64,000 bases of DNA from Ceratobasidium sp. AG-K (taxonomy: Eukaryota > Basidiomycota > Agaricomycetes > Cantharellales > Ceratobasidiaceae): the NCBI GenBank assembly GCA_037039685.1, contig JAWNGF010000013.1, forward strand, positions 269,001 through 333,000, given 5' to 3'. The notes beneath the pieces were generated by a model. The model worked only from the letters and a program-made list of their open reading frames with translations. It was not told the DNA's origin and did not search any database. Positions 1 through 64,000 of the stretch are shown here, one piece after another (the first letter of the stretch is position 1; every line of letters starts with the position of its first letter). The position numbers were made by a program, and so were the translations under genes.

Positions 1-527
1 TTGAGTTCGTTATAGTTTGATTGCCAAACTCCGTATGTGGATGGGCACGCATTACCTGTGCCCAGACATGTGTCAGATCAACTGCCGGTATAGGATCTGG
101 CTCTGGCAACTCGTAGGTGATAGGGAATGGTGGATCTGGGGGTCCGGGGGAGCTATTGAACATTGGGTGCATGCCCGGCTTGGACTGAGCAACAGCAGAT
201 CCACGATGCGCGTTGAGCGATTCTCTACTAGATAAACGTCGACGAAAGCTCTTGCTGGATTCATGTATATTAGCAAAATAAATATTAGTTTATAGTCAAG
301 CGGGCTGCTCACCGTATCCTTGCCAGATGCTCATCCAAACTGGGACGCTTTTTTTGCCAGATTCCCTGAAGGTGATGCTTCCGTGTCTCAGTTGTGACTG
401 GCTTAGTGCACCTGCCGCATGGGCAGGGCACTTTCTGTTTTCCCATTGTCGCGGCGGAGGGTGTATGCAAGGGAGGCGGAAATTTTTGGGTTGTGGCGGC
501 GGGTCGCCACTTAAGCACCGGTGGGTG

Positions 528-535
528 TATATATA
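528..535 (+). promoter_or_regulatory. TATA-like box upstream of the lysine-rich gene
   Basis: A TATATATA run lies about 330 bases before the start codon at 865 and is followed by a pyrimidine-rich stretch (about 555-615). A possible 5' UTR intron runs from the GTAATT at about 642 to just before the ATG. The rest of 1-864 shows no coding region I would support. Confidence 0.35.
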
Positions 536-864
536 CAAGCCGGTTCTGTGCGCGCATCCCCCCTTGCTCCCAACCACCCCCTTGCTCCTGACACCCGTTG
601 TTCAACCGCCTCCAATTGATTCGGCACATTATTTAACTCAAGGTAATTCTCCTTCCTTGTTCTAAATATATGGTTTTTGTCACTTACTCTGAACCACCAT
701 CTACCCCGACATAGCATTCATTTGGCACTTGCCTGCCGAATCCCCCATTCTCAAATTCTTTTGTCATAACTGGTATGTAAAAGATCTCCTTACATGTTAT
801 CTAGTCATTTGACACGCTCTGATGCATCTGTTCACACATTTATCTTATTTATAGTGCATTTATC

Positions 865-3436
865 ATGCCACCGGCAAATCCTCCCAATGCTGGCGCCACA
901 TCAAAGTCTGGCGCCAGCAACAGACTTTGCGGTGATGTGATACACGTGGCAAACGGCAGTAAGTACGATCAGTTCTCATCTCCGATCTTGTGGCTGATCA
1001 CGATTGGGTCTAGCAATGGTTGAATACATCAGGAACAACACCGCCATTGAGATTGTGCATGCCAACAGCACCGCCGAGAGGTACCGAATCCTTCCAAAAC
1101 CCAAGGACCCGACAAAATGCATACTCGAGGAGGAGCTACGGTGCAAGGGTCCCAAAGCCGTCTGGGCCCACAGCCAGTACCTGGACTTCCAGGTAGGTCC
1201 GATTCACTCTGATTTTGATTAGCGCTAATTTCATCTAGACCAAGGTCCGAACCAATACAACAACCGCGCTCAAAGGAAATACGAACATTAAATTGAAGGA
1301 TTGTCCCTTACAGGCGAGGCTCAATGTCTGCAATGCTGTAAGTCCATTATTTTTGTCACGATCACTTGACGGTCATCTGCCTTTACAGCTTAAACATGAA
1401 TACCCGTACTTCTTTTGATTCGCGAACGACTGGGCCGGCCAGGAGCTCATGCGGCGCGTGCTTGAAAACAAGCGCAACCACAAAAGAAACAAGACTGTCG
1501 AGAAACGGGCTGAGGCTGCCAAGCAAAAGGCAAAGGCAAAGGGCAAGCAACCCGTGACTGGTAAGAAGAAGGGCAATCGGGCTCCCTCGACTGTGACTGG
1601 CGCCTTGGATACGCAAGGTAAGTTTTATTCAATCCTCTATTTACATTTTATCGACTCCTGTTTAGCTAATGGAGCTGGCCCGAGCAACTCCGAGCACACG
1701 GCTACCCCCGGTCCGCCGTCCAAACACCACAAGCCGAACGAAGATGAGGACGACGTGAATAGCGACAAGGAAGTCGAGCGTCACGAGGTACCCAGTCGCC
1801 TCAAGGCGCATCCCAAGGTGTGTGTGTGAATGCGCCAACAATTTGAAATTGCTATTCTAACCCTAACATGACAGATGCTCAAGCGCGTCGAGAGCACCGA
1901 CTCCAAGGCCAATCAAGCGCCTGGCACTGAAAAGCCAGCCTTGCCGGTCACAAGCACCGTTGGACGCACAAGCAGCCCTGGACCGTCGCAGGTAAGCTAT
2001 CATTAAGTCAGTTATATTCTCCTTATTCGATCCTAATATGATTTTAGGATACTACGGACGATGTCGACGCGGGCGACAAGTCCTCCAAGGTATGTATAAT
2101 TCTATACAACCTTCCCAAAATGATTCTGATAGCAACTTAGAAACACAAGACTCCAGACACGGAGGAAGCAATCGACTCTGAGGACAATGCGCCAGTAAAA
2201 GTGGTAAAGGTGAGTGTTCAATACTATATTTAGTTAATTTACTGACGCCGTCTTGGTAGAAAACCAAGACCTCGGAGGGAAACCGCAAGGAAAGCGAAAT
2301 TGCTACGCCCGTTGAAGTGCCAGCTCCGCCTGCGCCGGTAGCCAATAATGGCAAAAAGAAGGTGAGTCTTTCCCTCAACCAGCGCCATACCTACTTACCA
2401 TTTCACTAGAACCAAAAAGCCCCGGCGGTCGAGCCCGACGATCCTATGGACTCGGAAAGCGAAGAGGCGCCGCCTTTGACCAAAAAGGGCAAGGCGACCA
2501 AGGTAAGTGATTGCGCCAGCGCATTTCTGCCTAACTAACGGCACCAAACAGAAGCGGAAAGTCACTCCAATCCAGGAAGAGGAAAGCGATGTCGATGAGG
2601 ACACCCCGGACACGGTTGTCCCACCGCCCGCCACTAATGTGACCAACAACAAGGCATGTATTCACATTAATCGATAAGAATACATTACTAACAATCAATA
2701 CAAGGAAAAGGGAGCAGCGAAAGACGGACAGAAGGTCGCGCCGGTCGCCACTGGAACGAAGGGAAACAAGGTAAGATTAAGATACCTGGCCTTACCGTCG
2801 CTCACCAGCTTTTGTAGAAACGCAAGGCGCCCGAGCCCGAGGCCAATTCCTCAGACTTGTCTGAAGTCGAGGATGGAGGCGAGGTTGAGGACAAGTCCAA
2901 AGACAAGTCCGAAAGCAAACTCAAAGAGGTCGAGGAGCCCGTCGCATCTAAACCAAAGGGCAAGAACGTAGGGTCGGCCGCGGGTGGGGAGGGGGCTGGC
3001 GACGCAAGGGAGCCGGTAAGCCCCGCTCAGCATCATTGTGTGCGTGTCTGACCCCAAATCACAGGCAAAACTCGTCCAGCAAGACTCCTGGGATGCCGAC
3101 TACTCCGCACAAGTTACGGAGCTTGCCAAGAACTTGACCCCGGCGCAAAAGCGAGCAGCGACTATCGCCGCGAAGAATGCCCGTGCCACCGCCGATAAGG
3201 CTGCCCAAGTCGCCCAGCTCGCCGCCGAGAAGGCCGCTCAACTGGCCCAGGCTGCCGCCGGGCTCGACGCCCCACAGCCGAAGCGACGTAAAAACGCCCG
3301 CACCAAAGCGCCCGCCCCAACAAAGACTCTCGACGCCAAGAAGGAGCTCGTCGAGTTGGTTATCAAACACACCCGGTAAGATTTTAATATACTTTGCACA
3401 AGTCCCAATAACGACTTTGTCTTAGTACAAGGTCGG
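865..3436 (+). pseudogene. Lysine/alanine-rich multi-exon protein with an in-frame stop
   Basis: I do not recognise the family. The model starts at ATG 865 (MPPANPPNAGATSKSG) and is joined by canonical GT-AG introns of about 50-60 bases. An early globular stretch reads MVEYIRNNTAIEIVHANST (about 1016-1072). The rest is low-complexity, charged sequence. Repeated short exons rich in Lys, Glu, Asp and Pro run from about 1440 to 3050, and a final Ala/Gln/Lys helix-like segment (about 3060-3375) suggests a coiled coil. The last exon would end near 3436. One flaw is plain. In the exon that opens at 1389, TTC TTT is followed by TGA at 1416-1418, and the same frame then stays open with a sensible charged sequence. 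Either the gene is a pseudogene, an intron skips this spot, or the base is an error. Many tiny exons of basic, acidic and proline-rich sequence suggest a nuclear or chromatin protein, but that is only inference. Confidence 0.45.
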
Positions 3437-3759
3437 GTGCTAGTCGCGCCTAAGGGCCCAACCGACCCACTTTCAGCCCCGATTGCTCCATCTTATGGAC
3501 TTACTTCATTTCTCGTTCACACTATGGTATGTTTGCATTTTTGGGCGTTTTATCATGTTCACACTGAATTGCCTTCTATTCTAGCTTTTTTCGCTTTCTG
3601 TGTAGATTTATTTATATGCTTTTACCATCCCCCAGACGATCCGCGACAAGCTCCTGGACCTATCGCGCTTTACCCTCGGATTCCCACGGACGCCCCCGAT
3701 TTGTATTTCCATTCGCATAGCTTCAACTGGCCCATCCTAGATTTTCTTTCGGACTCTCC

Positions 3760-4160
3760 TGGCTTTCCTTTCGGATCCCCCGTATGTTACCCCCGGACTT
3801 CCCCCACAACGCACTTTTCCTACGGACTCGCTGGTCTTTTCCTACGGACCATCCGAATATATTAATCGGATCGTATTAGTGTGTATTTACAATGTTATTT
3901 GTATTATAAAATTTGTACACTTATTCGAGAGTGACTTGCAAACAATCCGGGAGAAGTGGGTAGTCGGCAAACCCAGACGGGGAAGAAAATCCCGGACTGT
4001 CCGGACCTCCGGACCGTCCGCGGGTCCGGATTTTGCCGCCAGTCTGGAGGTAAGTCCCTATGGCCCGCCATAGTGCACCACGCCGGACTTTTCCCCCGGA
4101 CGGTCCCGGGGCCACTCGCGGATTTTCTGCCCCCGGATCGTCCGGAAGTGGGGGGTCCAC
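3760..4160. repeat. CCGGA-rich simple repeat tract
   Basis: TCCGGA, CCCGGAC and TTCGGAC-like words recur here at irregular spacing, densest at 3985-4155 with about eight CCGGA words on the + strand. The stretch 3437-3760 before it is the 3' side of the upstream gene, and I see no gene in it. The tract ends where the copia gag remnant begins, so it may mark the breakpoint that truncated that element. Confidence 0.5.
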
Positions 4161-4189
4161 AGTGATGTCGCCTATTTGGTTTGCTTGCT

Positions 4190-4814
4190 TGTTTAGGTCT
4201 TGTCGGTCGATGTTAAAGCTGATTGATTGAGTGAATGAGTCCCAGCTTTTGGGCAAGCTGGGGACTAATGTGGTAATAAAGTCAACCTTGGAGCAGGAGC
4301 CGGTGTTGATATTGCTAATTTGCTGGTACCAGTTGCGCATGCGACATATATGCTCTTCTAGGTCCTCTCCTTCAGTCATCTGGCAACTGAAAAACTTTCT
4401 TTGTAGCCCAATAAGTCCAATCGTTCCTTGGACTTGGAAAGTTGCTGCTAATACGTCCCATGCGTCAGCCAATGTATTGCACATTTGTATATGCATTAGT
4501 ACATGTCCATCGACCCTTAAACGGATGTGCGATAACGCTTTGCGGTCAATTTTTGATCACTCAGTGTATGCTTTGTTTGCTTGTACTACAGTTTCATCTG
4601 GAGGCTGTACTCCTTTATTGTCCTTAACTGGAGTGATTGTGACTTTGATCTGCACCTTTGGGCAAGGGGTCGTTTGGTTAGCGTATTGGTACAGATCAAG
4701 GTTGGTGAGGATGTCCTCCATCTGTATGCACCAAACATTGTAATTCTCCGTTCCTCGTAGCGGAGTAATTTGGTAGTGACTTGCACTTCCGCTCGTGTTC
4801 GTGTTCTTGGCCAT
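4190..4814 (-). pseudogene. Truncated Ty1/copia Gag
   Basis: Gag is the retrotransposon's capsid-type nucleic-acid packaging protein. Reading starts at ATG 4814 (MAKNTNTSGSASHYQ), with the copia-type opening that includes LRGTENYNVWCIQMEDIL. It continues through DAWDVLAATFQVQGTIGLIGLQ and LVPSLPKSWDSF, which are typical of the UBN2/gag_pre-integrase family. A TGA at about 4557-4559 interrupts the frame between AYTE and SKIDRKAL, where a Trp codon would be expected. The homology stops near 4190, and the remaining gag and the whole of pol are missing on this side. The 5' LTR and primer-binding site lie directly upstream (4884-5133). The gene is therefore a dead fragment. Confidence 0.75.
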
Positions 4815-4883
4815 TTGGTATGATTTGGTATGTATGTTTGATTTGGGTGGTTCTGGAGTTCGTATTTAGATTACAGTAGCACA

Positions 4884-4895
4884 GGGCTCATAACC
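4884..4895 (-). other. Copia primer-binding site matching the initiator-tRNA anticodon arm
   Basis: Directly inside the 5' LTR the minus strand reads GGTTATGAGCCC. Its complement, GGGCTCATAACC, has the form of the anticodon arm of initiator tRNA-Met (CAU anticodon in a CUCAUAA loop). Drosophila copia is primed by an internal part of that tRNA, so half-tRNA priming is a reasonable inference. Confidence 0.6.
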
Positions 4896-5133
4896 TATTG
4901 AAATATATATAAAAGAGATAAAAGAAATGTTATAAACGAGTGACTATATACAAAGAGAAGAGAGAGAAAGATGATGAGAACAGCATGTGGAGCGCGCCTT
5001 ATATACCCTACAGTAAAGTGTCGAGTATATGCTAGTACCTACTACACTTTGCTCAATTACTATTGCTCATAGGTACTGGTAAGTCCTCGCACATTTGTTA
5101 TGTATATACATTTGGTAATTATCTATTTCAACA
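4896..5133 (-). repeat. Copia LTR (5' LTR of the truncated element)
   Basis: This 238-base LTR is closely similar to and the same length as the one at 52526-52763. On the minus strand it opens TGTTGAAATAG and closes ATTTCAATA, forming imperfect terminal inverted repeats. The gag start and primer-binding site lie inward. The outer flank at 5134-5138 is GTATC, which pairs as a near-perfect target duplication with GAATC at 52521-52525. Confidence 0.85.
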
Positions 5134-6052
5134 GTATCACCTCACAGGAAATGTGTTTACAGTATGAGCCCAATGAAGTCCCAACTACAAACCTCCACAG
5201 AAAGGTTAGTTGGAAGTTTGCTGTGCCACTTGGTTCAGCAATCACACCACTAGGGTGAAGTACTAAGCAAGAATATCATATATCATTTGGGTGGTGTGTG
5301 TAAATGTAACAACTTTAGGACACATCCAAGGTAGGTTTACAAGGCCATTCGTAGGAGCATCGAGTGATAGATTGAGCGCCAGGTTAATTGGCTTCCGTAT
5401 AACCAGGTTTTACCAAGGATGTGATATGCATATCCTACGTTCGGAAGATGAGAGTCGAGGCTACATACTATTGTGATATGCGCTGTGCCGAGCTAGAAAT
5501 TGAAGTATCTCAGCTCGTGCTACTTGAGTAGAGAACTAGCATATATATACCTAGAAATTGATGTATCTATAGGTACTATAAGCAATAGAAAAACAAAAGT
5601 AGAAACTAAACTATATCTCAGCTTGTGCTACTTGAGAGTAGAGAACTGAGGACAAAATTTCTCCGAAGCGCGTGTCCATGTGGAACACAATCACGTGATA
5701 CACATATATACACGTATAAGACTGAATATTTAACACAAACTGGCTACATACGTTGGCATTATGTTTATGTATTATCAAGCTTCAGACAGGTAGTGAAAGG
5801 CGATCAGAAATTGCAGCACAAGTTTCCATTCCAGGTGTGGCAGGGATCTTCAGAGGAACCAGCACGTGCTGATATGTACATACCCGGTCCCGAACAAATT
5901 CAATACCACAATAGAAGGGTTGGATCAACCCAAGTCCATGTGATACAGAGAAGCGTCGTAGCCATCATGTTGATCGACTCGTGTTAGTTGTGTGTCAGCT
6001 TGTGGAAGCAGGAGCTCAGTACAAGAAATAGCACTCTCATCGAGAATGCTTT
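5134..6052. repeat. Duplicated flank segment, inverted copy at 23740-24390
   Basis: Read on the + strand this matches the reverse complement of 23740-24390 almost end to end, for example around 5148-5290 against 24240-24380 and 5750-6050 against 23745-24040. It is longer than that copy by one insertion of about 280 bases (about 5468-5742). No convincing gene is seen in it. Homology to 23740 stops at about 6050, where the pheromone module begins. Confidence 0.7.
5459..5751. mobile_element. Small insertion bounded by GGCTACATAC repeats
   Basis: The 10-base word GGCTACATAC occurs at 5459-5468 and 5742-5751. The related copy at 23740-24390 lacks the intervening 280 or so bases. The insert carries its own internal near-repeat, an ATCTCAGCTYGTGCTACTTG word near 5507 and again near 5613. 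It has the size of a non-autonomous element or LTR fragment, but no family is recognised. Confidence 0.4.
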
Positions 6053-6186
6053 GCCCTGGGCGGAACCAAATCCACAATCGGCACAATCAGATGTGACTGG
6101 GATATTTTGATCCTCACGGTACTTGCCGTGCCTGGATCACTGTCACTGGCCGGCTAGCTGACACGATCAGAAGACGCATACAGGGT

Positions 6187-6363
6187 CTATTGTTCAGTCT
6201 TGCTTGGCTCCGTGTCCGGGGCTCATTCTCTGCCTCTCTCTCTCATGCGGATCGTCACAGAGGGACAAGGCATGGACTACCGCCAGTTGTGATTGCGAGC
6301 ACTCGACAAACGACCGGGCGGGGTCGCACAAAGCAGCGCTCTGCCTCGAGTCGACCATAAAAT
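6187..6363 (+). promoter_or_regulatory. Promoter of class A copy 1: CTATTGTTC motif and TATA-like box
   Basis: CTATTGTTC lies at 6187-6195, 272 bases before the start codon, and CATAAAAT at 6356-6363, 103 bases before it. Both are placed as in the paralogues. The reverse complement GAACAATAG fits the SRY/MAT-type HMG-box core; binding is inferred. Confidence 0.55.
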
Positions 6364-6458
6364 GAGGCTCGAGCAATCCTCGTTCTGCACTACAGCGCAC
6401 ACTCTCACCTGCCTTCATTCGCACCTACCTCTCCCTTCGTCTACCCACTTACTACCCA

Positions 6459-6590
6459 ATGGACTCCACTGTCGCTTATACTTTCGAGACTGTCGAGACC
6501 GTCGAGACCATCGATGTTTCCCAGCCCTTTGACGCGGCCAAGGGTGACTCCAGCTCCTCAGGCGGAGGAGGTGGCTGCGTCATCGCCTGA
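6459..6590 (+). CDS. Putative mating-pheromone precursor, class A (CaaX peptide)
   Basis: This is a 43-residue peptide with no intron. It begins MDSTVAYTFETVETVETI and ends GGGGGCVIA before TGA. The C-terminal CVIA is a CaaX box with a small last residue, which predicts farnesylation of the Cys, removal of VIA and carboxymethylation. Basidiomycete lipopeptide pheromones are made from such short MD-starting precursors. The usual Glu-Arg-type cleavage pair is not evident, and the predicted mature part (SQPFDAAKGDSSSSGGGGGC or shorter) is unusually Gly/Ser-rich. The product is the same as the copies at 33771 and 32220. It could instead be another prenylated small peptide. No receptor gene is seen nearby. 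Confidence 0.7.
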   Translation: MDSTVAYTFETVETVETIDVSQPFDAAKGDSSSSGGGGGCVIA

Positions 6591-6793
6591 GCGAGTGCAA
6601 GACTCGCATCCCAACCTATCTGCTTCTGTTTACCAGGGAAATTTTCGTTCTCGCCCTGCTGTATCCATTTGTTCTGTAGTAACTATGAGTAGCTTGTATG
6701 TAATACCGGTTTTGTACAGTATAGCTATGGTGTAATAGACAAGACCTAGTGTTTGGTCGATCATGTTCCAGTTTGGGTGATACTACTATCGAG

Positions 6794-7157
6794 CTGACGA
6801 CTGGAGATTTTCTACAAACTATTAACCAAATGAAAGAATCCTCCAGGGCAATCTCATCGCCTGAACAGTTTGCCGGTTAGAATGGTTCAGGAACACGCAG
6901 TTTCATTCAGCTGGTCAATTTTTGAAGACTCGTGGGACAGTTGCGATTTGTGTATCGGTATCACACTTCACTTGCAATTCTTAGTGCCGGTTCAGCCTTG
7001 CCTCTGAAGTCGGTGTGCGTGTGGTTTTTTTTTTTATCTGTCAATCGAATAGAGATTACAGGACAAGAGTCGCTGTGCCATGTATATTCGTAAGAGGGAC
7101 CAATATTCCATGGGGATGGAGTGTTGAGACGAGCCTTCCGATTGCTCCAATGGCACC
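6794..7157. other. Intergenic, nothing recognised
   Basis: I see no gene or repeat that I can support between the end of the pheromone module and the start of the diverged direct repeats. It contains a T-run near 7025. Confidence 0.5.
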
Positions 7158-7843
7158 GTGGAGGCTAAGTGTGCTGAATCTTAGCCATATCAACGCCAAA
7201 AACCCATGACTTAAATTACTGGGCGTGTCCGTGTTCAGTCACTGATGTGCTGAAGATTATCTTCAGGAGTAACTCGGGGGCAAATAAGCTCCAGGGCCTA
7301 TTCAATTTTACCTTTTATGGTGCCAATGACAGCCACCATGCGCAAGATGCATGAAAAACAATGTAATATCTCACTGAAAGCGGAGATTTTCGGTTCACTG
7401 CATTTGCTAATGTTATTCAGTAACCCGAGATCCCATAGTGTGGTTGAACAAATGCCCTAGTTTTGTGGTTGTAGGCGAAGCTTAACCCTTATTATCTTGG
7501 GACGTATGCTCCGATCATTGATCAAAGTGCATTTGTGTGAGTGCCCAGAAACAATATACACTGTGGAGGCTAAGCACACTGAATTCCAACCACACCAGCA
7601 CTGAGAACTCATGGCTTGAATCACTAGATGTGTCCGCTTTCAGTGACCGGTGCGCTGAAGATTATCTTTGGGAGTGACTGGGGGGCCAAATTAGCCCCAC
7701 AAACTAATCAAATCCCCCCTTTATGGTACTGACGACCGCAAACCATGCGCAAAGTGACTGAAAATGATGAATCCATCACTGAAAGCGGCCATTTTCGGTT
7801 CAGTGCATTTGCTGATGTTATTCAGTAACCAGACCCCACAGTG
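7158..7843. repeat. Pair of diverged direct repeats of about 280 bases
   Basis: Copy 1 (7158-7440) and copy 2 (7563-7843) both begin GTGGAGGCTAAG. Both contain GCTGAAGATTATCTT and the word CACTGAAAGCGG. Both then run through TTTTCGGTTCA and GTTATTCAGTAACC to a final AGTG. They look like an old tandem duplication or two copies of one non-autonomous element. No coding capacity is seen. Confidence 0.65.
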
Positions 7844-7946
7844 ATATCTTCATACATGTGAACAATTTCATGCAAGGAGCAAGGAGCCAGCTTGGGGCAC
7901 CGCCAAGTGGCACAGTGTAGGAAGGAGACAGTTAGGGAGGTCGGTG

Positions 7947-8180
7947 TGTTGGAACTTGTTGGGAGGTCAGGGGGAGGGCGACCGCCATTAGGCGGTTGTA
8001 ACTGGGATCAGCGGGAGGAGGGGGGATGCGCCTGACCCCCAAGTGACCCGTATAAATGCGTGCCAGGTCATGCGGACGGTGTGGAGGTGGTGGGCCAGCA
8101 CGTCGGGCCAGGTATACAGGGGTTGGGTCGCTTAGGAGGAACTTTACCACTTACTTTTGTATAATATCTTACCTGATATA
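7947..8180. repeat. Possible LTR fragment
   Basis: The segment opens TGTTGGAACTTGTTGGG. It includes a TATA-like TATAAAT about 110 bases in (near 8050) and a T-rich TTTTGTATAATATC near its end, the layout of an LTR promoter. The fold-back element inserts at 8179-8181, so the original right end is not clear. No matching second copy was found in the window. Confidence 0.3.
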
Positions 8181-9596
8181 CACTGGGCGCCAAATTGATT
8201 GCACCACGTGACTGAAAGTCGAGTTTCGCGCTCTGGCCCTCAAAGAATGTGTCTGTAAGGCTTCAGGATATTACAGTGTGCATACATAGTTGCAATAAAT
8301 GTCCAAGTACATTACCTAAGTGGATTGCCTATCCCAAGATCCTAGAGTGCCGAAACTGCAGGAAGGTGATGGTGCAATAATTTTGGTCATGCATATAGGA
8401 GGGAGTGAATTAGTGCATATTGAGCCGAATCGCGGACGCAAAAACCGAGTGAAAATAGAATCATGTTTAGCATGGACTACAGTTCATTTTGGCCAATTTC
8501 TGTAGGATTTAGTGCTGGTTTCATGGAGATTTGGATAAGTCAGTCCTTGGAATCTGCAGGCTCACAGCACCCCAATCTTAAGAGATCACATAGCATGACA
8601 ATAATAGAAAATGTGCGAAGCAGTCTAAAGTACACAACTGTATTATTGGAGTTACGACTTGGTCATTCTGGAAGTAGCAAAGTGGCAACAATTGCAAAAT
8701 ATCGGCATAGCACTAACTTCCTGTTGCTTGTAATGTACTTTCCCGTAGCAATCACAACCCTTCAAGTGTGCGATATAATAGAGCATATGTCATGCTACCC
8801 ATATGCCAAGTTTCAGGTCATCTGGAATTCAAGTGGAGGAATGGTCCAACAATCATGATCATCTTTAGGCCTGAAGCACTCACCCATTAGTCACATGGAC
8901 ATTAACCTGAGGTTATGGGTGCATTCGATGTCTTGTTTCCCCACTCGAATTCCAGATGACCTGAAACTTGGCATATGGGTAGCATGACATATGCTCTATT
9001 ATATCGCACACTTGAAAGGTTGTGATTGCTACGGGAAAGTACATTACAAGCAACAGGAAGTTAGTGCTATGCCGATATTTTGCAATTGTTGCCACTTTGC
9101 TACTTCCAGAATGACCAAGTCGTAACTCCAATAATACAGTTGTGTACTTTAGACTGCTTCGCACATTTTCTATTATTGTCATGCTATGTGATCTCTTAAG
9201 ATTGGGGTGCTGTGAGCCTGCAGATTCCAAGGACTGACTTATCCAAATCTCCATGAAACCAGCACTAAATCCTACAGAAATTGGCCAAAATGAACTGTAG
9301 TCCATGCTAAACATGATTCTATTTTCACTCGGTTTTTGCGTCCGCGATTCGGCTCAATATGCACTAATTCACTCCCTCCTATATGCATGACCAAAATTAT
9401 TGCACCATCACCTTCCTGCAGTTTCGGCACTCTAGGATCTTGGGATAGGCAATCCACTTAGGTAATGTACTTGGACATTTATTGCAACTATGTATGCACA
9501 CTGTAATATCCTGAAGCCTTACAGACACATTCTTTGAGGGCCAGAGCGCGAAACTCGACTTTCAGTCACGTGGTGCAATCAATTTGGCGCCCAGTG
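8181..9596. mobile_element. Fold-back DNA transposon with 650-base inverted repeats
   Basis: The two arms (8181-8830 and 8947-9596) are near-perfect inverted copies around a 116-base spacer. Both outer ends read CACTGGGCGCCAAATTG and are flanked by the dinucleotide TA (8179-8180 and 9597-9598). A TA target duplication and a CACTG-type end fit the Tc1/mariner superfamily. No transposase is present, so it would be non-autonomous. Each arm has a mirror-image open frame of about 130 codons, which I treat as non-coding. Confidence 0.75.
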
Positions 9597-10563
9597 TATG
9601 GCCATAAAATTGGGACTCAAAAAAATCTTTTATACATATACGTGGGTAGAGCGCAAGGCGTATCACCACCTGGAGGAAGAAATTGCCGACATCGTTACTA
9701 GTACGTATATGTGTTCAAATTGAGGAGCCAACTCATTTCCCCTTCCATTACAAGGCGGAAGCAACCCCTATACAACTAGTCTATAGCTCATGCTCTGTCC
9801 AAAATTGGACCATTGCGCGATGAGACCTGCCATGTCACTTATATGTCATGCTTTTCGTATTACCGAGAAATTGGATTGACAAGTATTTTATTTCCTGAAG
9901 GATATCCCAATGTCTTATGGTCGACTTGCAACCTTAATAAACCATGCGGCGTGCCTTCAAACACAGCCTTCTTGAGTGCAATCATCAACCATCACGTGAG
10001 TCGTTTTTTTTTTCGAGACATGACTATGGGCGGAATAGGGTACGGGAGTACGCAAAGCTTGGTGCAGTACCTCAGATCCGTGACACAAATACACATGCAG
10101 AGCGGCTAAGTGACTGAAGGGAAAATACGTGAGCTATGAATGAAACGGTGCTCAATGAGTCGAGGCCATGTGACCACCATCAAATGGGTCAAATCGCAAT
10201 TACAAATGTATGCTAATCACTGTCTGGGTTTGTTTCTCTCCTCTTGCCGGCAAATTGAAAAGCTGGCTGTTGGACTGTTGTCTAGTGTATCGGATATCTC
10301 AAAAAAGTTGACATTAAAGGACGAAATATCGCGGAATTGCCCATTTTGTTGAACTGAGTTTTCCAGATCGAGCAAGCAGGATGGACTATTTTTGATTAAT
10401 TCACGTGGTGTTGCCGAGAGCCGCCATTTCTTTGTATTCTAATTCATGCATATTTCAATACGAATCATTAGTATGCAATAATGGCCGCGTTCTGGGTATC
10501 GTAAAAAATCCAACTATAGTCTTTAATCAGTAACCAGGGTCTATCTGCATCATTCCTAGAGGG
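9597..10563. other. Intergenic, weak remnants only
   Basis: No gene is supported. A short stretch near 9645-9705 reads like a coding remnant on the + strand (WVERKAYHHLEEEIADIV) but is isolated. Positions 10360-10560 are AT-rich and form the 3' side of the kinase gene. Confidence 0.4.
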
Positions 10564-13500
10564 CTACATTGACATTGCCCTTGCTCGTCCAATGGTCTCT
10601 TGACTCTTCAAGGTCGACCTTCCTCTTTGTTCATCGTCTCCGCCGTGCGCAACTAGGGGGTCATCACCCAGAGATTGGAGTATCGCATCTACCCGAGTAT
10701 AGCTAATCTTGCGCGGACTCTTGTGTGTAAACCCAGCAAAAGCAAAGGCCTTGCGGGTTTCGAGTACGTGGGCACCATGAACCTTGTCACGCAGCATCGG
10801 GTCACGCGTGGCGTCGGGTGCAGCGCCGTTGGCCGGTGCCAAAGGCTTTGAGTTCCGGGAGTCAGTGGACCATACACGGTGGGGAGAGAAATGCTGCACA
10901 ATTACCTCTGGAGCAATATCTGTGTCAAAATGCTTAGTATCGTCTGGCCGCTGCAACTGGGGTTTGAAGGGCGCCTCCTGCTCATGTATGCGCGCAAAAT
11001 CAATCGACTTGAACCAGGGATGAGCCTGTCGAACATTCGGCATGAGTTTAAATCTAGCCAGTCACATCGTATGAAATACCTTGATATCTGCAGCTCCGTC
11101 GAGACTTCCTCCCATGAAACCACTCCGCCTGTTCATAGCAAGAGGGAGTCCACCCTGAGCGCCAATCCGGTCTTCCGGTTCGCAGAGCAGCCTCTCCATC
11201 AGGTCCACGCCCTCTCGGGAGATCTTGGGCCGGGGAGGGAAACGAAGGGATGTTCGCCAGTTGAGAATTTTTTGCCGAGTAACATGACGCTTGCAGATCA
11301 AATGACATTAATAAGGTGAAAGGTGTCCAACTCTCACGTAGTCTTACCGAGTTGCTCACAAACGGCGGATATCTAAATTATCACGTCAGACCCTGACCAG
11401 ATGTGCCAAATGGTATACCCACCCGTATAGGCACTCAAACATGATCACTCCCAAACTCCACCAGTCGCATGAAAACGAGTAGCCTTGGCCTATGTGCGAC
11501 TTCGTCAACGCACGTTACATGCCATTCACACCCTATACGCACCTCGAATAACCTCAGGGCTCACTAACGAAAAAAGATTAGAAACAATTAACTAGCATCG
11601 GGAAACTTGAACACACTGTATGAGTTGGTTCCGCAAACAGAGTACGCGAGCTTCTTTCGGTTCTTCTCACGCCACGTAAAGACACCCTCTCCACCCATCA
11701 CACGGTCGGCCTCGCGCTTATCTAGGGGACGAGTATTCCTACGGTTGCGCGACTCGCCGTCGTCGAGATCGATGCCATGCTTGTGAAGTAAGTCTCGGCG
11801 TTGTTGTTCATAGTCTGCGCACTGGGTCAGTAATCCGAGTGGAAAACACTGAAAAGGGCAATACAGGAAGTGTCGTGCGCCCAATGCAAGTCAGTTCTAT
11901 AAATGCATTGGCTTTAGCTACTTTGTATCTCTATCACAGAGAACGGCGACTCACGCCAAGCCAAAATCGCTAAGTTTGATATGCCCGTTCGGATCAAACA
12001 AAAAGTTCTATTGGGACCTGATCAATAACTGTGTTGGTCATGTTTATGATCTACGTACGTCGGGCTTGATATCGCGGTGAATGAAACCTTGTTTGTGGCA
12101 TTGTTCAATAGCCAGAACCATCTGAATTGGGGGACTCATTGATACGAACGTTGCAATGAGAAAGTCGTAGCGTACCTCGGCAATATAGAACTTTCCGAAA
12201 TCCTCCTCAAAAATATCCTTTTCAATCAATAGATTCAATAGATCTCCTCCGCCCATAAACTCGAGGATCTTTTGAACATATCAGCTTTCGGAGACCACTA
12301 CAGATAACATAGTAAAAGCCCACGAGGTACAGATGATCTTGATCCTGGAAGCTGTAAAATAGCCTAACAATCCAGTCGGCTCCAGTCGGACTCGACACCA
12401 GCGCGGCGCCTTTCAAAACATCTCGCTCCGCACGCACGTGTCCTTCTTGGCCTTTACGAAGCATATCTACTTTCCGCATCTACGAAAATTTGTCAATATC
12501 TCTTACTGCTACCAATGGAGCAACGGCGCACCTGCTTCATAGCATACAACTGCCCTGTATCCTTCTCTGTCACCAAACTAACAACGCCAAACGCGCCATG
12601 TCCAATCGTCTTGAGTTTAATAAACGAACGCTGGTCGACCCGGCGACGCCGTTCACGCAGATAGGCTGTCTCGTTTGCTCGCCATTTAGAACGAAGGTGG
12701 GTGCGGGTATGGTGTGGGATGTTGAACTGGTTAACAGTTTCCATATTAGGGTAAATTAGCAGGAGAAGCGGTAACGTAACGCGGTCAGCAATTCGACCAA
12801 ACCTTCTGCTTCGAGCGTACTTGCCTGTTCCATCTCAGCCTCCATTGCCAGTCGCCTCTGTTCTCTCGAAGGGGGCAAACGAAGAAGTGGGAAGTATACA
12901 TTCTCAAAGTAGATCTTCGCTGAAACGGCCTTGTCGAGTGTGGTAAGCGACGGTCGGAAAGGTTTCGAACGAGCTGGAAATGGACAGTTAGAACGAGCCT
13001 AATCCACCATGCGACCCACTGAAGCTGACGACGGCATTTACCTTTGACTTCCGCACTTGTATCCCACGCATCTGTCGTTCCCCCAATGATCGAGTTGGTG
13101 AATCCGCGAGGAACGCCAATGCCTCCGCTACCCGTTCCAGTCGGCGGTTGTGCTAGAGAAAGGTTCGTCATTAGTCAACTAGTAAGACCAACATCGAACC
13201 CGCATGCAAACAATCACCTGCTTCCTCCCCAATAGCACCCCCGCCCCACGCACCAGGGCTCGGTGCAGGAAGAGGCACTCCTTCGGGGTGAATCCGGATA
13301 GTCCCGGGCGATCCAGGTGAGCCCGCCAGTCCTCCAGAAAACGGTGAAACCACAGGCCCTGCAATTCCAAACCAATTGTCAGTAATTATTACGAGCTCTC
13401 ATATCAACAAAAAGCCGAAATAGCGAATAGAATAAACCAACCGTTTACACCTCTCATCAACTCCTCGGCGTATTTAGCCAACGGATCCTCGGTCGGCGCA

Positions 13501-15131
13501 CCAACAGCACCAGGAATCGGCAACGGTCTTGATGTTGAACGTTTAACTGGCATTGTCGCAGGCTGGAACTCCCGCTTTGGAGTCGTAGGTTGAGCCTCGC
13601 GCTTAGGTATCTCACGCCTCGGAGTCCCAATCGGAGGGGAAGCAAACCCGCGCTTGGGCGGGGAGCCGTATCCAAGTTTGGCCGATATGGCGGGTGGGAA
13701 ATCCTTGGGAGGCGTAGCGGGTGCAAAATCATGTTTAGGTGGCGTGGCAGGCGGGACGGGTGACCAAGGCGGTTGTTGTGCGGGCGAGTAAGGTGTCGTC
13801 TGGGTCGGTGAATATGGAGTTACCTGTGTTGGAGAATAGGGCGCTTGTCGGCCAGGAGAGCTTGGTCCCATAGGTCGCTCGGGGGACCTAGGTGGTACTG
13901 CAATAGGACCAGGGGACCTGGGCGTGCCGGGGCTCCTCGGGCCCAGTGGATGTCCAATACCAACTCCCTCGCGTCTCACAGGTATGCTCATCTCCGCCTG
14001 CCCAAGATCGGGGCTCATAGTCACAGTCGCCTGAGCTTGCTTCGAAGGAGTAGGAACGAGCGCCCGGCCTTTGATGGTCACTTCGCTTCCTTCAGCCGCG
14101 TGTCCTGTTTTGGCTTCGTTGGACCCTTCACCAGAGTGTTCGTGCTGAGTCTCGAGAGGAGGACCGAGCCCAAGACGGGAGGTGGAGTTGGGGTTGGCGA
14201 GCCCAAAGCGAGAGTTGGTCTTTTCGCTGCCGGGGGTCGAGGCTGCGACAGTCGAGGTAGTAATGGTCGAGCTAGAAATTCCGTTGATTACGCGAAGGAC
14301 TGGAGCACCTACAGAGGACGTCGACTGCAATAACGAGGAGCGTTACGAAAGCAGGGAATTTATTAGATGACCATTAAACGACAATGAAATGTACATCGGC
14401 AACTCACAGGAGTGGCGTCCATCGCGTGCATAACCTCTGCTACGGCCCGTTCCTGCTGCCTCGTTCGTATTTGGGTCTTGATAGGTTGGGCCCAGTTGGG
14501 GTCTGATCTCGCGCGACCTCGATTCAAGCGGAATTGCAATGCGGACTTGAAAACGTACCTCCGATTTTGCCTACCCCATCGGGTCCCCATCTATTCAACA
14601 AAGCCTCAGCCTGATCTGCGTCAGATGCGTGTACCAGGTGGCTTGATAGTTCCATTGAGTCGAGAAGATGGACGAGTGCAAGGGCACTCACACGAATCCC
14701 ATAGGTCGAGAAACCATATCCTTGCTAATCCTTCGCTTTCCCCTGGGCGACGTGGGTTCCTGCGTCTGAACAGGTGGAGACCCAGCACTTTGTCCAAAGT
14801 AGCTACCATATCCCCAGCCAGGCTCAGCCGGTTTCGATGGTGGAGGCGGAGGGGCAGCTCTAGTTAGAGGCAACTCTTCATATCGTCGTCCAGCAATCAA
14901 CCCGTCCTCTCCCCACATACGACTCGCCCGGCTCCCAACGCCAACACCAGGAGTACCCGGTACGAGAGACAAGAGGTCATAGAATCCACGGTGCACCAGC
15001 GTCGAATTTCGGTGCGAATTAACTGTTATAGGACTCGCCATCGCCGGGGCGACGTTCGAGGCAACAAAGGGAGAATAAGGACCGCGAGACGGGCGGGAAT
15101 ACACATCTGCGTACGAGCGGGGAGACTGCAT
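10564..15131 (-). CDS. NDR/LATS-family AGC serine/threonine kinase
   Basis: The kinase would phosphorylate Ser/Thr targets in morphogenesis or mitotic-exit signalling, normally with a Mob partner. The start ATG at 15131 ([12 protein letters not shown]) opens a long Pro/Ser-rich N-terminal half (about 15131-13170) with repeated PYSPTQ-type segments. Next comes [20 protein letters not shown] (about 12880), the position of the NDR N-terminal regulatory region. The kinase domain shows the glycine loop [33 protein letters not shown] (12062-12090) and KLSDFGLA (about 11950-11980). The activation-segment insert is long, with [18 protein letters not shown] (about 11630-11690). Then come [30 protein letters not shown] and a C-terminal hydrophobic motif [13 protein letters not shown] (about 10710-10750). 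About a dozen or more short introns are needed, and exon edges are approximate. The long insert and GTNSY motif point to the basidiomycete NDR branch. Assignment to Dbf2/Sid2 or to Cbk1/Orb6 is not settled. Confidence 0.88.
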
Positions 15132-15362
15132 TTTATACTAATTTCATGGGCCGTGTGGAGGTTCGCCTAGCGCAAGCGCGGTCGTCTCCATCTCGAGCGT
15201 CATATCAAATAGGGGTTAAATGAACGCATCCGGTCGCCCATACATTGGAAATGGATCATGTGACGTTTTTTTATTTTCTTTAAATGCATCTTTAACGAGC
15301 TACACCAACGCGAGGTCAAATCGCTCGTGGACCGAGTCCAGACAGCCGAAGCGCAGGTGACA

Positions 15363-15470
15363 ATCAGGGGAAGCACTTGCAGGGGAAGACATATACGCAG
15401 GGGAAATGTAGCAGGGGTGGCACAGAGGCCGGTACATGCAGGGTTAGATACACCAGGGCAGTAAATAGAC
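15363..15470 (+). repeat. Short CAGGGG(AA) motif cluster
   Basis: GCAGGGGAA-like words recur about six times in 108 bases, decaying to GCAGGGGTGG and CAGGGCAG. It lies just upstream of the kinase gene and could be a promoter element cluster or an eroded microsatellite. Confidence 0.45.
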
Positions 15471-16820
15471 CGAGACAGAAAAGCAATCGAGGCCGTTAAT
15501 AAGATTCTGCTAAATTAAAAAGGTAAAACCGTCAGTAAACCACAAGCAGTCCACCTCTATTCCGCCGCAGCAGTTTTGCACCTCGGTCGGTAGAGGCAGG
15601 ACCATACACGGATGATCCCGGGCACATCGAGAGTCCCGGTGGCACACCGTCCTAGTGCCAACGGTGGGGTGCGCATTAAGCGCGAGGAAGGGCTGGCAAA
15701 GATTGTCGGCGGGCGTAAGAAGGGGTAGGGCGAGGATGGGTCCTGCTGGTGCGCAGGTCGGCACGGCCACAATTGTCGGAGGTGGCCAGCTCGAATTTAA
15801 GGAGTGGGACCCTACTGAGTGGCGATATGGCGAGGGGGAAGTGGGCCACGTCCCCCAGTCCGCAGGAGGGGCAACAGGCACGCGAAAAGGGGCGCAATGT
15901 TGTATTCAGAGGATACGCTAAGACGCCGCTTAAACCTGGGCTACGATGACTAGAAGACACCCAGCATTTGGATGCAGATAGTGTGCTAGAGGCAAGCCAT
16001 TATCATGGTTTTCTCCAGTGACGTGTATCATTGATTCCTCCCAAAATCCGTAGCATTCGGCGCCAGCTGGCGCTGCACTTGGAGCTTCACGTAACTTGAA
16101 TGATCACGATCAGGTTTACGTCGCGGAGGCACTCGAAACCCGAATGCCCCTCTGCTTTCGCTTGATTTACCCATAGAAGCACACAAAGGATCAGCTATAC
16201 TCAGACAAAAACAACTCCCAGACTCCAAACGATCCTTTCGTTGTGCGTGACTGGCAAGGTGAGAAGAGCCGAAGATCAACGGGAAAGACTCAAAAAGCCG
16301 TTCGGCGTGCAAGAGCAACGTCTATTTAATTTGGAGCAACCATGAGCAGGTTCGGTAAGTACAGCACGAAACATCATTTAATTGACCACAATCTAGGGGA
16401 AACGGCCCATGAATTGCACCCTAGCGTTACCGCAGAGTGAGGCTGATATACTGTATACAAGGCTGAGCATGCCCTACGAACAACCCTATTGTCAAGGAAT
16501 GTTCGCCGGGGTTAAAGTCCGACATACCGTCCTAATTGCTCCTATATAGCATGCGCAGTTAACGTTGTACCAGACACCTTGCTCATCGCTTGTCAAGTGG
16601 GATAGCTTCAGTCTACAGAAATGCAATTATTTATGCACGCCACAATACACATGAAATCGAGTAGTATCCGCATTGAAACTCAAACTCGAGAGCATGAAAA
16701 GAAAGTCCAAAACGAGATCACAATGATTAATGACCATCCCCATAAAACATGTCCAAACTCAGCTCCCAGAAAAAGTATACCGAATGGAGAAAAATAAGGA
16801 ATGACTTGACAAAATGATTG
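15471..16820. other. Intergenic stretch with unassigned open frames
   Basis: The part 15540-15900 is GC-rich and open on both strands. A minus-strand frame (15881-15510) is Cys- and Pro-rich but has no ATG. A second minus frame ends at 16028 with an internal ATG near 16172 giving about 48 residues (MGKSSESRGAFGFRVPPR). I cannot assign either, and neither has convincing splice context. Confidence 0.3.
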
Positions 16821-18495
16821 TTATACCGCGTCTACGCCCGAGGGGACGACTTTCCCCTTGGCTTCACTGCGTGCATGCGTACGACGTTGGCGAGCAGCCA
16901 TATTACTATATGCATAGCTCCTGTAAGTAGACATTGCAGGACAAAGCTGAAGTGACTCACGGCTTGTTGAAGATGCTCTCCGGACCAGTATACAGAAACG
17001 CGTCATGAACAATTGCGCCCAAGATAGCGCCAACGATTGGTCCAATCTAGTCTAGGTCGTTAGGTCGTTTGATGGCTTGATCCGTCAGGGACTTACAATA
17101 GCGGCATAGAGCCAGTACTGTGTTCGGTAAGTCCATACTGAGTAATAACGCATATCATTGAGTACAAGTCATCGCAATGAAAGGATATGCTTACCTTCAT
17201 TGCCGTAACCAACCATCCAGCACATTAGTCGAGGTCCGAGGTCACGAGCAGGATTGAGCGCGTAGCTAGTCACACGTTTTAGTCCGGGTGAGGCTTGGCC
17301 AATTCAAAGCTTCCGGCGTACCTAGTTTGCATTCCGAGACAAGCACCTTCACCAAGCATAACCAAAAATAAAACGAGTGGACCCAAGCCTTTGGGAGGAG
17401 GATTATTTCGTTTGTGTCGTTCGCAGCGAGAGCGACTATAAGAAGCACGGCAGTGCATAAGACATTCGAAAAGAAACTTTGCACTGCAAATCTTATTAGA
17501 ACTTTATAGAACAGGAAACACCCAAGTTTCCTTACGATCGGAAAGATAGTCCACCTAGGAGAAATAGTCATTTAATAAACACTCATACTAGATACTAGGA
17601 TAAAACCTACGGCAAAGGTAGCAAATAGCGAGGCGGTTCCCGGCACGGTTCGTATACCAGGCCCGCCCTCGAATAGGTCGATCGCGCGATTGTAGTTTCC
17701 ATAGACGATGCTCGAACCCGCAAGCGCACCCAGGATCTGTGCGAGTATGTACACGGGCACCTTTTTCCATGAAAATCCACGAAAGATAGCTCGGACCAAC
17801 GTGACCGCCGGGTTGATATGACCCCCCTGGAAACGCTGTCAGAAAGTTCGATGTATGCAGCCGAGGCCATAAACTCACGGATATGCCGCCCGAGACCCAT
17901 ACACCGAGTGCGACGCCAATAGCCCACCCAAAGGCAACGGACAAGTATTCCTACATTGAAGTAAACTAACAGTGGATACGGTCTAACACAAAGACGCTTA
18001 CCCCTTTTGGGCTAGGCGAAACGGCCGTGCTAGCGGAAAGATTGACTTGGCAAGCAACGCCGGTACCGAAAATGATCATCACCATTGTCTGAAAAAAGGC
18101 AGTCGTCAGCCGGCGAAAAGATGGACCGAGCTTCACTTGCAACCCACCCCAAGAAATTCGGCCGCTGGTTCTCTAATACGATATCTTTGAAACCAGTAAG
18201 TATAATCTCGAGTACACTAATGAGGAGAGTCTGCTCACCGTATTTTCGCCCAATCGTTTGGGAACTCCGTGATGTGGTCGAATTCGTCGCTCGACTCGGC
18301 TTGAGGAACCTGTTCAGTTCGTCGGCCCTCGCCTTTGGGAGACTCTTTTTCGTCGTTGAGTAATGCTAGCTGGCTTCTCGTGGTATCACTACTATAGAGG
18401 GTGTCACTGCTATACATATAGTTTGAGCGAGCAGAGAGGCCAGGGCATTCCATCGATGTATGGCTAGGGGGCAGAGTGATCCGGTAGGAAGCCAT
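16821..18495 (-). CDS. Aquaglyceroporin (MIP family), copy A
   Basis: This is a membrane channel for water and small polyols such as glycerol. The start is ATG 18495 (MASYRITLPPSHTSMECPG). A hydrophilic N-terminal tail ends [16 protein letters not shown], and six membrane spans follow across about ten short exons. The first pore motif [10 protein letters not shown] lies at about 17800-17830. The second, [16 protein letters not shown] (about 17215-17265), carries the Asp after NPAR typical of glycerol-conducting members. The C-terminal exon reads ARQRRTHARSEAKGK and ends PSGVDAV at TAA 16821. It heads a group of three same-strand paralogues (20414 and 25358 follow) that share the C-terminal PSG(V/M)(D/N)AV signature. 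A PSI-like exon at 18501-18725 upstream is open but unassigned. Confidence 0.88.
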
Positions 18496-20413
18496 TACTT
18501 TCAAAGGCGCTCGAATATACAAGGAATTGTAAGGACAGGATAGGGACGGCCGGGTGCTACAGTAGACTTGTTAGTTGGTATGGGTTTTATCTGGCACCAC
18601 TCACCTCGATCGAGGGGACCAGACAGGACCGATCCGGTTACTACGCATGGGTTGAGTTTTTGAGAGGGACTATAACCCCGAGCACTTCCAAGCGAATCTG
18701 TTGTCACTCCATAGACGCCGAGCATGAAGCATTTAGATGAAAGGACTTATCGATCGGGTCTCGACCCTCGACATGTACAAATGAATTGACGGATGAAAGC
18801 AGATCCTGCCACTAGTCTGCGATAATATACAATTCTAGCGCAGCTAACGAAGGAGCTACAAAACGGACCTAGACGTGGGAAGCCCGCTCGACGACAACCG
18901 TACCTGTTACGACCCGCATAATTGCAAAATGTCACGAGCAAACTCGGTTGTTTCCGCACACAAGGTGCGCGGGGATAATTAAAGCCTAGAACAAACATCC
19001 CCCCTCTTCCAATTCGAGGGATTCAGGCATTTCCACTCCAATACTTGCCAGTGCGAGACACGTATCTCTAAGCTTGCATGGGCGAGATTTTTCGATAGAC
19101 AGCTGGCACTTCTTCTCTGACTTGCCAACTTGCAGCAACTCGGCGAGTTTATCTCTCAATATGACCGTCAACATTGCATAGCGGCAATGGCCATCATTTG
19201 AACACTGGAACAGTAACTGCAGTTCAGCGATACATTTGACCGCATGAGAGAATTAGTTCGTATCTTTGCGAGGCGCCCGTGGCCTGTGGTCTCCGAACAA
19301 ACTATGAGCCTCCAGGGCCTCCGATCCACATCATTTCTGCCCTCATTATCTCAAGCCTATGGCAACATGTACGTTCCGAGGCGGCTTAGGTCGTTGGGGT
19401 CTTGTTGTGCGTGGACAAAAAAAAAAACGCGATCGAACTAGAGCTAACATTTCATTGAGGCGGGAAGAGACTAAGTGTGTTGTAACTCTGGAGGTTATTT
19501 GAGTGAAGTCCGGACGTCTCTCCAGTGTAACGAACAGGAGAGCGGCGGGATGGATGGCGGATGAAAGATGTGGACATCACGGGCGCTTATGCATAAAGTC
19601 AAATAGTCAAAAGAAGCCGTCTTACGCAAAGGCCGAGAACCGATTGTATGGTTCCAAGCTTCAACCCCATCAACGACAGGCATTCACCGAATGTACTTGA
19701 GCACGTAAATTTACATACGACTTGTCGGTAGCTAGTGGAAATGCCAGCGGGCGATTTACTTGAGTGGGTTCAGACCGGGAAGCCCCATATGAGGGTCGCC
19801 CGAATTCAGGAGCAAAGTACAAATTCATTTGAATTCGTCGCGCTTGCGATCGCTTCAGGCACGATTGATGTAAAAAGCATCCACGCACCGAGCCGGGGAT
19901 AAACTCTGCCCACTACTATATCACTTCGACCCACCGTGTGCGAGTCAACAGATGACACGATGCGACGCGTTGGCCGAGCTCTCGCCACCCCGAATAATCT
20001 GCGGATGCCGAGCTTAGAATGATTACTCAGTAGGATAAAAACAATTTGAACCTAAAAATAGTTAGTATCAATTTCCAACTCCCCGCACGATCGAAATGAA
20101 AGCCAGACCAGGCCGCGCCCCCACCAAACATGAAACGTTGGGTGAAGCGTACAACGCTAGTATTTGCATCTTGTTGCTTACGTCTAACAAGGGCGCTTTA
20201 CGTTGATCTTTTGTACGGAGAAAATACAAACAAGGTCTACGGGATAGACCCAGGACTCCAACCCCAAGAGCATTACAACAAAGCCCAAAACAATATTACG
20301 ATGATCAAGAAATGATCATGTACCCTAGGAACAGAAACCTGGTAACCCAATGAAAAGGAAGAAAAAAAACTAAACGAGTGACTTGATATAGAAAACCCCC
20401 AACGAGACTATCT
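18496..20413. other. Intergenic between aquaporin copies A and B
   Basis: No gene is supported. A minus-strand open frame at 18501-18725 starts with ATG (MLGVYGVTTDSLG) and contains a plausible intron. It may be a 5' leader frame of the aquaporin below it. Otherwise only short shadow frames are seen. Confidence 0.35.
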
Positions 20414-22081
20414 TTAGACTGCGTTCATGCCTGAGGGAATGGCTTTGCCTTTGGAGCCACGTGTTTGCGTACGACGTTGGCGAGCTTCTGCGTCACTGTA
20501 TGAGCGATGGTTGTGAGTCGATGCGACAGCATAAACGTCCAAGGTGACTTACGGCTTGTTGAAGATGCTATCCGAACCAGTATATATGAATCCGTCATAA
20601 ATGACTGCACCTAGGATCGCCCCAACGATGGGTCCGAGCTGAAACAAAACATTAGTTGGTTCCTGGTGACCGCCAGTCAAGAACTCACAATAGGGGTGTA
20701 GAGCCAGTATTGGGCGCGGTAGTTCCAGACTAAAAGACAACAAAACGACATTGAGCCTATGCTGTTGATAAGACGTGGTGTATACTTACGTTCACGCCCG
20801 TATCCAGCCATCCAGCACATCAAGCGAGGTCCGAGATCGCGAGCGGGGTTGAGCGAATAACTATTACTACGTTTCAGTACTTATGGAACGAATAGTTCAG
20901 AATGATGTGGACGTACCCGGTTTGCATTCCGAGGGAAGTACCTTCACCGAGAAGCATGAAGAACACGACAAGCGGAGCCAGGCCTTTAGGAGGAGCAGCG
21001 CCATTATGTTTGTCGGTCACGGCGAGAAGTGCAATGAGAAGGACAGCGGTGGCCAGAACTTCTGTGAAGAAGCATTGCACTATGATTGTGTGTCAGAGCA
21101 GATAGTGAGCACATGCTAGCAATATCATACCGTTGGAAACGTAGTCCGCCTAGGTAGGAGTAAAATTTAGCAAGCACTTATGAGCCGTTATATTGGAACT
21201 CACAGCAAAGGTCGTAAACAATAAGGCTGTTCCCGGTACCGTCCGGATACCCTGTCCACCCTCGAACAAGTCGATCGCGCGGTGGTAGTTTGCATATACA
21301 AGGCCGGCACCCGTGCAAGCACCCAACGTTTGTGCAAGTATGTAGGCAGGGACCTTTTTCCAAGAAAAGCCACGGAAGATAGCCTGAACCAATGTGACCG
21401 CAGGGTTGATGTGCCCGCCCTGAAAACGCGTTTAGGAAACCATTTGAAAATGGAGCCGAAACCCTTCAGACCCACCGAGATGCCAGCTGAGACCCATACA
21501 CCGAGCGCAGCGCCAACAGCCCATCCAAAAGACATGGAAAGATATTCCTGAACAGAATTTAATCTACTGCGGGTGCAGAACTAAAATGGAATGCTTACTC
21601 CTTTCGGGCTGGGCGAGATTGCAGTGTTTCCGGAGAGGGTCACCTGACAGACAACACCGGTACCGAAAATAAGCAAGATCATTGTCTGCAAAAAGGCACA
21701 GCTGTCAGTTGTCGAAAAAAGAAACACCGGCAAAACTTACCCCGAGAAATTCGGCCGCCGGCTCTCTAAGTTGATAGCTTAAAAACAAATGAGTATGGCC
21801 CAAGTTAAACTTGCGCAAAGGCGATCTCACCGTATTTTGGCCCATTTGTTTGGAAATTCTGTGATATGATCGAATTCACCATTTATGTCAGCTTGGCTAA
21901 CTTGTTCAACTTGTTCAATGTATGCGGTGTCCTTGAAGTCGTACTTCTCATTGACGAGGGTCGCTGGTTGGCTCTTCGTGGTATCGTTGCTATACATGTA
22001 ACTTGGGCGAGGGCGAACGGGAAAGCCGGGGGAGTCGGGAGGGCTTTGAGTAATCTGCGGGCTGATCTCGTAGGCAGACAT
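20414..22081 (-). CDS. Aquaglyceroporin (MIP family), copy B
   Basis: The second paralogue starts at ATG 22081 ([19 protein letters not shown]). Its N-terminal tail ends [16 protein letters not shown]. The first half-helix motif is [20 protein letters not shown] (about 21360-21420). It is followed by [20 protein letters not shown], and the second motif is [19 protein letters not shown] (about 20790-20860). The last exon ends PSGMNAV at TAA 20414. The exon pattern matches copies A and C, so the three arose by tandem duplication. All key pore residues are visible and no break was seen. Confidence 0.88.
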
Positions 22082-23739
22082 GGCTATAAAGACTACCCAA
22101 CGATAAGGGATGGGATAGGGAGGGGAGAGGAAGGAAACGAGAGATGATGGTGTGCAAGACGTAGTTTTCAGTCGGCTTTATATAACGCTGCTCCCAGACT
22201 CTTGTTACCACGGGTTATTCGGGCTGCATCCGGTTGCATGGGAGCCGAGGCATAGATTGATCCCTGCACGACTCTATCAGTGTTGTCCCGCAGAATTCTA
22301 GGATTTGTGACCTACTTGACCAATGTCCCATGAACCCGGAAGAGTTTGAAGCGGATGTCACAAGATTCTTCAGTAACTCCTTCCATTGCCGAATAGAAGC
22401 CAAACACGCGACGTTTGTGTCTAACAGTCGTCGATCGAGCCTCGACTTGGCGAACGATGACATATCATTGACGGATCACGCTTCCAAGAGCGGATATATA
22501 ATTTTTGCTTGCCTTGAGGTAATAAAACATCGTGTAACGTTTTTAGACGTGGCGAAGCCATTGAATAATTTGTCCTCACTCACTGATTGGGTAATGCTGA
22601 GACCACTGGGAGTCTAGGCCATGCTCGATGATGGCGGCAATCCCCAGAATTGATCGTCGGGCTCGTTACACTTTTGGCTCTGCTTACCCAGTCGCAATCT
22701 CAATCGTCGCGCTGACACGGAGCGACGACGCGTGCAGTGGCACCTGACTTGACATGTCACCTGCACTGATTGGCCCTAACTAGTCTTGGCTGCGAATCGC
22801 GCGCGTTGTGTGAGTTATTAATTCAAATCCAACTGAGACTTCCTTGGATGAGATCGGCTAGCCTCACAACGATCGTCAACATCGTTGATGAGTTGATATA
22901 TGCGTTCTATAGACTTCCCGAGTGGCGTAGGGGTTCTTGTGAGGACCGGTGTCTTTCTGTAGTTATGACGAGTCGTGAAAGCAGAATCGTCCGAGAGGGT
23001 GGGTGCTCAAACTTTCGTGGGCAAGGTCAATCCAAACGAAAGAAAGAAAGTGCCAATGACGTTGACGTCTGGGCGGTGGGATTGCATGTGCCCGGTGATG
23101 CTCGGCGATACAGGTTGATGCATGCAAAGGAGTCCCGTCGGCGGTCGTACACCCTTGTACACACGTGGAAAACGCTCCTTTCGGTCCCTTTTCAACCTTA
23201 CCTCTAAAGCACAACCTAAACGCGGGGAGGGGTTCTGGATATAGTTAGCGTCGACGTGCAAGGTTGTCAGGCGAGAACTTAGCATGCTTGTGTGAGGTGT
23301 AAACCCAATATGCACATCCCTTGGGATGTTAATCGCCTCGGTTTTTGGGTGATCCTGCGAGATATGATCGTCTTCGCTGAGGAAAGGATTTCGTATGGTC
23401 TATTCGCATCGATGAGGGCATTGAAATGGTTAAGATTACAGCGGGACTCAACCGTTTTGCTTATGCCACGTGATGTTCTTGTCTCTTTGATCCTAGTATC
23501 CTGATGTCAACAAACGACTCCCACGTTTAGAAGCACCAGATGGCTCGGAGGGCTCATTAGACTAACGGAGCCGAATCACTGTTCCCGGCGCCAAAACGGG
23601 CTCGGGTGCGGCCGGAGCAAACCGGTAGAATTCTCTTTGTGCCACATCCAGAACCTTCCCACTCAATCAGGGTTGATCCTCAAAAGCGCGGGCCAACGCC
23701 TGAGTCCGACCAAGAGACCGTCTTTGCTGTAACGCTGTA
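22082..23739. other. Intergenic, no supported gene
   Basis: Upstream region of aquaporin copy B plus about 1.2 kb with only short shadow frames. A 145-codon + frame at 22770-23207 has no recognisable domain and is not supported. Confidence 0.4.
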
Positions 23740-24385
23740 CTGAAAGCATTCTCGATGATAGTGCTATTTCTTGTACTGAGCTCCTGCTTCCACGAGCTGA
23801 CACACGACTAACGCGAGTCGATGAACATGATGACTACGACGCTTCTCTGTATCGCATGGACTTGGGTTGATCCAACCCTTCTATTGTGGTATTGAATTTG
23901 TTGGGCACCGGGTATGCACAAATAAGCACATGCTGGTTCCTCTGAAGATCCCTGTCACACCTGGAATGGAAACCCGTACTGCGATTTCTGATCGCCTTGC
24001 GCTACCTGTCTGAAGCTCGATAATACAGAAACATGATGCCAACGTATGCAGCCAGCACCTAGCCTCGACTCTCGTCTTCCGAACGTAGGATCTGCATATC
24101 ACATCCTTGGTAAGACCCGGTTATACGGAAGCCGATTAACCTGGCGCTCAATCTATCACTCGATGTTCCTACGAATGGCCTCGTAAACCTATCCTTGATG
24201 TGTCCTAAAGTTGCTACGTTTACGCACACCGCCCAAACGATATATGATATTCTTGCTTAGTACTTCACTCTAGTCGTGTGATTGCTGGACCAAGTGGCAC
24301 AGCAAACTTCCAACTAACCTTTCTGTTGGGTTTTGTAGTTTGGGATTTCATCGGGCTCATACTGTAAACGTATTTCCTGTGAGAT
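23740..24385. repeat. Inverted copy of the 5139-6052 flank
   Basis: The reverse complement matches 5139-6050 apart from the insertion of about 280 bases in the latter. It continues without a break into the diverged outer part of the left inverted-repeat arm. Confidence 0.7.
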
Positions 24386-24390
24386 GATTC
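24386..24390. other. Empty copia target site
   Basis: GATTC here (GAATC on the other strand) is the unoccupied form of the site where the copia element sits at 52526. To the right it matches 52240-52525 inverted, and to the left it matches 5139-6050 inverted. Confidence 0.7.
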
Positions 24391-24917
24391 GGATCCTACA
24401 CGTTGGGCTTTAGTACTAATTCAGTCATACAGGCTAAGGCGTATGAACGTATGGGCTAGATTATTGTTCACTCTCTTCTCTCAGGAAAGACACCCCTTCC
24501 TCGAATCCGGCACATTTTTGCTTTTACTTGGTTCGTCCAATCAAGTTCGATGACTCCGTACGCGGAGCTGTGTAAGTATGTTTGCTAATCGAGGGGCTCC
24601 AACGTATTGGACTCGGGCAGTTATGTGCGGTTCGAATACTTGACCTCGACCAAGGTCAGTGGACAATTAGTCAATGTGTAGTATAGAAGTACTCAGCTGC
24701 TTCTCTACAAGTTTTGGAGTACCTCTCATTTCGACCTTTACATTATCCATGTCCTTCACAGGGCTCGTGGAGAACACCTGTTGGAACTTAATGTACTCGT
24801 ACCGCATACCGTTCCATCGCCACCGCAGGATCTGTCCGTATTTGAAATCCTCGCCGCTGGGGGTCGATGTTCGGGCCCGACAGCCAGAATGGCGGGCAAC
24901 GGAGTGTTGAGGGTGCG
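24391..24917. repeat. Diverged outer part of the left inverted-repeat arm
   Basis: This is recognisably the reverse complement of 51969-52520 but with many substitutions and indels, in contrast to the near-identical part that begins at 24918. A coding-like remnant on the minus strand (GQILRWRWNGMRYEYIKFQQ, about 24770-24850) is conserved in both copies with mostly replacing changes. Confidence 0.6.
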
Positions 24918-25357
24918 AATAGCTAACAACTCCACGCTGAGGCAAATTTCAATATGGTTGATTGGGTAGTGCGGAGTTGCAAACCAGCTGCAAACCATGC
25001 TCCCAGCCGGTATTACTTGGTTGGTTTCTACTCCTTCAACAGGTGAGGAAATGTCTCTACTCACACCTACTCCGAGTCAATGCCGGTCGGGGTGTACTGA
25101 GTGTCAGTTGTTTGCTACTTCAGATCATTTGGCTTCTATAACCATGAGATTTTTCGTGGACACAGTCATTATACTACATACATCATCATATATCGTTTGC
25201 TCAAATACCCGAGCCGAAACGGTTGGCATGCATCTTCAACCAACTTTACGATAGTTGGTGAATCGACCAGTCCCTCATAAACCGCAACCCACCTGGAGCT
25301 CGGAATAAAGTACCCCAATCGTGAAAAAATGCATAGGCAGATTGGAAGAAACGATTA

Positions 25358-27019
25358 CTAAACTGCATCCACTCCCGAGGGGATGGTTTCCCCCGTGGTT
25401 TCACCAGGTGCATGGGCGCGACGCTGGCGAGCTTGTGCATCACTATATGCGCGGTATCTATAAGTATACACGGCTCTCGAGGGTCCCTGAATTGCTCACG
25501 GCTTATTGAAGACGCTCTCCGAGCCGGTGAATATGAATCCATCGTAAACAATTGCGGCTAGGACGGCTCCTACGATTGGTCCAATCTAAAATGGATTGTT
25601 AGCCGGTTTGATAACTCGGTTCCGTCAGGTACTCACGATGGGGGTGTAGAGCCAATATTGGCCACGGTAGTTCCATACTATCCCATCCCAAGCGTTATTG
25701 AACGGCTCTCAAAGGAAATGATTTAAGCCTACCTTCGCGGCCGTAACCGGCCATCCAGCACATTAGTCGAGGACCAAGATCGCGAGCAGGGTTAAGCGCG
25801 AAGCTAGTCAAATGCTTAGTACTGGTTGGGCATATAATTTACAAGCATTATAGCGCACCCGGTTTGCATCCCGAGGCAAGCGGCTTCACCAAGAATAGTG
25901 AGAAATAGAACAAGTGGAACGAGGCCACTGGGAGGAGCACCATTGTGTTTATCGGTCACAGCGAAAATCACAAGGAGAAGGAGAGCTGTGCCCAGAACTT
26001 CCGAAAAGAAGCATTGGACTATGTATAGGTATAGATAAGCACGGAGTTTCATTGAAAATGGCACATGTAGGATTCCTCACCTTTAGAGAGATAGGCAACC
26101 TAGGGCATAATCAATTTGAGTAAGCATTGGTCCAACTGATCGAATAAAACCCTACCGGGAAGGTTGCAAACAACGAGGCAGTTCCTGGCACGGTCCGGGT
26201 ACCTTGTCCGCCCTCGAACAAGTCGATAGCCCGATGGTAGTTGGCGTAGACAAGACCAGCACCCGTGCAAGCTCCTAGTGTTTGGGCAAGGATATAGGCG
26301 GGGACCTTCTTCCAAGAAAAGCCGCGGAAGATAGCCTGAACCAATGTGACCGCAGGGTTTATATGTCCGCCCTGGAAGGATGTTTGAGACACCACATGCC
26401 ACTCTGAAACTTAATGAACTCACGGAAATACCGCTCGAAACCCATACTCCGAGCGCGATGCCAACGGCCCAGCCAAAGGAGACGGAAAGGTAGTCCTACA
26501 TCAGAGTGAATTGTCCGTGGATGTGGATCGCAGGTCACACTCACTCCTTTGGGGCTAGACGAGACGGCCGTGTTGCCGGAGAGAGTCACCTGACAGGCAG
26601 CACCAGTACCGAAAATTAGCAAAACCATTGTCTAAGTTGGATTTGGGTGTTAGTTGGTGAGCGAAGTAACGTAAGTCTTGCGAAGGCTGACCCCCAAAAA
26701 CTCCGCTGCCGGTTCCCTGAGATGGTATCTTTGAAGCCAAATGAACATGGACTTGAATGGGTGTTAGGAGGGAGTCCTACCGTATTTTTGCCCATTGGTT
26801 CGGGAACTCTATGGCGTGGTCGAAATCGCTAGCTAGATTGGCCCTATCAGTCCGCTCAAAGTACTGGGCGTTGTCTTTGGAGTGGTGCTTTTCTTCATCC
26901 ATAGACGCCGGTCTGCTCCTTGCAGTCTCACTGCTGTGAATGTAACTCAAGCGAGCGGGGAGACCGGGGGAATCAGGTAAGACACGGCTTGAATGGGGAG
27001 TAACATCGTAAGTAGACAT
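25358..27019 (-). CDS. Aquaglyceroporin (MIP family), copy C
   Basis: The third paralogue lies entirely inside the left arm. The start is ATG 27019 ([19 protein letters not shown]), and the tail ends [15 protein letters not shown]. The first pore motif is [20 protein letters not shown] (about 26320-26375). Next comes [20 protein letters not shown]. The second motif is [20 protein letters not shown] (about 25740-25800). The last exon ends PSGVDAV at TAG 25358. The reading frame is intact through the five-C run at 26966-26970, whereas the right-arm twin at 49868 is not. Sequence and intron layout place it closest to copy B. Confidence 0.88.
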
Positions 27020-27618
27020 GATTACGAAGGAAACTTGCAATAGGAAGCGAAGGGGAAAAGTGTGAGGGATGGTGAGTAGTGCTGAGGTCTGCTGGGTGAT
27101 TTTATATGACACTGTTCCTGGATCACGATAAGGACAACTTGAAACCCATTATACATGATCAGATTGCAGGTCAATGCCCTGCTGGCTTGGACAGCGCCGC
27201 GATACGGCAAGGATTCGTGCGCCATAGCCTAACTGGTAATCATGTTACGAGCGTGGGAGAGTCTTTGAAACGGGTATCATAAGCCCGTCCAAGTGGCACT
27301 GCTCATCATTCAATCGGCGCCAAACACATGATCACTCGAGTGAATTGCACTGGCGGATCGAGCCTCGACCTGGCGAATGATTATCATAAGCTTATCCACA
27401 CGAAATCTATTGAGTCATTTGTTTCTGCTTGCCGATGTGGTAATGCACCGAGAGTTTAAATGATGTTTGGGAAGATGGGAGCCGTCCTCGGCGTTCTTAT
27501 AAACCTGCAGTAGCCGATGAATGCAGTTGAGCTTCCTTCATATACGAAATTGTTCCCTCACCAGTTTTTCGTGTGAAATGCCGCCCCGCCTGAGTCGTTT
27601 GTGGGGGTCTGATGTGTG

Positions 27619-27864
27619 CTCGCTCTACCAAAAACGAGAAATCTCGTTTAGCTCGGGAGGTCTCATAATGCCAGGGACAATCTCGGCAGTCTCCGGAACG
27701 CTCGGGATAGCCCCGAAGCGCTCAGGAGACCAACGAGCAAAAGGCTCGTTTCGGCTCGTAACACCTCGTGAGCACTCACGAGCTGTCACGAGCTCGACGA
27801 GAAAGTCCCAGCCATTACGAGAGCTTGCAACCCAAACGACATTTTTGATATTTGGTAGAGCGAG
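27619..27864. mobile_element. Small inverted-repeat element (MITE-like) with CTCG/CGAG motifs
   Basis: The ends are inverted copies: CTCGCTCTACCAAA at the left and TTTGGTAGAGCGAG at the right. The 246-base interior is dense in CTCG, CGAG and GCTCGTGAGC-like words that could fold. No coding. The mirrored copy is at 49023-49268. Confidence 0.6.
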
Positions 27865-29702
27865 GCAATCCCGCTCATCAGTAAAGCACACGGTAATACT
27901 GCAGCCGATTGACTCTCATAAAGGAGGCAAAGATTCTTAGCAAATAAGAGACATAGGTCAGGTTAATGACAGACAGAGCAGTAGGCATTATATGCACGTT
28001 CGTGTATCGTCCCTAGGATCTTCGGTCATCGCATTCTAAGTGCAATTCAATGTGGAAGCATACACCGGATAAGTAGGATCATTCTATGCGGAATCCCATA
28101 ATCCTGAGCACCGGTCGAAGCCCATTCCGCTCAAGGTCATTTGGTTGATCGATACGCAATGCGCACATGGCCGCAATCCTGATAGGAGTGCATTCATTGC
28201 GCGAGAGATGTTTGCTTCCCCTCCAGGAATTTGATGTACCCCTAGTTAACTGGCAACGCCAACAGTTCCAACCCTCTCGTGCGTCTCTGTTGTTCTGGAG
28301 TTTGCTTTGTTGGCGGACCGCCCGCTGCATGTATGGAATCAATGAACCCAATGGTGCGCAATTACATACTTACCCTGGTGTTCTTCTCTGCAATTGCCCA
28401 TACTTGTCGCGGAATCTTGGTGGATGGCTGTGTATCTCATGGATGCCATTCTCTGAGTTTAGCCAAGATGCGTGATGTGCACCAGGCGAGCCAGCCTCGA
28501 GATCGACAGCTGATCTCCTCTAAATCCAATTAAGTTACAAGTTTACGCCTGGGTTGCGAAACGTCCACGCCTCCCTGCGCTGCGCGCTTCAATTTTACGG
28601 AAATAGATGCGCACTTAGGTCTGATCATACAGGTAGCAGGGTAGCACTCAACAGTCTATTCCCAAAAGAAAAACCCCACTCGATTTAGGCACCGAAGCGC
28701 TCGAACTTTTGAAAGAGCTTGAGTTGGTCTTCGGTCCTTCCCACCCGAGTACCCTACCAGATACCGCTCTCCCAGCGCTTAGACGCCTGAGCGGTGTACA
28801 TCTGAACACGTGGGGAGATAGCACCGTGACAGCTGTAACGTGGCTAGGGTGCAGCATGGATGAGAAGTGGATACCACGTGATAGGATTACTCCCTCTATA
28901 TCTCTCCAAAATGTTGATATTACAGCTTGGGGGCTCGCAGGCGCCACGAATAACAGGAAACCTCTCTTCTTGTGCAATTTTAGCTCATTTTTACTAGCAG
29001 GATGCTGAGAAAACCACTGTCACGTGATACCCGAACTTATCCGCGGATGGTCCATGCTACTCCCTAAACGTGGCCCACGGCGGTGTGTTTTAGTCACGTG
29101 TCGGTTTAGTCCTCCGTCTGGAAGCGCTTTCTCAGACTGGCTAGCTAAGCTGCCTCAAGAGGTGCAAAGATGCCAGGTTCTCTCTCATGCCTACTCCCTC
29201 TGGGTGAGATTCTGGATTTAGTCTAGACCGAGGCGCGTAACTATTAACCTTGTGAGCCGTATGGAGACAAGGTGCCTCCGGTCGGGGTGTGAACCCAGAT
29301 GCCCACTGCTGGACGGGGTACAGGCCTCAATGGGTAATTTTGATGAGCGCTTGGGAGTGCTGCTGCGCTCAAGGCTAGGCTATTCGCACCAACACGCGCC
29401 TCACTGCTTCAACTCGGAACAGGCGAGGTCACGGCCGCAGCAGAATTCAACTAGTTTATTGATGTTTGATCAAGAGATGACTATCTTGTAACTGACCTTC
29501 TGTCTCACTTACCCAAATGTATGCCTTTGGTAAGTCAGTGGTCGAGAGGACTGGTTCGGTCCTGAGCGCTCGGCAAGTTAACAGCGCCACATACACAGTT
29601 CCTGAGTACAAAGCGTGGTCGGAAAGAGCCGGTAGGAAATAAATCTCCGTCCTGCTCTATCAGAAACGTTCACGGACAGGCGCCCGGAGCCGGCGGGGTG
29701 AT
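27865..29702. other. Arm sequence with a possible gene fragment
   Basis: Most of this stretch has no supported gene. At 28660-28860 the + strand reads LDLGTEALELLKELELVFG and then TLPDTALPALRRLSGVHLNT. This has a leucine-rich, F-box/LRR-like flavour and could be a gene fragment. The frame then runs into non-coding-looking sequence. It is mirrored near 48030-48230. Confidence 0.3.
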
Positions 29703-30247
29703 CATTGGGTGCGGCCTCGTAGTGGTCAGATGGCCAGTTGGTCAGATGAGCACTAGTCAGATCCTAAGGTGCAATTAATTTCCATGGAATTGCCTGAATT
29801 TGTCAGTGAAGCATACAACCGACGCGTGACATTCCGCAACCTACCCATATACAAGTATAAATATCCAAAGCGAGGTTAGGTCTCATCGTATGAGTGCGAC
29901 TGGATATATCCTCAAACCCTGGATCTATTTCTGGCCTCGCACCGGAAAGCACGAAGTGACTAAAACTCACATCAGCCGACTCAAGCAAATCCGTCGGTTC
30001 TCTTTTGGGCTCATGAGCGCCGATTTACTTGTGCGTGCTCGCTTAGGTATAGGAGCACAAATTGCACAGCCACTTGGGTGCTCCTGAGTGCTCCTTTACC
30101 CAAGCGAGCACGTATGAGCAAACCGGCGCTCGTTAGCGTCTGAGGATTTTGGTGACGGAGTGTTGGGTCGGATGCAAGTGTCCGCTATCTAACCAGTGCT
30201 CTATCTGACCAGCTGACCAACTGACCGCTGCGGGGCCACACCCATTG
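29703..30247. mobile_element. MITE-like element with long imperfect terminal inverted repeats
   Basis: The left end CATTGGGTGCGGCC and the inverted right end CAATGGGTGTGGCC continue inward as GTCAGTTGGTCAG and AGCACTGGTTAGAT-like blocks. A second, internal hairpin of about 43-base arms (AGCGCCGATTTACTTG... against its imperfect inverse) lies at about 30013-30130. Non-coding. The mirror copy is at 46640-47184. Confidence 0.6.
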
Positions 30248-30595
30248 CAACGCGACAGAATTTGGTACCGATTGTATTATGAAGCTGGCGCTCTCGAGGC
30301 ATTTCTCGCCAATCCCATAAGCTATATAGACTTGAGAGAGCGGTCATGGGCATTTGGTCGAGTCGTTACCATCTTTTGATGAGTGCCCGCATTTGTTCAG
30401 GCAGAGGTCGACACAGCAGCGGGATCCTACGGCAAGAAGATTTTTTTTGAAGAATCTTTTGCCATGTAATGAATAAGGAAAGGGGGGATACGTTACCGGG
30501 AATACAGGAGCACAGCGTTGAGATCATGCCGTGATTACCCACAATGCACAAAGCCAACTTGACTGAATGCAACTCTAACTAAGCACATATTAGAG

Positions 30596-30642
30596 AGTTT
30601 CTGCACAACTGATTTCCGGAGGAAACCAATCGTGCAGAAACT
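30596..30642. repeat. 47-base near-perfect hairpin
   Basis: AGTTTCTGCAC at one end is exactly inverted as GTGCAGAAACT at the other, with an imperfect inner stem around TTTCCGGAGGAAA. The mirror copy is at 46242-46288. It could be a transcription terminator-like stem, a tiny MITE or a protein site. Confidence 0.5.
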
Positions 30643-32019
30643 GTCTATTGGCCTCTCGAATTGGTGAGGAGATTGAGGAAGTAGCATTCATCTCGCCCCC
30701 GGTATATTCGCTTGGAACAAACGGCAGTGCTACGTGTCCTCCACAACCGCGAGATACTAGGCATTGTCATTGAGCAAGGCAAGAGTCTTAGACCCTATTA
30801 AAATTGTCCTCCCACGATTGCCAAGTCATTGAACAACGTCGGTTGCTCAGATCCGAGGCCACACATCGGGATTGGCACAATCACTGGGGGCCCCAGTGGA
30901 TGTTTTTCTACTATAATATGCAGTTCGAGAGACTACCCACTACGTTTTTAGTACGCCGGGTGTAGAGTAATCTGTCGGGCGGGGGTAACAAAGCCGGTGG
31001 ATGGAGGCATAACCGTAGGCGTGGTGCTTATGGCATGCTAACTATTTGGCTAGTACATTTCTTTACATGGGTACCGAGACAAACGAGACAAGATGCTGTA
31101 AAGCCATGATAGCATATGTAGTCGTGTAAAATCCATCAGATGCAATAAAAAGGTCAATGCAAAACCGTTATTTAGCGTCAGTCAGGCATTATCCCCCGCA
31201 AGGTACAACGTTTCCGCGCCAAGGACTACCGAATGAGCGCTGTAGACGAATGCCTTGGTGAGTGGCCCTGCCGTCCCACCGGCACTTCCGCCATCAGTAG
31301 GGTAAGTAGTCAGTACAGCGGGTACAAGCTTACGAGCATGTCGTAGCGAAGCAGAAATGAAAGCTAACTACATGCGTTACCGGTACACCAATATCAAATT
31401 GTTCTCCGGTCCACTTTCCGTTATTTGACAGATACAATGCGGTTGGAACTTAAAACTTCCTTTCGTACTTGGCATTGTCGGCACAAAGAACAACGTAAAA
31501 GCGCGATTAAAGCCCGTTGCACTTAGCATTGAATTTACACGCCAATGCGTGCAAAGGAACAGCGACAATAGTAATATTTGCCTTGTGTGCTCGAGAATGA
31601 GCACGTTAGGCCCTGCTTGTTCCAATTTGACTGTTAATCAACGAGTACTGGAACGTCGGCAGCTGGCGGTGGTCTTCCAAAATATTTGGGATAAGCACTT
31701 TTCCCTCATAGTGATTTCGGCCGTCAGGTAAAATTCTTTCATCTTGGCAAATGCAATGAGAGCGCTCTTTGCTCGGTACGCAAATGATAACTCAGCGACC
31801 ACCGCCTTGTTGTCAATGATTCGGCTTTTATTTATGGAACGGAGCCACAGCGGCCAAGATAGTCGAAACACGCTTCGCTCTCCAACGATTGTTTATATAT
31901 TGGTCAGTTGAACGGAACTTCGTATTCATGGTTATAACTTTTGTTACCGACGAACGGATTGGGTTCAATGCGCCTTCGGTAATTAGCTCTCAGTCGATCT
32001 GCAATTGGCGGCTCGATAG
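30643..32019. other. Arm end and junction, no supported gene
   Basis: Only short frames that are mirrored in the other arm are seen. The near-identity with the right arm ends at 31974 (CGCC), and the class A pheromone module copy 3 begins soon after. Confidence 0.45.
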
Positions 32020-32219
32020 TAGTAGAGTATCACCCAAACTGGAACATGATCGACCAAACACTAGGTCTTGTCTATTACACCATAGCTATACTGTACAAAG
32101 CCGATATTACATACAAGCTACTCATAGCTACTACAGAACAAATGGATCCAGCAGGGCGAGAACGAAAATTTCCCTGGTAAACAGAAGCATATAGGTTGGG
32201 GTGCGAGTCTTGCGCTCGC

Positions 32220-32351
32220 TCAGGCGATGACGCAGCCGCCTCCTCCGCCTGAGGAGCTGGAGTCACCCTTGGCCGCGTCAAAGGGCTGGGAAACATCGAT
32301 GGTCTCGACGGTCTCGACAGTCTCGAAAGTATAAGCGACGGTGGAGTCCAT
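32220..32351 (-). CDS. Putative mating-pheromone precursor, class A, copy 3
   Basis: A 43-residue peptide starting at ATG 32351, MDSTVAYTFETVETVETI..., ending GGGGGCVIA. By eye it is the same protein as at 6459 and 33771. The module (about 32020-32527) is inverted relative to copy 2, so the pair forms a palindrome centred near 33061. Its upstream part is cut at about 32527. The TATA-like box is kept, but the CTATTGTTC motif found in the other copies is lost, so expression may differ. Confidence 0.7.
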   Translation of the reverse strand: MDSTVAYTFETVETVETIDVSQPFDAAKGDSSSSGGGGGCVIA

Positions 32352-32446
32352 TGGGTAGTAAGTGGGTAGACGAAGGGAGAGGTTGGTGCGAATGAAGGCG
32401 GATGAGAGTGTGCGCTGTAGTGCAGAACGAGGATCGCTCGAGCCTC

Positions 32447-32454
32447 ATTTTATG
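32447..32454 (-). promoter_or_regulatory. TATA-like box of class A copy 3
   Basis: CATAAAAT on the minus strand, about 103 bases before the start at 32351, in the same context as copies 1 and 2. Confidence 0.5.
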
Positions 32455-32639
32455 GTCGACTCGAGGCGGAGCACTACTTTGTGCGACTCCGCCCAGTCGT
32501 TTGTCGAGTGCTCACAATTACAACCACCCGTGGTTCATCCCTGGTTTGACTGTTGCGGCTCTTCCCTTGACGCGGATTAACAGGACTGCTATAAACAGTA
32601 GCCGCGATAGCAACTGATTGTCCTATACGGTCACGGCGC

Positions 32640-32705
32640 ACGCGGCCGATTGTTCACTCCCACGTGGTCGTTAAGCTCGACGTCCAAAGCTCATCAAGCG
32701 CCTGT
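32640..32705 (+). promoter_or_regulatory. Relic pheromone-type promoter without a gene
   Basis: This stretch matches 34285-34345, the promoter of the class B gene. It has CGATTGTTCA in place of CTATTGTTCA, then CGTGG, then GACGTCCAAAGCTCATCA followed by GCGC. No CaaX peptide follows on the + strand, so it looks like a decayed seventh copy. Confidence 0.45.
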
Positions 32706-32727
32706 GCAAGTTCCAGTTGGTGCTTTG

Positions 32728-33126
32728 TTATAAGGGTTTCGTGCCTGATTCCTTGGGCATAAGCATGAACAACATATGCTCATGCTCGTTCACTTTCCTG
32801 GCGTTTTGCTCCAACTGTTTCACATCGTTCAAAGGGACTTGGGCAATTATCTGTTCGCATCACTCAGCCCCCTTTACTCGTTTGTCAGACAACCAATGGT
32901 GCATTCGCAAAGGCCATCTCAACACTTCATCCCCACTGAATATTCGCCTTTCATATGAATATACGCTGTACTGCGACTCTTGTACTATAATCGTTATTCC
33001 TTTGGGAGATAATACACTTACGTATACACTAACTCTTAAGACGGAGACCGATACATACCGACACGCCAAACCGCAACTTAGTTCATTGAATTGCCATGCG
33101 CCACCATCCGAGTTGCTGTATTCCAC
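32728..33126 (-). pseudogene. Possible coding remnant of unknown family
   Basis: The minus strand gives a plausible protein-like stretch split by a likely short intron: NSDGGAWQFNELSCGLACR, then ITIIVQESQYSVYSYERRIF and LRWPLRMHHWLSDKRVKGAE. A TGA at about 32860 interrupts it. The same frame continues IIAQVPLNDVKQLEQNARK and stops at TAA 32728. I do not recognise it. It could be a degraded gene. Confidence 0.3.
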
Positions 33127-33502
33127 GTCGAATCATTTGGTTCCAACTCATGGCGGGCTAATGGATATTTTACACTATCGAATCCTCCTTATGCTGATGA
33201 GGCGGTCCAGATATTTCGAGCATCTCGAGACTCGACGCCAGTGAGCCTCCACGATTCATGTATGCATTTGTCTGGTCAACAGAACAATAAGAACAGGCAT
33301 TCCTCACAATGAGGACGACAAGTCGACCAATGTGATACCCCAGCTGATAAACTATGGCCACACCGGTGCCTTGGGCGGAACCAAATCCACAAACCGGCAC
33401 AATCGGATGTGACTGGGATATTTTGATCCTCACGGTACTTGCCGTGCCCGGACCACTGTCACTGGCCGGCTAGCTGACACGATCAGAAGACGCATATAGA
33501 GT

Positions 33503-33675
33503 CTATTGTTCAGTCTTGCTTGGCTCCGTGTCCGGGGCTCATTCTCTGCCTCTCTCACGCGGATCGTCACAGAGGGACAAGGCATGGACTACCGCCGGTT
33601 GTGATTGCGAGCACTCGACAAACGACTGGGCGGAGTCGCACAAAGTAGTGCTCCGCCTCGAGTCGACCATAAAAT
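33503..33675 (+). promoter_or_regulatory. Promoter of class A copy 2
   Basis: CTATTGTTC at 33503-33511 (268 bases before the start codon) and CATAAAAT at 33668-33675 (103 bases before), as in copy 1. Confidence 0.55.
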
Positions 33676-33770
33676 GAGGCTCGAGCGATCCTCGTTCTGC
33701 ACTACAGCGCACACTCTCATCCGCCTTCATTCGCACCAACCTCTCCCTTCGTCTACCCACTTACTACCCA

Positions 33771-33902
33771 ATGGACTCCACCGTCGCTTATACTTTCGAG
33801 ACTGTCGAGACCGTCGAGACCATCGATGTTTCCCAGCCCTTTGACGCGGCCAAGGGTGACTCCAGCTCCTCAGGCGGAGGAGGCGGCTGCGTCATCGCCT
33901 GA
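33771..33902 (+). CDS. Putative mating-pheromone precursor, class A, copy 2
   Basis: This 43-residue peptide is intact from ATG 33771 to TGA 33902 and ends in the CaaX box CVIA. The residues read the same as at 6459, and the few base differences I saw are silent (for example ACT to ACC at codon 4 and GGT to GGC near the end). That points to recent duplication or to constraint on the peptide. It lies about 660 bases upstream of the class B gene, on the same strand. Confidence 0.72.
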   Translation: MDSTVAYTFETVETVETIDVSQPFDAAKGDSSSSGGGGGCVIA

Positions 33903-34291
33903 GCGAGCGCAAGACTCGCACCCCAACCTATATGCTTCTGTTTACCAGGGAAATTTTCGTTCTCGCCCTGCTGGATCCATTTGTTCTGTAGTAGCTATGA
34001 GTAGCTTGTATGTAATATCGGCTTTGTACAGTATAGCTATGGTGTAATAGACAAGACCTAGTGTTTGGTCGATCATGTTCCAGTTTGGGTGATACTCTAC
34101 TACTATCGAGTCGCCAAGTTCAGATCGTCTAGGAGCGTATGAGATCAAACTTAATTTCTAGGTACTGTATTATTTGAGACAAGGCTCGCAGAAGCCATGG
34201 CAAGCATTCTGGGCCTCGTCGGTGGTCACTCGCCATACAGTGTGGTAGATGACTGACCGATCGGCATGTGATTACGTAATGCACGTTTGAT

Positions 34292-34465
34292 CTATTGTTC
34301 AGTCTCGCGTGGCCAATGAGTCCGACGTCCAAAGCTCATCAGGCGCTGTTCCCCACATGAGCCATCACAGGGGGAACAATGCAAGGTATTCCTTACCCGT
34401 CTATTGTCGTTCTGGGAAGACTCGTGCTGCACCGAGCGATTGCCCGGTGTGCGTCCAGTATAAAT
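34292..34465 (+). promoter_or_regulatory. Promoter of the class B pheromone-type gene
   Basis: CTATTGTTC at 34292-34300 (272 bases before the start codon), then GACGTCCAAAGCTCATCA, and a clear TATAAAT at 34459-34465 (105 bases before). Confidence 0.6.
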
Positions 34466-34563
34466 CCCAGCGCGATTCGTGCTTGATCTGCACTAAACAG
34501 CGCACTCTCATCCGCCTGCTAACGCACCTAGTCCTACTACCCTACCCACCTACTACTATACTC

Positions 34564-34683
34564 ATGGACTCTTCCATCGCTTACACTTTCGAGGCCGTCG
34601 AGGCCATCGAGGCTTCCCAACCCTTTGACGCGGCCCAGGGCGACAGCAGCGGAACACCCGGAGGCGCCTGCGTCATCGCCTAG
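34564..34683 (+). CDS. Putative mating-pheromone precursor, class B
   Basis: A 39-residue peptide, MDSSIAYTFEAVEAIEAS at the N-terminus and GGACVIA at the C-terminus before TAG. The start (MDSSIAYTFEAVE) is shared with class C, and the middle (SQPFDAA.GDSS) with class A, so it bridges the two. The CaaX box predicts farnesylation. The last residues before the Cys (DSSGTPGGA) differ from class A, as expected if classes signal to different receptors. That specificity is inference. The protein was seen only once in the window. Confidence 0.7.
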   Translation: MDSSIAYTFEAVEAIEASQPFDAAQGDSSGTPGGACVIA

Positions 34684-34730
34684 GCGCGCACTACTCGCCC
34701 ACACTTGTGCGGGCGCCGAGGCGCGAGCAC

Positions 34731-34790
34731 ATACCCACCCATACCTACCCATACCTACCCACCCGGACCTACCCGCGCTACCCACCTAAA
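34731..34790 (+). repeat. TACCCACC-type short tandem repeat
   Basis: Eight-base units close to TACCCACC, TACCCATA and CTACCC recur in the 3' flank of the class B gene. It is a small, impure minisatellite. Confidence 0.55.
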
Positions 34791-34799
34791 ACCCTCTAT

Positions 34800-35629
34800 T
34801 TCTTTCTTTTTTGGGCTATTTCGTTCTCAGCCTGTTGTACGCATCATGACCATATCCTGTACCATCGATGTTGTATTATTCATTAATGGATTAAATTTGA
34901 ATGTGTAATAAGTTGGCTTCTTTCAATGGGACGGGGAAGTGTTTGCATGAGATCGAGAAGTGTATTGCGCATGAGATCGGGAAGTGGTTTCGTTCGTGCG
35001 ATCGGACGTCGAGCGATCATCTATTGTTAGACCCTGTGTTCCATTTGATCATGGGTATTGTCCCGATTGATCGTCAAACATGACCAATCTTTGGCGTGGG
35101 CGGTTAATTGTTCCTCGATTGCATCACAGAGGCCGCGGTGGGCGTGAATTTGATTGTGAGTTCCCGGATTGCTTGGAATCATCCATAGATTGGAAGGTAA
35201 TATCGGTAGAACTCTATCTATACATGAAGCCATTGTCCCCCTAAGAGAATGGCGGGCCTGTCACAACATATGACTGTGAACAGCTCGGGCCGTTGTCAAA
35301 GTCGCAAGTCACTCTTATCTAAACATTTTGTTCGTCCCCCCCACAACGGTGCCTATTGTCGACCTGGCCACTGACCTGACTCCGGCAATTGTGCGAGTCA
35401 TACATGAGATTAATACAGGATTAGCCTCTGCTTCAGAGCACGTACTCCGACAAACCTTGCCGTGGCACCCGTTATTGTAAATGACACGCTAGCATCAAAC
35501 TCGTTGAGCAGTGTAGCCAGGAATGTATGATTAGCGAATTTCTATTAACCACCAGAAGTACAACCCCTTCATAGTTATAGGAATACGTTAGATGATATCT
35601 CTCCCTCCAAATTTAATGAATAAGCCAAC
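34800..35629. other. Intergenic, nothing recognised
   Basis: No supported gene. A minus-strand frame (about 35525-35400, NHTFLATLLNEFDASVSF) reads plausibly but cannot be joined in frame to the gene upstream. Confidence 0.4.
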
Positions 35630-35986
35630 TTACCAGACACAAAGTACACGATATAGCTCTTTAACTCTCTGGGACGTGGTTGGCTTCTCCAGCTTGATTT
35701 CAACGTCCTCAAAACCCAGGGCCGGTTCCAAGCGCGCGAGCAACAAGTCTGACCGTGGGTCCGTTCGGTTAAATCAAGATACAGCTGAGTGGTGCTACAT
35801 ACTCACATCAATAATTGTGAACTCTTCTGGATCATCGTGTTGCGTTGGACCGGGGCGAGACAGTATACGAATGCTAACCAATGTATTTTCGTCTCTGTCA
35901 CTGAGTCCTTGGGTGAAATCTGGGCTTGGAAGGGCACGACCCGACCCCAACAATAGATTCACCTCGCTGATTTTATTCTCCGCCAT
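35630..35986 (-). CDS. Hypothetical 100-residue protein, two exons
   Basis: I do not recognise the family. The model is exon 1 35986-35803, a 54-base intron (donor GTATGT, acceptor CAG) and exon 2 35748-35630 ending TAA. The exon lengths (184 and 119) sum to an exact 101 codons. The protein starts MAENKISEVNLLLGSGRAL. It contains DFTQGLSDRDENTLVSIRIL across the middle and EEFTIIDVNLLLARLEPALG across the splice, and ends VKELYRVLCVW. An acceptor (CTTCCAG) further upstream at about 36036 leaves open a longer 5' end. The joined frame reads well across the intron, which is the main support. Confidence 0.45.
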
Positions 35987-36288
35987 ACCTATGGTAGACA
36001 CTGGTCCAGGATCATTGGACCTGTAGAGAGCCACTGGAAGTATAGGCGAGAATTAGTAAAACGAACACAGCGTTTCCAGCTCAACCCGGGTCTCATTGAT
36101 CGAGGCCGTCGAGAGTGTGGACCTTACGCTTGCAGGTTCAGCGCCTGCATTGTAGTAAGCGCTCAAGAATGACCCAAGCTAATACCTATACATGTCAAAA
36201 CTTAAGTTTGTTTGCCACCATCCTGAAGTTCACATTTAACGATAGCTGCTGGCCGTATAATGATTCAATGGCTACATAATCGTCTCGT

Positions 36289-38434
36289 TCATGCCTGTCC
36301 CGAGCTTAGCTTCTCGATCCACTCCACGCTCTTTCCCACCACCGTCAGATTCTCGCAGCCTGTCTCGGTAATAGCCAGGACGTCTTCAATGCGAACTCCG
36401 CCCACGCTCTCGTACTTAGCCAACACCTCGTGATCAATAAACGGCGAGCTGCGCACGGGGGCAAGGAGGTGAGGTGAGAAATAGATGCCTGGCTCGACGG
36501 TCTGGATAGGACAATTAACAGATGCGATCAAGGATATTTGGAACGACAAACCAAAACCATGCCCGTGGCAAGCGGAAGTCGTAGTCGGAGGTAGCGGTAA
36601 TAAGAAGGATGATCAGCGCTCTCCACTGGAATTGTTACATTGGGCCCCAGAGATAACAATGATCCTGTAGCGGTGACTGGTTCTGGCTTGGAGGCGGAAG
36701 GCACATCGTGAACATCAAGTCCAAGTGAATGACCAACGCCGTGCGGGAAGAATGCACTGGAAACCTCCGAGTTGATAATATCCGACTCTGGTGGAAACGA
36801 ATCGCACTTAGTGGGCAAGGCAAAGAAGTCGGCATTGTATGCGCACTTTTGCCTTTGAAAATACCGAGCCTCAGGAACCCATCAATTAATGTCAGATGGC
36901 ACTGGAGTTGTACCGTATCCCTACGAGTTGTTATAATAGGTTAGCGCATGAAGTTAGGCTCAAAGTTGTTGAGATTGAGACGCACCAATGCAGCCCAGGC
37001 TTCAGTGAATCGATAGCTTCGTTTTGCATCTTGAGAACTAGCTCATAGATTTCGCGTGCCTCAGGGGTAAATCTTCCTCCGTTCCCAACCTGTATAGCAG
37101 GTAAGATCATTGATAAGAACAAATAAGTTGCTTGGGATGACCTACGGGTGTGGTACGCGTAACTCCAGTTGCAATCACGAGTCAATGGTAATAATCAGGG
37201 AAACAATGCACTCACTATCTGAGGCGTAATTCCTCCATTCGCATCCTGCATCCAGTAACAAGACCTGGGCTGCAAGGGTAGGTCCGTTCTCGTGACCATT
37301 CGTGATGCCGTTGTGGGCGTGACCGTGTCCATTAATGGGTTCAGTTGCCAAGTCTTGACGGCCAGCATTAATCGGACCCCAGGCGAACGCACGATCGTTG
37401 CAACAATAATGCAGAGTGGCAGCATGCATTGCGGAAGCAACGATTGGCATATACGCTTGATGCACAGCACTGTCTCGGGCGCTTTGAGACCCCAGAAATT
37501 ATCAAAAATAAGGTGCTCACCCTTCACGCCGACAGCTTGCAACAAACACAGCTTCCGCCTCGGCCTCTTTCTCGATCCTCCACTGGCTAGGCATCACGGC
37601 CGAAGTGACCTTGCTGGTGCTCACCTTTCCTCCTACTTCCTTTTGGTCCTTCCCGAGCACCCGCATGATAACTTCGTGAGCACGGGATGAAATGGCATTA
37701 GCCTCTCGAATGAGTTCAATTTCATATGGTGTTTTGATAAGTCGCGCGGCGTGGAGCGCGGGCAGAAGATACCGAATCGATGGTGGCGACGTCAATCCCG
37801 CGGGAGAGGTAGCCAACGCGGCGAGAAGCGTCGCTGGGATATTTGGGAATAATGCCGTCTGGGGAAGGATGTGTACGAGAGGTGCTCCAGCGTTCTGTAC
37901 GGCGGTTGCAACATGTGTTTGTAGTTCGTCCGTATACGCAATATTATCAGATTGGTGGGTCTCGTGCGCAGCTTCCAGTGTAGGTGGCGGTGGGGACCAC
38001 ATGGTTTCTAACGGGTCTTCGCGGGGGATAAAGAGCGTAGATTGGCTGACCGGGCCAGTATTTCCGCTCGATCCGGGAGGAGAAAAAGTAATTACCAGGT
38101 GCGAATTGGCCACATCACATCCGGTTAAGTAGAAAAAGTTGGATTCTTGACGCAAAGGCAGCTCGCGGTCAGTATCGTTGCGGAAAGGTGTGGTCGATCC
38201 AGATAGAATCATAACATGGGTCTATCGAAGAGTAATAAGTGGATCAGCTCGAATTGGTCCTGTATGTGGCGACGTTGAAACCTGGATCTTACCTTAACGC
38301 GATCTGCATCTGGCAGAATTCTAAGTAAGTGCTCGATGGTTTTCGCGACGTGAATGCGCGCTAAATAGATCCAAGCATAAGAGTCCAAAAATTCAAAACG
38401 AAGAGTGATCAATACCTGGATATACCCCATCCAT
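36289..38434 (-). CDS. Xaa-Pro aminopeptidase (M24B metallopeptidase)
   Basis: The enzyme removes an N-terminal residue that precedes proline, using two metal ions. The start is taken at ATG 38434 (MDGVYPG), followed after introns by [19 protein letters not shown]. The AMP_N domain then reads [20 protein letters not shown] and [19 protein letters not shown] (about 38210-38080). The catalytic pita-bread domain shows its metal ligands in order: [12 protein letters not shown] (about 37210-37260) leading to [20 protein letters not shown] (about 36710-36750), [10 protein letters not shown] (about 36465-36500) and [15 protein letters not shown] (about 36350-36400). It ends SSGQA at TGA 36289. About seven short introns interrupt it. 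It is a normal-looking housekeeping gene lying in the single-copy core between the inverted-repeat arms. The upstream frame is open past 38434, so a longer N-terminus cannot be excluded. Confidence 0.85.
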
Positions 38435-38974
38435 GGTTTTCGGCAAGTTGGCAGTAATAATATGTCTCGAAAGACTCGAGGTTCGAAGGGAAGGAACTGC
38501 TCTTGGCCGCACACAAGAAGAGAGAGGGTGGCCGAAAGTTTTCGAGGAGACGGCTGAAAGGCTTACAAGGCGATGACCAACGCCCACAAGTTTGTATCCC
38601 TCACGTTGATGGCAGTCAGAGCTCAGCAACTGGCAAGGCAATTGGCAAGCAGGAAAATATTGAGCGAATCGGACGTTCACACCCAAGAAGCGGGGGTTAG
38701 ATGGACCCTTCGAGTAGATTATATTGAATTCGAGACCAGTACACTTGCTGTGGTTGTGCGTGAGCCAAGTAACTTGATAGGGGCAGGATCAAGCGGAACA
38801 TCGTCACGTGGGACCAAGATCCATCCGCTAAGCGCCCGCCTGGAAACGAAGGGCCTTCGTTGCTTGCGACCTGAATAACGAGCTACATAGTACAACAGCA
38901 AGGATTTCCATTATTCCATCAAATATGCATCCAAACGACGAAAATACAATAACCAAGGCCTCTGAATCTACCCC

Positions 38975-41127
38975 TCACTGAATTGGCAGCACAACACGCC
39001 GAGAATTCACATAGTCCTCCCAGCTCACTGCATCTCCATTGGCAGCTACACCATGCCACATATGGTCCAGGACAGCACAAAACTCGACTCCTCGCAGGAT
39101 CCATACACGGATTCCTCGGAATGATTCAAGTTTGTCTCGTACAAATGCTCGTTGCCTTTCTGAGCAAGCAGCAATCCCGGCCTATGGAGCGTTTGGTCAG
39201 TAATTCCGAAAAGAGGTAAAAAGGTGACTTACAATCAGACAGGGGATAGAAAAATGGACGTTGACAAAGGTTTCGGCCGTTGGGCCCATCAATTGGATGA
39301 TCTGCCGCACAGACGATTGCACTCGAGGGTCATGTGAGTTCACCCTGCACATGCCCTACACGCGCTCTCAGTAGAGCAGTCGATTCCAAAACACATACAA
39401 CACACACCATGTATATATAAATCAACGTTGCGTGCCTCCAGCTCTCTTGCACCGCCACCCTTTCAACCGTCCTGACCGAATCATCATCCACAAGTTTCTC
39501 CATCTCCGGCTTCCATGCCATAGTCCTCAGCTCCAGCACCGGCCAGTCCTCCTCGTTAGGCAGTCCAGGGTGAGAAGTCCGCCAAGCGTGCACCTGCGCA
39601 AGACTGATGAGCAATTCGGCCGGCACGCCATGGTACCATTCGAATAGTGTAGGTTTCTCAGGAACGACCGGAAAGTCGCTCGAGTCGTATTCTCCAAGTG
39701 GCGGGACGCCAAGTACGAGTGCACATATGGTGTCGTAAAACACAAAACGACGAATTTGGTATCGGGGCGCCTCGAGCGCGCGGGGGAGTGAGATGCGGAG
39801 GATGCCTCGTTGTTCGGACCACAGCTCGGGCTCAGTAGATACCATCTGGAGAAAAATCGGCAGGGAGCGCTGAAGGAGGAGATAGCTCGCAACTGTACTA
39901 ATTACCACAGATTTAAGGAATACCAGCTATTGCGGAGATAGTTAGTATCAGTGCAACGGTACTGTCGTTGAACCCACCTCGAGCAATCCGCACAATATAT
40001 CCTCCATCACATTCATTGGTTGGTTTGAAGAAGGGTTCTGGGTAAACTCATAATCAACCCTATCAGCCCAACGGATACAAGCTTGAATGGTCGTATTCTG
40101 TGTCTTGTCTGTGAGTGCCCGAAAGATCCGAGTTCCAAGGTACACGAAACGCAAGATAGTTTGAGATCGGGTTACGAGCCAGACCATGTGGTCAATTTGT
40201 GCTTCGGTGGGCCGCTTAAAATAGTGGCTTCCCCTTGCGAGCTCGTCTGAAGGAAGATTAAGGGCTGCCTCTTAATATAGACATGAGAAACCCACATTCT
40301 TTCAAGCTGAATGAGAGGTAGCTATCCCTCATTTGAGCGTTTGCGTTTACTGGCCGTGGGATCGATCGCTGAAGCAACCCCAGGGCATTGCCCATCTCTT
40401 GCATCGCGTCCAAGGTTTCCGGCGACAAATTTCGTCTCCGGGACACATGAGCTACCGGGACCACGAATCTTGGCCTTGTGAGGTTGCCCAATTGAGCTTG
40501 TGGCCACGTTTTATCGTATTTATCCCTCGATGGACGCAAGGTCGAATCTTCGTCAGAGCGAGACACAGCTAAGGCCTGTTGAGATGAGGGGCCTTGATCT
40601 ACCGAGCCCACAGCCAAAATAGAGTGGCTCAAGACTCCATGAAAACTAAGAGGATCGAGAGGATTCGCCAAGAGACTGCCAAATGAGACTTCGTGTTCTG
40701 GGGTATTGGCCGAGGACCCCGACGGGGCCACATCAGTCAACTGGAACTTCGGTTGGGCAAGCTCGGACACGATATCAACGACATACCACGGTCACTGGTC
40801 TAGTAGGTTTCGGGAGAATCGATCTAATTCTCCCCAAATTCGGGGTTTGTTGACTCTCCGGGCGATCACTTGGCTTTGTCATATCCTCCGCCGCACGAAT
40901 GGCACGCTCAATCCGGGGCTCTTCATTATCATAGCCAAGGCAATCGAAGTTGCCCTTGGCACACCGTTCACACACGGGGCGGACTCTGTCGCATTTCTTT
41001 CCCCTACGAGACAACACTCGAGTTGCGGGTAAGCCAAACGATGCTCGAGGGAAGGCAAGACGCACCTTTGGCGACAGGTAAGGCAGCTTAACCCTCGGGG
41101 AGCGAGTGAAGTTTTGTGAATCGGCAT
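38975..41127 (-). CDS. Zn2Cys6 fungal transcription factor
   Basis: A DNA-binding regulator. From ATG 41127 (MPIHKTSLAPRG), the zinc cluster has the spacing C-x2-C-x6-C-x6-C-x2-C-x6-C. It reads SCLTCRQ, then after an intron KKCDRVRPVCERCAKGNFDC and LGYD (about 41090-40940). A linker rich in Ser, Pro and Gln follows. Next is a long C-terminal region of the Fungal_trans_2 type: WLVTRSQTILRFVYLGTRIF, FVFYDTICALVLGVPPLG, EWYHGVPAELLISLAQVHAW, then ESWRHATLIYIYM (about 39430), and a final stretch ending SRRVVLPIQ at TGA 38975. Several short introns are needed. Divergence from the peptidase gene is about 540 bases. Targets cannot be told from sequence. Confidence 0.85.
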
Positions 41128-41639
41128 AAAGCACCTGATTTTGCGATTGCGTCGTTGAAGGGGTCAATCAGTCTCGAGAGCCGGAAGCAAGTTGAGTCGT
41201 TGGATCGAAGTCAGTGTCAAATACCTCAGCGTCTAAATCAATTTGCAAAACGAAGTGGACAAGGCACTGCCCAAGGACATCCGGCTACATGCAGTATTGG
41301 GTATCCAACCGTAATCGAAGGTGCTCCGAGATCGCATGTAAGATTATTTAAAGTAATAGTACGCATGACCTCCAAAAAGATTAATCCAACAATTAAGTAG
41401 ATCAAGTGCGTTAGGCTAGCGCCCGAAGTTTGTTTAACGGCGACGATCGCGTGAACGGGCTCGTCTTTCCCTACGCACCAGTATGAGTAGCCAGTACCTT
41501 GTAGATTGATGTTTCATCAGTAGCACGCGTCGCTCAAGTAGCGTATACGCATGTTGAAATGCAGTTCCAGGATATTCAAACCTGAAAGATATCCTAGTCG
41601 TGGTCGCGAGTAAAGTGAACGGAATGAGGAAATCATGCG
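41128..41639. other. Upstream region of the Zn2Cys6 gene
   Basis: Nothing coding is supported here. It is the promoter side of the regulator and ends where diverged palindrome homology begins (about 41640). Confidence 0.4.
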
Positions 41640-42029
41640 GCGGTGTTCAATCCTTCAAGCGATAGTTACTGCCAGACGTACTCTCAGGTTCTTTCTCGCA
41701 TTAATACCAAGGTCAACCAGACTCGACTTTGAGGCTCATGAGCCATGTATATATGGTTACATTAATTTACTCCGACCGAGAGAGGTACCCGCAAATGTGG
41801 TTGCCCTACAATCGAAGGTCATCGCCCGGGATCTGAGTAGGCGGAGGTCGTGTCCGGTAGATCACTTCCTGCTGCTCACTACTCTGCTCTCCTGGGTATC
41901 CTCGACTCTAGAACCTCCCCGCACTCGGCCAAATCCGAACACGAACGTTGCACACCAGACTCCGACTTACGATAATCATCGATCTTATACAGCCCTGATG
42001 TTACATACATGTGTTCCGAGTAGTGCAGA
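41640..42029. repeat. Diverged outer flank of the small palindrome
   Basis: Recognisably the reverse complement of 44515-44905 (shared blocks such as TAATACCAAGG and GACCGAGAGA) but with many changes, unlike the identical core that begins at 42030. Confidence 0.55.
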
Positions 42030-42119
42030 CATAATCCATACAACAGGGTAAGAACGAAAAAGCAAAACCCTGTGAGAACGAAACGAAAAGGGTGCATGTG
42101 TAGGTGGGTTTGTACGCGT

Positions 42120-42233
42120 CTAGGCGATCACGCAGCTGCCTCCAGAGCCGCTGCCGCCTCCGGCACCGCCGTCCATGTCAACGGGCTGGGAGACCTCAAC
42201 AGCCTCGAAAGTGTAAGCGATAGAAGAATCCAT
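42120..42233 (-). CDS. Putative mating-pheromone precursor, class C, left copy
   Basis: A 37-residue peptide from ATG 42233, MDSSIAYTFEAVEVSQPV at the N-terminus and GGSCVIA at the C-terminus before TAG. The region before the CaaX Cys is a Gly/Ser run, longer than in classes A and B. The C-terminal CVIA predicts farnesylation. It is identical in protein to the mirrored gene at 44311. The two genes point away from the palindrome centre. Confidence 0.7.
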   Translation of the reverse strand: MDSSIAYTFEAVEVSQPVDMDGGAGGGSGSGGSCVIA

Positions 42234-42322
42234 GAGTAGTGTAGTAGGTGGGTAGAAGTAATGTGTGAGAAGGCAGATGAGAGTGCGTTCGCTACTGCAG
42301 AATGAGCATCGTTCGAGTCGAG

Positions 42323-42466
42323 ATTTATAGTCGACTTGGGTCTACCTCGCGCAGTGTGTCTCGTTGAGGAATGACCATACGCCGTGGTCTCGAGTATGTA
42401 TTGTTCTAGGGCCATGTCGATGACCACTGGACCTCAAGCTCAATAGCTCGGCAATATGGAACAATA
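42323..42466 (-). promoter_or_regulatory. Promoter of class C left copy
   Basis: On the minus strand TATAAAT lies at 42329-42323 and CTATTGTTC at 42466-42458, about 96 and 233 bases before the start. Confidence 0.6.
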
Positions 42467-44076
42467 GATTAGCAGGCAAACCACACGCTAACTATTTTGA
42501 GCGCCACCCCGATTCAGGCATGTCGAAGCGCCACGACGCACGCGAGCAAATTGGCCGTATTTGATTATCTTGACGATCACCTGGTCGATTTCGGGTACAT
42601 CCTGGTTCTCGCTGAGGAAATGCCATCCATCAGTTATGGTCGTCCATTCCATTGAACAACGAAGCCATTGATACTCTTCAATTGCGGTATGTTTGGTTTC
42701 GTATTAGTCGAAAGCATGGGAACATTGTAGATCGAAACCTCGTAACACGTTTGAGTAGAGCATCAAAGTCATTCAGGCACTACAATAAGAGCGAAACCAC
42801 ACCGTACTTCGTCTTGTCTTCTTCACTCCCAAGCGCCCCATTAGGAATTGCAGTCAACTTGGTTCCACCCAACGCAAGCTACTTCTTGATCGCCTTCTTG
42901 TCCCGAACGACGTCAGTGTATTGGGGAGCATTAACCTCCTAGGAGAGGACCAGTATAAGATCTCGGCGGATGTTTGTGGAAATAGCGTACCTCCTGCTGC
43001 GTCTTGTTCGTCAAATGAACCGGCCAGGTGGAATTAGGTCCGCACAACGGGGGATAGGTTTGAGACGCCTAGTGGAACGGGTAAGTCATATGAGTAGAAC
43101 GTGAACAGCGGGCGAGTACCAGCTGGTGAAGCGCTAGCGGTTCACTTTCTAACTGTTCGATTCCAGGTGAGATGAGGAAGCAAGTATAACCGAGTATGGT
43201 TTACATTATGAGACTCAATTTTTCACGTGGCCAAGTGTTTTCTGACTAAATGCTCAATAGCTCTGTAGGTACAGACTTTAAAAGTATAAATAAATGCGTA
43301 GATAACACTATGGATGCGGGACTATTGAATGAGTACTCAAGCGTTCGACCCGCGTTGAAAACGGATGAGGTATCGATAAAACAACCTCAAGGGATCACAT
43401 GGCCAATTTGCTCGCGTGCAGCTGGTACTCGCCCGCTGTTCACGTTCTACTCATATGACTTACCCGTTCCACTAGGCGTCTCAAACCTATCCCCCGTTGT
43501 GCGGACCTAATTCCACCTGGCCGGTTCATTTGACGAACAAGACGCAGCAGGAGGTACGCTATTTCCACAAACATCCGCCGAGATCTTATACTGGTCCTCT
43601 CCTAGGAGGTTAATGCTCCCCAATACACTGACGTCGTTCGGGACAAGAAGGCGATCAAGAAGTAGCTTGCGTTGGGTGGAACCAAGTTGACTGCAATTCC
43701 TAATGGGGCGCTTGGGAGTGAAGAAGACAAGACGAAGTACGGTGTGGTTTCGCTCTTATTGTAGTGCCTGAATGACTTTGATGCTCTACTCAAACGTGTT
43801 ACGAGGTTTCGATCTACAATGTTCCCATGCTTTCGACTAATACGAAACCAAACATACCGCAATTGAAGAGTATCAATGGCTTCGTTGTTCAATGGAATGG
43901 ACGACCATAACTGATGGATGGCATTTCCTCAGCGAGAACCAGGATGTACCCGAAATCGACCAGGTGATCGTCAAGATAATCAAATACGGCCAATTTGCTC
44001 GCGTGCGTCGTGGCGCTTCGACATGCCTGAATCGGGGTGGCGCTCAAAATAGTTAGCGTGTGGTTTGCCTGCTAAT

Positions 44077-44221
44077 CTATTGTTCCATATTGCCGAGCTA
44101 TTGAGCTTGAGGTCCAGTGGTCATCGACATGGCCCTAGAACAATACATACTCGAGACCACGGCGTATGGTCATTCCTCAACGAGACACACTGCGCGAGGT
44201 AGACCCAAGTCGACTATAAAT
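44077..44221 (+). promoter_or_regulatory. Promoter of class C right copy
   Basis: CTATTGTTC at 44077-44085 (234 bases before the start) and TATAAAT at 44215-44221 (96 bases before). It mirrors the left copy exactly. Confidence 0.6.
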
Positions 44222-44310
44222 CTCGACTCGAACGATGCTCATTCTGCAGTAGCGAACGCACTCTCATCTGCCTTCTCACACATTACTTCTACCCACCTAC
44301 TACACTACTC

Positions 44311-44424
44311 ATGGATTCTTCTATCGCTTACACTTTCGAGGCTGTTGAGGTCTCCCAGCCCGTTGACATGGACGGCGGTGCCGGAGGCGGCAGCGGCTCT
44401 GGAGGCAGCTGCGTGATCGCCTAG
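44311..44424 (+). CDS. Putative mating-pheromone precursor, class C, right copy
   Basis: A 37-residue CaaX peptide (MDSSIAYTFEAVEVSQPV ... GGSCVIA, TAG at 44422). It lies in the right arm of the palindrome, with an identical promoter and coding sequence to the copy at 42120. It lies about 490 bases from the inner end of the right giant arm. Confidence 0.7.
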   Translation: MDSSIAYTFEAVEVSQPVDMDGGAGGGSGSGGSCVIA

Positions 44425-46241
44425 ACGCGTACAAACCCACCTACACATGCACCCTTTTCGTTTCGTTCTCACAGGGTTTTGCTTTTTCGTTCTTACCCTG
44501 TTGTATGGATTATGCCTGGATTACTCGGAGTACATGTATGTAACATCGGTGCTGTATAGTATCATGGATTAAGTCAGAGTGGGTGCTAAGTTTGGTGTTC
44601 GGGTTTGGGTGAGAGCAAGGAGGCTTTACAGTAGAGTGGAGGATGCGCAAGAAAGTGGATCCATGGAGGGTTTAAGTGCCTGCAGTCATCTGCTGTATTC
44701 AGCCTCGGCCTACTCGGGGTTCGGGGTGATGACCTTCGGTTTCCATTCTTGGGAAATCGGCTCCGTGGGTGCTTCTCTCGGTCGAACGAATGATCATAAT
44801 GGAGCCATATATGCATGGCTGATGAGCTTCAAGACCGAGTCTGATTGGCCTTGGTATTAGCACAAGGGAGAATCCGAAAGTGTGTCTAGTGGTGACTAAG
44901 GCTGGAGCAGGCGCATTGAACCCAATCCGTTCGTCGGTAACAAAAGTTATAACCATGAATACGAAGTTCCGTTCAACTGACCAATATATAAACAATCGTT
45001 GGAGAGCGAAGCGTGTTTTGACTATCTTGGCCGCTGTGGCTCCGTTCCATAAATAAAAGCCGAATCATTGACAACAAGGCGGTGGTCGCTGAGTTATCAT
45101 TTGCGTACCGAGCAAAGAGCGCTCTCATTGCATTTGCCAAGATGAAAGAATTTTACCTGACGGCCGAAATCACTATGAGGGAAAAGTGCTTATCCCAAAT
45201 ATTTTGGAAGACCACCGCCAGCTGCCGACGTTCCAGTACTCGTTGATTAACAGTCAAATTGGAACAAGCAGGGCCTAACGTGCTCATTCTCGAGCACACA
45301 AGGCAAATATTACTATTGTCGCTGTTCCTTTGCACGCATTGGCGTGTAAATTCAATGCTAAGTGCAACGGGCTTTAATCGCGCTTTTACGTTGTTCTTTG
45401 TGCCGACAATGCCAAGTACGAAAGGAAGTTTTAAGTTCCAACCGCATTGTATCTGTCAAATAACGGAAAGTGGACCGGAGAACAATTTGATATTGGTGTA
45501 CCGGTAACGCATGTAGTTAGCTTTCATTTCTGCTTCGCTACGACATGCTCGTAAGCTTGTACCCGCTGTACTGACTACTTACCCTACTGATGGCGGAAGT
45601 GCCGGTGGGACGGCAGGGCCACTCACCAAGGCATTCGTCTACAGCGCTCATTCGGTAGTCCTTGGCGCGGAAACGTTGTACCTTGCGGGGGATAATGCCT
45701 GACTGACGCTAAATAACGGTTTTGCATTGACCTTTTTATTGCATCTGATGGATTTTACACGACTACATATGCTATCATGGCTTTACAGCATCTTGTCTCG
45801 TTTGTCTCGGTACCCATGTAAAGAAATGTACTAGCCAAATAGTTAGCATGCCATAAGCACCACGCCTACGGTTATGCCTCCATCCACCGGCTTTGTTACC
45901 CCCGCCCGACAGATTACTCTACACCCGGCGTACTAAAAACGTAGTGGGTAGTCTCTCGAACTGCATATTATAGTAGAAAAACATCCACTGGGGCCCCCAG
46001 TGATTGTGCCAATCCCGATGTGTGGCCTCGGATCTGAGCAACCGACGTTGTTCAATGACTTGGCAATCGTGGGAGGACAATTTTAATAGGGTCTAAGACT
46101 CTTGCCTTGCTCAATGACAATGCCTAGTATCTCGCGGTTGTGGAGGACACGTAGCACTGCCGTTTGTTCCAAGCGAATATACCGGGGGCGAGATGAATGC
46201 TACTTCCTCAATCTCCTCACCAATTCGAGAGGCCAATAGAC

Positions 46242-46288
46242 AGTTTCTGCACGATTGGTTTCCTCCGGAAATCAGTTGTGCAGAAACT
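46242..46288. repeat. 47-base hairpin, mirrored copy
   Basis: Inverted copy of the hairpin at 30596-30642. Confidence 0.5.
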
Positions 46289-46639
46289 CTCTAATATGTG
46301 CTTAGTTAGAGTTGCATTCAGTCAAGTTGGCTTTGTGCATTGTGGGTAATCACGGCATGATCTCAACGCTGTGCTCCTGTATTCCCGGTAACGTATCCCC
46401 CCTTTCCTTATTCATTACATGGCAAAAGATTCTTCAAAAAAAAAAATCTTCTTGCCGTAGGATCCCGCTGCTGTGTCGACCTCTGCCTGAACAAATGCGG
46501 GCACTCATCAAAAGATGGTAACGACTCGACCAAATGCCCATGACCGCTCTCTCAAGTCTATATAGCTTATGGGATTGGCGAGAAATGCCTCGAGAGCGCC
46601 AGCTTCATAATACAATCGGTACCAAATTCTGTCGCGTTG

Positions 46640-47184
46640 CAATGGGTGTGGCCCCGCAGCGGTCAGTTGGTCAGCTGGTCAGATAGAGCACTGGTTAGAT
46701 AGCGGACACTTGCATCCGACCCAACACTCCGTCACCAAAATCCTCAGACGCTAACGAGCGCCGGTTTGCTCATACGTGCTCGCTTGGGTAAAGGAGCACT
46801 CAGGAGCACCCAAGTGGCTGTGCAATTTGTGCTCCTATACCTAAGCGAGCACGCACAAGTAAATCGGCGCTCATGAGCCCAAAAGAGAACCGACGGATTT
46901 GCTTGAGTCGGCTGATGTGAGTTTTAGTCACTTCGTGCTTTCCGGTGCGAGGCCAGAAATAGATCCAGGGTTTGAGGATATATCCAGTCGCACTCATACG
47001 ATGAGACCTAACCTCGCTTTGGATATTTATGCTTGTATATGGGTAGGTTGCGGAATGTCACGCGTCGGTTGTATGCTTCACTGACAAATTCAGGCAATTC
47101 CATGGAAATTAATTGCACCTTAGGATCTGACTAGTGCTCATCTGACCAACTGGCCATCTGACCACTACGAGGCCGCACCCAATG
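46640..47184. mobile_element. MITE-like element, mirrored copy
   Basis: Inverted copy of 29703-30247, opening CAATGGGTGTGGCC. Confidence 0.6.
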
Positions 47185-49022
47185 ATCACCCCGCCGGCTC
47201 CGGGCGCCTGTCCGTGAACGTTTCTGATAGAGCAGGACGGAGATTTATTTCCTACCGGCTCTTTCCGACCACGCTTTGTACTCAGGAACTGTGTATGTGG
47301 CGCTGTTAACTTGCCGAGCGCTCAGGACCGAACCAGTCCTCTCGACCACTGACTTACCAAAGGCATACATTTGGGTAAGTGAGACAGAAGGTCAGTTACA
47401 AGGTAGTCATCTCTTGATCAAACATCAATAAACTAGTTGAATTCTGCTGCGGCCGTGACCTCGCCTGTTCCGAGTTGAAGCAGTGAGGCGCGTGTTGGTG
47501 CGAATAGCCTAGCCTTGAGCGCAGCAGCACTCCCAAGCGCTCATCAAAATTACCCATTGAGGCCTGTACCCCGTCCAGCAGTGGGCATCTGGGTTCACAC
47601 CCCGACCGGAGGCACCTTGTCTCCATACGGCTCACAAGGTTAATAGTTACGCGCCTCGGTCTAGACTAAATCCAGAATCTCACCCAGAGGGAGTAGGCAT
47701 GAGAGAGAACCTGGCATCTTTGCACCTCTTGAGGCAGCTTAGCTAGCCAGTCTGAGAAAGCGCTTCCAGACGGAGGACTAAACCGACACGTGACTAAAAC
47801 ACACCGCCGTGGGCCACGTTTAGGGAGTAGCATGGACCATCCGCGGATAAGTTCGGGTATCACGTGACAGTGGTTTTCTCAGCATCCTGCTAGTAAAAAT
47901 GAGCTAAAAATGCACAAGAAGAGAGGTTTCCTGTTATTCGTGGCGCCTGCGAGCCCCCAAGCTGTAATATCAACATTTTGGAGAGATATAGAGGGAGTAA
48001 TCCTATCACGTGGTATCCACTTCTCATCCATGCTGCACCCTAGCCACGTTACAGCTGTCACGGTGCTATCTCCCCACGTGTTCAGATGTGCACCGCTCAG
48101 GCGTCTAAGCGCTGGGAGAGCGGTATCTGGTAGGGTACTCGGGTGGGAAGGACCGAAGACCAACTCAAGCTCTTTCAAAAGTTCGAGCGCTTCGGTGCCT
48201 AAATCGAGTGGGGTTTTTCTTTTGGGAATAGACTGTTGAGTGCTACCCTGCTACCTGTATGATCAGACCTAAGTGCGCATCTATTTCCGTAAAATTGAAG
48301 CGCGCAGCGCAGGGAGGCGTGGACGTTTCGCAACCCAGGCGTAAACTTGTAACTTAATTGGATTTAGAGGAGATCAGCTGTCGATCTCGAGGCTGGCTCG
48401 CCTGGTGCACATCACGCATCTTGGCTAAACTCAGAGAATGGCATCCATGAGATACACAGCCATCCACCAAGATTCCGCGACAAGTATGGGCAATTGCAGA
48501 GAAGAACACCAGGGTAAGTATGTAATTGCGCACCATTGGGTTCATTGATTCCATACATGCAGCGGGCGGTCCGCCAACAAAGCAAACTCCAGAACAACAG
48601 AGACGCACGAGAGGGTTGGAACTGTTGGCGTTGCCAGTTAACTAGGGGTACATCGAATTCCTGGAGGGGAAGCAAACATCTCTCGCGCAATGAATGCACT
48701 CCTATCAGGATTGCGGCCATGTGCGCATTGCGTATCGATCAACCAAATGACCTTGAGCGGAATGGGCTTCGACCGGTGCTCAGGATTATGGGATTCCGCA
48801 TAGAATGATCCTACTTATCCGGTGTATGCTTCCACATTGAATTGCACTTAGAATGCGATGACCGAAGATCCTAGGGACGATACACGAACGTGCATATAAT
48901 GCCTACTGCTCTGTCTGTCATTAACCTGACCTATGTCTCTTATTTACTAAGAATCTTTGCCTCCTTTATGAGAGTCAATCGGCTGCAGTATTACCGTGTG
49001 CTTTACTGATGAGCGGGATTGC

Positions 49023-49268
49023 CTCGCTCTACCAAATATCAAAAATGTCGTTTGGGTTGCAAGCTCTCGTAATGGCTGGGACTTTCTCGTCGAGCTCGTG
49101 ACAGCTCGTGAGTGCTCACGAGGTGTTACGAGCCGAAACGAGCCTTTTGCTCGTTGGTCTCCTGAGCGCTTCGGGGCTATCCCGAGCGTTCCGGAGACTG
49201 CCGAGATTGTCCCTGGCATTATGAGACCTCCCGAGCTAAACGAGATTTCTCGTTTTTGGTAGAGCGAG
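49023..49268. mobile_element. CTCG-rich MITE-like element, mirrored copy
   Basis: Inverted copy of 27619-27864, ending GGTAGAGCGAG. Confidence 0.6.
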
Positions 49269-49867
49269 CACACATCAGACCCCCACAAACGACTCAGGCG
49301 GGGCGGCATTTCACACGAAAAACTGGTGAGGGAACAATTTCGTATATGAAGGAAGCTCAACTGCATTCATCGGCTACTGCAGGTTTATAAGAACGCCGAG
49401 GACGGCTCCCATCTTCCCAAACATCATTTAAACTCTCGGTGCATTACCACATCGGCAAGCAGAAACAAATGACTCAATAGATTTCGTGTGGATAAGCTTA
49501 TGATAATCATTCGCCAGGTCGAGGCTCGATCCGCCAGTGCAATTCACTCGAGTGATCATGTGTTTGGCGCCGATTGAATGATGAGCAGTGCCACTTGGAC
49601 GGGCTTATGATACCCGTTTCAAAGACTCTCCCACGCTCGTAACATGATTACCAGTTAGGCTATGGCGCACGAATCCTTGCCGTATCGCGGCGCTGTCCAA
49701 GCCAGCAGGGCATTGACCTGCAATCTGATCATGTATAATGGGTTTCAAGTTGTCCTTATCGTGATCCAGGAACAGTGTCATATAAAATCACCCAGCAGAC
49801 CTCAGCACTACTCACCATCCCTCACACTTTTCCCCTTCGCTTCCTATTGCAAGTTTCCTTCGTAATC

Positions 49868-51528
49868 ATGTCTACTTACGATGTTACTCCCCATTCAAGC
49901 CGTGTCTTACCTGATTCCCCGGTCTCCCCGCTCGCTTGAGTTACATTCACAGCAGTGAGACTGCAAGGAGCAGACCGGCGTCTATGGATGAAGAAAAGCA
50001 CCACTCCAAAGACAACGCCCAGTACTTTGAGCGGACTGATAGGGCCAATCTAGCTAGCGATTTCGACCACGCCATAGAGTTCCCGAACCAATGGGCAAAA
50101 ATACGGTAGGACTCCCTCCTAACACCCATTCAAGTCCATGTTCATTTGGCTTCAAAGATACCATCTCAGGGAACCGGCAGCGGAGTTTTTGGGGGTCAGC
50201 CTTCGCAAGACTTACGTTACTTCGCTCACCAACTAACACCCAAATCCAACTTAGACAATGGTTTTGCTAATTTTCGGTACTGGTGCTGCCTGTCAGGTGA
50301 CTCTCTCCGGCAACACGGCCGTCTCGTCTAGCCCCAAAGGAGTGAGTGTGACCTGCGATCCACATCCACGGACAATTCACTCTGATGTAGGACTACCTTT
50401 CCGTCTCCTTTGGCTGGGCCGTTGGCATCGCGCTCGGAGTATGGGTTTCGAGCGGTATTTCCGTGAGTTCATTAAGTTTCAGAGTGGCATGTGGTGTCTC
50501 AAACATCCTTCCAGGGCGGACATATAAACCCTGCGGTCACATTGGTTCAGGCTATCTTCCGCGGCTTTTCTTGGAAGAAGGTCCCCGCCTATATCCTTGC
50601 CCAAACACTAGGAGCTTGCACGGGTGCTGGTCTTGTCTACGCCAACTACCATCGGGCTATCGACTTGTTCGAGGGCGGACAAGGTACCCGGACCGTGCCA
50701 GGAACTGCCTCGTTGTTTGCAACCTTCCCGGTAGGGTTTTATTCGATCAGTTGGACCAATGCTTACTCAAATTGATTATGCCCTAGGTTGCCTATCTCTC
50801 TAAAGGTGAGGAATCCTACATGTGCCATTTTCAATGAAACTCCGTGCTTATCTATACCTATACATAGTCCAATGCTTCTTTTCGGAAGTTCTGGGCACAG
50901 CTCTCCTTCTCCTTGTGATTTTCGCTGTGACCGATAAACACAATGGTGCTCCTCCCAGTGGCCTCGTTCCACTTGTTCTATTTCTCACTATTCTTGGTGA
51001 AGCCGCTTGCCTCGGGATGCAAACCGGGTGCGCTATAATGCTTGTAAATTATATGCCCAACCAGTACTAAGCATTTGACTAGCTTCGCGCTTAACCCTGC
51101 TCGCGATCTTGGTCCTCGACTAATGTGCTGGATGGCCGGTTACGGCCGCGAAGGTAGGCTTAAATCATTTCCTTTGAGAGCCGTTCAATAACGCTTGGGA
51201 TGGGATAGTATGGAACTACCGTGGCCAATATTGGCTCTACACCCCCATCGTGAGTACCTGACGGAACCGAGTTATCAAACCGGCTAACAATCCATTTTAG
51301 ATTGGACCAATCGTAGGAGCCGTCCTAGCCGCAATTGTTTACGATGGATTCATATTCACCGGCTCGGAGAGCGTCTTCAATAAGCCGTGAGCAATTCAGG
51401 GACCCTCGAGAGCCGTGTATACTTATAGATACCGCGCATATAGTGATGCACAAGCTCGCCAGCGTCGCGCCCATGCACCTGGTGAAACCACGGGGGAAAC
51501 CATCCCCTCGGGAGTGGATGCAGTTTAG
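49868..51528 (+). pseudogene. Aquaglyceroporin copy C', frameshifted twin of copy C
   Basis: This is the mirrored copy of the gene at 25358-27019, with the same start ([18 protein letters not shown]), exons and pore motifs ([10 protein letters not shown] near 50515, NPARDLGPR near 51095). One C is missing from the C run at 49917-49920 (four instead of five). The frame therefore shifts after codon 18 and meets TGA within a few codons (about 49938). All later exons are still preserved, so the loss is recent or is a homopolymer sequencing error. If real, only the left-arm copy makes protein. Confidence 0.75.
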
Positions 51529-51968
51529 TAATCGTTTCTTCCAATCTGCCTATGCATTTTTTCACGATTGGGGTACTTTATTCCGAGCTCCAGGTGGGTT
51601 GCGGTTTATGAGGGACTGGTCGATTCACCAACTATCGTAAAGTTGGTTGAAGATGCATGCCAACCGTTTCGGCTCGGGTATTTGAGCAAACGATATATGA
51701 TGATGTATGTAGTATAATGACTGTGTCCACGAAAAATCTCATGGTTATAGAAGCCAAATGATCTGAAGTAGCAAACAACTGACACTCAGTACACCCCGAC
51801 CGGCATTGACTCGGAGTAGGTGTGAGTAGAGACATTTCCTCACCTGTTGAAGGAGTAGAAACCAACCAAGTAATACCGGCTGGGAGCATGGTTTGCAGCT
51901 GGTTTGCAACTCCGCACTACCCAATCAACCATATTGAAATTTGCCTCAGCGTGGAGTTGTTAGCTATT

Positions 51969-52525
51969 TGCACCCACAACACTCTGTTGCCCGCCATTCT
52001 GGCTGTCGGGCCCGAACATCGACTCTCGGCCCTAATCAGCTACTTCCATTAGGGGCGACGAAGATTTCAAATACGGACAGATCCTGCGGTGGCGATGGAA
52101 CGGTATGTGGTACGAGTACATTAAGTTCCAACAGGTGTTCTCCATGAGCCCTGTGAAGGACGCAGATAAGGTAAAGATCGAAATGAGAGGTACTCCAAAA
52201 CTTGCAGGGAAGCAGCCGAGTACTTCTAACGACCCGTTGAACACTTGTCAACTGACCTTGGTCGAGGTCAGGTATTCGAACTGCATGTAACTGCCCGAGC
52301 CCAATACGTTGGAGCCCCTCGACTAGCTAACATACTTACACAGCTCTGCGTACGCAGTCATCGGATTTGATTAGACAAGCCAAGTAAAAGCAAAAATGTG
52401 CCAGATTCGAGAAAGGGGTGTCTATCCTGAGAGAAGAGAGTGAACAATAATCTAACGCATACATTCATATGCCTTAGCCTGTATGACTGAATTAGGACTG
52501 AAGCCCCGTGTGTAGGACCCGAATC
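51969..52525. repeat. Diverged outer part of the right arm
   Basis: Inverted, diverged match to 24391-24917, ending at the copia target GAATC (52521-52525). It contains the partner of the coding-like remnant (GQILRWRWNGMWYEYIKFQQ, about 52075-52135). Confidence 0.6.
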
Positions 52526-52763
52526 TATTGAAATGTATATAAAAGAGATAAAAGAAATGTTATAAACAAGTGACTATATACAAAGAGAAGAGAGAGAAAG
52601 ATGATGAGAACAGCATGCAGAGCACACCTTATATACCCTACAGTAAAGTGTTGAGTATATGCTAGTACCTACTACGCTTTGCTCAATTGCTATTGCTCAT
52701 AGGTACTGGTAAGTCCTCACACATTTGTTATGTATATACATTCAGTACTTATCTATTTCAACA
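52526..52763 (-). repeat. Copia 3' LTR
   Basis: 238 bases, closely similar to 4896-5133. The outer flank is GAATC at 52521-52525. Confidence 0.88.
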
Positions 52764-52774
52764 CTCCCCCTCAA
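52764..52774 (-). other. Copia polypurine tract
   Basis: TTGAGGGGGAG on the minus strand directly abuts the 3' LTR. It is the expected plus-strand primer. Confidence 0.75.
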
Positions 52775-52835
52775 TTGAGTAAGTGTTAAAAAGATTACAA
52801 GCAGAAATAGAAATTATCGGCATACAGAAAGCAGA

Positions 52836-55409
52836 CTAGAGTGACTGTTTGGAAAAGAAAAAAGGAAAAGATAAGGGAATGAATCGGTTCCAAAGGTAGT
52901 TGTCCTTGTTGGCAAAAACTTGTTTGGCAAGGATCGTATTCATGAAATAGTTGAATTGAGTTACTGGTAACACCTTGGTAAATGCATCAGCAAGGTTCTT
53001 GGCTGATTTGACATACATGGTTGAAACGAGTTGGTTCTTGATCACATTGCATACGAAATGGTGCTTGATGTCAATGTGCTTGGCATGAGTGTGGAATTGG
53101 GATTTGACGGTCAGCGTAAGAGCTGCAAGGTTGTTGGAGACAATGAGGGTAGGTGCCACTGAGGGGAACAAGAGTTCCTCAAAGAATTGACACATCCACA
53201 GTGCCTGAGTCATAGCTGAGGTAATTGACATGTACTCAGCTTCCATTGTCAAGAGAGCAACAGTGGATTGCTTCTTGGAGAGCCAAGATACAGCAGTGCC
53301 TCCAAACATAAAAAAGTTGCTGGAAATGGATTTACAATCCATCATGCTCAAAGCAAGATCCGCATTGGCATGGCTGACTTTGCCAATTGTGGTTTTGAGA
53401 TTCTTGCAGCAATAAGTAAGACCTAAAAAGGAAGTACCCTTAAGGTATTGAAGAATGTTCTTGACAGCTCTAACATGGGGAGGTCCTTAGCAAGAATTGA
53501 ATTGGGATAGGTAGGTGATGGTATAGGCAATGTCTGGACATGTGCACACAGCCACATACATGAGCTTGCCAATCATGGTTTGGTAAGGGTAGTGAGGATG
53601 AGTGCCGACATGTTGGGTAAGGGATGTATGTGGGCTCATTGGGATGTTGAGTGGGTAGGAATTGACTAGACCAGCAAGTTTGATTATAGAGTAAATATAT
53701 GCAGTCTGTTTCAGTACAAGGGTGCGCTCAGATTGATAGTGTTTGATCTGGATGCCTAGGAAGTGTTGCAGAGGGCCAAGGTTGCACATTTTGAACTTGG
53801 TAGTAAGTGTTGTGACCCAAGGCCCCTCCAATGGACTTTGTCTCCAGGTTGCTTGTCTTGTGTCTCCTTTGTTCTGCTTTCCTTTGTGTGCACTTCCTTT
53901 GTGTCTGGTTTCTTTGTTCTTGCACAGCCTTAAGCTGCTTCCTTTTCCTTTTTGTCTTGCAACTTCCTTTCTTGGCATGTCATGTTCCTTTATAGGACAT
54001 GATTCATAGAGCTCTCTGATTGGATAGTTTGTATGACTTGTTTCTTGGCATGAGTATGACTCATGCCTTTTCTGAATATATAATGAGGCAACAACAAGCA
54101 TGGTATCCCCATCTTGTTTTGCCTTGTCATTTCCCCAACAAACAGTCCCTCACTGGGTTTCCCTCAGGGTTACCTTGGATCCTCAGGCCTCAGCACCATT
54201 CACAGTCTACAGTTCATAGCACTTTGGGTGCCAAGTCTCTCTAAGTCTTGACTTGGGCAACACACAGATACAGTCAGCAACCATTATAGTGTTGGGTTGT
54301 GACAGTAAGCTTGCAAACAATGGAGTCAGTGCACTCTGGGGATGTGATGACAATGGAGTTGTTGACATGAATAGCAATTATTGCTGTCTGGACAGTTCTG
54401 AGCTTGTAGCAAATGCAACGGTAAATGCAAGCATTGGAAAGGAGGGGGAATAGCTGAGTGCTTTGAGCTTTTGATCAAGAGTTTGATTCCAGACTCACCC
54501 AGACTGTTTGAGGCCATAAAGCAATTGTTGGAGTCAAAGAACGTCACCAGAGTCATCAGAGTAGTAGGAAATTTGCTCCATAAAGAGCTCTTCCTCAAGG
54601 TTGGCATGTAGGTAGGCTGAAATGACATTGAGTTGATGCATGTCCCAGTTGTAGCAGTTAGCAAGTGCACATAAGATACGAAAGGATTTGAGTTGAAGGA
54701 CAGGGGCACAGGTGTTGTCAAAGTTTTGACCGGGTTTCTGGGTGTAACCCTAAGCAACTAGTCATGCTTTGTAGCAGGTAATCTTGCCTAGTTTGTTGTG
54801 TTTATGGGCAAGCACCCAGCAGCAGCCTATGACATTGATTGGTTGCTTTAGTTGTGGTGATTTCTCAAAAGCTCCTAGACATACAAGGTTGTCATACTCA
54901 CAATCCATGGCTTTGCGCCATTTCTTGCTTTCCAGGCCAGCAAGTGCTTCTTCAAGCATTGGGTTATTGTTTATAGCTGAAACACAGGCAGCAAATGCCC
55001 AGGCTGGTTTGCCATCAGCAATGTTGTTGACTGAGTCAATTGGCGTGTAATTCAATGTGTAAGTTGTTGCCTCAGGTGTAGGAGGAGGTGTTGGGAGTTT
55101 GGGCAGTGGTACAACCTTGCAGAGACAGTGGAAGTCCTCTGGATGGTAATAGAGGCCTCCAGGAATGCAAGGGATGTCACTGGAGTCCAAGTTGCTAGTA
55201 TCAGCAACCAGTGGCAGCATGTATGCATACAAAGACTCATACTCATTGTTGCTAATGACTGTTGAGTCCAAGCGGAAAGTTGTGAGCTTGTCAATTGTTG
55301 GGAGGGCCACCTGGTCCTTGATCTTGATTTGGATGCTGCTGCGCTCCTTCTCAAGTGAGATGGCCAGCGCATTTGGTTGGCTGCAATGCGTTTGGATGGC
55401 GGGATGAGT
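52836..55409 (-). pseudogene. Copia reverse transcriptase and RNase H, broken
   Basis: Reverse transcriptase begins in 55409-54762 (LEEALAGLESKKWRKAMDCE and then NVIGCCWVLAHKHN). It continues with frameshifts through about 54757-54310, where QQLLYGLKQSG is followed by TGA in place of the usual Arg codon. After the solo LTR, RT resumes as FKMCNLGPLQHFLGIQIKHY and IGKLMYVAVCTCPDIAYTIT (53803-53487). RNase H follows at 53351-52836 (STVALLTMEAEYMSITSAMT and HAKHIDIKHHFV). Several stops and frameshifts make it non-functional. Confidence 0.85.
53808..54304. repeat. Solo LTR inside the copia element
   Basis: A 497-base segment from TGTTGTGACCC to GGGTTGTGACA with the 5-base duplication GTAAG on each side (53803-53807 and 54305-54309). 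Removing it and one GTAAG restores the copia reading frame. No partner element is seen in the window, and it is a different family from the other LTRs here. Confidence 0.85.
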
Positions 55410-55414
55410 CATTG
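55410..55414. other. Target-site duplication of the gypsy element (left)
   Basis: CATTG, repeated at 63107-63111 on the far side of the element. Confidence 0.9.
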
Positions 55415-55865
55415 TGTTGTAAGCTACTTCTTGGTGGCTATGGAACAAGCCGCGAGGGAGAGTGGACAGCACTAAGACCTAAGTGACCTCTTGAACCGCA
55501 ACACACTTAAGTGTCTGTAGGCTCTAAAGGGTAGGGGTGGTTCTAAGTGTCACTCAAAGGGGATGTTTTGACAAGACAAAACAAACTGGGGTTACCAGGC
55601 TTGTTGGTCCTCTATATATATTCACAAAGTGGCCAAGTCATACAAGGTGCAGCCACATGAGTCATACAAGACAGCCAGTCAGGAGTGTCCATGTGAGTCA
55701 TGCTGTATTAAACAGACATGACTTGTACAAAGCACAGCCACGTTACACAATGTAACAGAATAACCACAAGAAGGTGGCAACGCGGCGAACAGGAACGTAA
55801 CACAAAGAAGGAGACAGGCGGGCAAGACAACAGGCGAGTCCAATGGAGTGAGTTGGCTCACAACA
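55415..55865 (-). repeat. Gypsy 3' LTR
   Basis: 451 bases, TGTTGTAAGC ... TCACAACA on the + strand. It differs from the 5' LTR at about twenty sites, nearly all transitions and many at CG/TG/CA pairs. Confidence 0.9.
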
Positions 55866-55880
55866 TTACTCCCCCCCTAA
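55866..55880 (-). other. Gypsy polypurine tract
   Basis: The minus strand reads TTAGGGGGGGAGTAA next to the 3' LTR, the expected plus-strand primer. Confidence 0.65.
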
Positions 55881-55907
55881 GAGTCTGTTTGGGGGACCTG
55901 AACGGAC

Positions 55908-56672
55908 TTACTGTACTGCACAGTCCTTTCCCTTCTGCAGCATATACTCTTCCAACCCCTCTTTGTCCTCCAGGGTCAGGTCAATGGGATTGAAGACGGT
56001 ATTCCCCGGCTCATCCAAGAACTTTTCCCATTCTTCCCAAGTCTCCTCCTTCAACCAGTCCGCCTTGGACCAGTCCAAAACCCTCTTCTGGGCCTCCACA
56101 AACTCCTCATCCCACTGTCGCACATCAGGCTCTGCCTCCTTCTATGCCGACACGTTGGTCTCCTCCTTCCTCCACCAGTAAGGCTCCCATTTGATTTTCT
56201 CCTTCTGGTATCTGCCCCTCTCCATCCTCCAGTTGCTCAGGTCCTTCTTGTAGTTGGCATCCCAAGCGTCGTTCCACCTGGGTCGGAGTGTTGGTGGTCT
56301 TCCATCATAACCGGGTACCCATTTGCTTGAGTATGCTCCCTCTTGCCCCCATTCAACGACTCCGAGCATGTGGGTAGAAAGGAGGACGACCTCCGAGACC
56401 TGGAAGGCGGTGCATCCTCGACAAACAAAGATGTCCTTTTGTAGGAGTTGCATGCATGTTGGCCATTTCTTTCCAACCCACTGGAATTCTCCCAGGTCTG
56501 AGTGTAGGATGTCGTCTGACGCCCTGAAGTGCATTCTGCCCGAGCTCTGTTGCAACCTCTTGAAGACATAGAGGGCGGCCCCACTGTCGAGGACCCTTGC
56601 TGTGGCAAAGGCTGGTCCTTTGAGGACACGGACCAGGTTGTTGGAGATTGTGGAATGGGTGATGGCGGGCAT
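55908..56672 (-). pseudogene. Extra ORF of the gypsy element downstream of pol
   Basis: From ATG 56672 (MPAITHSTISNNLVRVLKGP) a frame of 255 codons runs to TAG/TGA at 55908, broken only by a TAG at 56142-56144. The protein reads FATARVLDSGAALYVFKRLQ, then RMHFRASDDILHSDLGEFQW, a CRGC pair, and a Trp-rich charged end (KWEPYWWRKEE and DWLKEETWEEWEKFLDEPGN). No family is recognised. It starts beyond the chromodomain, in a frame distinct from pol, in the position where some LTR elements carry an env-like or accessory gene. No membrane segment or signal peptide is seen, so env is unlikely. Alternatives are an accessory nucleic-acid-binding protein or a captured host gene. Confidence 0.7.
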
Positions 56673-59600
56673 TGTTGGAAGCAAAAAAGGTTTAGAGTGT
56701 GGAGTGTGTAGAGCGAGTTGGATAATGAGCAAGTTTTGCAAGATGGGTTGTTGGTGTGTTGAGCTCTTCCTTTTATACTGCATGATTTGTAATTTGATGG
56801 TAGAGGTGCTTCAGGGAAATCCTTTTCAAACTTCCTCATGATCCTTCTGAGATGCCCAAAGTCTTCTGCCCATTGTTCTGTGGCTTCTTTTGAGTCATAT
56901 CCGTTCCACCTGACCCTGTAGAATAACCCGTCCTTTGTTTCCTTCCAATCTACAATTCTTTCCACTTCATATTGTTCCTCCCCTTCCTTTGTTACAATCG
57001 GCGGAGGTCGGGGTTGGTTTCTGTGGAAGTTATCATCCGGTTTGTAAGGGCTTAGTAGGTCACTGTGGAGTACAGGGTGTATTCTCATAGATTTTGGGAG
57101 TTCCAACTCGTAAGCATGGCTCAAAATGACTTTCTTGATCTTGAATGGGCCATATTTCTTGTTGTCCAATTTCTTGTTGGGACAATTCATCTTTACATTT
57201 TGTCCATAGAGCCAGACCAACTCCCCTTCCATGTACTTGGGTGCGTGTTCAGTCGTGGTTTTTTCCCTGTGCCATTCCATTGCTGCTTTTGCTTCGTCCC
57301 AGACTTTTTGCCAGTCATTTGCTTTCATGTTTGCCTCAGGTATTGCTGTTTCTTTGTTTGAGACATTCCACAGAGGTTCTCTGCCGTTTATGATTTCGAA
57401 AGGGGTCTTTCCGGTGATTCCGTGCCTCTGGTAATTGTAACAGAATTCCGCAATTGGTAAAAGCTTGGTCCAATTGTCCTGTCGGTAGTTTATGAAGGTG
57501 CGCAACCATGCTTCAATCCATTGGTTTATCCGTTCTGTTATTCTGTTGGTTTGGGGGTGGTATGCTGTGCTGAAGCTTGGATCTATGTTAATCTTCTTGT
57601 ACAGAGCCTTCAGGAATTTGCTGTTAAATGTTGTTCCTCTGTCCGATACTGTGCTTCAAGGAAAACCATGTAACTTCCATACGTTCTTTAGGAAAAGTTT
57701 GGCTAGTTGATCCGCTGTTGTTGCTTCCCTACAGGGTATGAATTGTGCCATACAGGAAAATTGGTCTACAACCACCAATATGCTATCGTTTCCTTCTGAT
57801 TTCGGTAGTTTGACAATGAAGTCATACGCAATATCTTCCCATGGTCCCCCAGGAATCTCTAGGGCCTTGAGGGGTACCTGTGTTTTTGTGCCCTTTGCTC
57901 TTTGACATTGCTCGCACAAATCAACATATTTGTTCACGGAGTTTTTGAGTCCCGGCCAGTAGTATCTTCTTGAAATGAGTTCCAATGTCCGCGCATGCCC
58001 CTGGTGACCTGCTATTGGAGAATCATGGTGTATCCTCATAATTTTCAGCCTGGTATCCTTGTCTTCTGGGATATAGATTTTTCCGTTGACCCAGAGAAGG
58101 CCCTCTTCAAAAGTGTAGTTTCTAATTCCTTGTTGCACTGATCTTGGAAGGTCCCCCTTTTTCTTGCAGAGTTCTATTATTTGGTTAATGCTCTCATCTT
58201 CTGCTTGAGCTTCCTTGATATCCGCAATGATGTCGAACTTCATTTTGCTGGCAAACCCTCTGAATTGTCCTTCTCTGATCATGACCTGTTCTGCTGTTGG
58301 GATATTGTTGTGATTGCTTCTTCTGGAAAGTAGGTCTGGTTTTGTTGACAGGGTTCCTGGTCAATAAACAATTTCAAAGTTGTAGGAGGCGAGGATCTGA
58401 TGCCACTGAGCATGTCTTTGGTTAAAGGTAGTAGCTGTCTTCCAGAACTGTAGGTTGCAATGATTGGTGTAGACTGTGATTGGGTCCTTGGTCCCTCCAA
58501 ATGTAGTTGCCAATGCTTTAGTGATTCTATAACTGCCATCAGTTCCTTATTGTGCACATTGTAGTTCATCTGTGCTTGATTGAAAGATTTTGACAAGAAC
58601 ACAATAGGGTGCAAGTAGCCGTTGTCCTGTCTTTGTGAGAGAATTGCTCCCATAGCCATGCCGCTTGCGTCGGTTTCTAGTATGAAGGGTTTCTCCGGAT
58701 TAGGATGTTGTAGTGTTGGCTCTTTGCATATTTCCGTTTTTAGATTGTCAAACGCTTCTTGTTGTTCCGTATCCCATTTCCATTTTTGGTCCTTTCTTGT
58801 CAGGATGGTTAAGGGTTTGGCCAATCTGCTGAAGTTTGGGACAAATCTTCTGTAGAAGTTTGCAAATCCTAAGAATGCTTGCACCTGTTTTGTCGCAACC
58901 TGCTAAGTAGTAGAGTTGATGACTGCTAATTGCCTTGTTGACCGTGAGCAATAAGTCTAAGTAGACTAAATCGCTAAGGGAAATTGCTAGCTTCTAAGTA
59001 GAAGTCCTAGCTCCAAATCCCAAGTGGCTGTTGAAGTGGCTAAGTAGCCAAATGCCTCTGATCACAAACTGCAGGGAGAGTTGACAAGGCGAAGCAAGCT
59101 GGGGGTGACCATGCTTGCAAGCCAGTATATATAGGCAAAATACAGGTGAGTCATATCTACAAGTATGAGTCACAGTACATGCCATGACCAAGTCATGAAG
59201 GGGGCTGCGTAAGGCCAGCCAATAGAAAACAGCATGAGTCATACGACTCATGGTGACATGTCATCCATACACCTCACTAAGCAAGGGAGAGGGCACATCT
59301 ATACAGAAGAGGCGCTTAAGGCGCCGATACAAGCCACGAGTCTGCAGAAAGAGAGAGAGAGGGCGGAACAGGTCACGACATGTTTGGCTGTTCTTGGCTC
59401 CTTCCATTCTTTGATAGCTTTAACCTTCTCTTCCTGCATTGATATTCCTTCTTTGCTGATGTTGATGCCTGTATACACCAGTTTCTTCATGAAGAATTTG
59501 CACTTGGGAAGTTTTGCGAATAGGTTGTTTTCCAGGAGGATTTTGAGAACTTTTTGTACATCTTCAACATGTTGGTTGCGATTTTTGGAGAAGATTAATA

Positions 59601-60786
59601 TGTCATCAATGTATACAATAACACAAATATTGATAAGGTTGTGGAAGATATGGTTCATGTATCGTTGGAATGTTGCTGGCGCGTTCTTTAGTCCGAAGGG
59701 CATGACAACATATTCAAATAATCCTTCCTTGGTTCGGAATGCCGTTTTCCATTCATCACCTTCCTTTATTCTGATGTTGTTGAATCCCATGCACAAGTCT
59801 ATCTTCGAGAAGATCTTTGCATCCTTGATTTTGTCTAGAAGGTCCTCCATAAGTGGCATAGGAAATCGATTGTTTCTGGTGATCTCGTTCATAGGACCAA
59901 AATGTTGGACCAGTCTAAGTTCCCTAGGTCCTTCTGGGTTCTTGGTATCTTGTCCCTTTTTGACAAAGAAGGTTGCTGCAGCTACTGGTGATTTGCTTGG
60001 ACAGATCTTTCCAGTGGCTAATTCTTCATCAAGGTATTTCCTGAGGGCAATAGATTCCGCCAGAGATAGAGGGATGGGCCTAGCCGGTTTGGGAAGTTCT
60101 GCTCCTTCTACTAGGTCAATGGAGCAGTTGTAGGGTCAATGGTCCGGAACACGTTTGAATTTTTCTTTGCTGAAGACTTCTGCAAAGTCTTTGAATTCTT
60201 CTGGTATGTCTTCCATTTTGGCAATTCTTCCAATGATAGTGTCTGGTTGCCATGAGATCGTTTTTGATTGCCAATTGATGACAGGGTTGGCTTCTTCTAA
60301 CCATCCTAGTCCCAAGATTATGTTTGTTTTTCCTGTTGGCATTGCAAAGAAACTTTGTTGGAATTCCTTTCCTTCAAGGCCAAATTTTAAATCTGCCTTG
60401 AACCAAATTTGGTGTGCTAATTCCTTCCCTTGGATTCCAATAACCCTTTGTGGTGTTGGGAGTTCTTTTAGTATAATATTGTTTCTTTGGGCCCATGTGA
60501 TGTCGATGAAGTTTTTTGAGGCTCCTGAATCGATGAGGGTGGCTATAGGTTCTGTGATTCCAGTAATGTTGGTGTAAACAATTGTTGATTTGCCGGTTGC
60601 TCTAAGGTACATTGTTTCCATTACTGGTTCCTTGGTCTCTCCACACACAGTTAGAGGGAGACCCCTTCTTTTCCCGAATCTTCTATGATTGTAGCCTCTC
60701 TTCCCTTTATACTGGGTTTGGTTGTTATCCACTCCTTGGATGAGCATTTGAGCAAACGGTGGCCTTCTTGACCGCACTTCAGACAT
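56237..60786 (-). pseudogene. Gypsy Pol polyprotein with chromodomain
   Basis: Pol copies and integrates the element. Protease: IATLIDSGASKNFIDITWAQ (about 60560-60500). RT: NNRFPMPLMEDLLDKIKDAK and VIVYIDDILIFSKN (59890-59570). RNase H: FILETDASGMAMGAILSQRQ (about 58650-58690). Integrase: an HHCC zinc finger in HHDSPIAGHQGHARTLELIS with CEQCQRAKG, then a DDE core from WEDIAYDFIVKLP, and a GPY-like segment YGPFKIKKVILSHAYELELP (about 57130). The chromodomain reads YEVERIVDWKETKDGLFYRV through FEKDFPEAP (about 56970-56820). Breaks are TGA at 60136-60138, 58361-58363 and 57656-57658, one missing base near 58498, and the solo LTR. The pol frame overlaps the gag end by about 135 bases in another phase, which suggests a gag-pol frameshift. 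Confidence 0.9.
58891..59380. repeat. Solo LTR inside the gypsy RT gene
   Basis: A 490-base segment, TGTCGCAACC ... GGTCACGACA, flanked by the duplication TGTTT (58886-58890 and 59381-59385). The insert plus one duplication is 495 bases, a multiple of three. The pol phase is the same on both sides and joins cleanly between RT (EWKEPRTAK) and QAFLGFANFYRRF. This is the third level of nesting: solo LTR in gypsy in copia. Confidence 0.9.
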
Positions 60787-62633
60787 TGGTTTGATGCTAT
60801 TCTTGCCTTGTATACTTTGTCCGGAAGCCGTTTTGTAGAGGCTTGCCCGGTGGTGGTTGTTTGGGGTGTTTTCTTCCTGGTGGATGCCTTGATCTGTTGC
60901 AATTTTTGGTCAATGGAGATCGCAAGAGTGATCCATTGATTAAGGTTAAGGTGTCTTTTGGTTCCATCCTCGTTGATAAGGGATAGCTCAAATCGTGCCA
61001 GTTCTGTTTTGATTTCTGGCTTGAGTCCCTCCTTGAATTGGTTGATAAGAGCTTCCTCTCCCCAGTTGACGTCAATCATGTAGAAGCAGAATTCCGTTGC
61101 ATAATTCACTACTGAGTTGACTTGTTTGCTTTTTTGGATATTGGCTTCCGCCTTAGCCTTCTTGTTAGGGTCACTAAATTGTTCCATGAAGTGTGACTTG
61201 AATGTTTCCCATGACGTTAGGTTTGGATCAGGTACTCCATTGTTCATGGATCAGAGCAGCACCTGTGCCCAATGTGTAGCGGATCTGTTATCTGATTTGA
61301 AATTGGCTAGTGCTTCTCTAATTCGTTCTTGTCCCAAGCTGTATTGGTTGCCCAACCTGACAAAGTAGCTTTCCATTTGGGTGATGAACATTTCTGCTCC
61401 CTCTCCTTTCTTCCTGTCAAAATTTTCTGGTCTAGTTACTTTTGGACACCTGTTTTCCCTTCTGTTGTCAGGGTTTTCAGAAAGCTGACGTAGCCTTTGT
61501 TCCAATTTGTCAAGCCTGGTAGACTCTGCTTCGGGGTGGGGAGGTGATACGGCATGTAGGGATGCTTCATCCATCTGTTTGTGCATGTTGTTGATTGTCT
61601 CTTGCATGGTGTTAATTTGTCTGATTGCAATCCTTCCGTCTCCCCTTAGTCCTTCTAGTCCTTGGGTGACTGCTTCATTCCAGGCTAACTGTGCCTGCCT
61701 TGTGGTGTTAAGATCTTCCTGTACATTGTTTACCAGTCCTTGTGTGTTTGTGACTTTGTTTCTTAGGCGGATTACATCTTGTCCAACCAGGAAGCTGTTA
61801 TGTTCACTGTTTTGTGCAGTGGTAAGGATATCTGTCAGGGTTCCTTGTAGGTTGTTGAGGGAATCGTTGAAGATTTGTTGGTTGTTGGCCAACACTTGAG
61901 TAGATTGTTCTAACCCGTTGAGTTGTCTATTGATTGTTATCCTCATTCCATCAATAATCGTTAAGAGTGCGTTGTGTCTTCCAAGGTGAAGATCGTCAAG
62001 GTCGTCAAGATTGCTAATCACAGTCCTACTGCTGGAGCTAGAACTTGAGGTGGGAATCCCAGGGACTTCTTGGCCTTCAGTTGCTGTTGGTTGCTGGGAA
62101 TACCCTTGTGGTACATATGGCAGTGCTGGGTTAACTGGTGTTGCAGCCCAAGAGTTTATTGGGACCAGACCGGCATTGGTGATAGTTCCCGCAATCTGGG
62201 GTACTTGAGGAGCATGGGAAATGTGCGGTGTCGGGGGGGGTCTGATAGGAATGAGGGATATCCCCCCGTGAGCTTCAGGTCGAGGGGAAAAAAACGGTCT
62301 TCTGGGTCCCATTGGCCATAGTGGACGTGATGTGCCTGGAGTTGCGTTTGAGATAGGGATTCAAATTGTGACCGGTGTGGGGTTGTTGGTAATATCCCCT
62401 GGTTCTCTAGTAACAATGGTGGGTTCTTCCTGTACGACTGAAATGTTCTCAGCATTGAATGTTCCAGGCATAGAGGCTTGGCTTTGTGGGCAAGACCTTG
62501 CTGGTCCTCCAGCCCGTGCTTGTGCAATATCTTGCTCATTGAGGGAACTTGTAGGTCTTGAAGCCCTACTTGGTCCTCTCCTTGTTGAGAGTGGTGTTGC
62601 GAGGCATGACCCCGCGTCCTCTTGTATGGACAT
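60651..62633 (-). pseudogene. Gypsy Gag with zinc knuckle
   Basis: Gag forms the particle and binds the RNA. ATG 62633 (MSIQEDAGSCLATPL) opens a Pro/Ser-rich N-terminus. A long helical middle follows, with repeated Asn/Gln/Thr heptads around 61950-61600 (coiled-coil-like). The capsid region reads NGVPDPNLTSWETFKSHFME and INQFKEGLKPEIKTELARFE. A zinc knuckle CLKCGQEGHRLLKC (about 60765-60730) precedes the stop at 60651. TGA codons at 62361-62363 and 61251-61253 interrupt an otherwise single frame. Confidence 0.85.
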
Positions 62634-62641
62634 GATTGTGA

Positions 62642-62653
62642 AGCTTGTTTTGT
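62642..62653 (-). other. Gypsy primer site complementary to its own LTR (self-priming)
   Basis: On the minus strand ACAAAACAAGCT lies just inside the 5' LTR. Its exact complement AGCTTGTTTTGT occurs in the same strand of the 5' LTR (62828-62817), about 30 bases after a TATA box. That is where the transcript should begin. This is the Tf1/sushi self-priming arrangement. Confidence 0.7.
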
Positions 62654-62655
62654 AA

Positions 62656-63106
62656 TGTTGTAAGCTACTTCTTGGTGGCTATGGAACAAGCCGCAAGGGA
62701 GAGTGGACGGCACTAAGACCTAAGTGACCTCTTGAACCGCAACACACTTAAGTGTCTGTAGGCTCTAAAGGGTAGGGGTGGTTCTAAGTGTCACTCAAAG
62801 GGGATGTTTTGACAAGACAAAACAAGCTGGGGTTACCAGGCTTGTTGGTCCTCTATATATATTCACAAAGTGGCTGAGTCATACAAGGCGCAGCCACACA
62901 AGTCATACAAGACAGTCAGTCAGGAGTGTCCATGTGAGTCATGCTGTATTAAACAGACATGACTTGTACAAAGCACAGCCACGTTACACAATGTAACAGA
63001 ATAACCACAAGAAGGTGGCAACGCAGTGAAAAGGAATGTAACACAAAGAAGGAGACAGGCGGGCAAGACAACAGGCAAGTCTGATGGAGTGAGTTGGCTC
63101 ATGACA
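62656..63106 (-). repeat. Gypsy 5' LTR
   Basis: 451 bases, bounded by TGTTGTAAGC and TCATGACA on the + strand, with CATTG at 63107-63111. A TATATATAT box (62862-62854 on the minus strand) lies about 34 bases before the inferred transcript start at 62828. Confidence 0.9.
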
Positions 63107-64000
63107 CATTGTAGATACAGCATTGATAGATTGAATAGAAGCAAGAGTATTGGGTTGCATATCAGTGGGAGAGCAAGCAGACTGTGAAGAAATTAATGGG
63201 GTGCTTTTGAGCTTGGTCTTTGGAGGAGTGGATGAATGCACTGCCTTTTGCTTGCTTTTCACCTCCTCTTTTATAGCTTTTGGTTGCCCATGTTGCTGAG
63301 TCTTTGGTTTGTCTTTTTCTCCCCCTGTTTCTGTGTTTTCTCCTTGTTGCTTTGCCATGCTGTCTTCTGGAACTTTCTCCTCCCCCTCAGCAGGTGGAGC
63401 AACTGACTCTTCCAATTGTAGGTCATTTGGTTTGCTTGTATGCTCCTGAATGACTTGCGGGAATGTAATATTGTGTGAATACAATATTTTGTTTGCTCCC
63501 TTCTTGCAGTATCACCAGCTTTTACCTTGGTGGCCTGAAATCCCAGTGAAGATTGCTGTGATTGCCTTAGGATCCAACTTTGAGTGATCTCTGCTCTGAT
63601 TCAGTACATAGCACTTAGTTCCCCATGGCCTTAAAGTGCTAACATTGGGTTTCCTGCCCCAAAATGCTTTGAAGGGCATTGGTTGAAATTGACTGTGCAC
63701 TTGGGTTGGCATGCAATTTTTCAGGTAACAGGCATAAGTGATTGCCTCATTCCATAGGAATAGAGGTGCCTGTGCTTCAATTAGCATAGCCCTGGCCTTC
63801 TTGGTAAGTGTTCTATTCAGTCTCTCAGTGATTCCGTTCTGCTGAGCTGACTATGGTGATGTAGTTTCTAAGATTGTCCCTTTTCTGTGTGTATGCATCC
63901 TCCAATTGTTGTTAACAAATTCTCCACCATTATCAAATCGGACTTTCTTGATTTTCTTGTCCAGTTGTGTATTTATCACTGATTTGAATGCCTTGTATTC
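63107..64000 (-). pseudogene. Copia integrase, C-terminal part
   Basis: The end of the copia integrase core, VRFDNGGEFVNN (about 63945-63910) with SAQQNGITERLNRTLTKKAR, carries two of the catalytic acidic positions. It is followed by LFLWNEAITYACYLKNCMPT and KPNVSTLRPWGTKCYVLNQS, a standard copia signature, then a Lys/Pro/Ser-rich linker (63484-63111). A TAG stop before SAQQNG and a break after GHQGKSW interrupt it. The reading frame continues into 55409 across the gypsy insertion. The rest of the element lies beyond the window. Confidence 0.85.

Follow-up and report, generated by a model that had tools for sequence, protein, structure and literature searches.

Do the six short CaaX genes of this locus encode lipopeptide pheromones and, if they do, does the locus determine mating type? 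In the window, by which we mean the whole 64-kb stretch of contig C13 that was analysed, all six open reading frames (ORFs) lie at exactly the coordinates and on the strands originally predicted (Table 1). Each begins with MDS, ends with CVIA and a stop codon, and encodes 37–43 residues, in three classes (three A, one B and two C), and each has the size (about 35–100 amino acids), MD start and CaaX end expected of such precursors. The three class A peptides are identical to one another, as are the two class C peptides. The precursors consist of a conserved leader, MDS..AYTFE.VE..SQP.D, a variable Ser/Gly-rich stretch and the CVIA box; conservation across classes peaks in the N-terminal half and in the CaaX box, with the low-complexity Gly/Ser tail between them. 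In 200 first-order Markov sequences of window length, MD...CaaX ORFs of such size numbered 0.1 on average and two at most, against six observed, and CVIA ORFs, also six in the window, never occurred. Six intact CaaX ORFs are not expected by chance.

Table 1. Features of the window (positions are those of the 64-kb stretch)
Feature	Coordinates	Strand	Basis or remark
Class A precursor gene, 43 aa, CVIA	6459..6590	+	ORF
Class A precursor gene, 43 aa, CVIA	32220..32351	-	ORF
Class A precursor gene, 43 aa, CVIA	33771..33902	+	ORF
Class B precursor gene, 39 aa, CVIA	34564..34683	+	ORF
Class C precursor gene, 37 aa, CVIA	42120..42233	-	ORF
Class C precursor gene, 37 aa, CVIA	44311..44424	+	ORF
Upstream element GTCCNNNGSTCAT, class A gene, -245	6214..6226	+	conserved motif
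Upstream element GTCCNNNGSTCAT, class A gene, -241	33530..33542	+	conserved motif
Upstream element GTCCNNNGSTCAT, class B gene, -237	34327..34339	+	within 72-bp block 34317-34388
Upstream element GTCCNNNGSTCAT, class C gene, -199	44112..44124	+	conserved motif
Upstream element GTCCNNNGSTCAT, minus-strand class C gene	42420..42432	-	conserved motif
Large inverted repeat (palindrome), left arm	24386..31975		repeat comparison
Large inverted repeat, right arm	44909..52525		98.9% identity to left arm over 7.6 kb
Small inverted repeat with divergent class A pair	31986..34136		arms 31986-32545, 33577-34136
Small inverted repeat with class C pair	41901..44636		arms 41901-43125, 43419-44636
Core block: one class A, the class B and both class C genes	33597..44908		repeat comparison
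M24 metallopeptidase fragment, in the core between A/B and C genes	36531..36881	-	PF00557, 26.8 bits vs cut-off 23

The large inverted repeat encloses five of the six genes within its two arms, as had been predicted, and three ungapped blocks of these arms, 1.5–3.5 kb long, are 100% identical. A second copy of the core block lies about 75 kb away on the same contig (about 377.3–388.6 kb; 99.5% identity). Genome-wide the family comprises 17 intact copies, all on C13 (C13:236,426-487,370), and the patterns CVIA-stop and MDS[ST]..YT each return these same 17 copies on that contig; the count may be inflated by unmerged haplotypes.

None of the 17 copies contains an internal stop. Within classes A and C, a hand count gave six synonymous against two non-synonymous variable sites, plus one 9-bp in-frame indel; this synonymous bias has a binomial P of 0.003 against a non-synonymous share of 0.76, the sites being non-independent if copies convert each other. 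The dN/dS ratio is 0.32–0.81 in the nine between-class and C2 pairs that have both kinds of change, and A and A-prime show zero synonymous differences. The class C copies at C13:311120 and C13:389361 differ at 3 of 114 coding positions, 26 of 244 upstream positions (Fisher P 0.011) and 70 of 241 downstream positions (Fisher P 3e-10). However, C13:311120 and C13:487257 show no difference in 246 upstream positions yet 3 in 114 coding positions; the copies are therefore mosaics, and a flank-to-coding contrast alone is no proof of selection. Judged from these sequence comparisons, purifying selection on the coding sequence is supported but not proven, and the identity within classes can be explained by recent duplication or conversion.

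The strongest evidence for pheromone identity comes from outside the cluster but from the same genome. On contig C2, a diverged CaaX relative, MYSSAAYTFDTVQIPQPVYMQGNGGIDSCGIT, has a block of its promoter in common with the family; an unbroken STE3 gene, with which it is convergent, is only about 0.3 kb away; the encoded receptor has 342 amino acids (PF02076, 222 bits), and the only protein that matches it at E<=1e-20 is a STE3-like receptor of Rhizoctonia solani (40% identity). At the nucleotide level the C2 relative reaches a score of 60 with class C and of 54 with class B, where the maxima of 200 shuffles each were 32 and 30, whereas class A DNA does not exceed its shuffles (28 vs 30); a reverse search from the C2 relative recovers six class C copies (E 0.012). 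The relative begins with MY rather than MD and ends in CGIT, and it may be decaying. It provides homology between the window family and a precursor-like gene linked with STE3, among the flanks of 26 of the 44 STE3 clusters in the genome that were read, mostly 1.5 kb on each side of the match; among those of the flanks that were scanned with an aliphatic CaaX filter, it is the only convincing CaaX ORF beside a STE3 gene. A 47-residue MD ORF ending in CSET, antisense within C5 receptor loci, was set aside.

A second connection runs through the promoters. Apart from C13, the 72-bp piece upstream of the class B gene was found only next to a duplicated STE3 gene on C15: a 111-bp query containing it finds five places in the genome at E<=0.1, three at B genes and two at the C15 STE3 duplicates. 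Sequence no farther than 1 kb from an STE3 cluster makes up about 0.24% of the genome. The 13-bp upstream element is found in the gene's own orientation at 14 of 17 copies and only in the opposite orientation at three. The minus-strand class A gene lacks it in its own orientation and shows 60 differences to C13:275459 across 250 upstream bases. The element and an ATAAA box also precede the C2 gene. By itself the element is not enriched outside C13 (36 places genome-wide vs 41 for the control), and it is absent from the 292–400 bp examined before the related C3, C4, C7 and C9 genes; HMG-type sites (ACAAAG/ACAATG) have no placement common to all classes. At 473.5 kb on C13, an upstream element stands with no gene behind it.

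Some usual signatures of pheromone precursors are lacking. None of the dipeptides ER, DR, EH, NH, EE or DE is present 10–15 residues before the cysteine in classes A, B or C, which have only single charged residues there, and we therefore chose the label pheromone-like. A charged dipeptide is described as usual, not invariable, and Rvphb3.2, as printed in one paper, has no such dipeptide at that position, though the paper credits its precursors with an ER motif (PMC5473757). The Ser/Gly tails, moreover, offer little on which a receptor could base its specificity. The Pfam Pheromone model (PF08015) has zero matches in the genome and likewise zero in the control genomes; hmmscan of four of the six ORFs returned no pheromone model, class C giving only a chance-level IATP match (E 0.086). 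A search of 5.8 billion proteins gave no homologue of class A or of the A/A-prime/B/C alignment, and a literature search found no publication joining AYTFE or AYTFD with a pheromone. Taken with the CaaX relative beside STE3 on C2 and the class B promoter fragment beside STE3 on C15, the sequences indicate that the six genes very probably are lipopeptide-pheromone-like precursors.

Whether they form a mating-type locus is a separate matter, and here the original prediction of a mating-pheromone cluster is supported for the precursor type and not for the locus. The STE3-type receptor that might be sought within about 100 kb was not found: in a search of the whole assembly, the nearest match on C13 lies about 740 kb from the last copy, and the cluster has no STE3 gene inside it as a P/R (B) locus would. 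The lack of a nearby receptor or mating gene, one half of the refutation named with the original prediction, applies to this cluster. In the absence of a linked receptor, control of mating type by the cluster is unlikely; a classical P/R mating locus was rejected as first choice, and the C13 cluster is probably not one. Linkage to homeodomain genes was likewise rejected, with matches to Homeobox_KN, the sole homeobox model searched, on C4 and C9 only, as was linkage to ICMT of the kind seen in Boletales, since ICMT matches are confined to C1 and C4. We considered C15 at 1.163 Mb as a canonical P/R locus because of the Rhizoctonia locus on chromosome 15; it matches only an N-terminal part of STE3, and roughly 3 kb of further sequence to either side contains one 20-residue ORF and no pheromone-like CaaX ORF. 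In addition, the C13 copies are near-identical and unlinked to receptors, whereas mating-type precursors are described as very distinct in sequence (PMC4101180).

Among known systems, non-mating-type precursors have similar features: short CaaX proteins with an MD start, a Gly-rich predicted mature peptide and mutually similar genes; in Agaricus bisporus these genes are on chromosomes other than those that carry receptors, with three of the four bordering an island rich in transposons (PMC8305134, PMC4101180). The C13 family differs in its 17 assembled palindromic copies, its AYTFE leader, the lack of a listed charged dipeptide and its receptor-linked relative on another chromosome. The window tails are Gly/Ser-rich yet without the published non-mating-type consensus GGGSGNGAYC / GGGSGNNAYC (PMC8305134). 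In the P/R locus of Cryptococcus, multiple near-identical CaaX pheromone (MF) genes form inverted repeats, with gene conversion suggested to maintain the divergently arranged copies; there, up to four copies per mating type share the locus with STE3, whereas C13 has 17 assembled copies and no receptor (PMC12510652). The RhiMfa genes of Rhizoctonia, probably a related fungus to judge by the match of the C2 receptor, were compared by the lengths that their coordinates imply; these equal the lengths of classes B, A-prime and A, but the genes are reported adjacent to RhiPra, whereas the C13 cluster has no adjacent receptor (PMC7884421). B-locus precursors of Rhizopogon and other Boletales share the MD start and CaaX box and are often unannotated, but are diverse in sequence and near receptors, unlike the C13 family (PMC5473757). 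Copy number, palindromic amplification and the 44 STE3 clusters are the unusual features here.

Could the cluster nevertheless supply the pheromones of a working B (P/R) mating-type system, with the three classes as its specificities and with receptors that have since relocated to other chromosomes? The homology to the STE3-linked C2 gene, the promoter relic at the C15 STE3 gene, and the lengths of 39, 40 and 43 residues, which equal the Rhizoctonia Mfa lengths of 120, 123 and 132 nt implied by coordinates (PMC7884421), are all compatible with it. However, with no receptor within about 740 kb a pheromone would not be inherited together with its receptor, all three classes share one contig with near-identical copies within each class, and mating-type precursors are described as very distinct (PMC4101180); we consider this reading unlikely. 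Less probable still, to the point that we give it little weight, is that the genes encode short prenylated proteins of some other role, in which the N-terminus functions and the Gly/Ser tail links it to a farnesyl membrane anchor. The missing cleavage dipeptide and the conservation of the N-terminal half and CaaX box around a low-complexity tail would fit such proteins, but a conserved leader with a variable mature part is also expected of paralogous pheromones, a relative adjoins a STE3 receptor, and in a second CVIA family of the genome the Gly-rich tail is preceded by ER, AR or DR.

Passive amplification, which is compatible with the other readings, holds that a recent repeat carries the genes along and that the copy number is partly an artefact of two haplotypes assembled into one contig. 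The core block repeated at 99.5% identity about 75 kb away, and the mosaic coding and flanking sequences, are consistent with it; STE3 blocks also recur at a constant offset on C5 and as mirror images on C15 and partly on C8, as unmerged haplotypes could give. Against it, the stop-free ORFs of all 17 copies and the synonymous bias point to selection on the peptide, and it explains the number of the genes, not their nature. It is a possibility that we hold to be somewhat doubtful.

From the sequence evidence we consider it likely that the six genes encode pheromone-like precursors of farnesylated lipopeptides, as part of an amplified basidiomycete family with unlinked receptors, for which a non-mating-type role is the likelier one. 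We infer modification, secretion, receptor activation and a role in dosage; sequence, assembly copy number, homology and linkage are read directly from the assembly. During maturation the cysteine would be farnesylated, VIA cut off and the carboxyl group methylated, and the N-terminal part would be cleaved away close to the last acidic residue. Three kinds of Gly-rich lipopeptides of 9–13 residues would result, for STE3-type receptors encoded elsewhere; candidate farnesylated, methyl-esterified tails are of the types SSSSGGGGGC-, SSGTPGGAC- and GGAGGGSGSGGSC-type. The family probably descends from the same ancestor as a pheromone-like gene linked to a receptor, of which the relative at the C2 STE3 gene and the promoter relic at the C15 STE3 gene would be remnants. 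Segmental and palindromic duplication on C13 would then have produced the 17 copies of the assembly, which purifying selection, and probably gene conversion among them as well, would keep intact. Rather than determine mating type, such copies more likely deliver in high dose a signal that is non-mating-type or independent of mating type; a similar non-mating-type role is suggested for the unlinked pheromone-like genes of A. bisporus (PMC8305134, PMC4101180).

More tentatively, and with considerable doubt, the locus may be a receptor-free, dosage-amplified lipopeptide cluster in which palindromes and conversion homogenize the many copies of a few Gly-rich pheromone types and whose products act as mating-type-independent ligands for a greatly expanded, scattered set of STE3 receptors. 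If this is true, such a cluster may serve self/non-self or hyphal communication, not mate choice. Pheromone-like genes amplified in receptor-free palindromes bear on the evolution of pheromone copy number and of inverted repeats, and the 17 copies, the receptor-linked relative and the 44 STE3 clusters provide named ligand and receptor candidates, and hence a testable question.

Further CaaX genes lie elsewhere in the genome. There are 34 places off C13 with the CVIA pattern; six end in TGG, with no stop, and were dropped, and 5 of the 28 read, in an intron-less reading, encode MD...CVIA precursors. The MDS pattern occurs at seven places off C13, two of which are the genes on C3 and C4; those on C1 and C10, when read, held no precursors, and three out-of-frame places (C9 twice, C12) were left unread. 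The C3 and C4 genes are two further relatives of the family. Three precursors with Gly-rich tails and CVIA, on C4, C7 and C9, have ER, AR or DR before the tail and are nearer the published non-mating-type Gly-rich consensus than are the window genes.

Within the window, one scanned piece among the repeated ORF pieces at 17.6, 21.2, 26.1 and 50.4 kb had no Pfam match; these pieces may be aquaporins. The M24 metallopeptidase fragment of the core is, as far as can be seen, a passenger.

The six short genes of the original prediction are all recovered by a six-frame scan of the window, which contains 46 short ORFs with a Cys followed by three final residues and, beyond these six, no MD...CVIA ORF. 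The expectation by chance is near nil: in 200 first-order Markov sequences of window length, MD...C-a-a-X ORFs of such size average 0.1 (maximum 2), and a CVIA-ending ORF is absent from all 200. The genome spans 53.6 Mb in 17 contigs, and the window corresponds to C13:269001-333000. The class B peptide, used as a protein query, matches 17 family copies genome-wide, every one on contig C13 between 236.4 and 487.4 kb and none with an internal stop. Eight belong to class A (two of them the 40-residue variant, A-prime, and one with a V to I change), three to class B and six to class C. The CVIA pattern occurs at 51 places (control, 15), and its 17 places on C13 are exactly this family; the N-terminal pattern occurs at 24 places (control, 4), namely the same 17 copies and seven places off C13.

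STE3-type receptor genes (PF02076) give 117 matches genome-wide, the 104 strongest of which merge into 44 clusters, at least one of them holding more than one gene (C2:6492418-6495271 merges two); 35 of the 44 cover both ends of the model. Mushrooms usually carry a handful of STE3 genes, and 44 clusters is far above that. The clusters are spread over C1, C2, C3, C5-C8, C11 and C13-C15. With the whole of C13 searched, its sole STE3 cluster lies at 1.227 Mb, ~740 kb past the last copy, and the gene cluster is therefore without a linked receptor.

The surroundings were read for loci touching 26 of the 44 STE3 clusters, and the sole ORF that stands out among them, on C2, encodes MYSSAAYTFDTVQIPQPVYMQGNGGIDSCGIT, which can be aligned with the window peptides. 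Its DNA scores 60 against class C and 54 against class B (maxima of 200 shuffles, 32 and 30, respectively), and 28 against class A, not above the shuffle maximum of 30. As a query, the C2 peptide returns itself and the six class C copies (E 0.012), and the 721 bp around the gene, as a nucleotide query, find only themselves. The gene shares with the window genes a conserved 13-bp upstream element and a TATAAA box (ATAAA only in class A). The convergent STE3 gene ~0.3 kb away is unbroken over 342 codons in a splice model, and its predicted product scores 222 bits against PF02076; among 3335 candidates from a database of 5.8 billion proteins, a single one matches it at E<=1e-20, an STE3-like receptor from Rhizoctonia solani with 40% identity, and this suggests that the organism may be a Ceratobasidiaceae/Cantharellales relative. 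Off C13, a 72-bp piece of the class B promoter recurs (86% identical, E<=0.1) only at two places on C15, both ~0.9 kb away from duplicates of a single STE3 gene. Regions no more than 1 kb from an STE3 cluster make up about 0.24% of the genome. The upstream element alone is not enriched off C13 (36 places, versus 41 genome-wide in the reversed control), and three of the 36 are the C2 and C15 sites. We note that three class A copies have this element in opposite orientation only, as if an inverted class-B-type promoter piece lay beside them.

Off C13, 34 CVIA places remain, of which six ending in TGG were dropped; the 28 read include five MD...CVIA precursors, and none of the five overlaps an STE3 cluster. 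Two, MDSTVTYTAEPVYIDEPTDIIGGRKIRHGDGNCVIA on C3 and MDSSTTYYTFEITQVTEPVDMEKASPNDRPSCVIA on C4, resemble the window family: DNA of the start-codon region scores above 100 shuffles for the C3 gene against classes A, B and C and for the C4 gene against class C, and the upstream element is missing before both. The other three form a second family with a CVIA end and a Gly-rich tail preceded by ER, AR or DR (for example VERGGGSGGSGQSCVIA), close to the published consensus of non-mating-type pheromones. Ten distinct precursors, when aligned, agree fully in M, one P, C and I and almost fully in D2, S3 and the V and A of the box.

The window peptides are thus very probably pheromone-like lipopeptide precursors, and we infer that they are modified, secreted and able to activate a receptor. 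The proposal of a mating-pheromone cluster is supported as regards the precursors, given the C2 relative beside STE3, and not supported as regards a mating-type locus, given the lack of a linked receptor; the cluster is probably an amplified, receptor-unlinked family nearest to non-mating-type pheromone-like genes. Agaricus bisporus is reported to have four genes for precursors with a Gly-rich mature part, on chromosomes without the receptors; three resemble non-mating-type peptides (Coprinopsis GGGSGNGAYC, Laccaria GGGSGNNAYC), and mating-independent activation of STE3.2 is suggested as possible (PMC8305134). Pycnoporus has three very distinct precursors, typical of mating-type ones, and four others that are mutually alike, like presumed non-mating-type ones (PMC4101180). 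In Rhizoctonia, Mfa is described as adjacent to Pra, with 39, 40 and 43 codons by coordinates, equal to classes B, A-prime and A in a comparison by length alone (PMC7884421). At the Cryptococcus pheromone/receptor locus, up to four divergently arranged MF copies per mating type occur, with gene conversion proposed (PMC12510652). Among the literature matches listed, judged by titles and abstract openings and with subscription journals mostly outside the scope, no comparable cluster is reported.

Two class C copies, C13:311120 and C13:389361, carry three changes in 114 coding sites, each of them synonymous; their flanks diverge more, at 26 of 244 sites upstream (P 0.011) and 70 of 241 downstream (P 3e-10). 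C13:311120 and C13:487257 have no difference in 246 upstream sites, yet three coding sites differ, and in class A upstream and downstream divergence vary independently (0-60 of about 250 sites). The copies are mosaics, and such contrasts are therefore no proof of selection. Counted by hand within classes A and C, six variable sites are synonymous and two non-synonymous, and there is a single 9-bp in-frame indel (synonymous bias P 0.003, valid only if sites are independent); comparisons of one class with another or with the C2 gene give dN/dS of 0.32-0.81. Together with the 17 open frames, these values favour purifying selection on the peptide, with gene conversion probably contributing to identity.

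Within the window, the paired class A genes and the paired class C genes each sit in a smaller inverted repeat of their own. The two large palindrome arms share some blocks with a listed identity of 100%, and arm-related sequence near 370 kb of C13 is about 88-99.8% identical, piece by piece, a pattern that fits either arm-to-arm gene conversion or later formation of the palindrome. STE3 blocks repeat on C5 at a constant offset (519.1-519.2 kb) and are mirror-symmetric on C15 and on C8, there in two of the three pairs examined. The assembly therefore contains large duplicated segments, either segmental duplications or unmerged haplotypes, the latter of which could inflate copy numbers.

Coordinates of features in the window and elsewhere in the assembly
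Feature	Position	Description
Large palindrome	window 24386-31975 and 44909-52525	arms 7.6 kb each; centre 12.9 kb
Second copy of window 33597-44908	C13, about 377.3-388.6 kb	99.5% identical
Inverted repeat	window 8178-9599	664 bp; 99% complementary; 94 bp between arms; outside pheromone core
Related ORF pieces	window 17591-17950, 21203-21580, 26103-26495, 50391-50783	last two (palindrome arms) mutual copies; other two 72-83% nucleotide-identical to them or each other; no Pfam match for the one scanned
240-bp element	window 27622-27860 and 49027-49264	in both palindrome arms
Copia-type gag	window 3924-4556	
Retroelement stretch	window 52800-64000	SH3_Tf2-1 and chromodomain matches at 56240-57655; 45% G+C, AT-richer than most of window
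Class A copies with reversed upstream element	C13:237207, 301220, 377488	301220 = window 32220-32351
C2 peptide gene	C2:3095882-3095980	
Second precursor family	C4:3916602, C7:723852, C9:236906	
Homeobox_KN	C4, 3149-3159 kb and 3529-3546 kb	five equal-scoring matches

The two groups of Homeobox_KN matches recall the duplicated HD locus reported for Rhizoctonia (PMC7884421). The 240-bp arm element matches STE3-adjacent sequence in both orientations, with weak matches on C2 and C11 besides those on C5, and appears to be a small dispersed inverted-repeat element.
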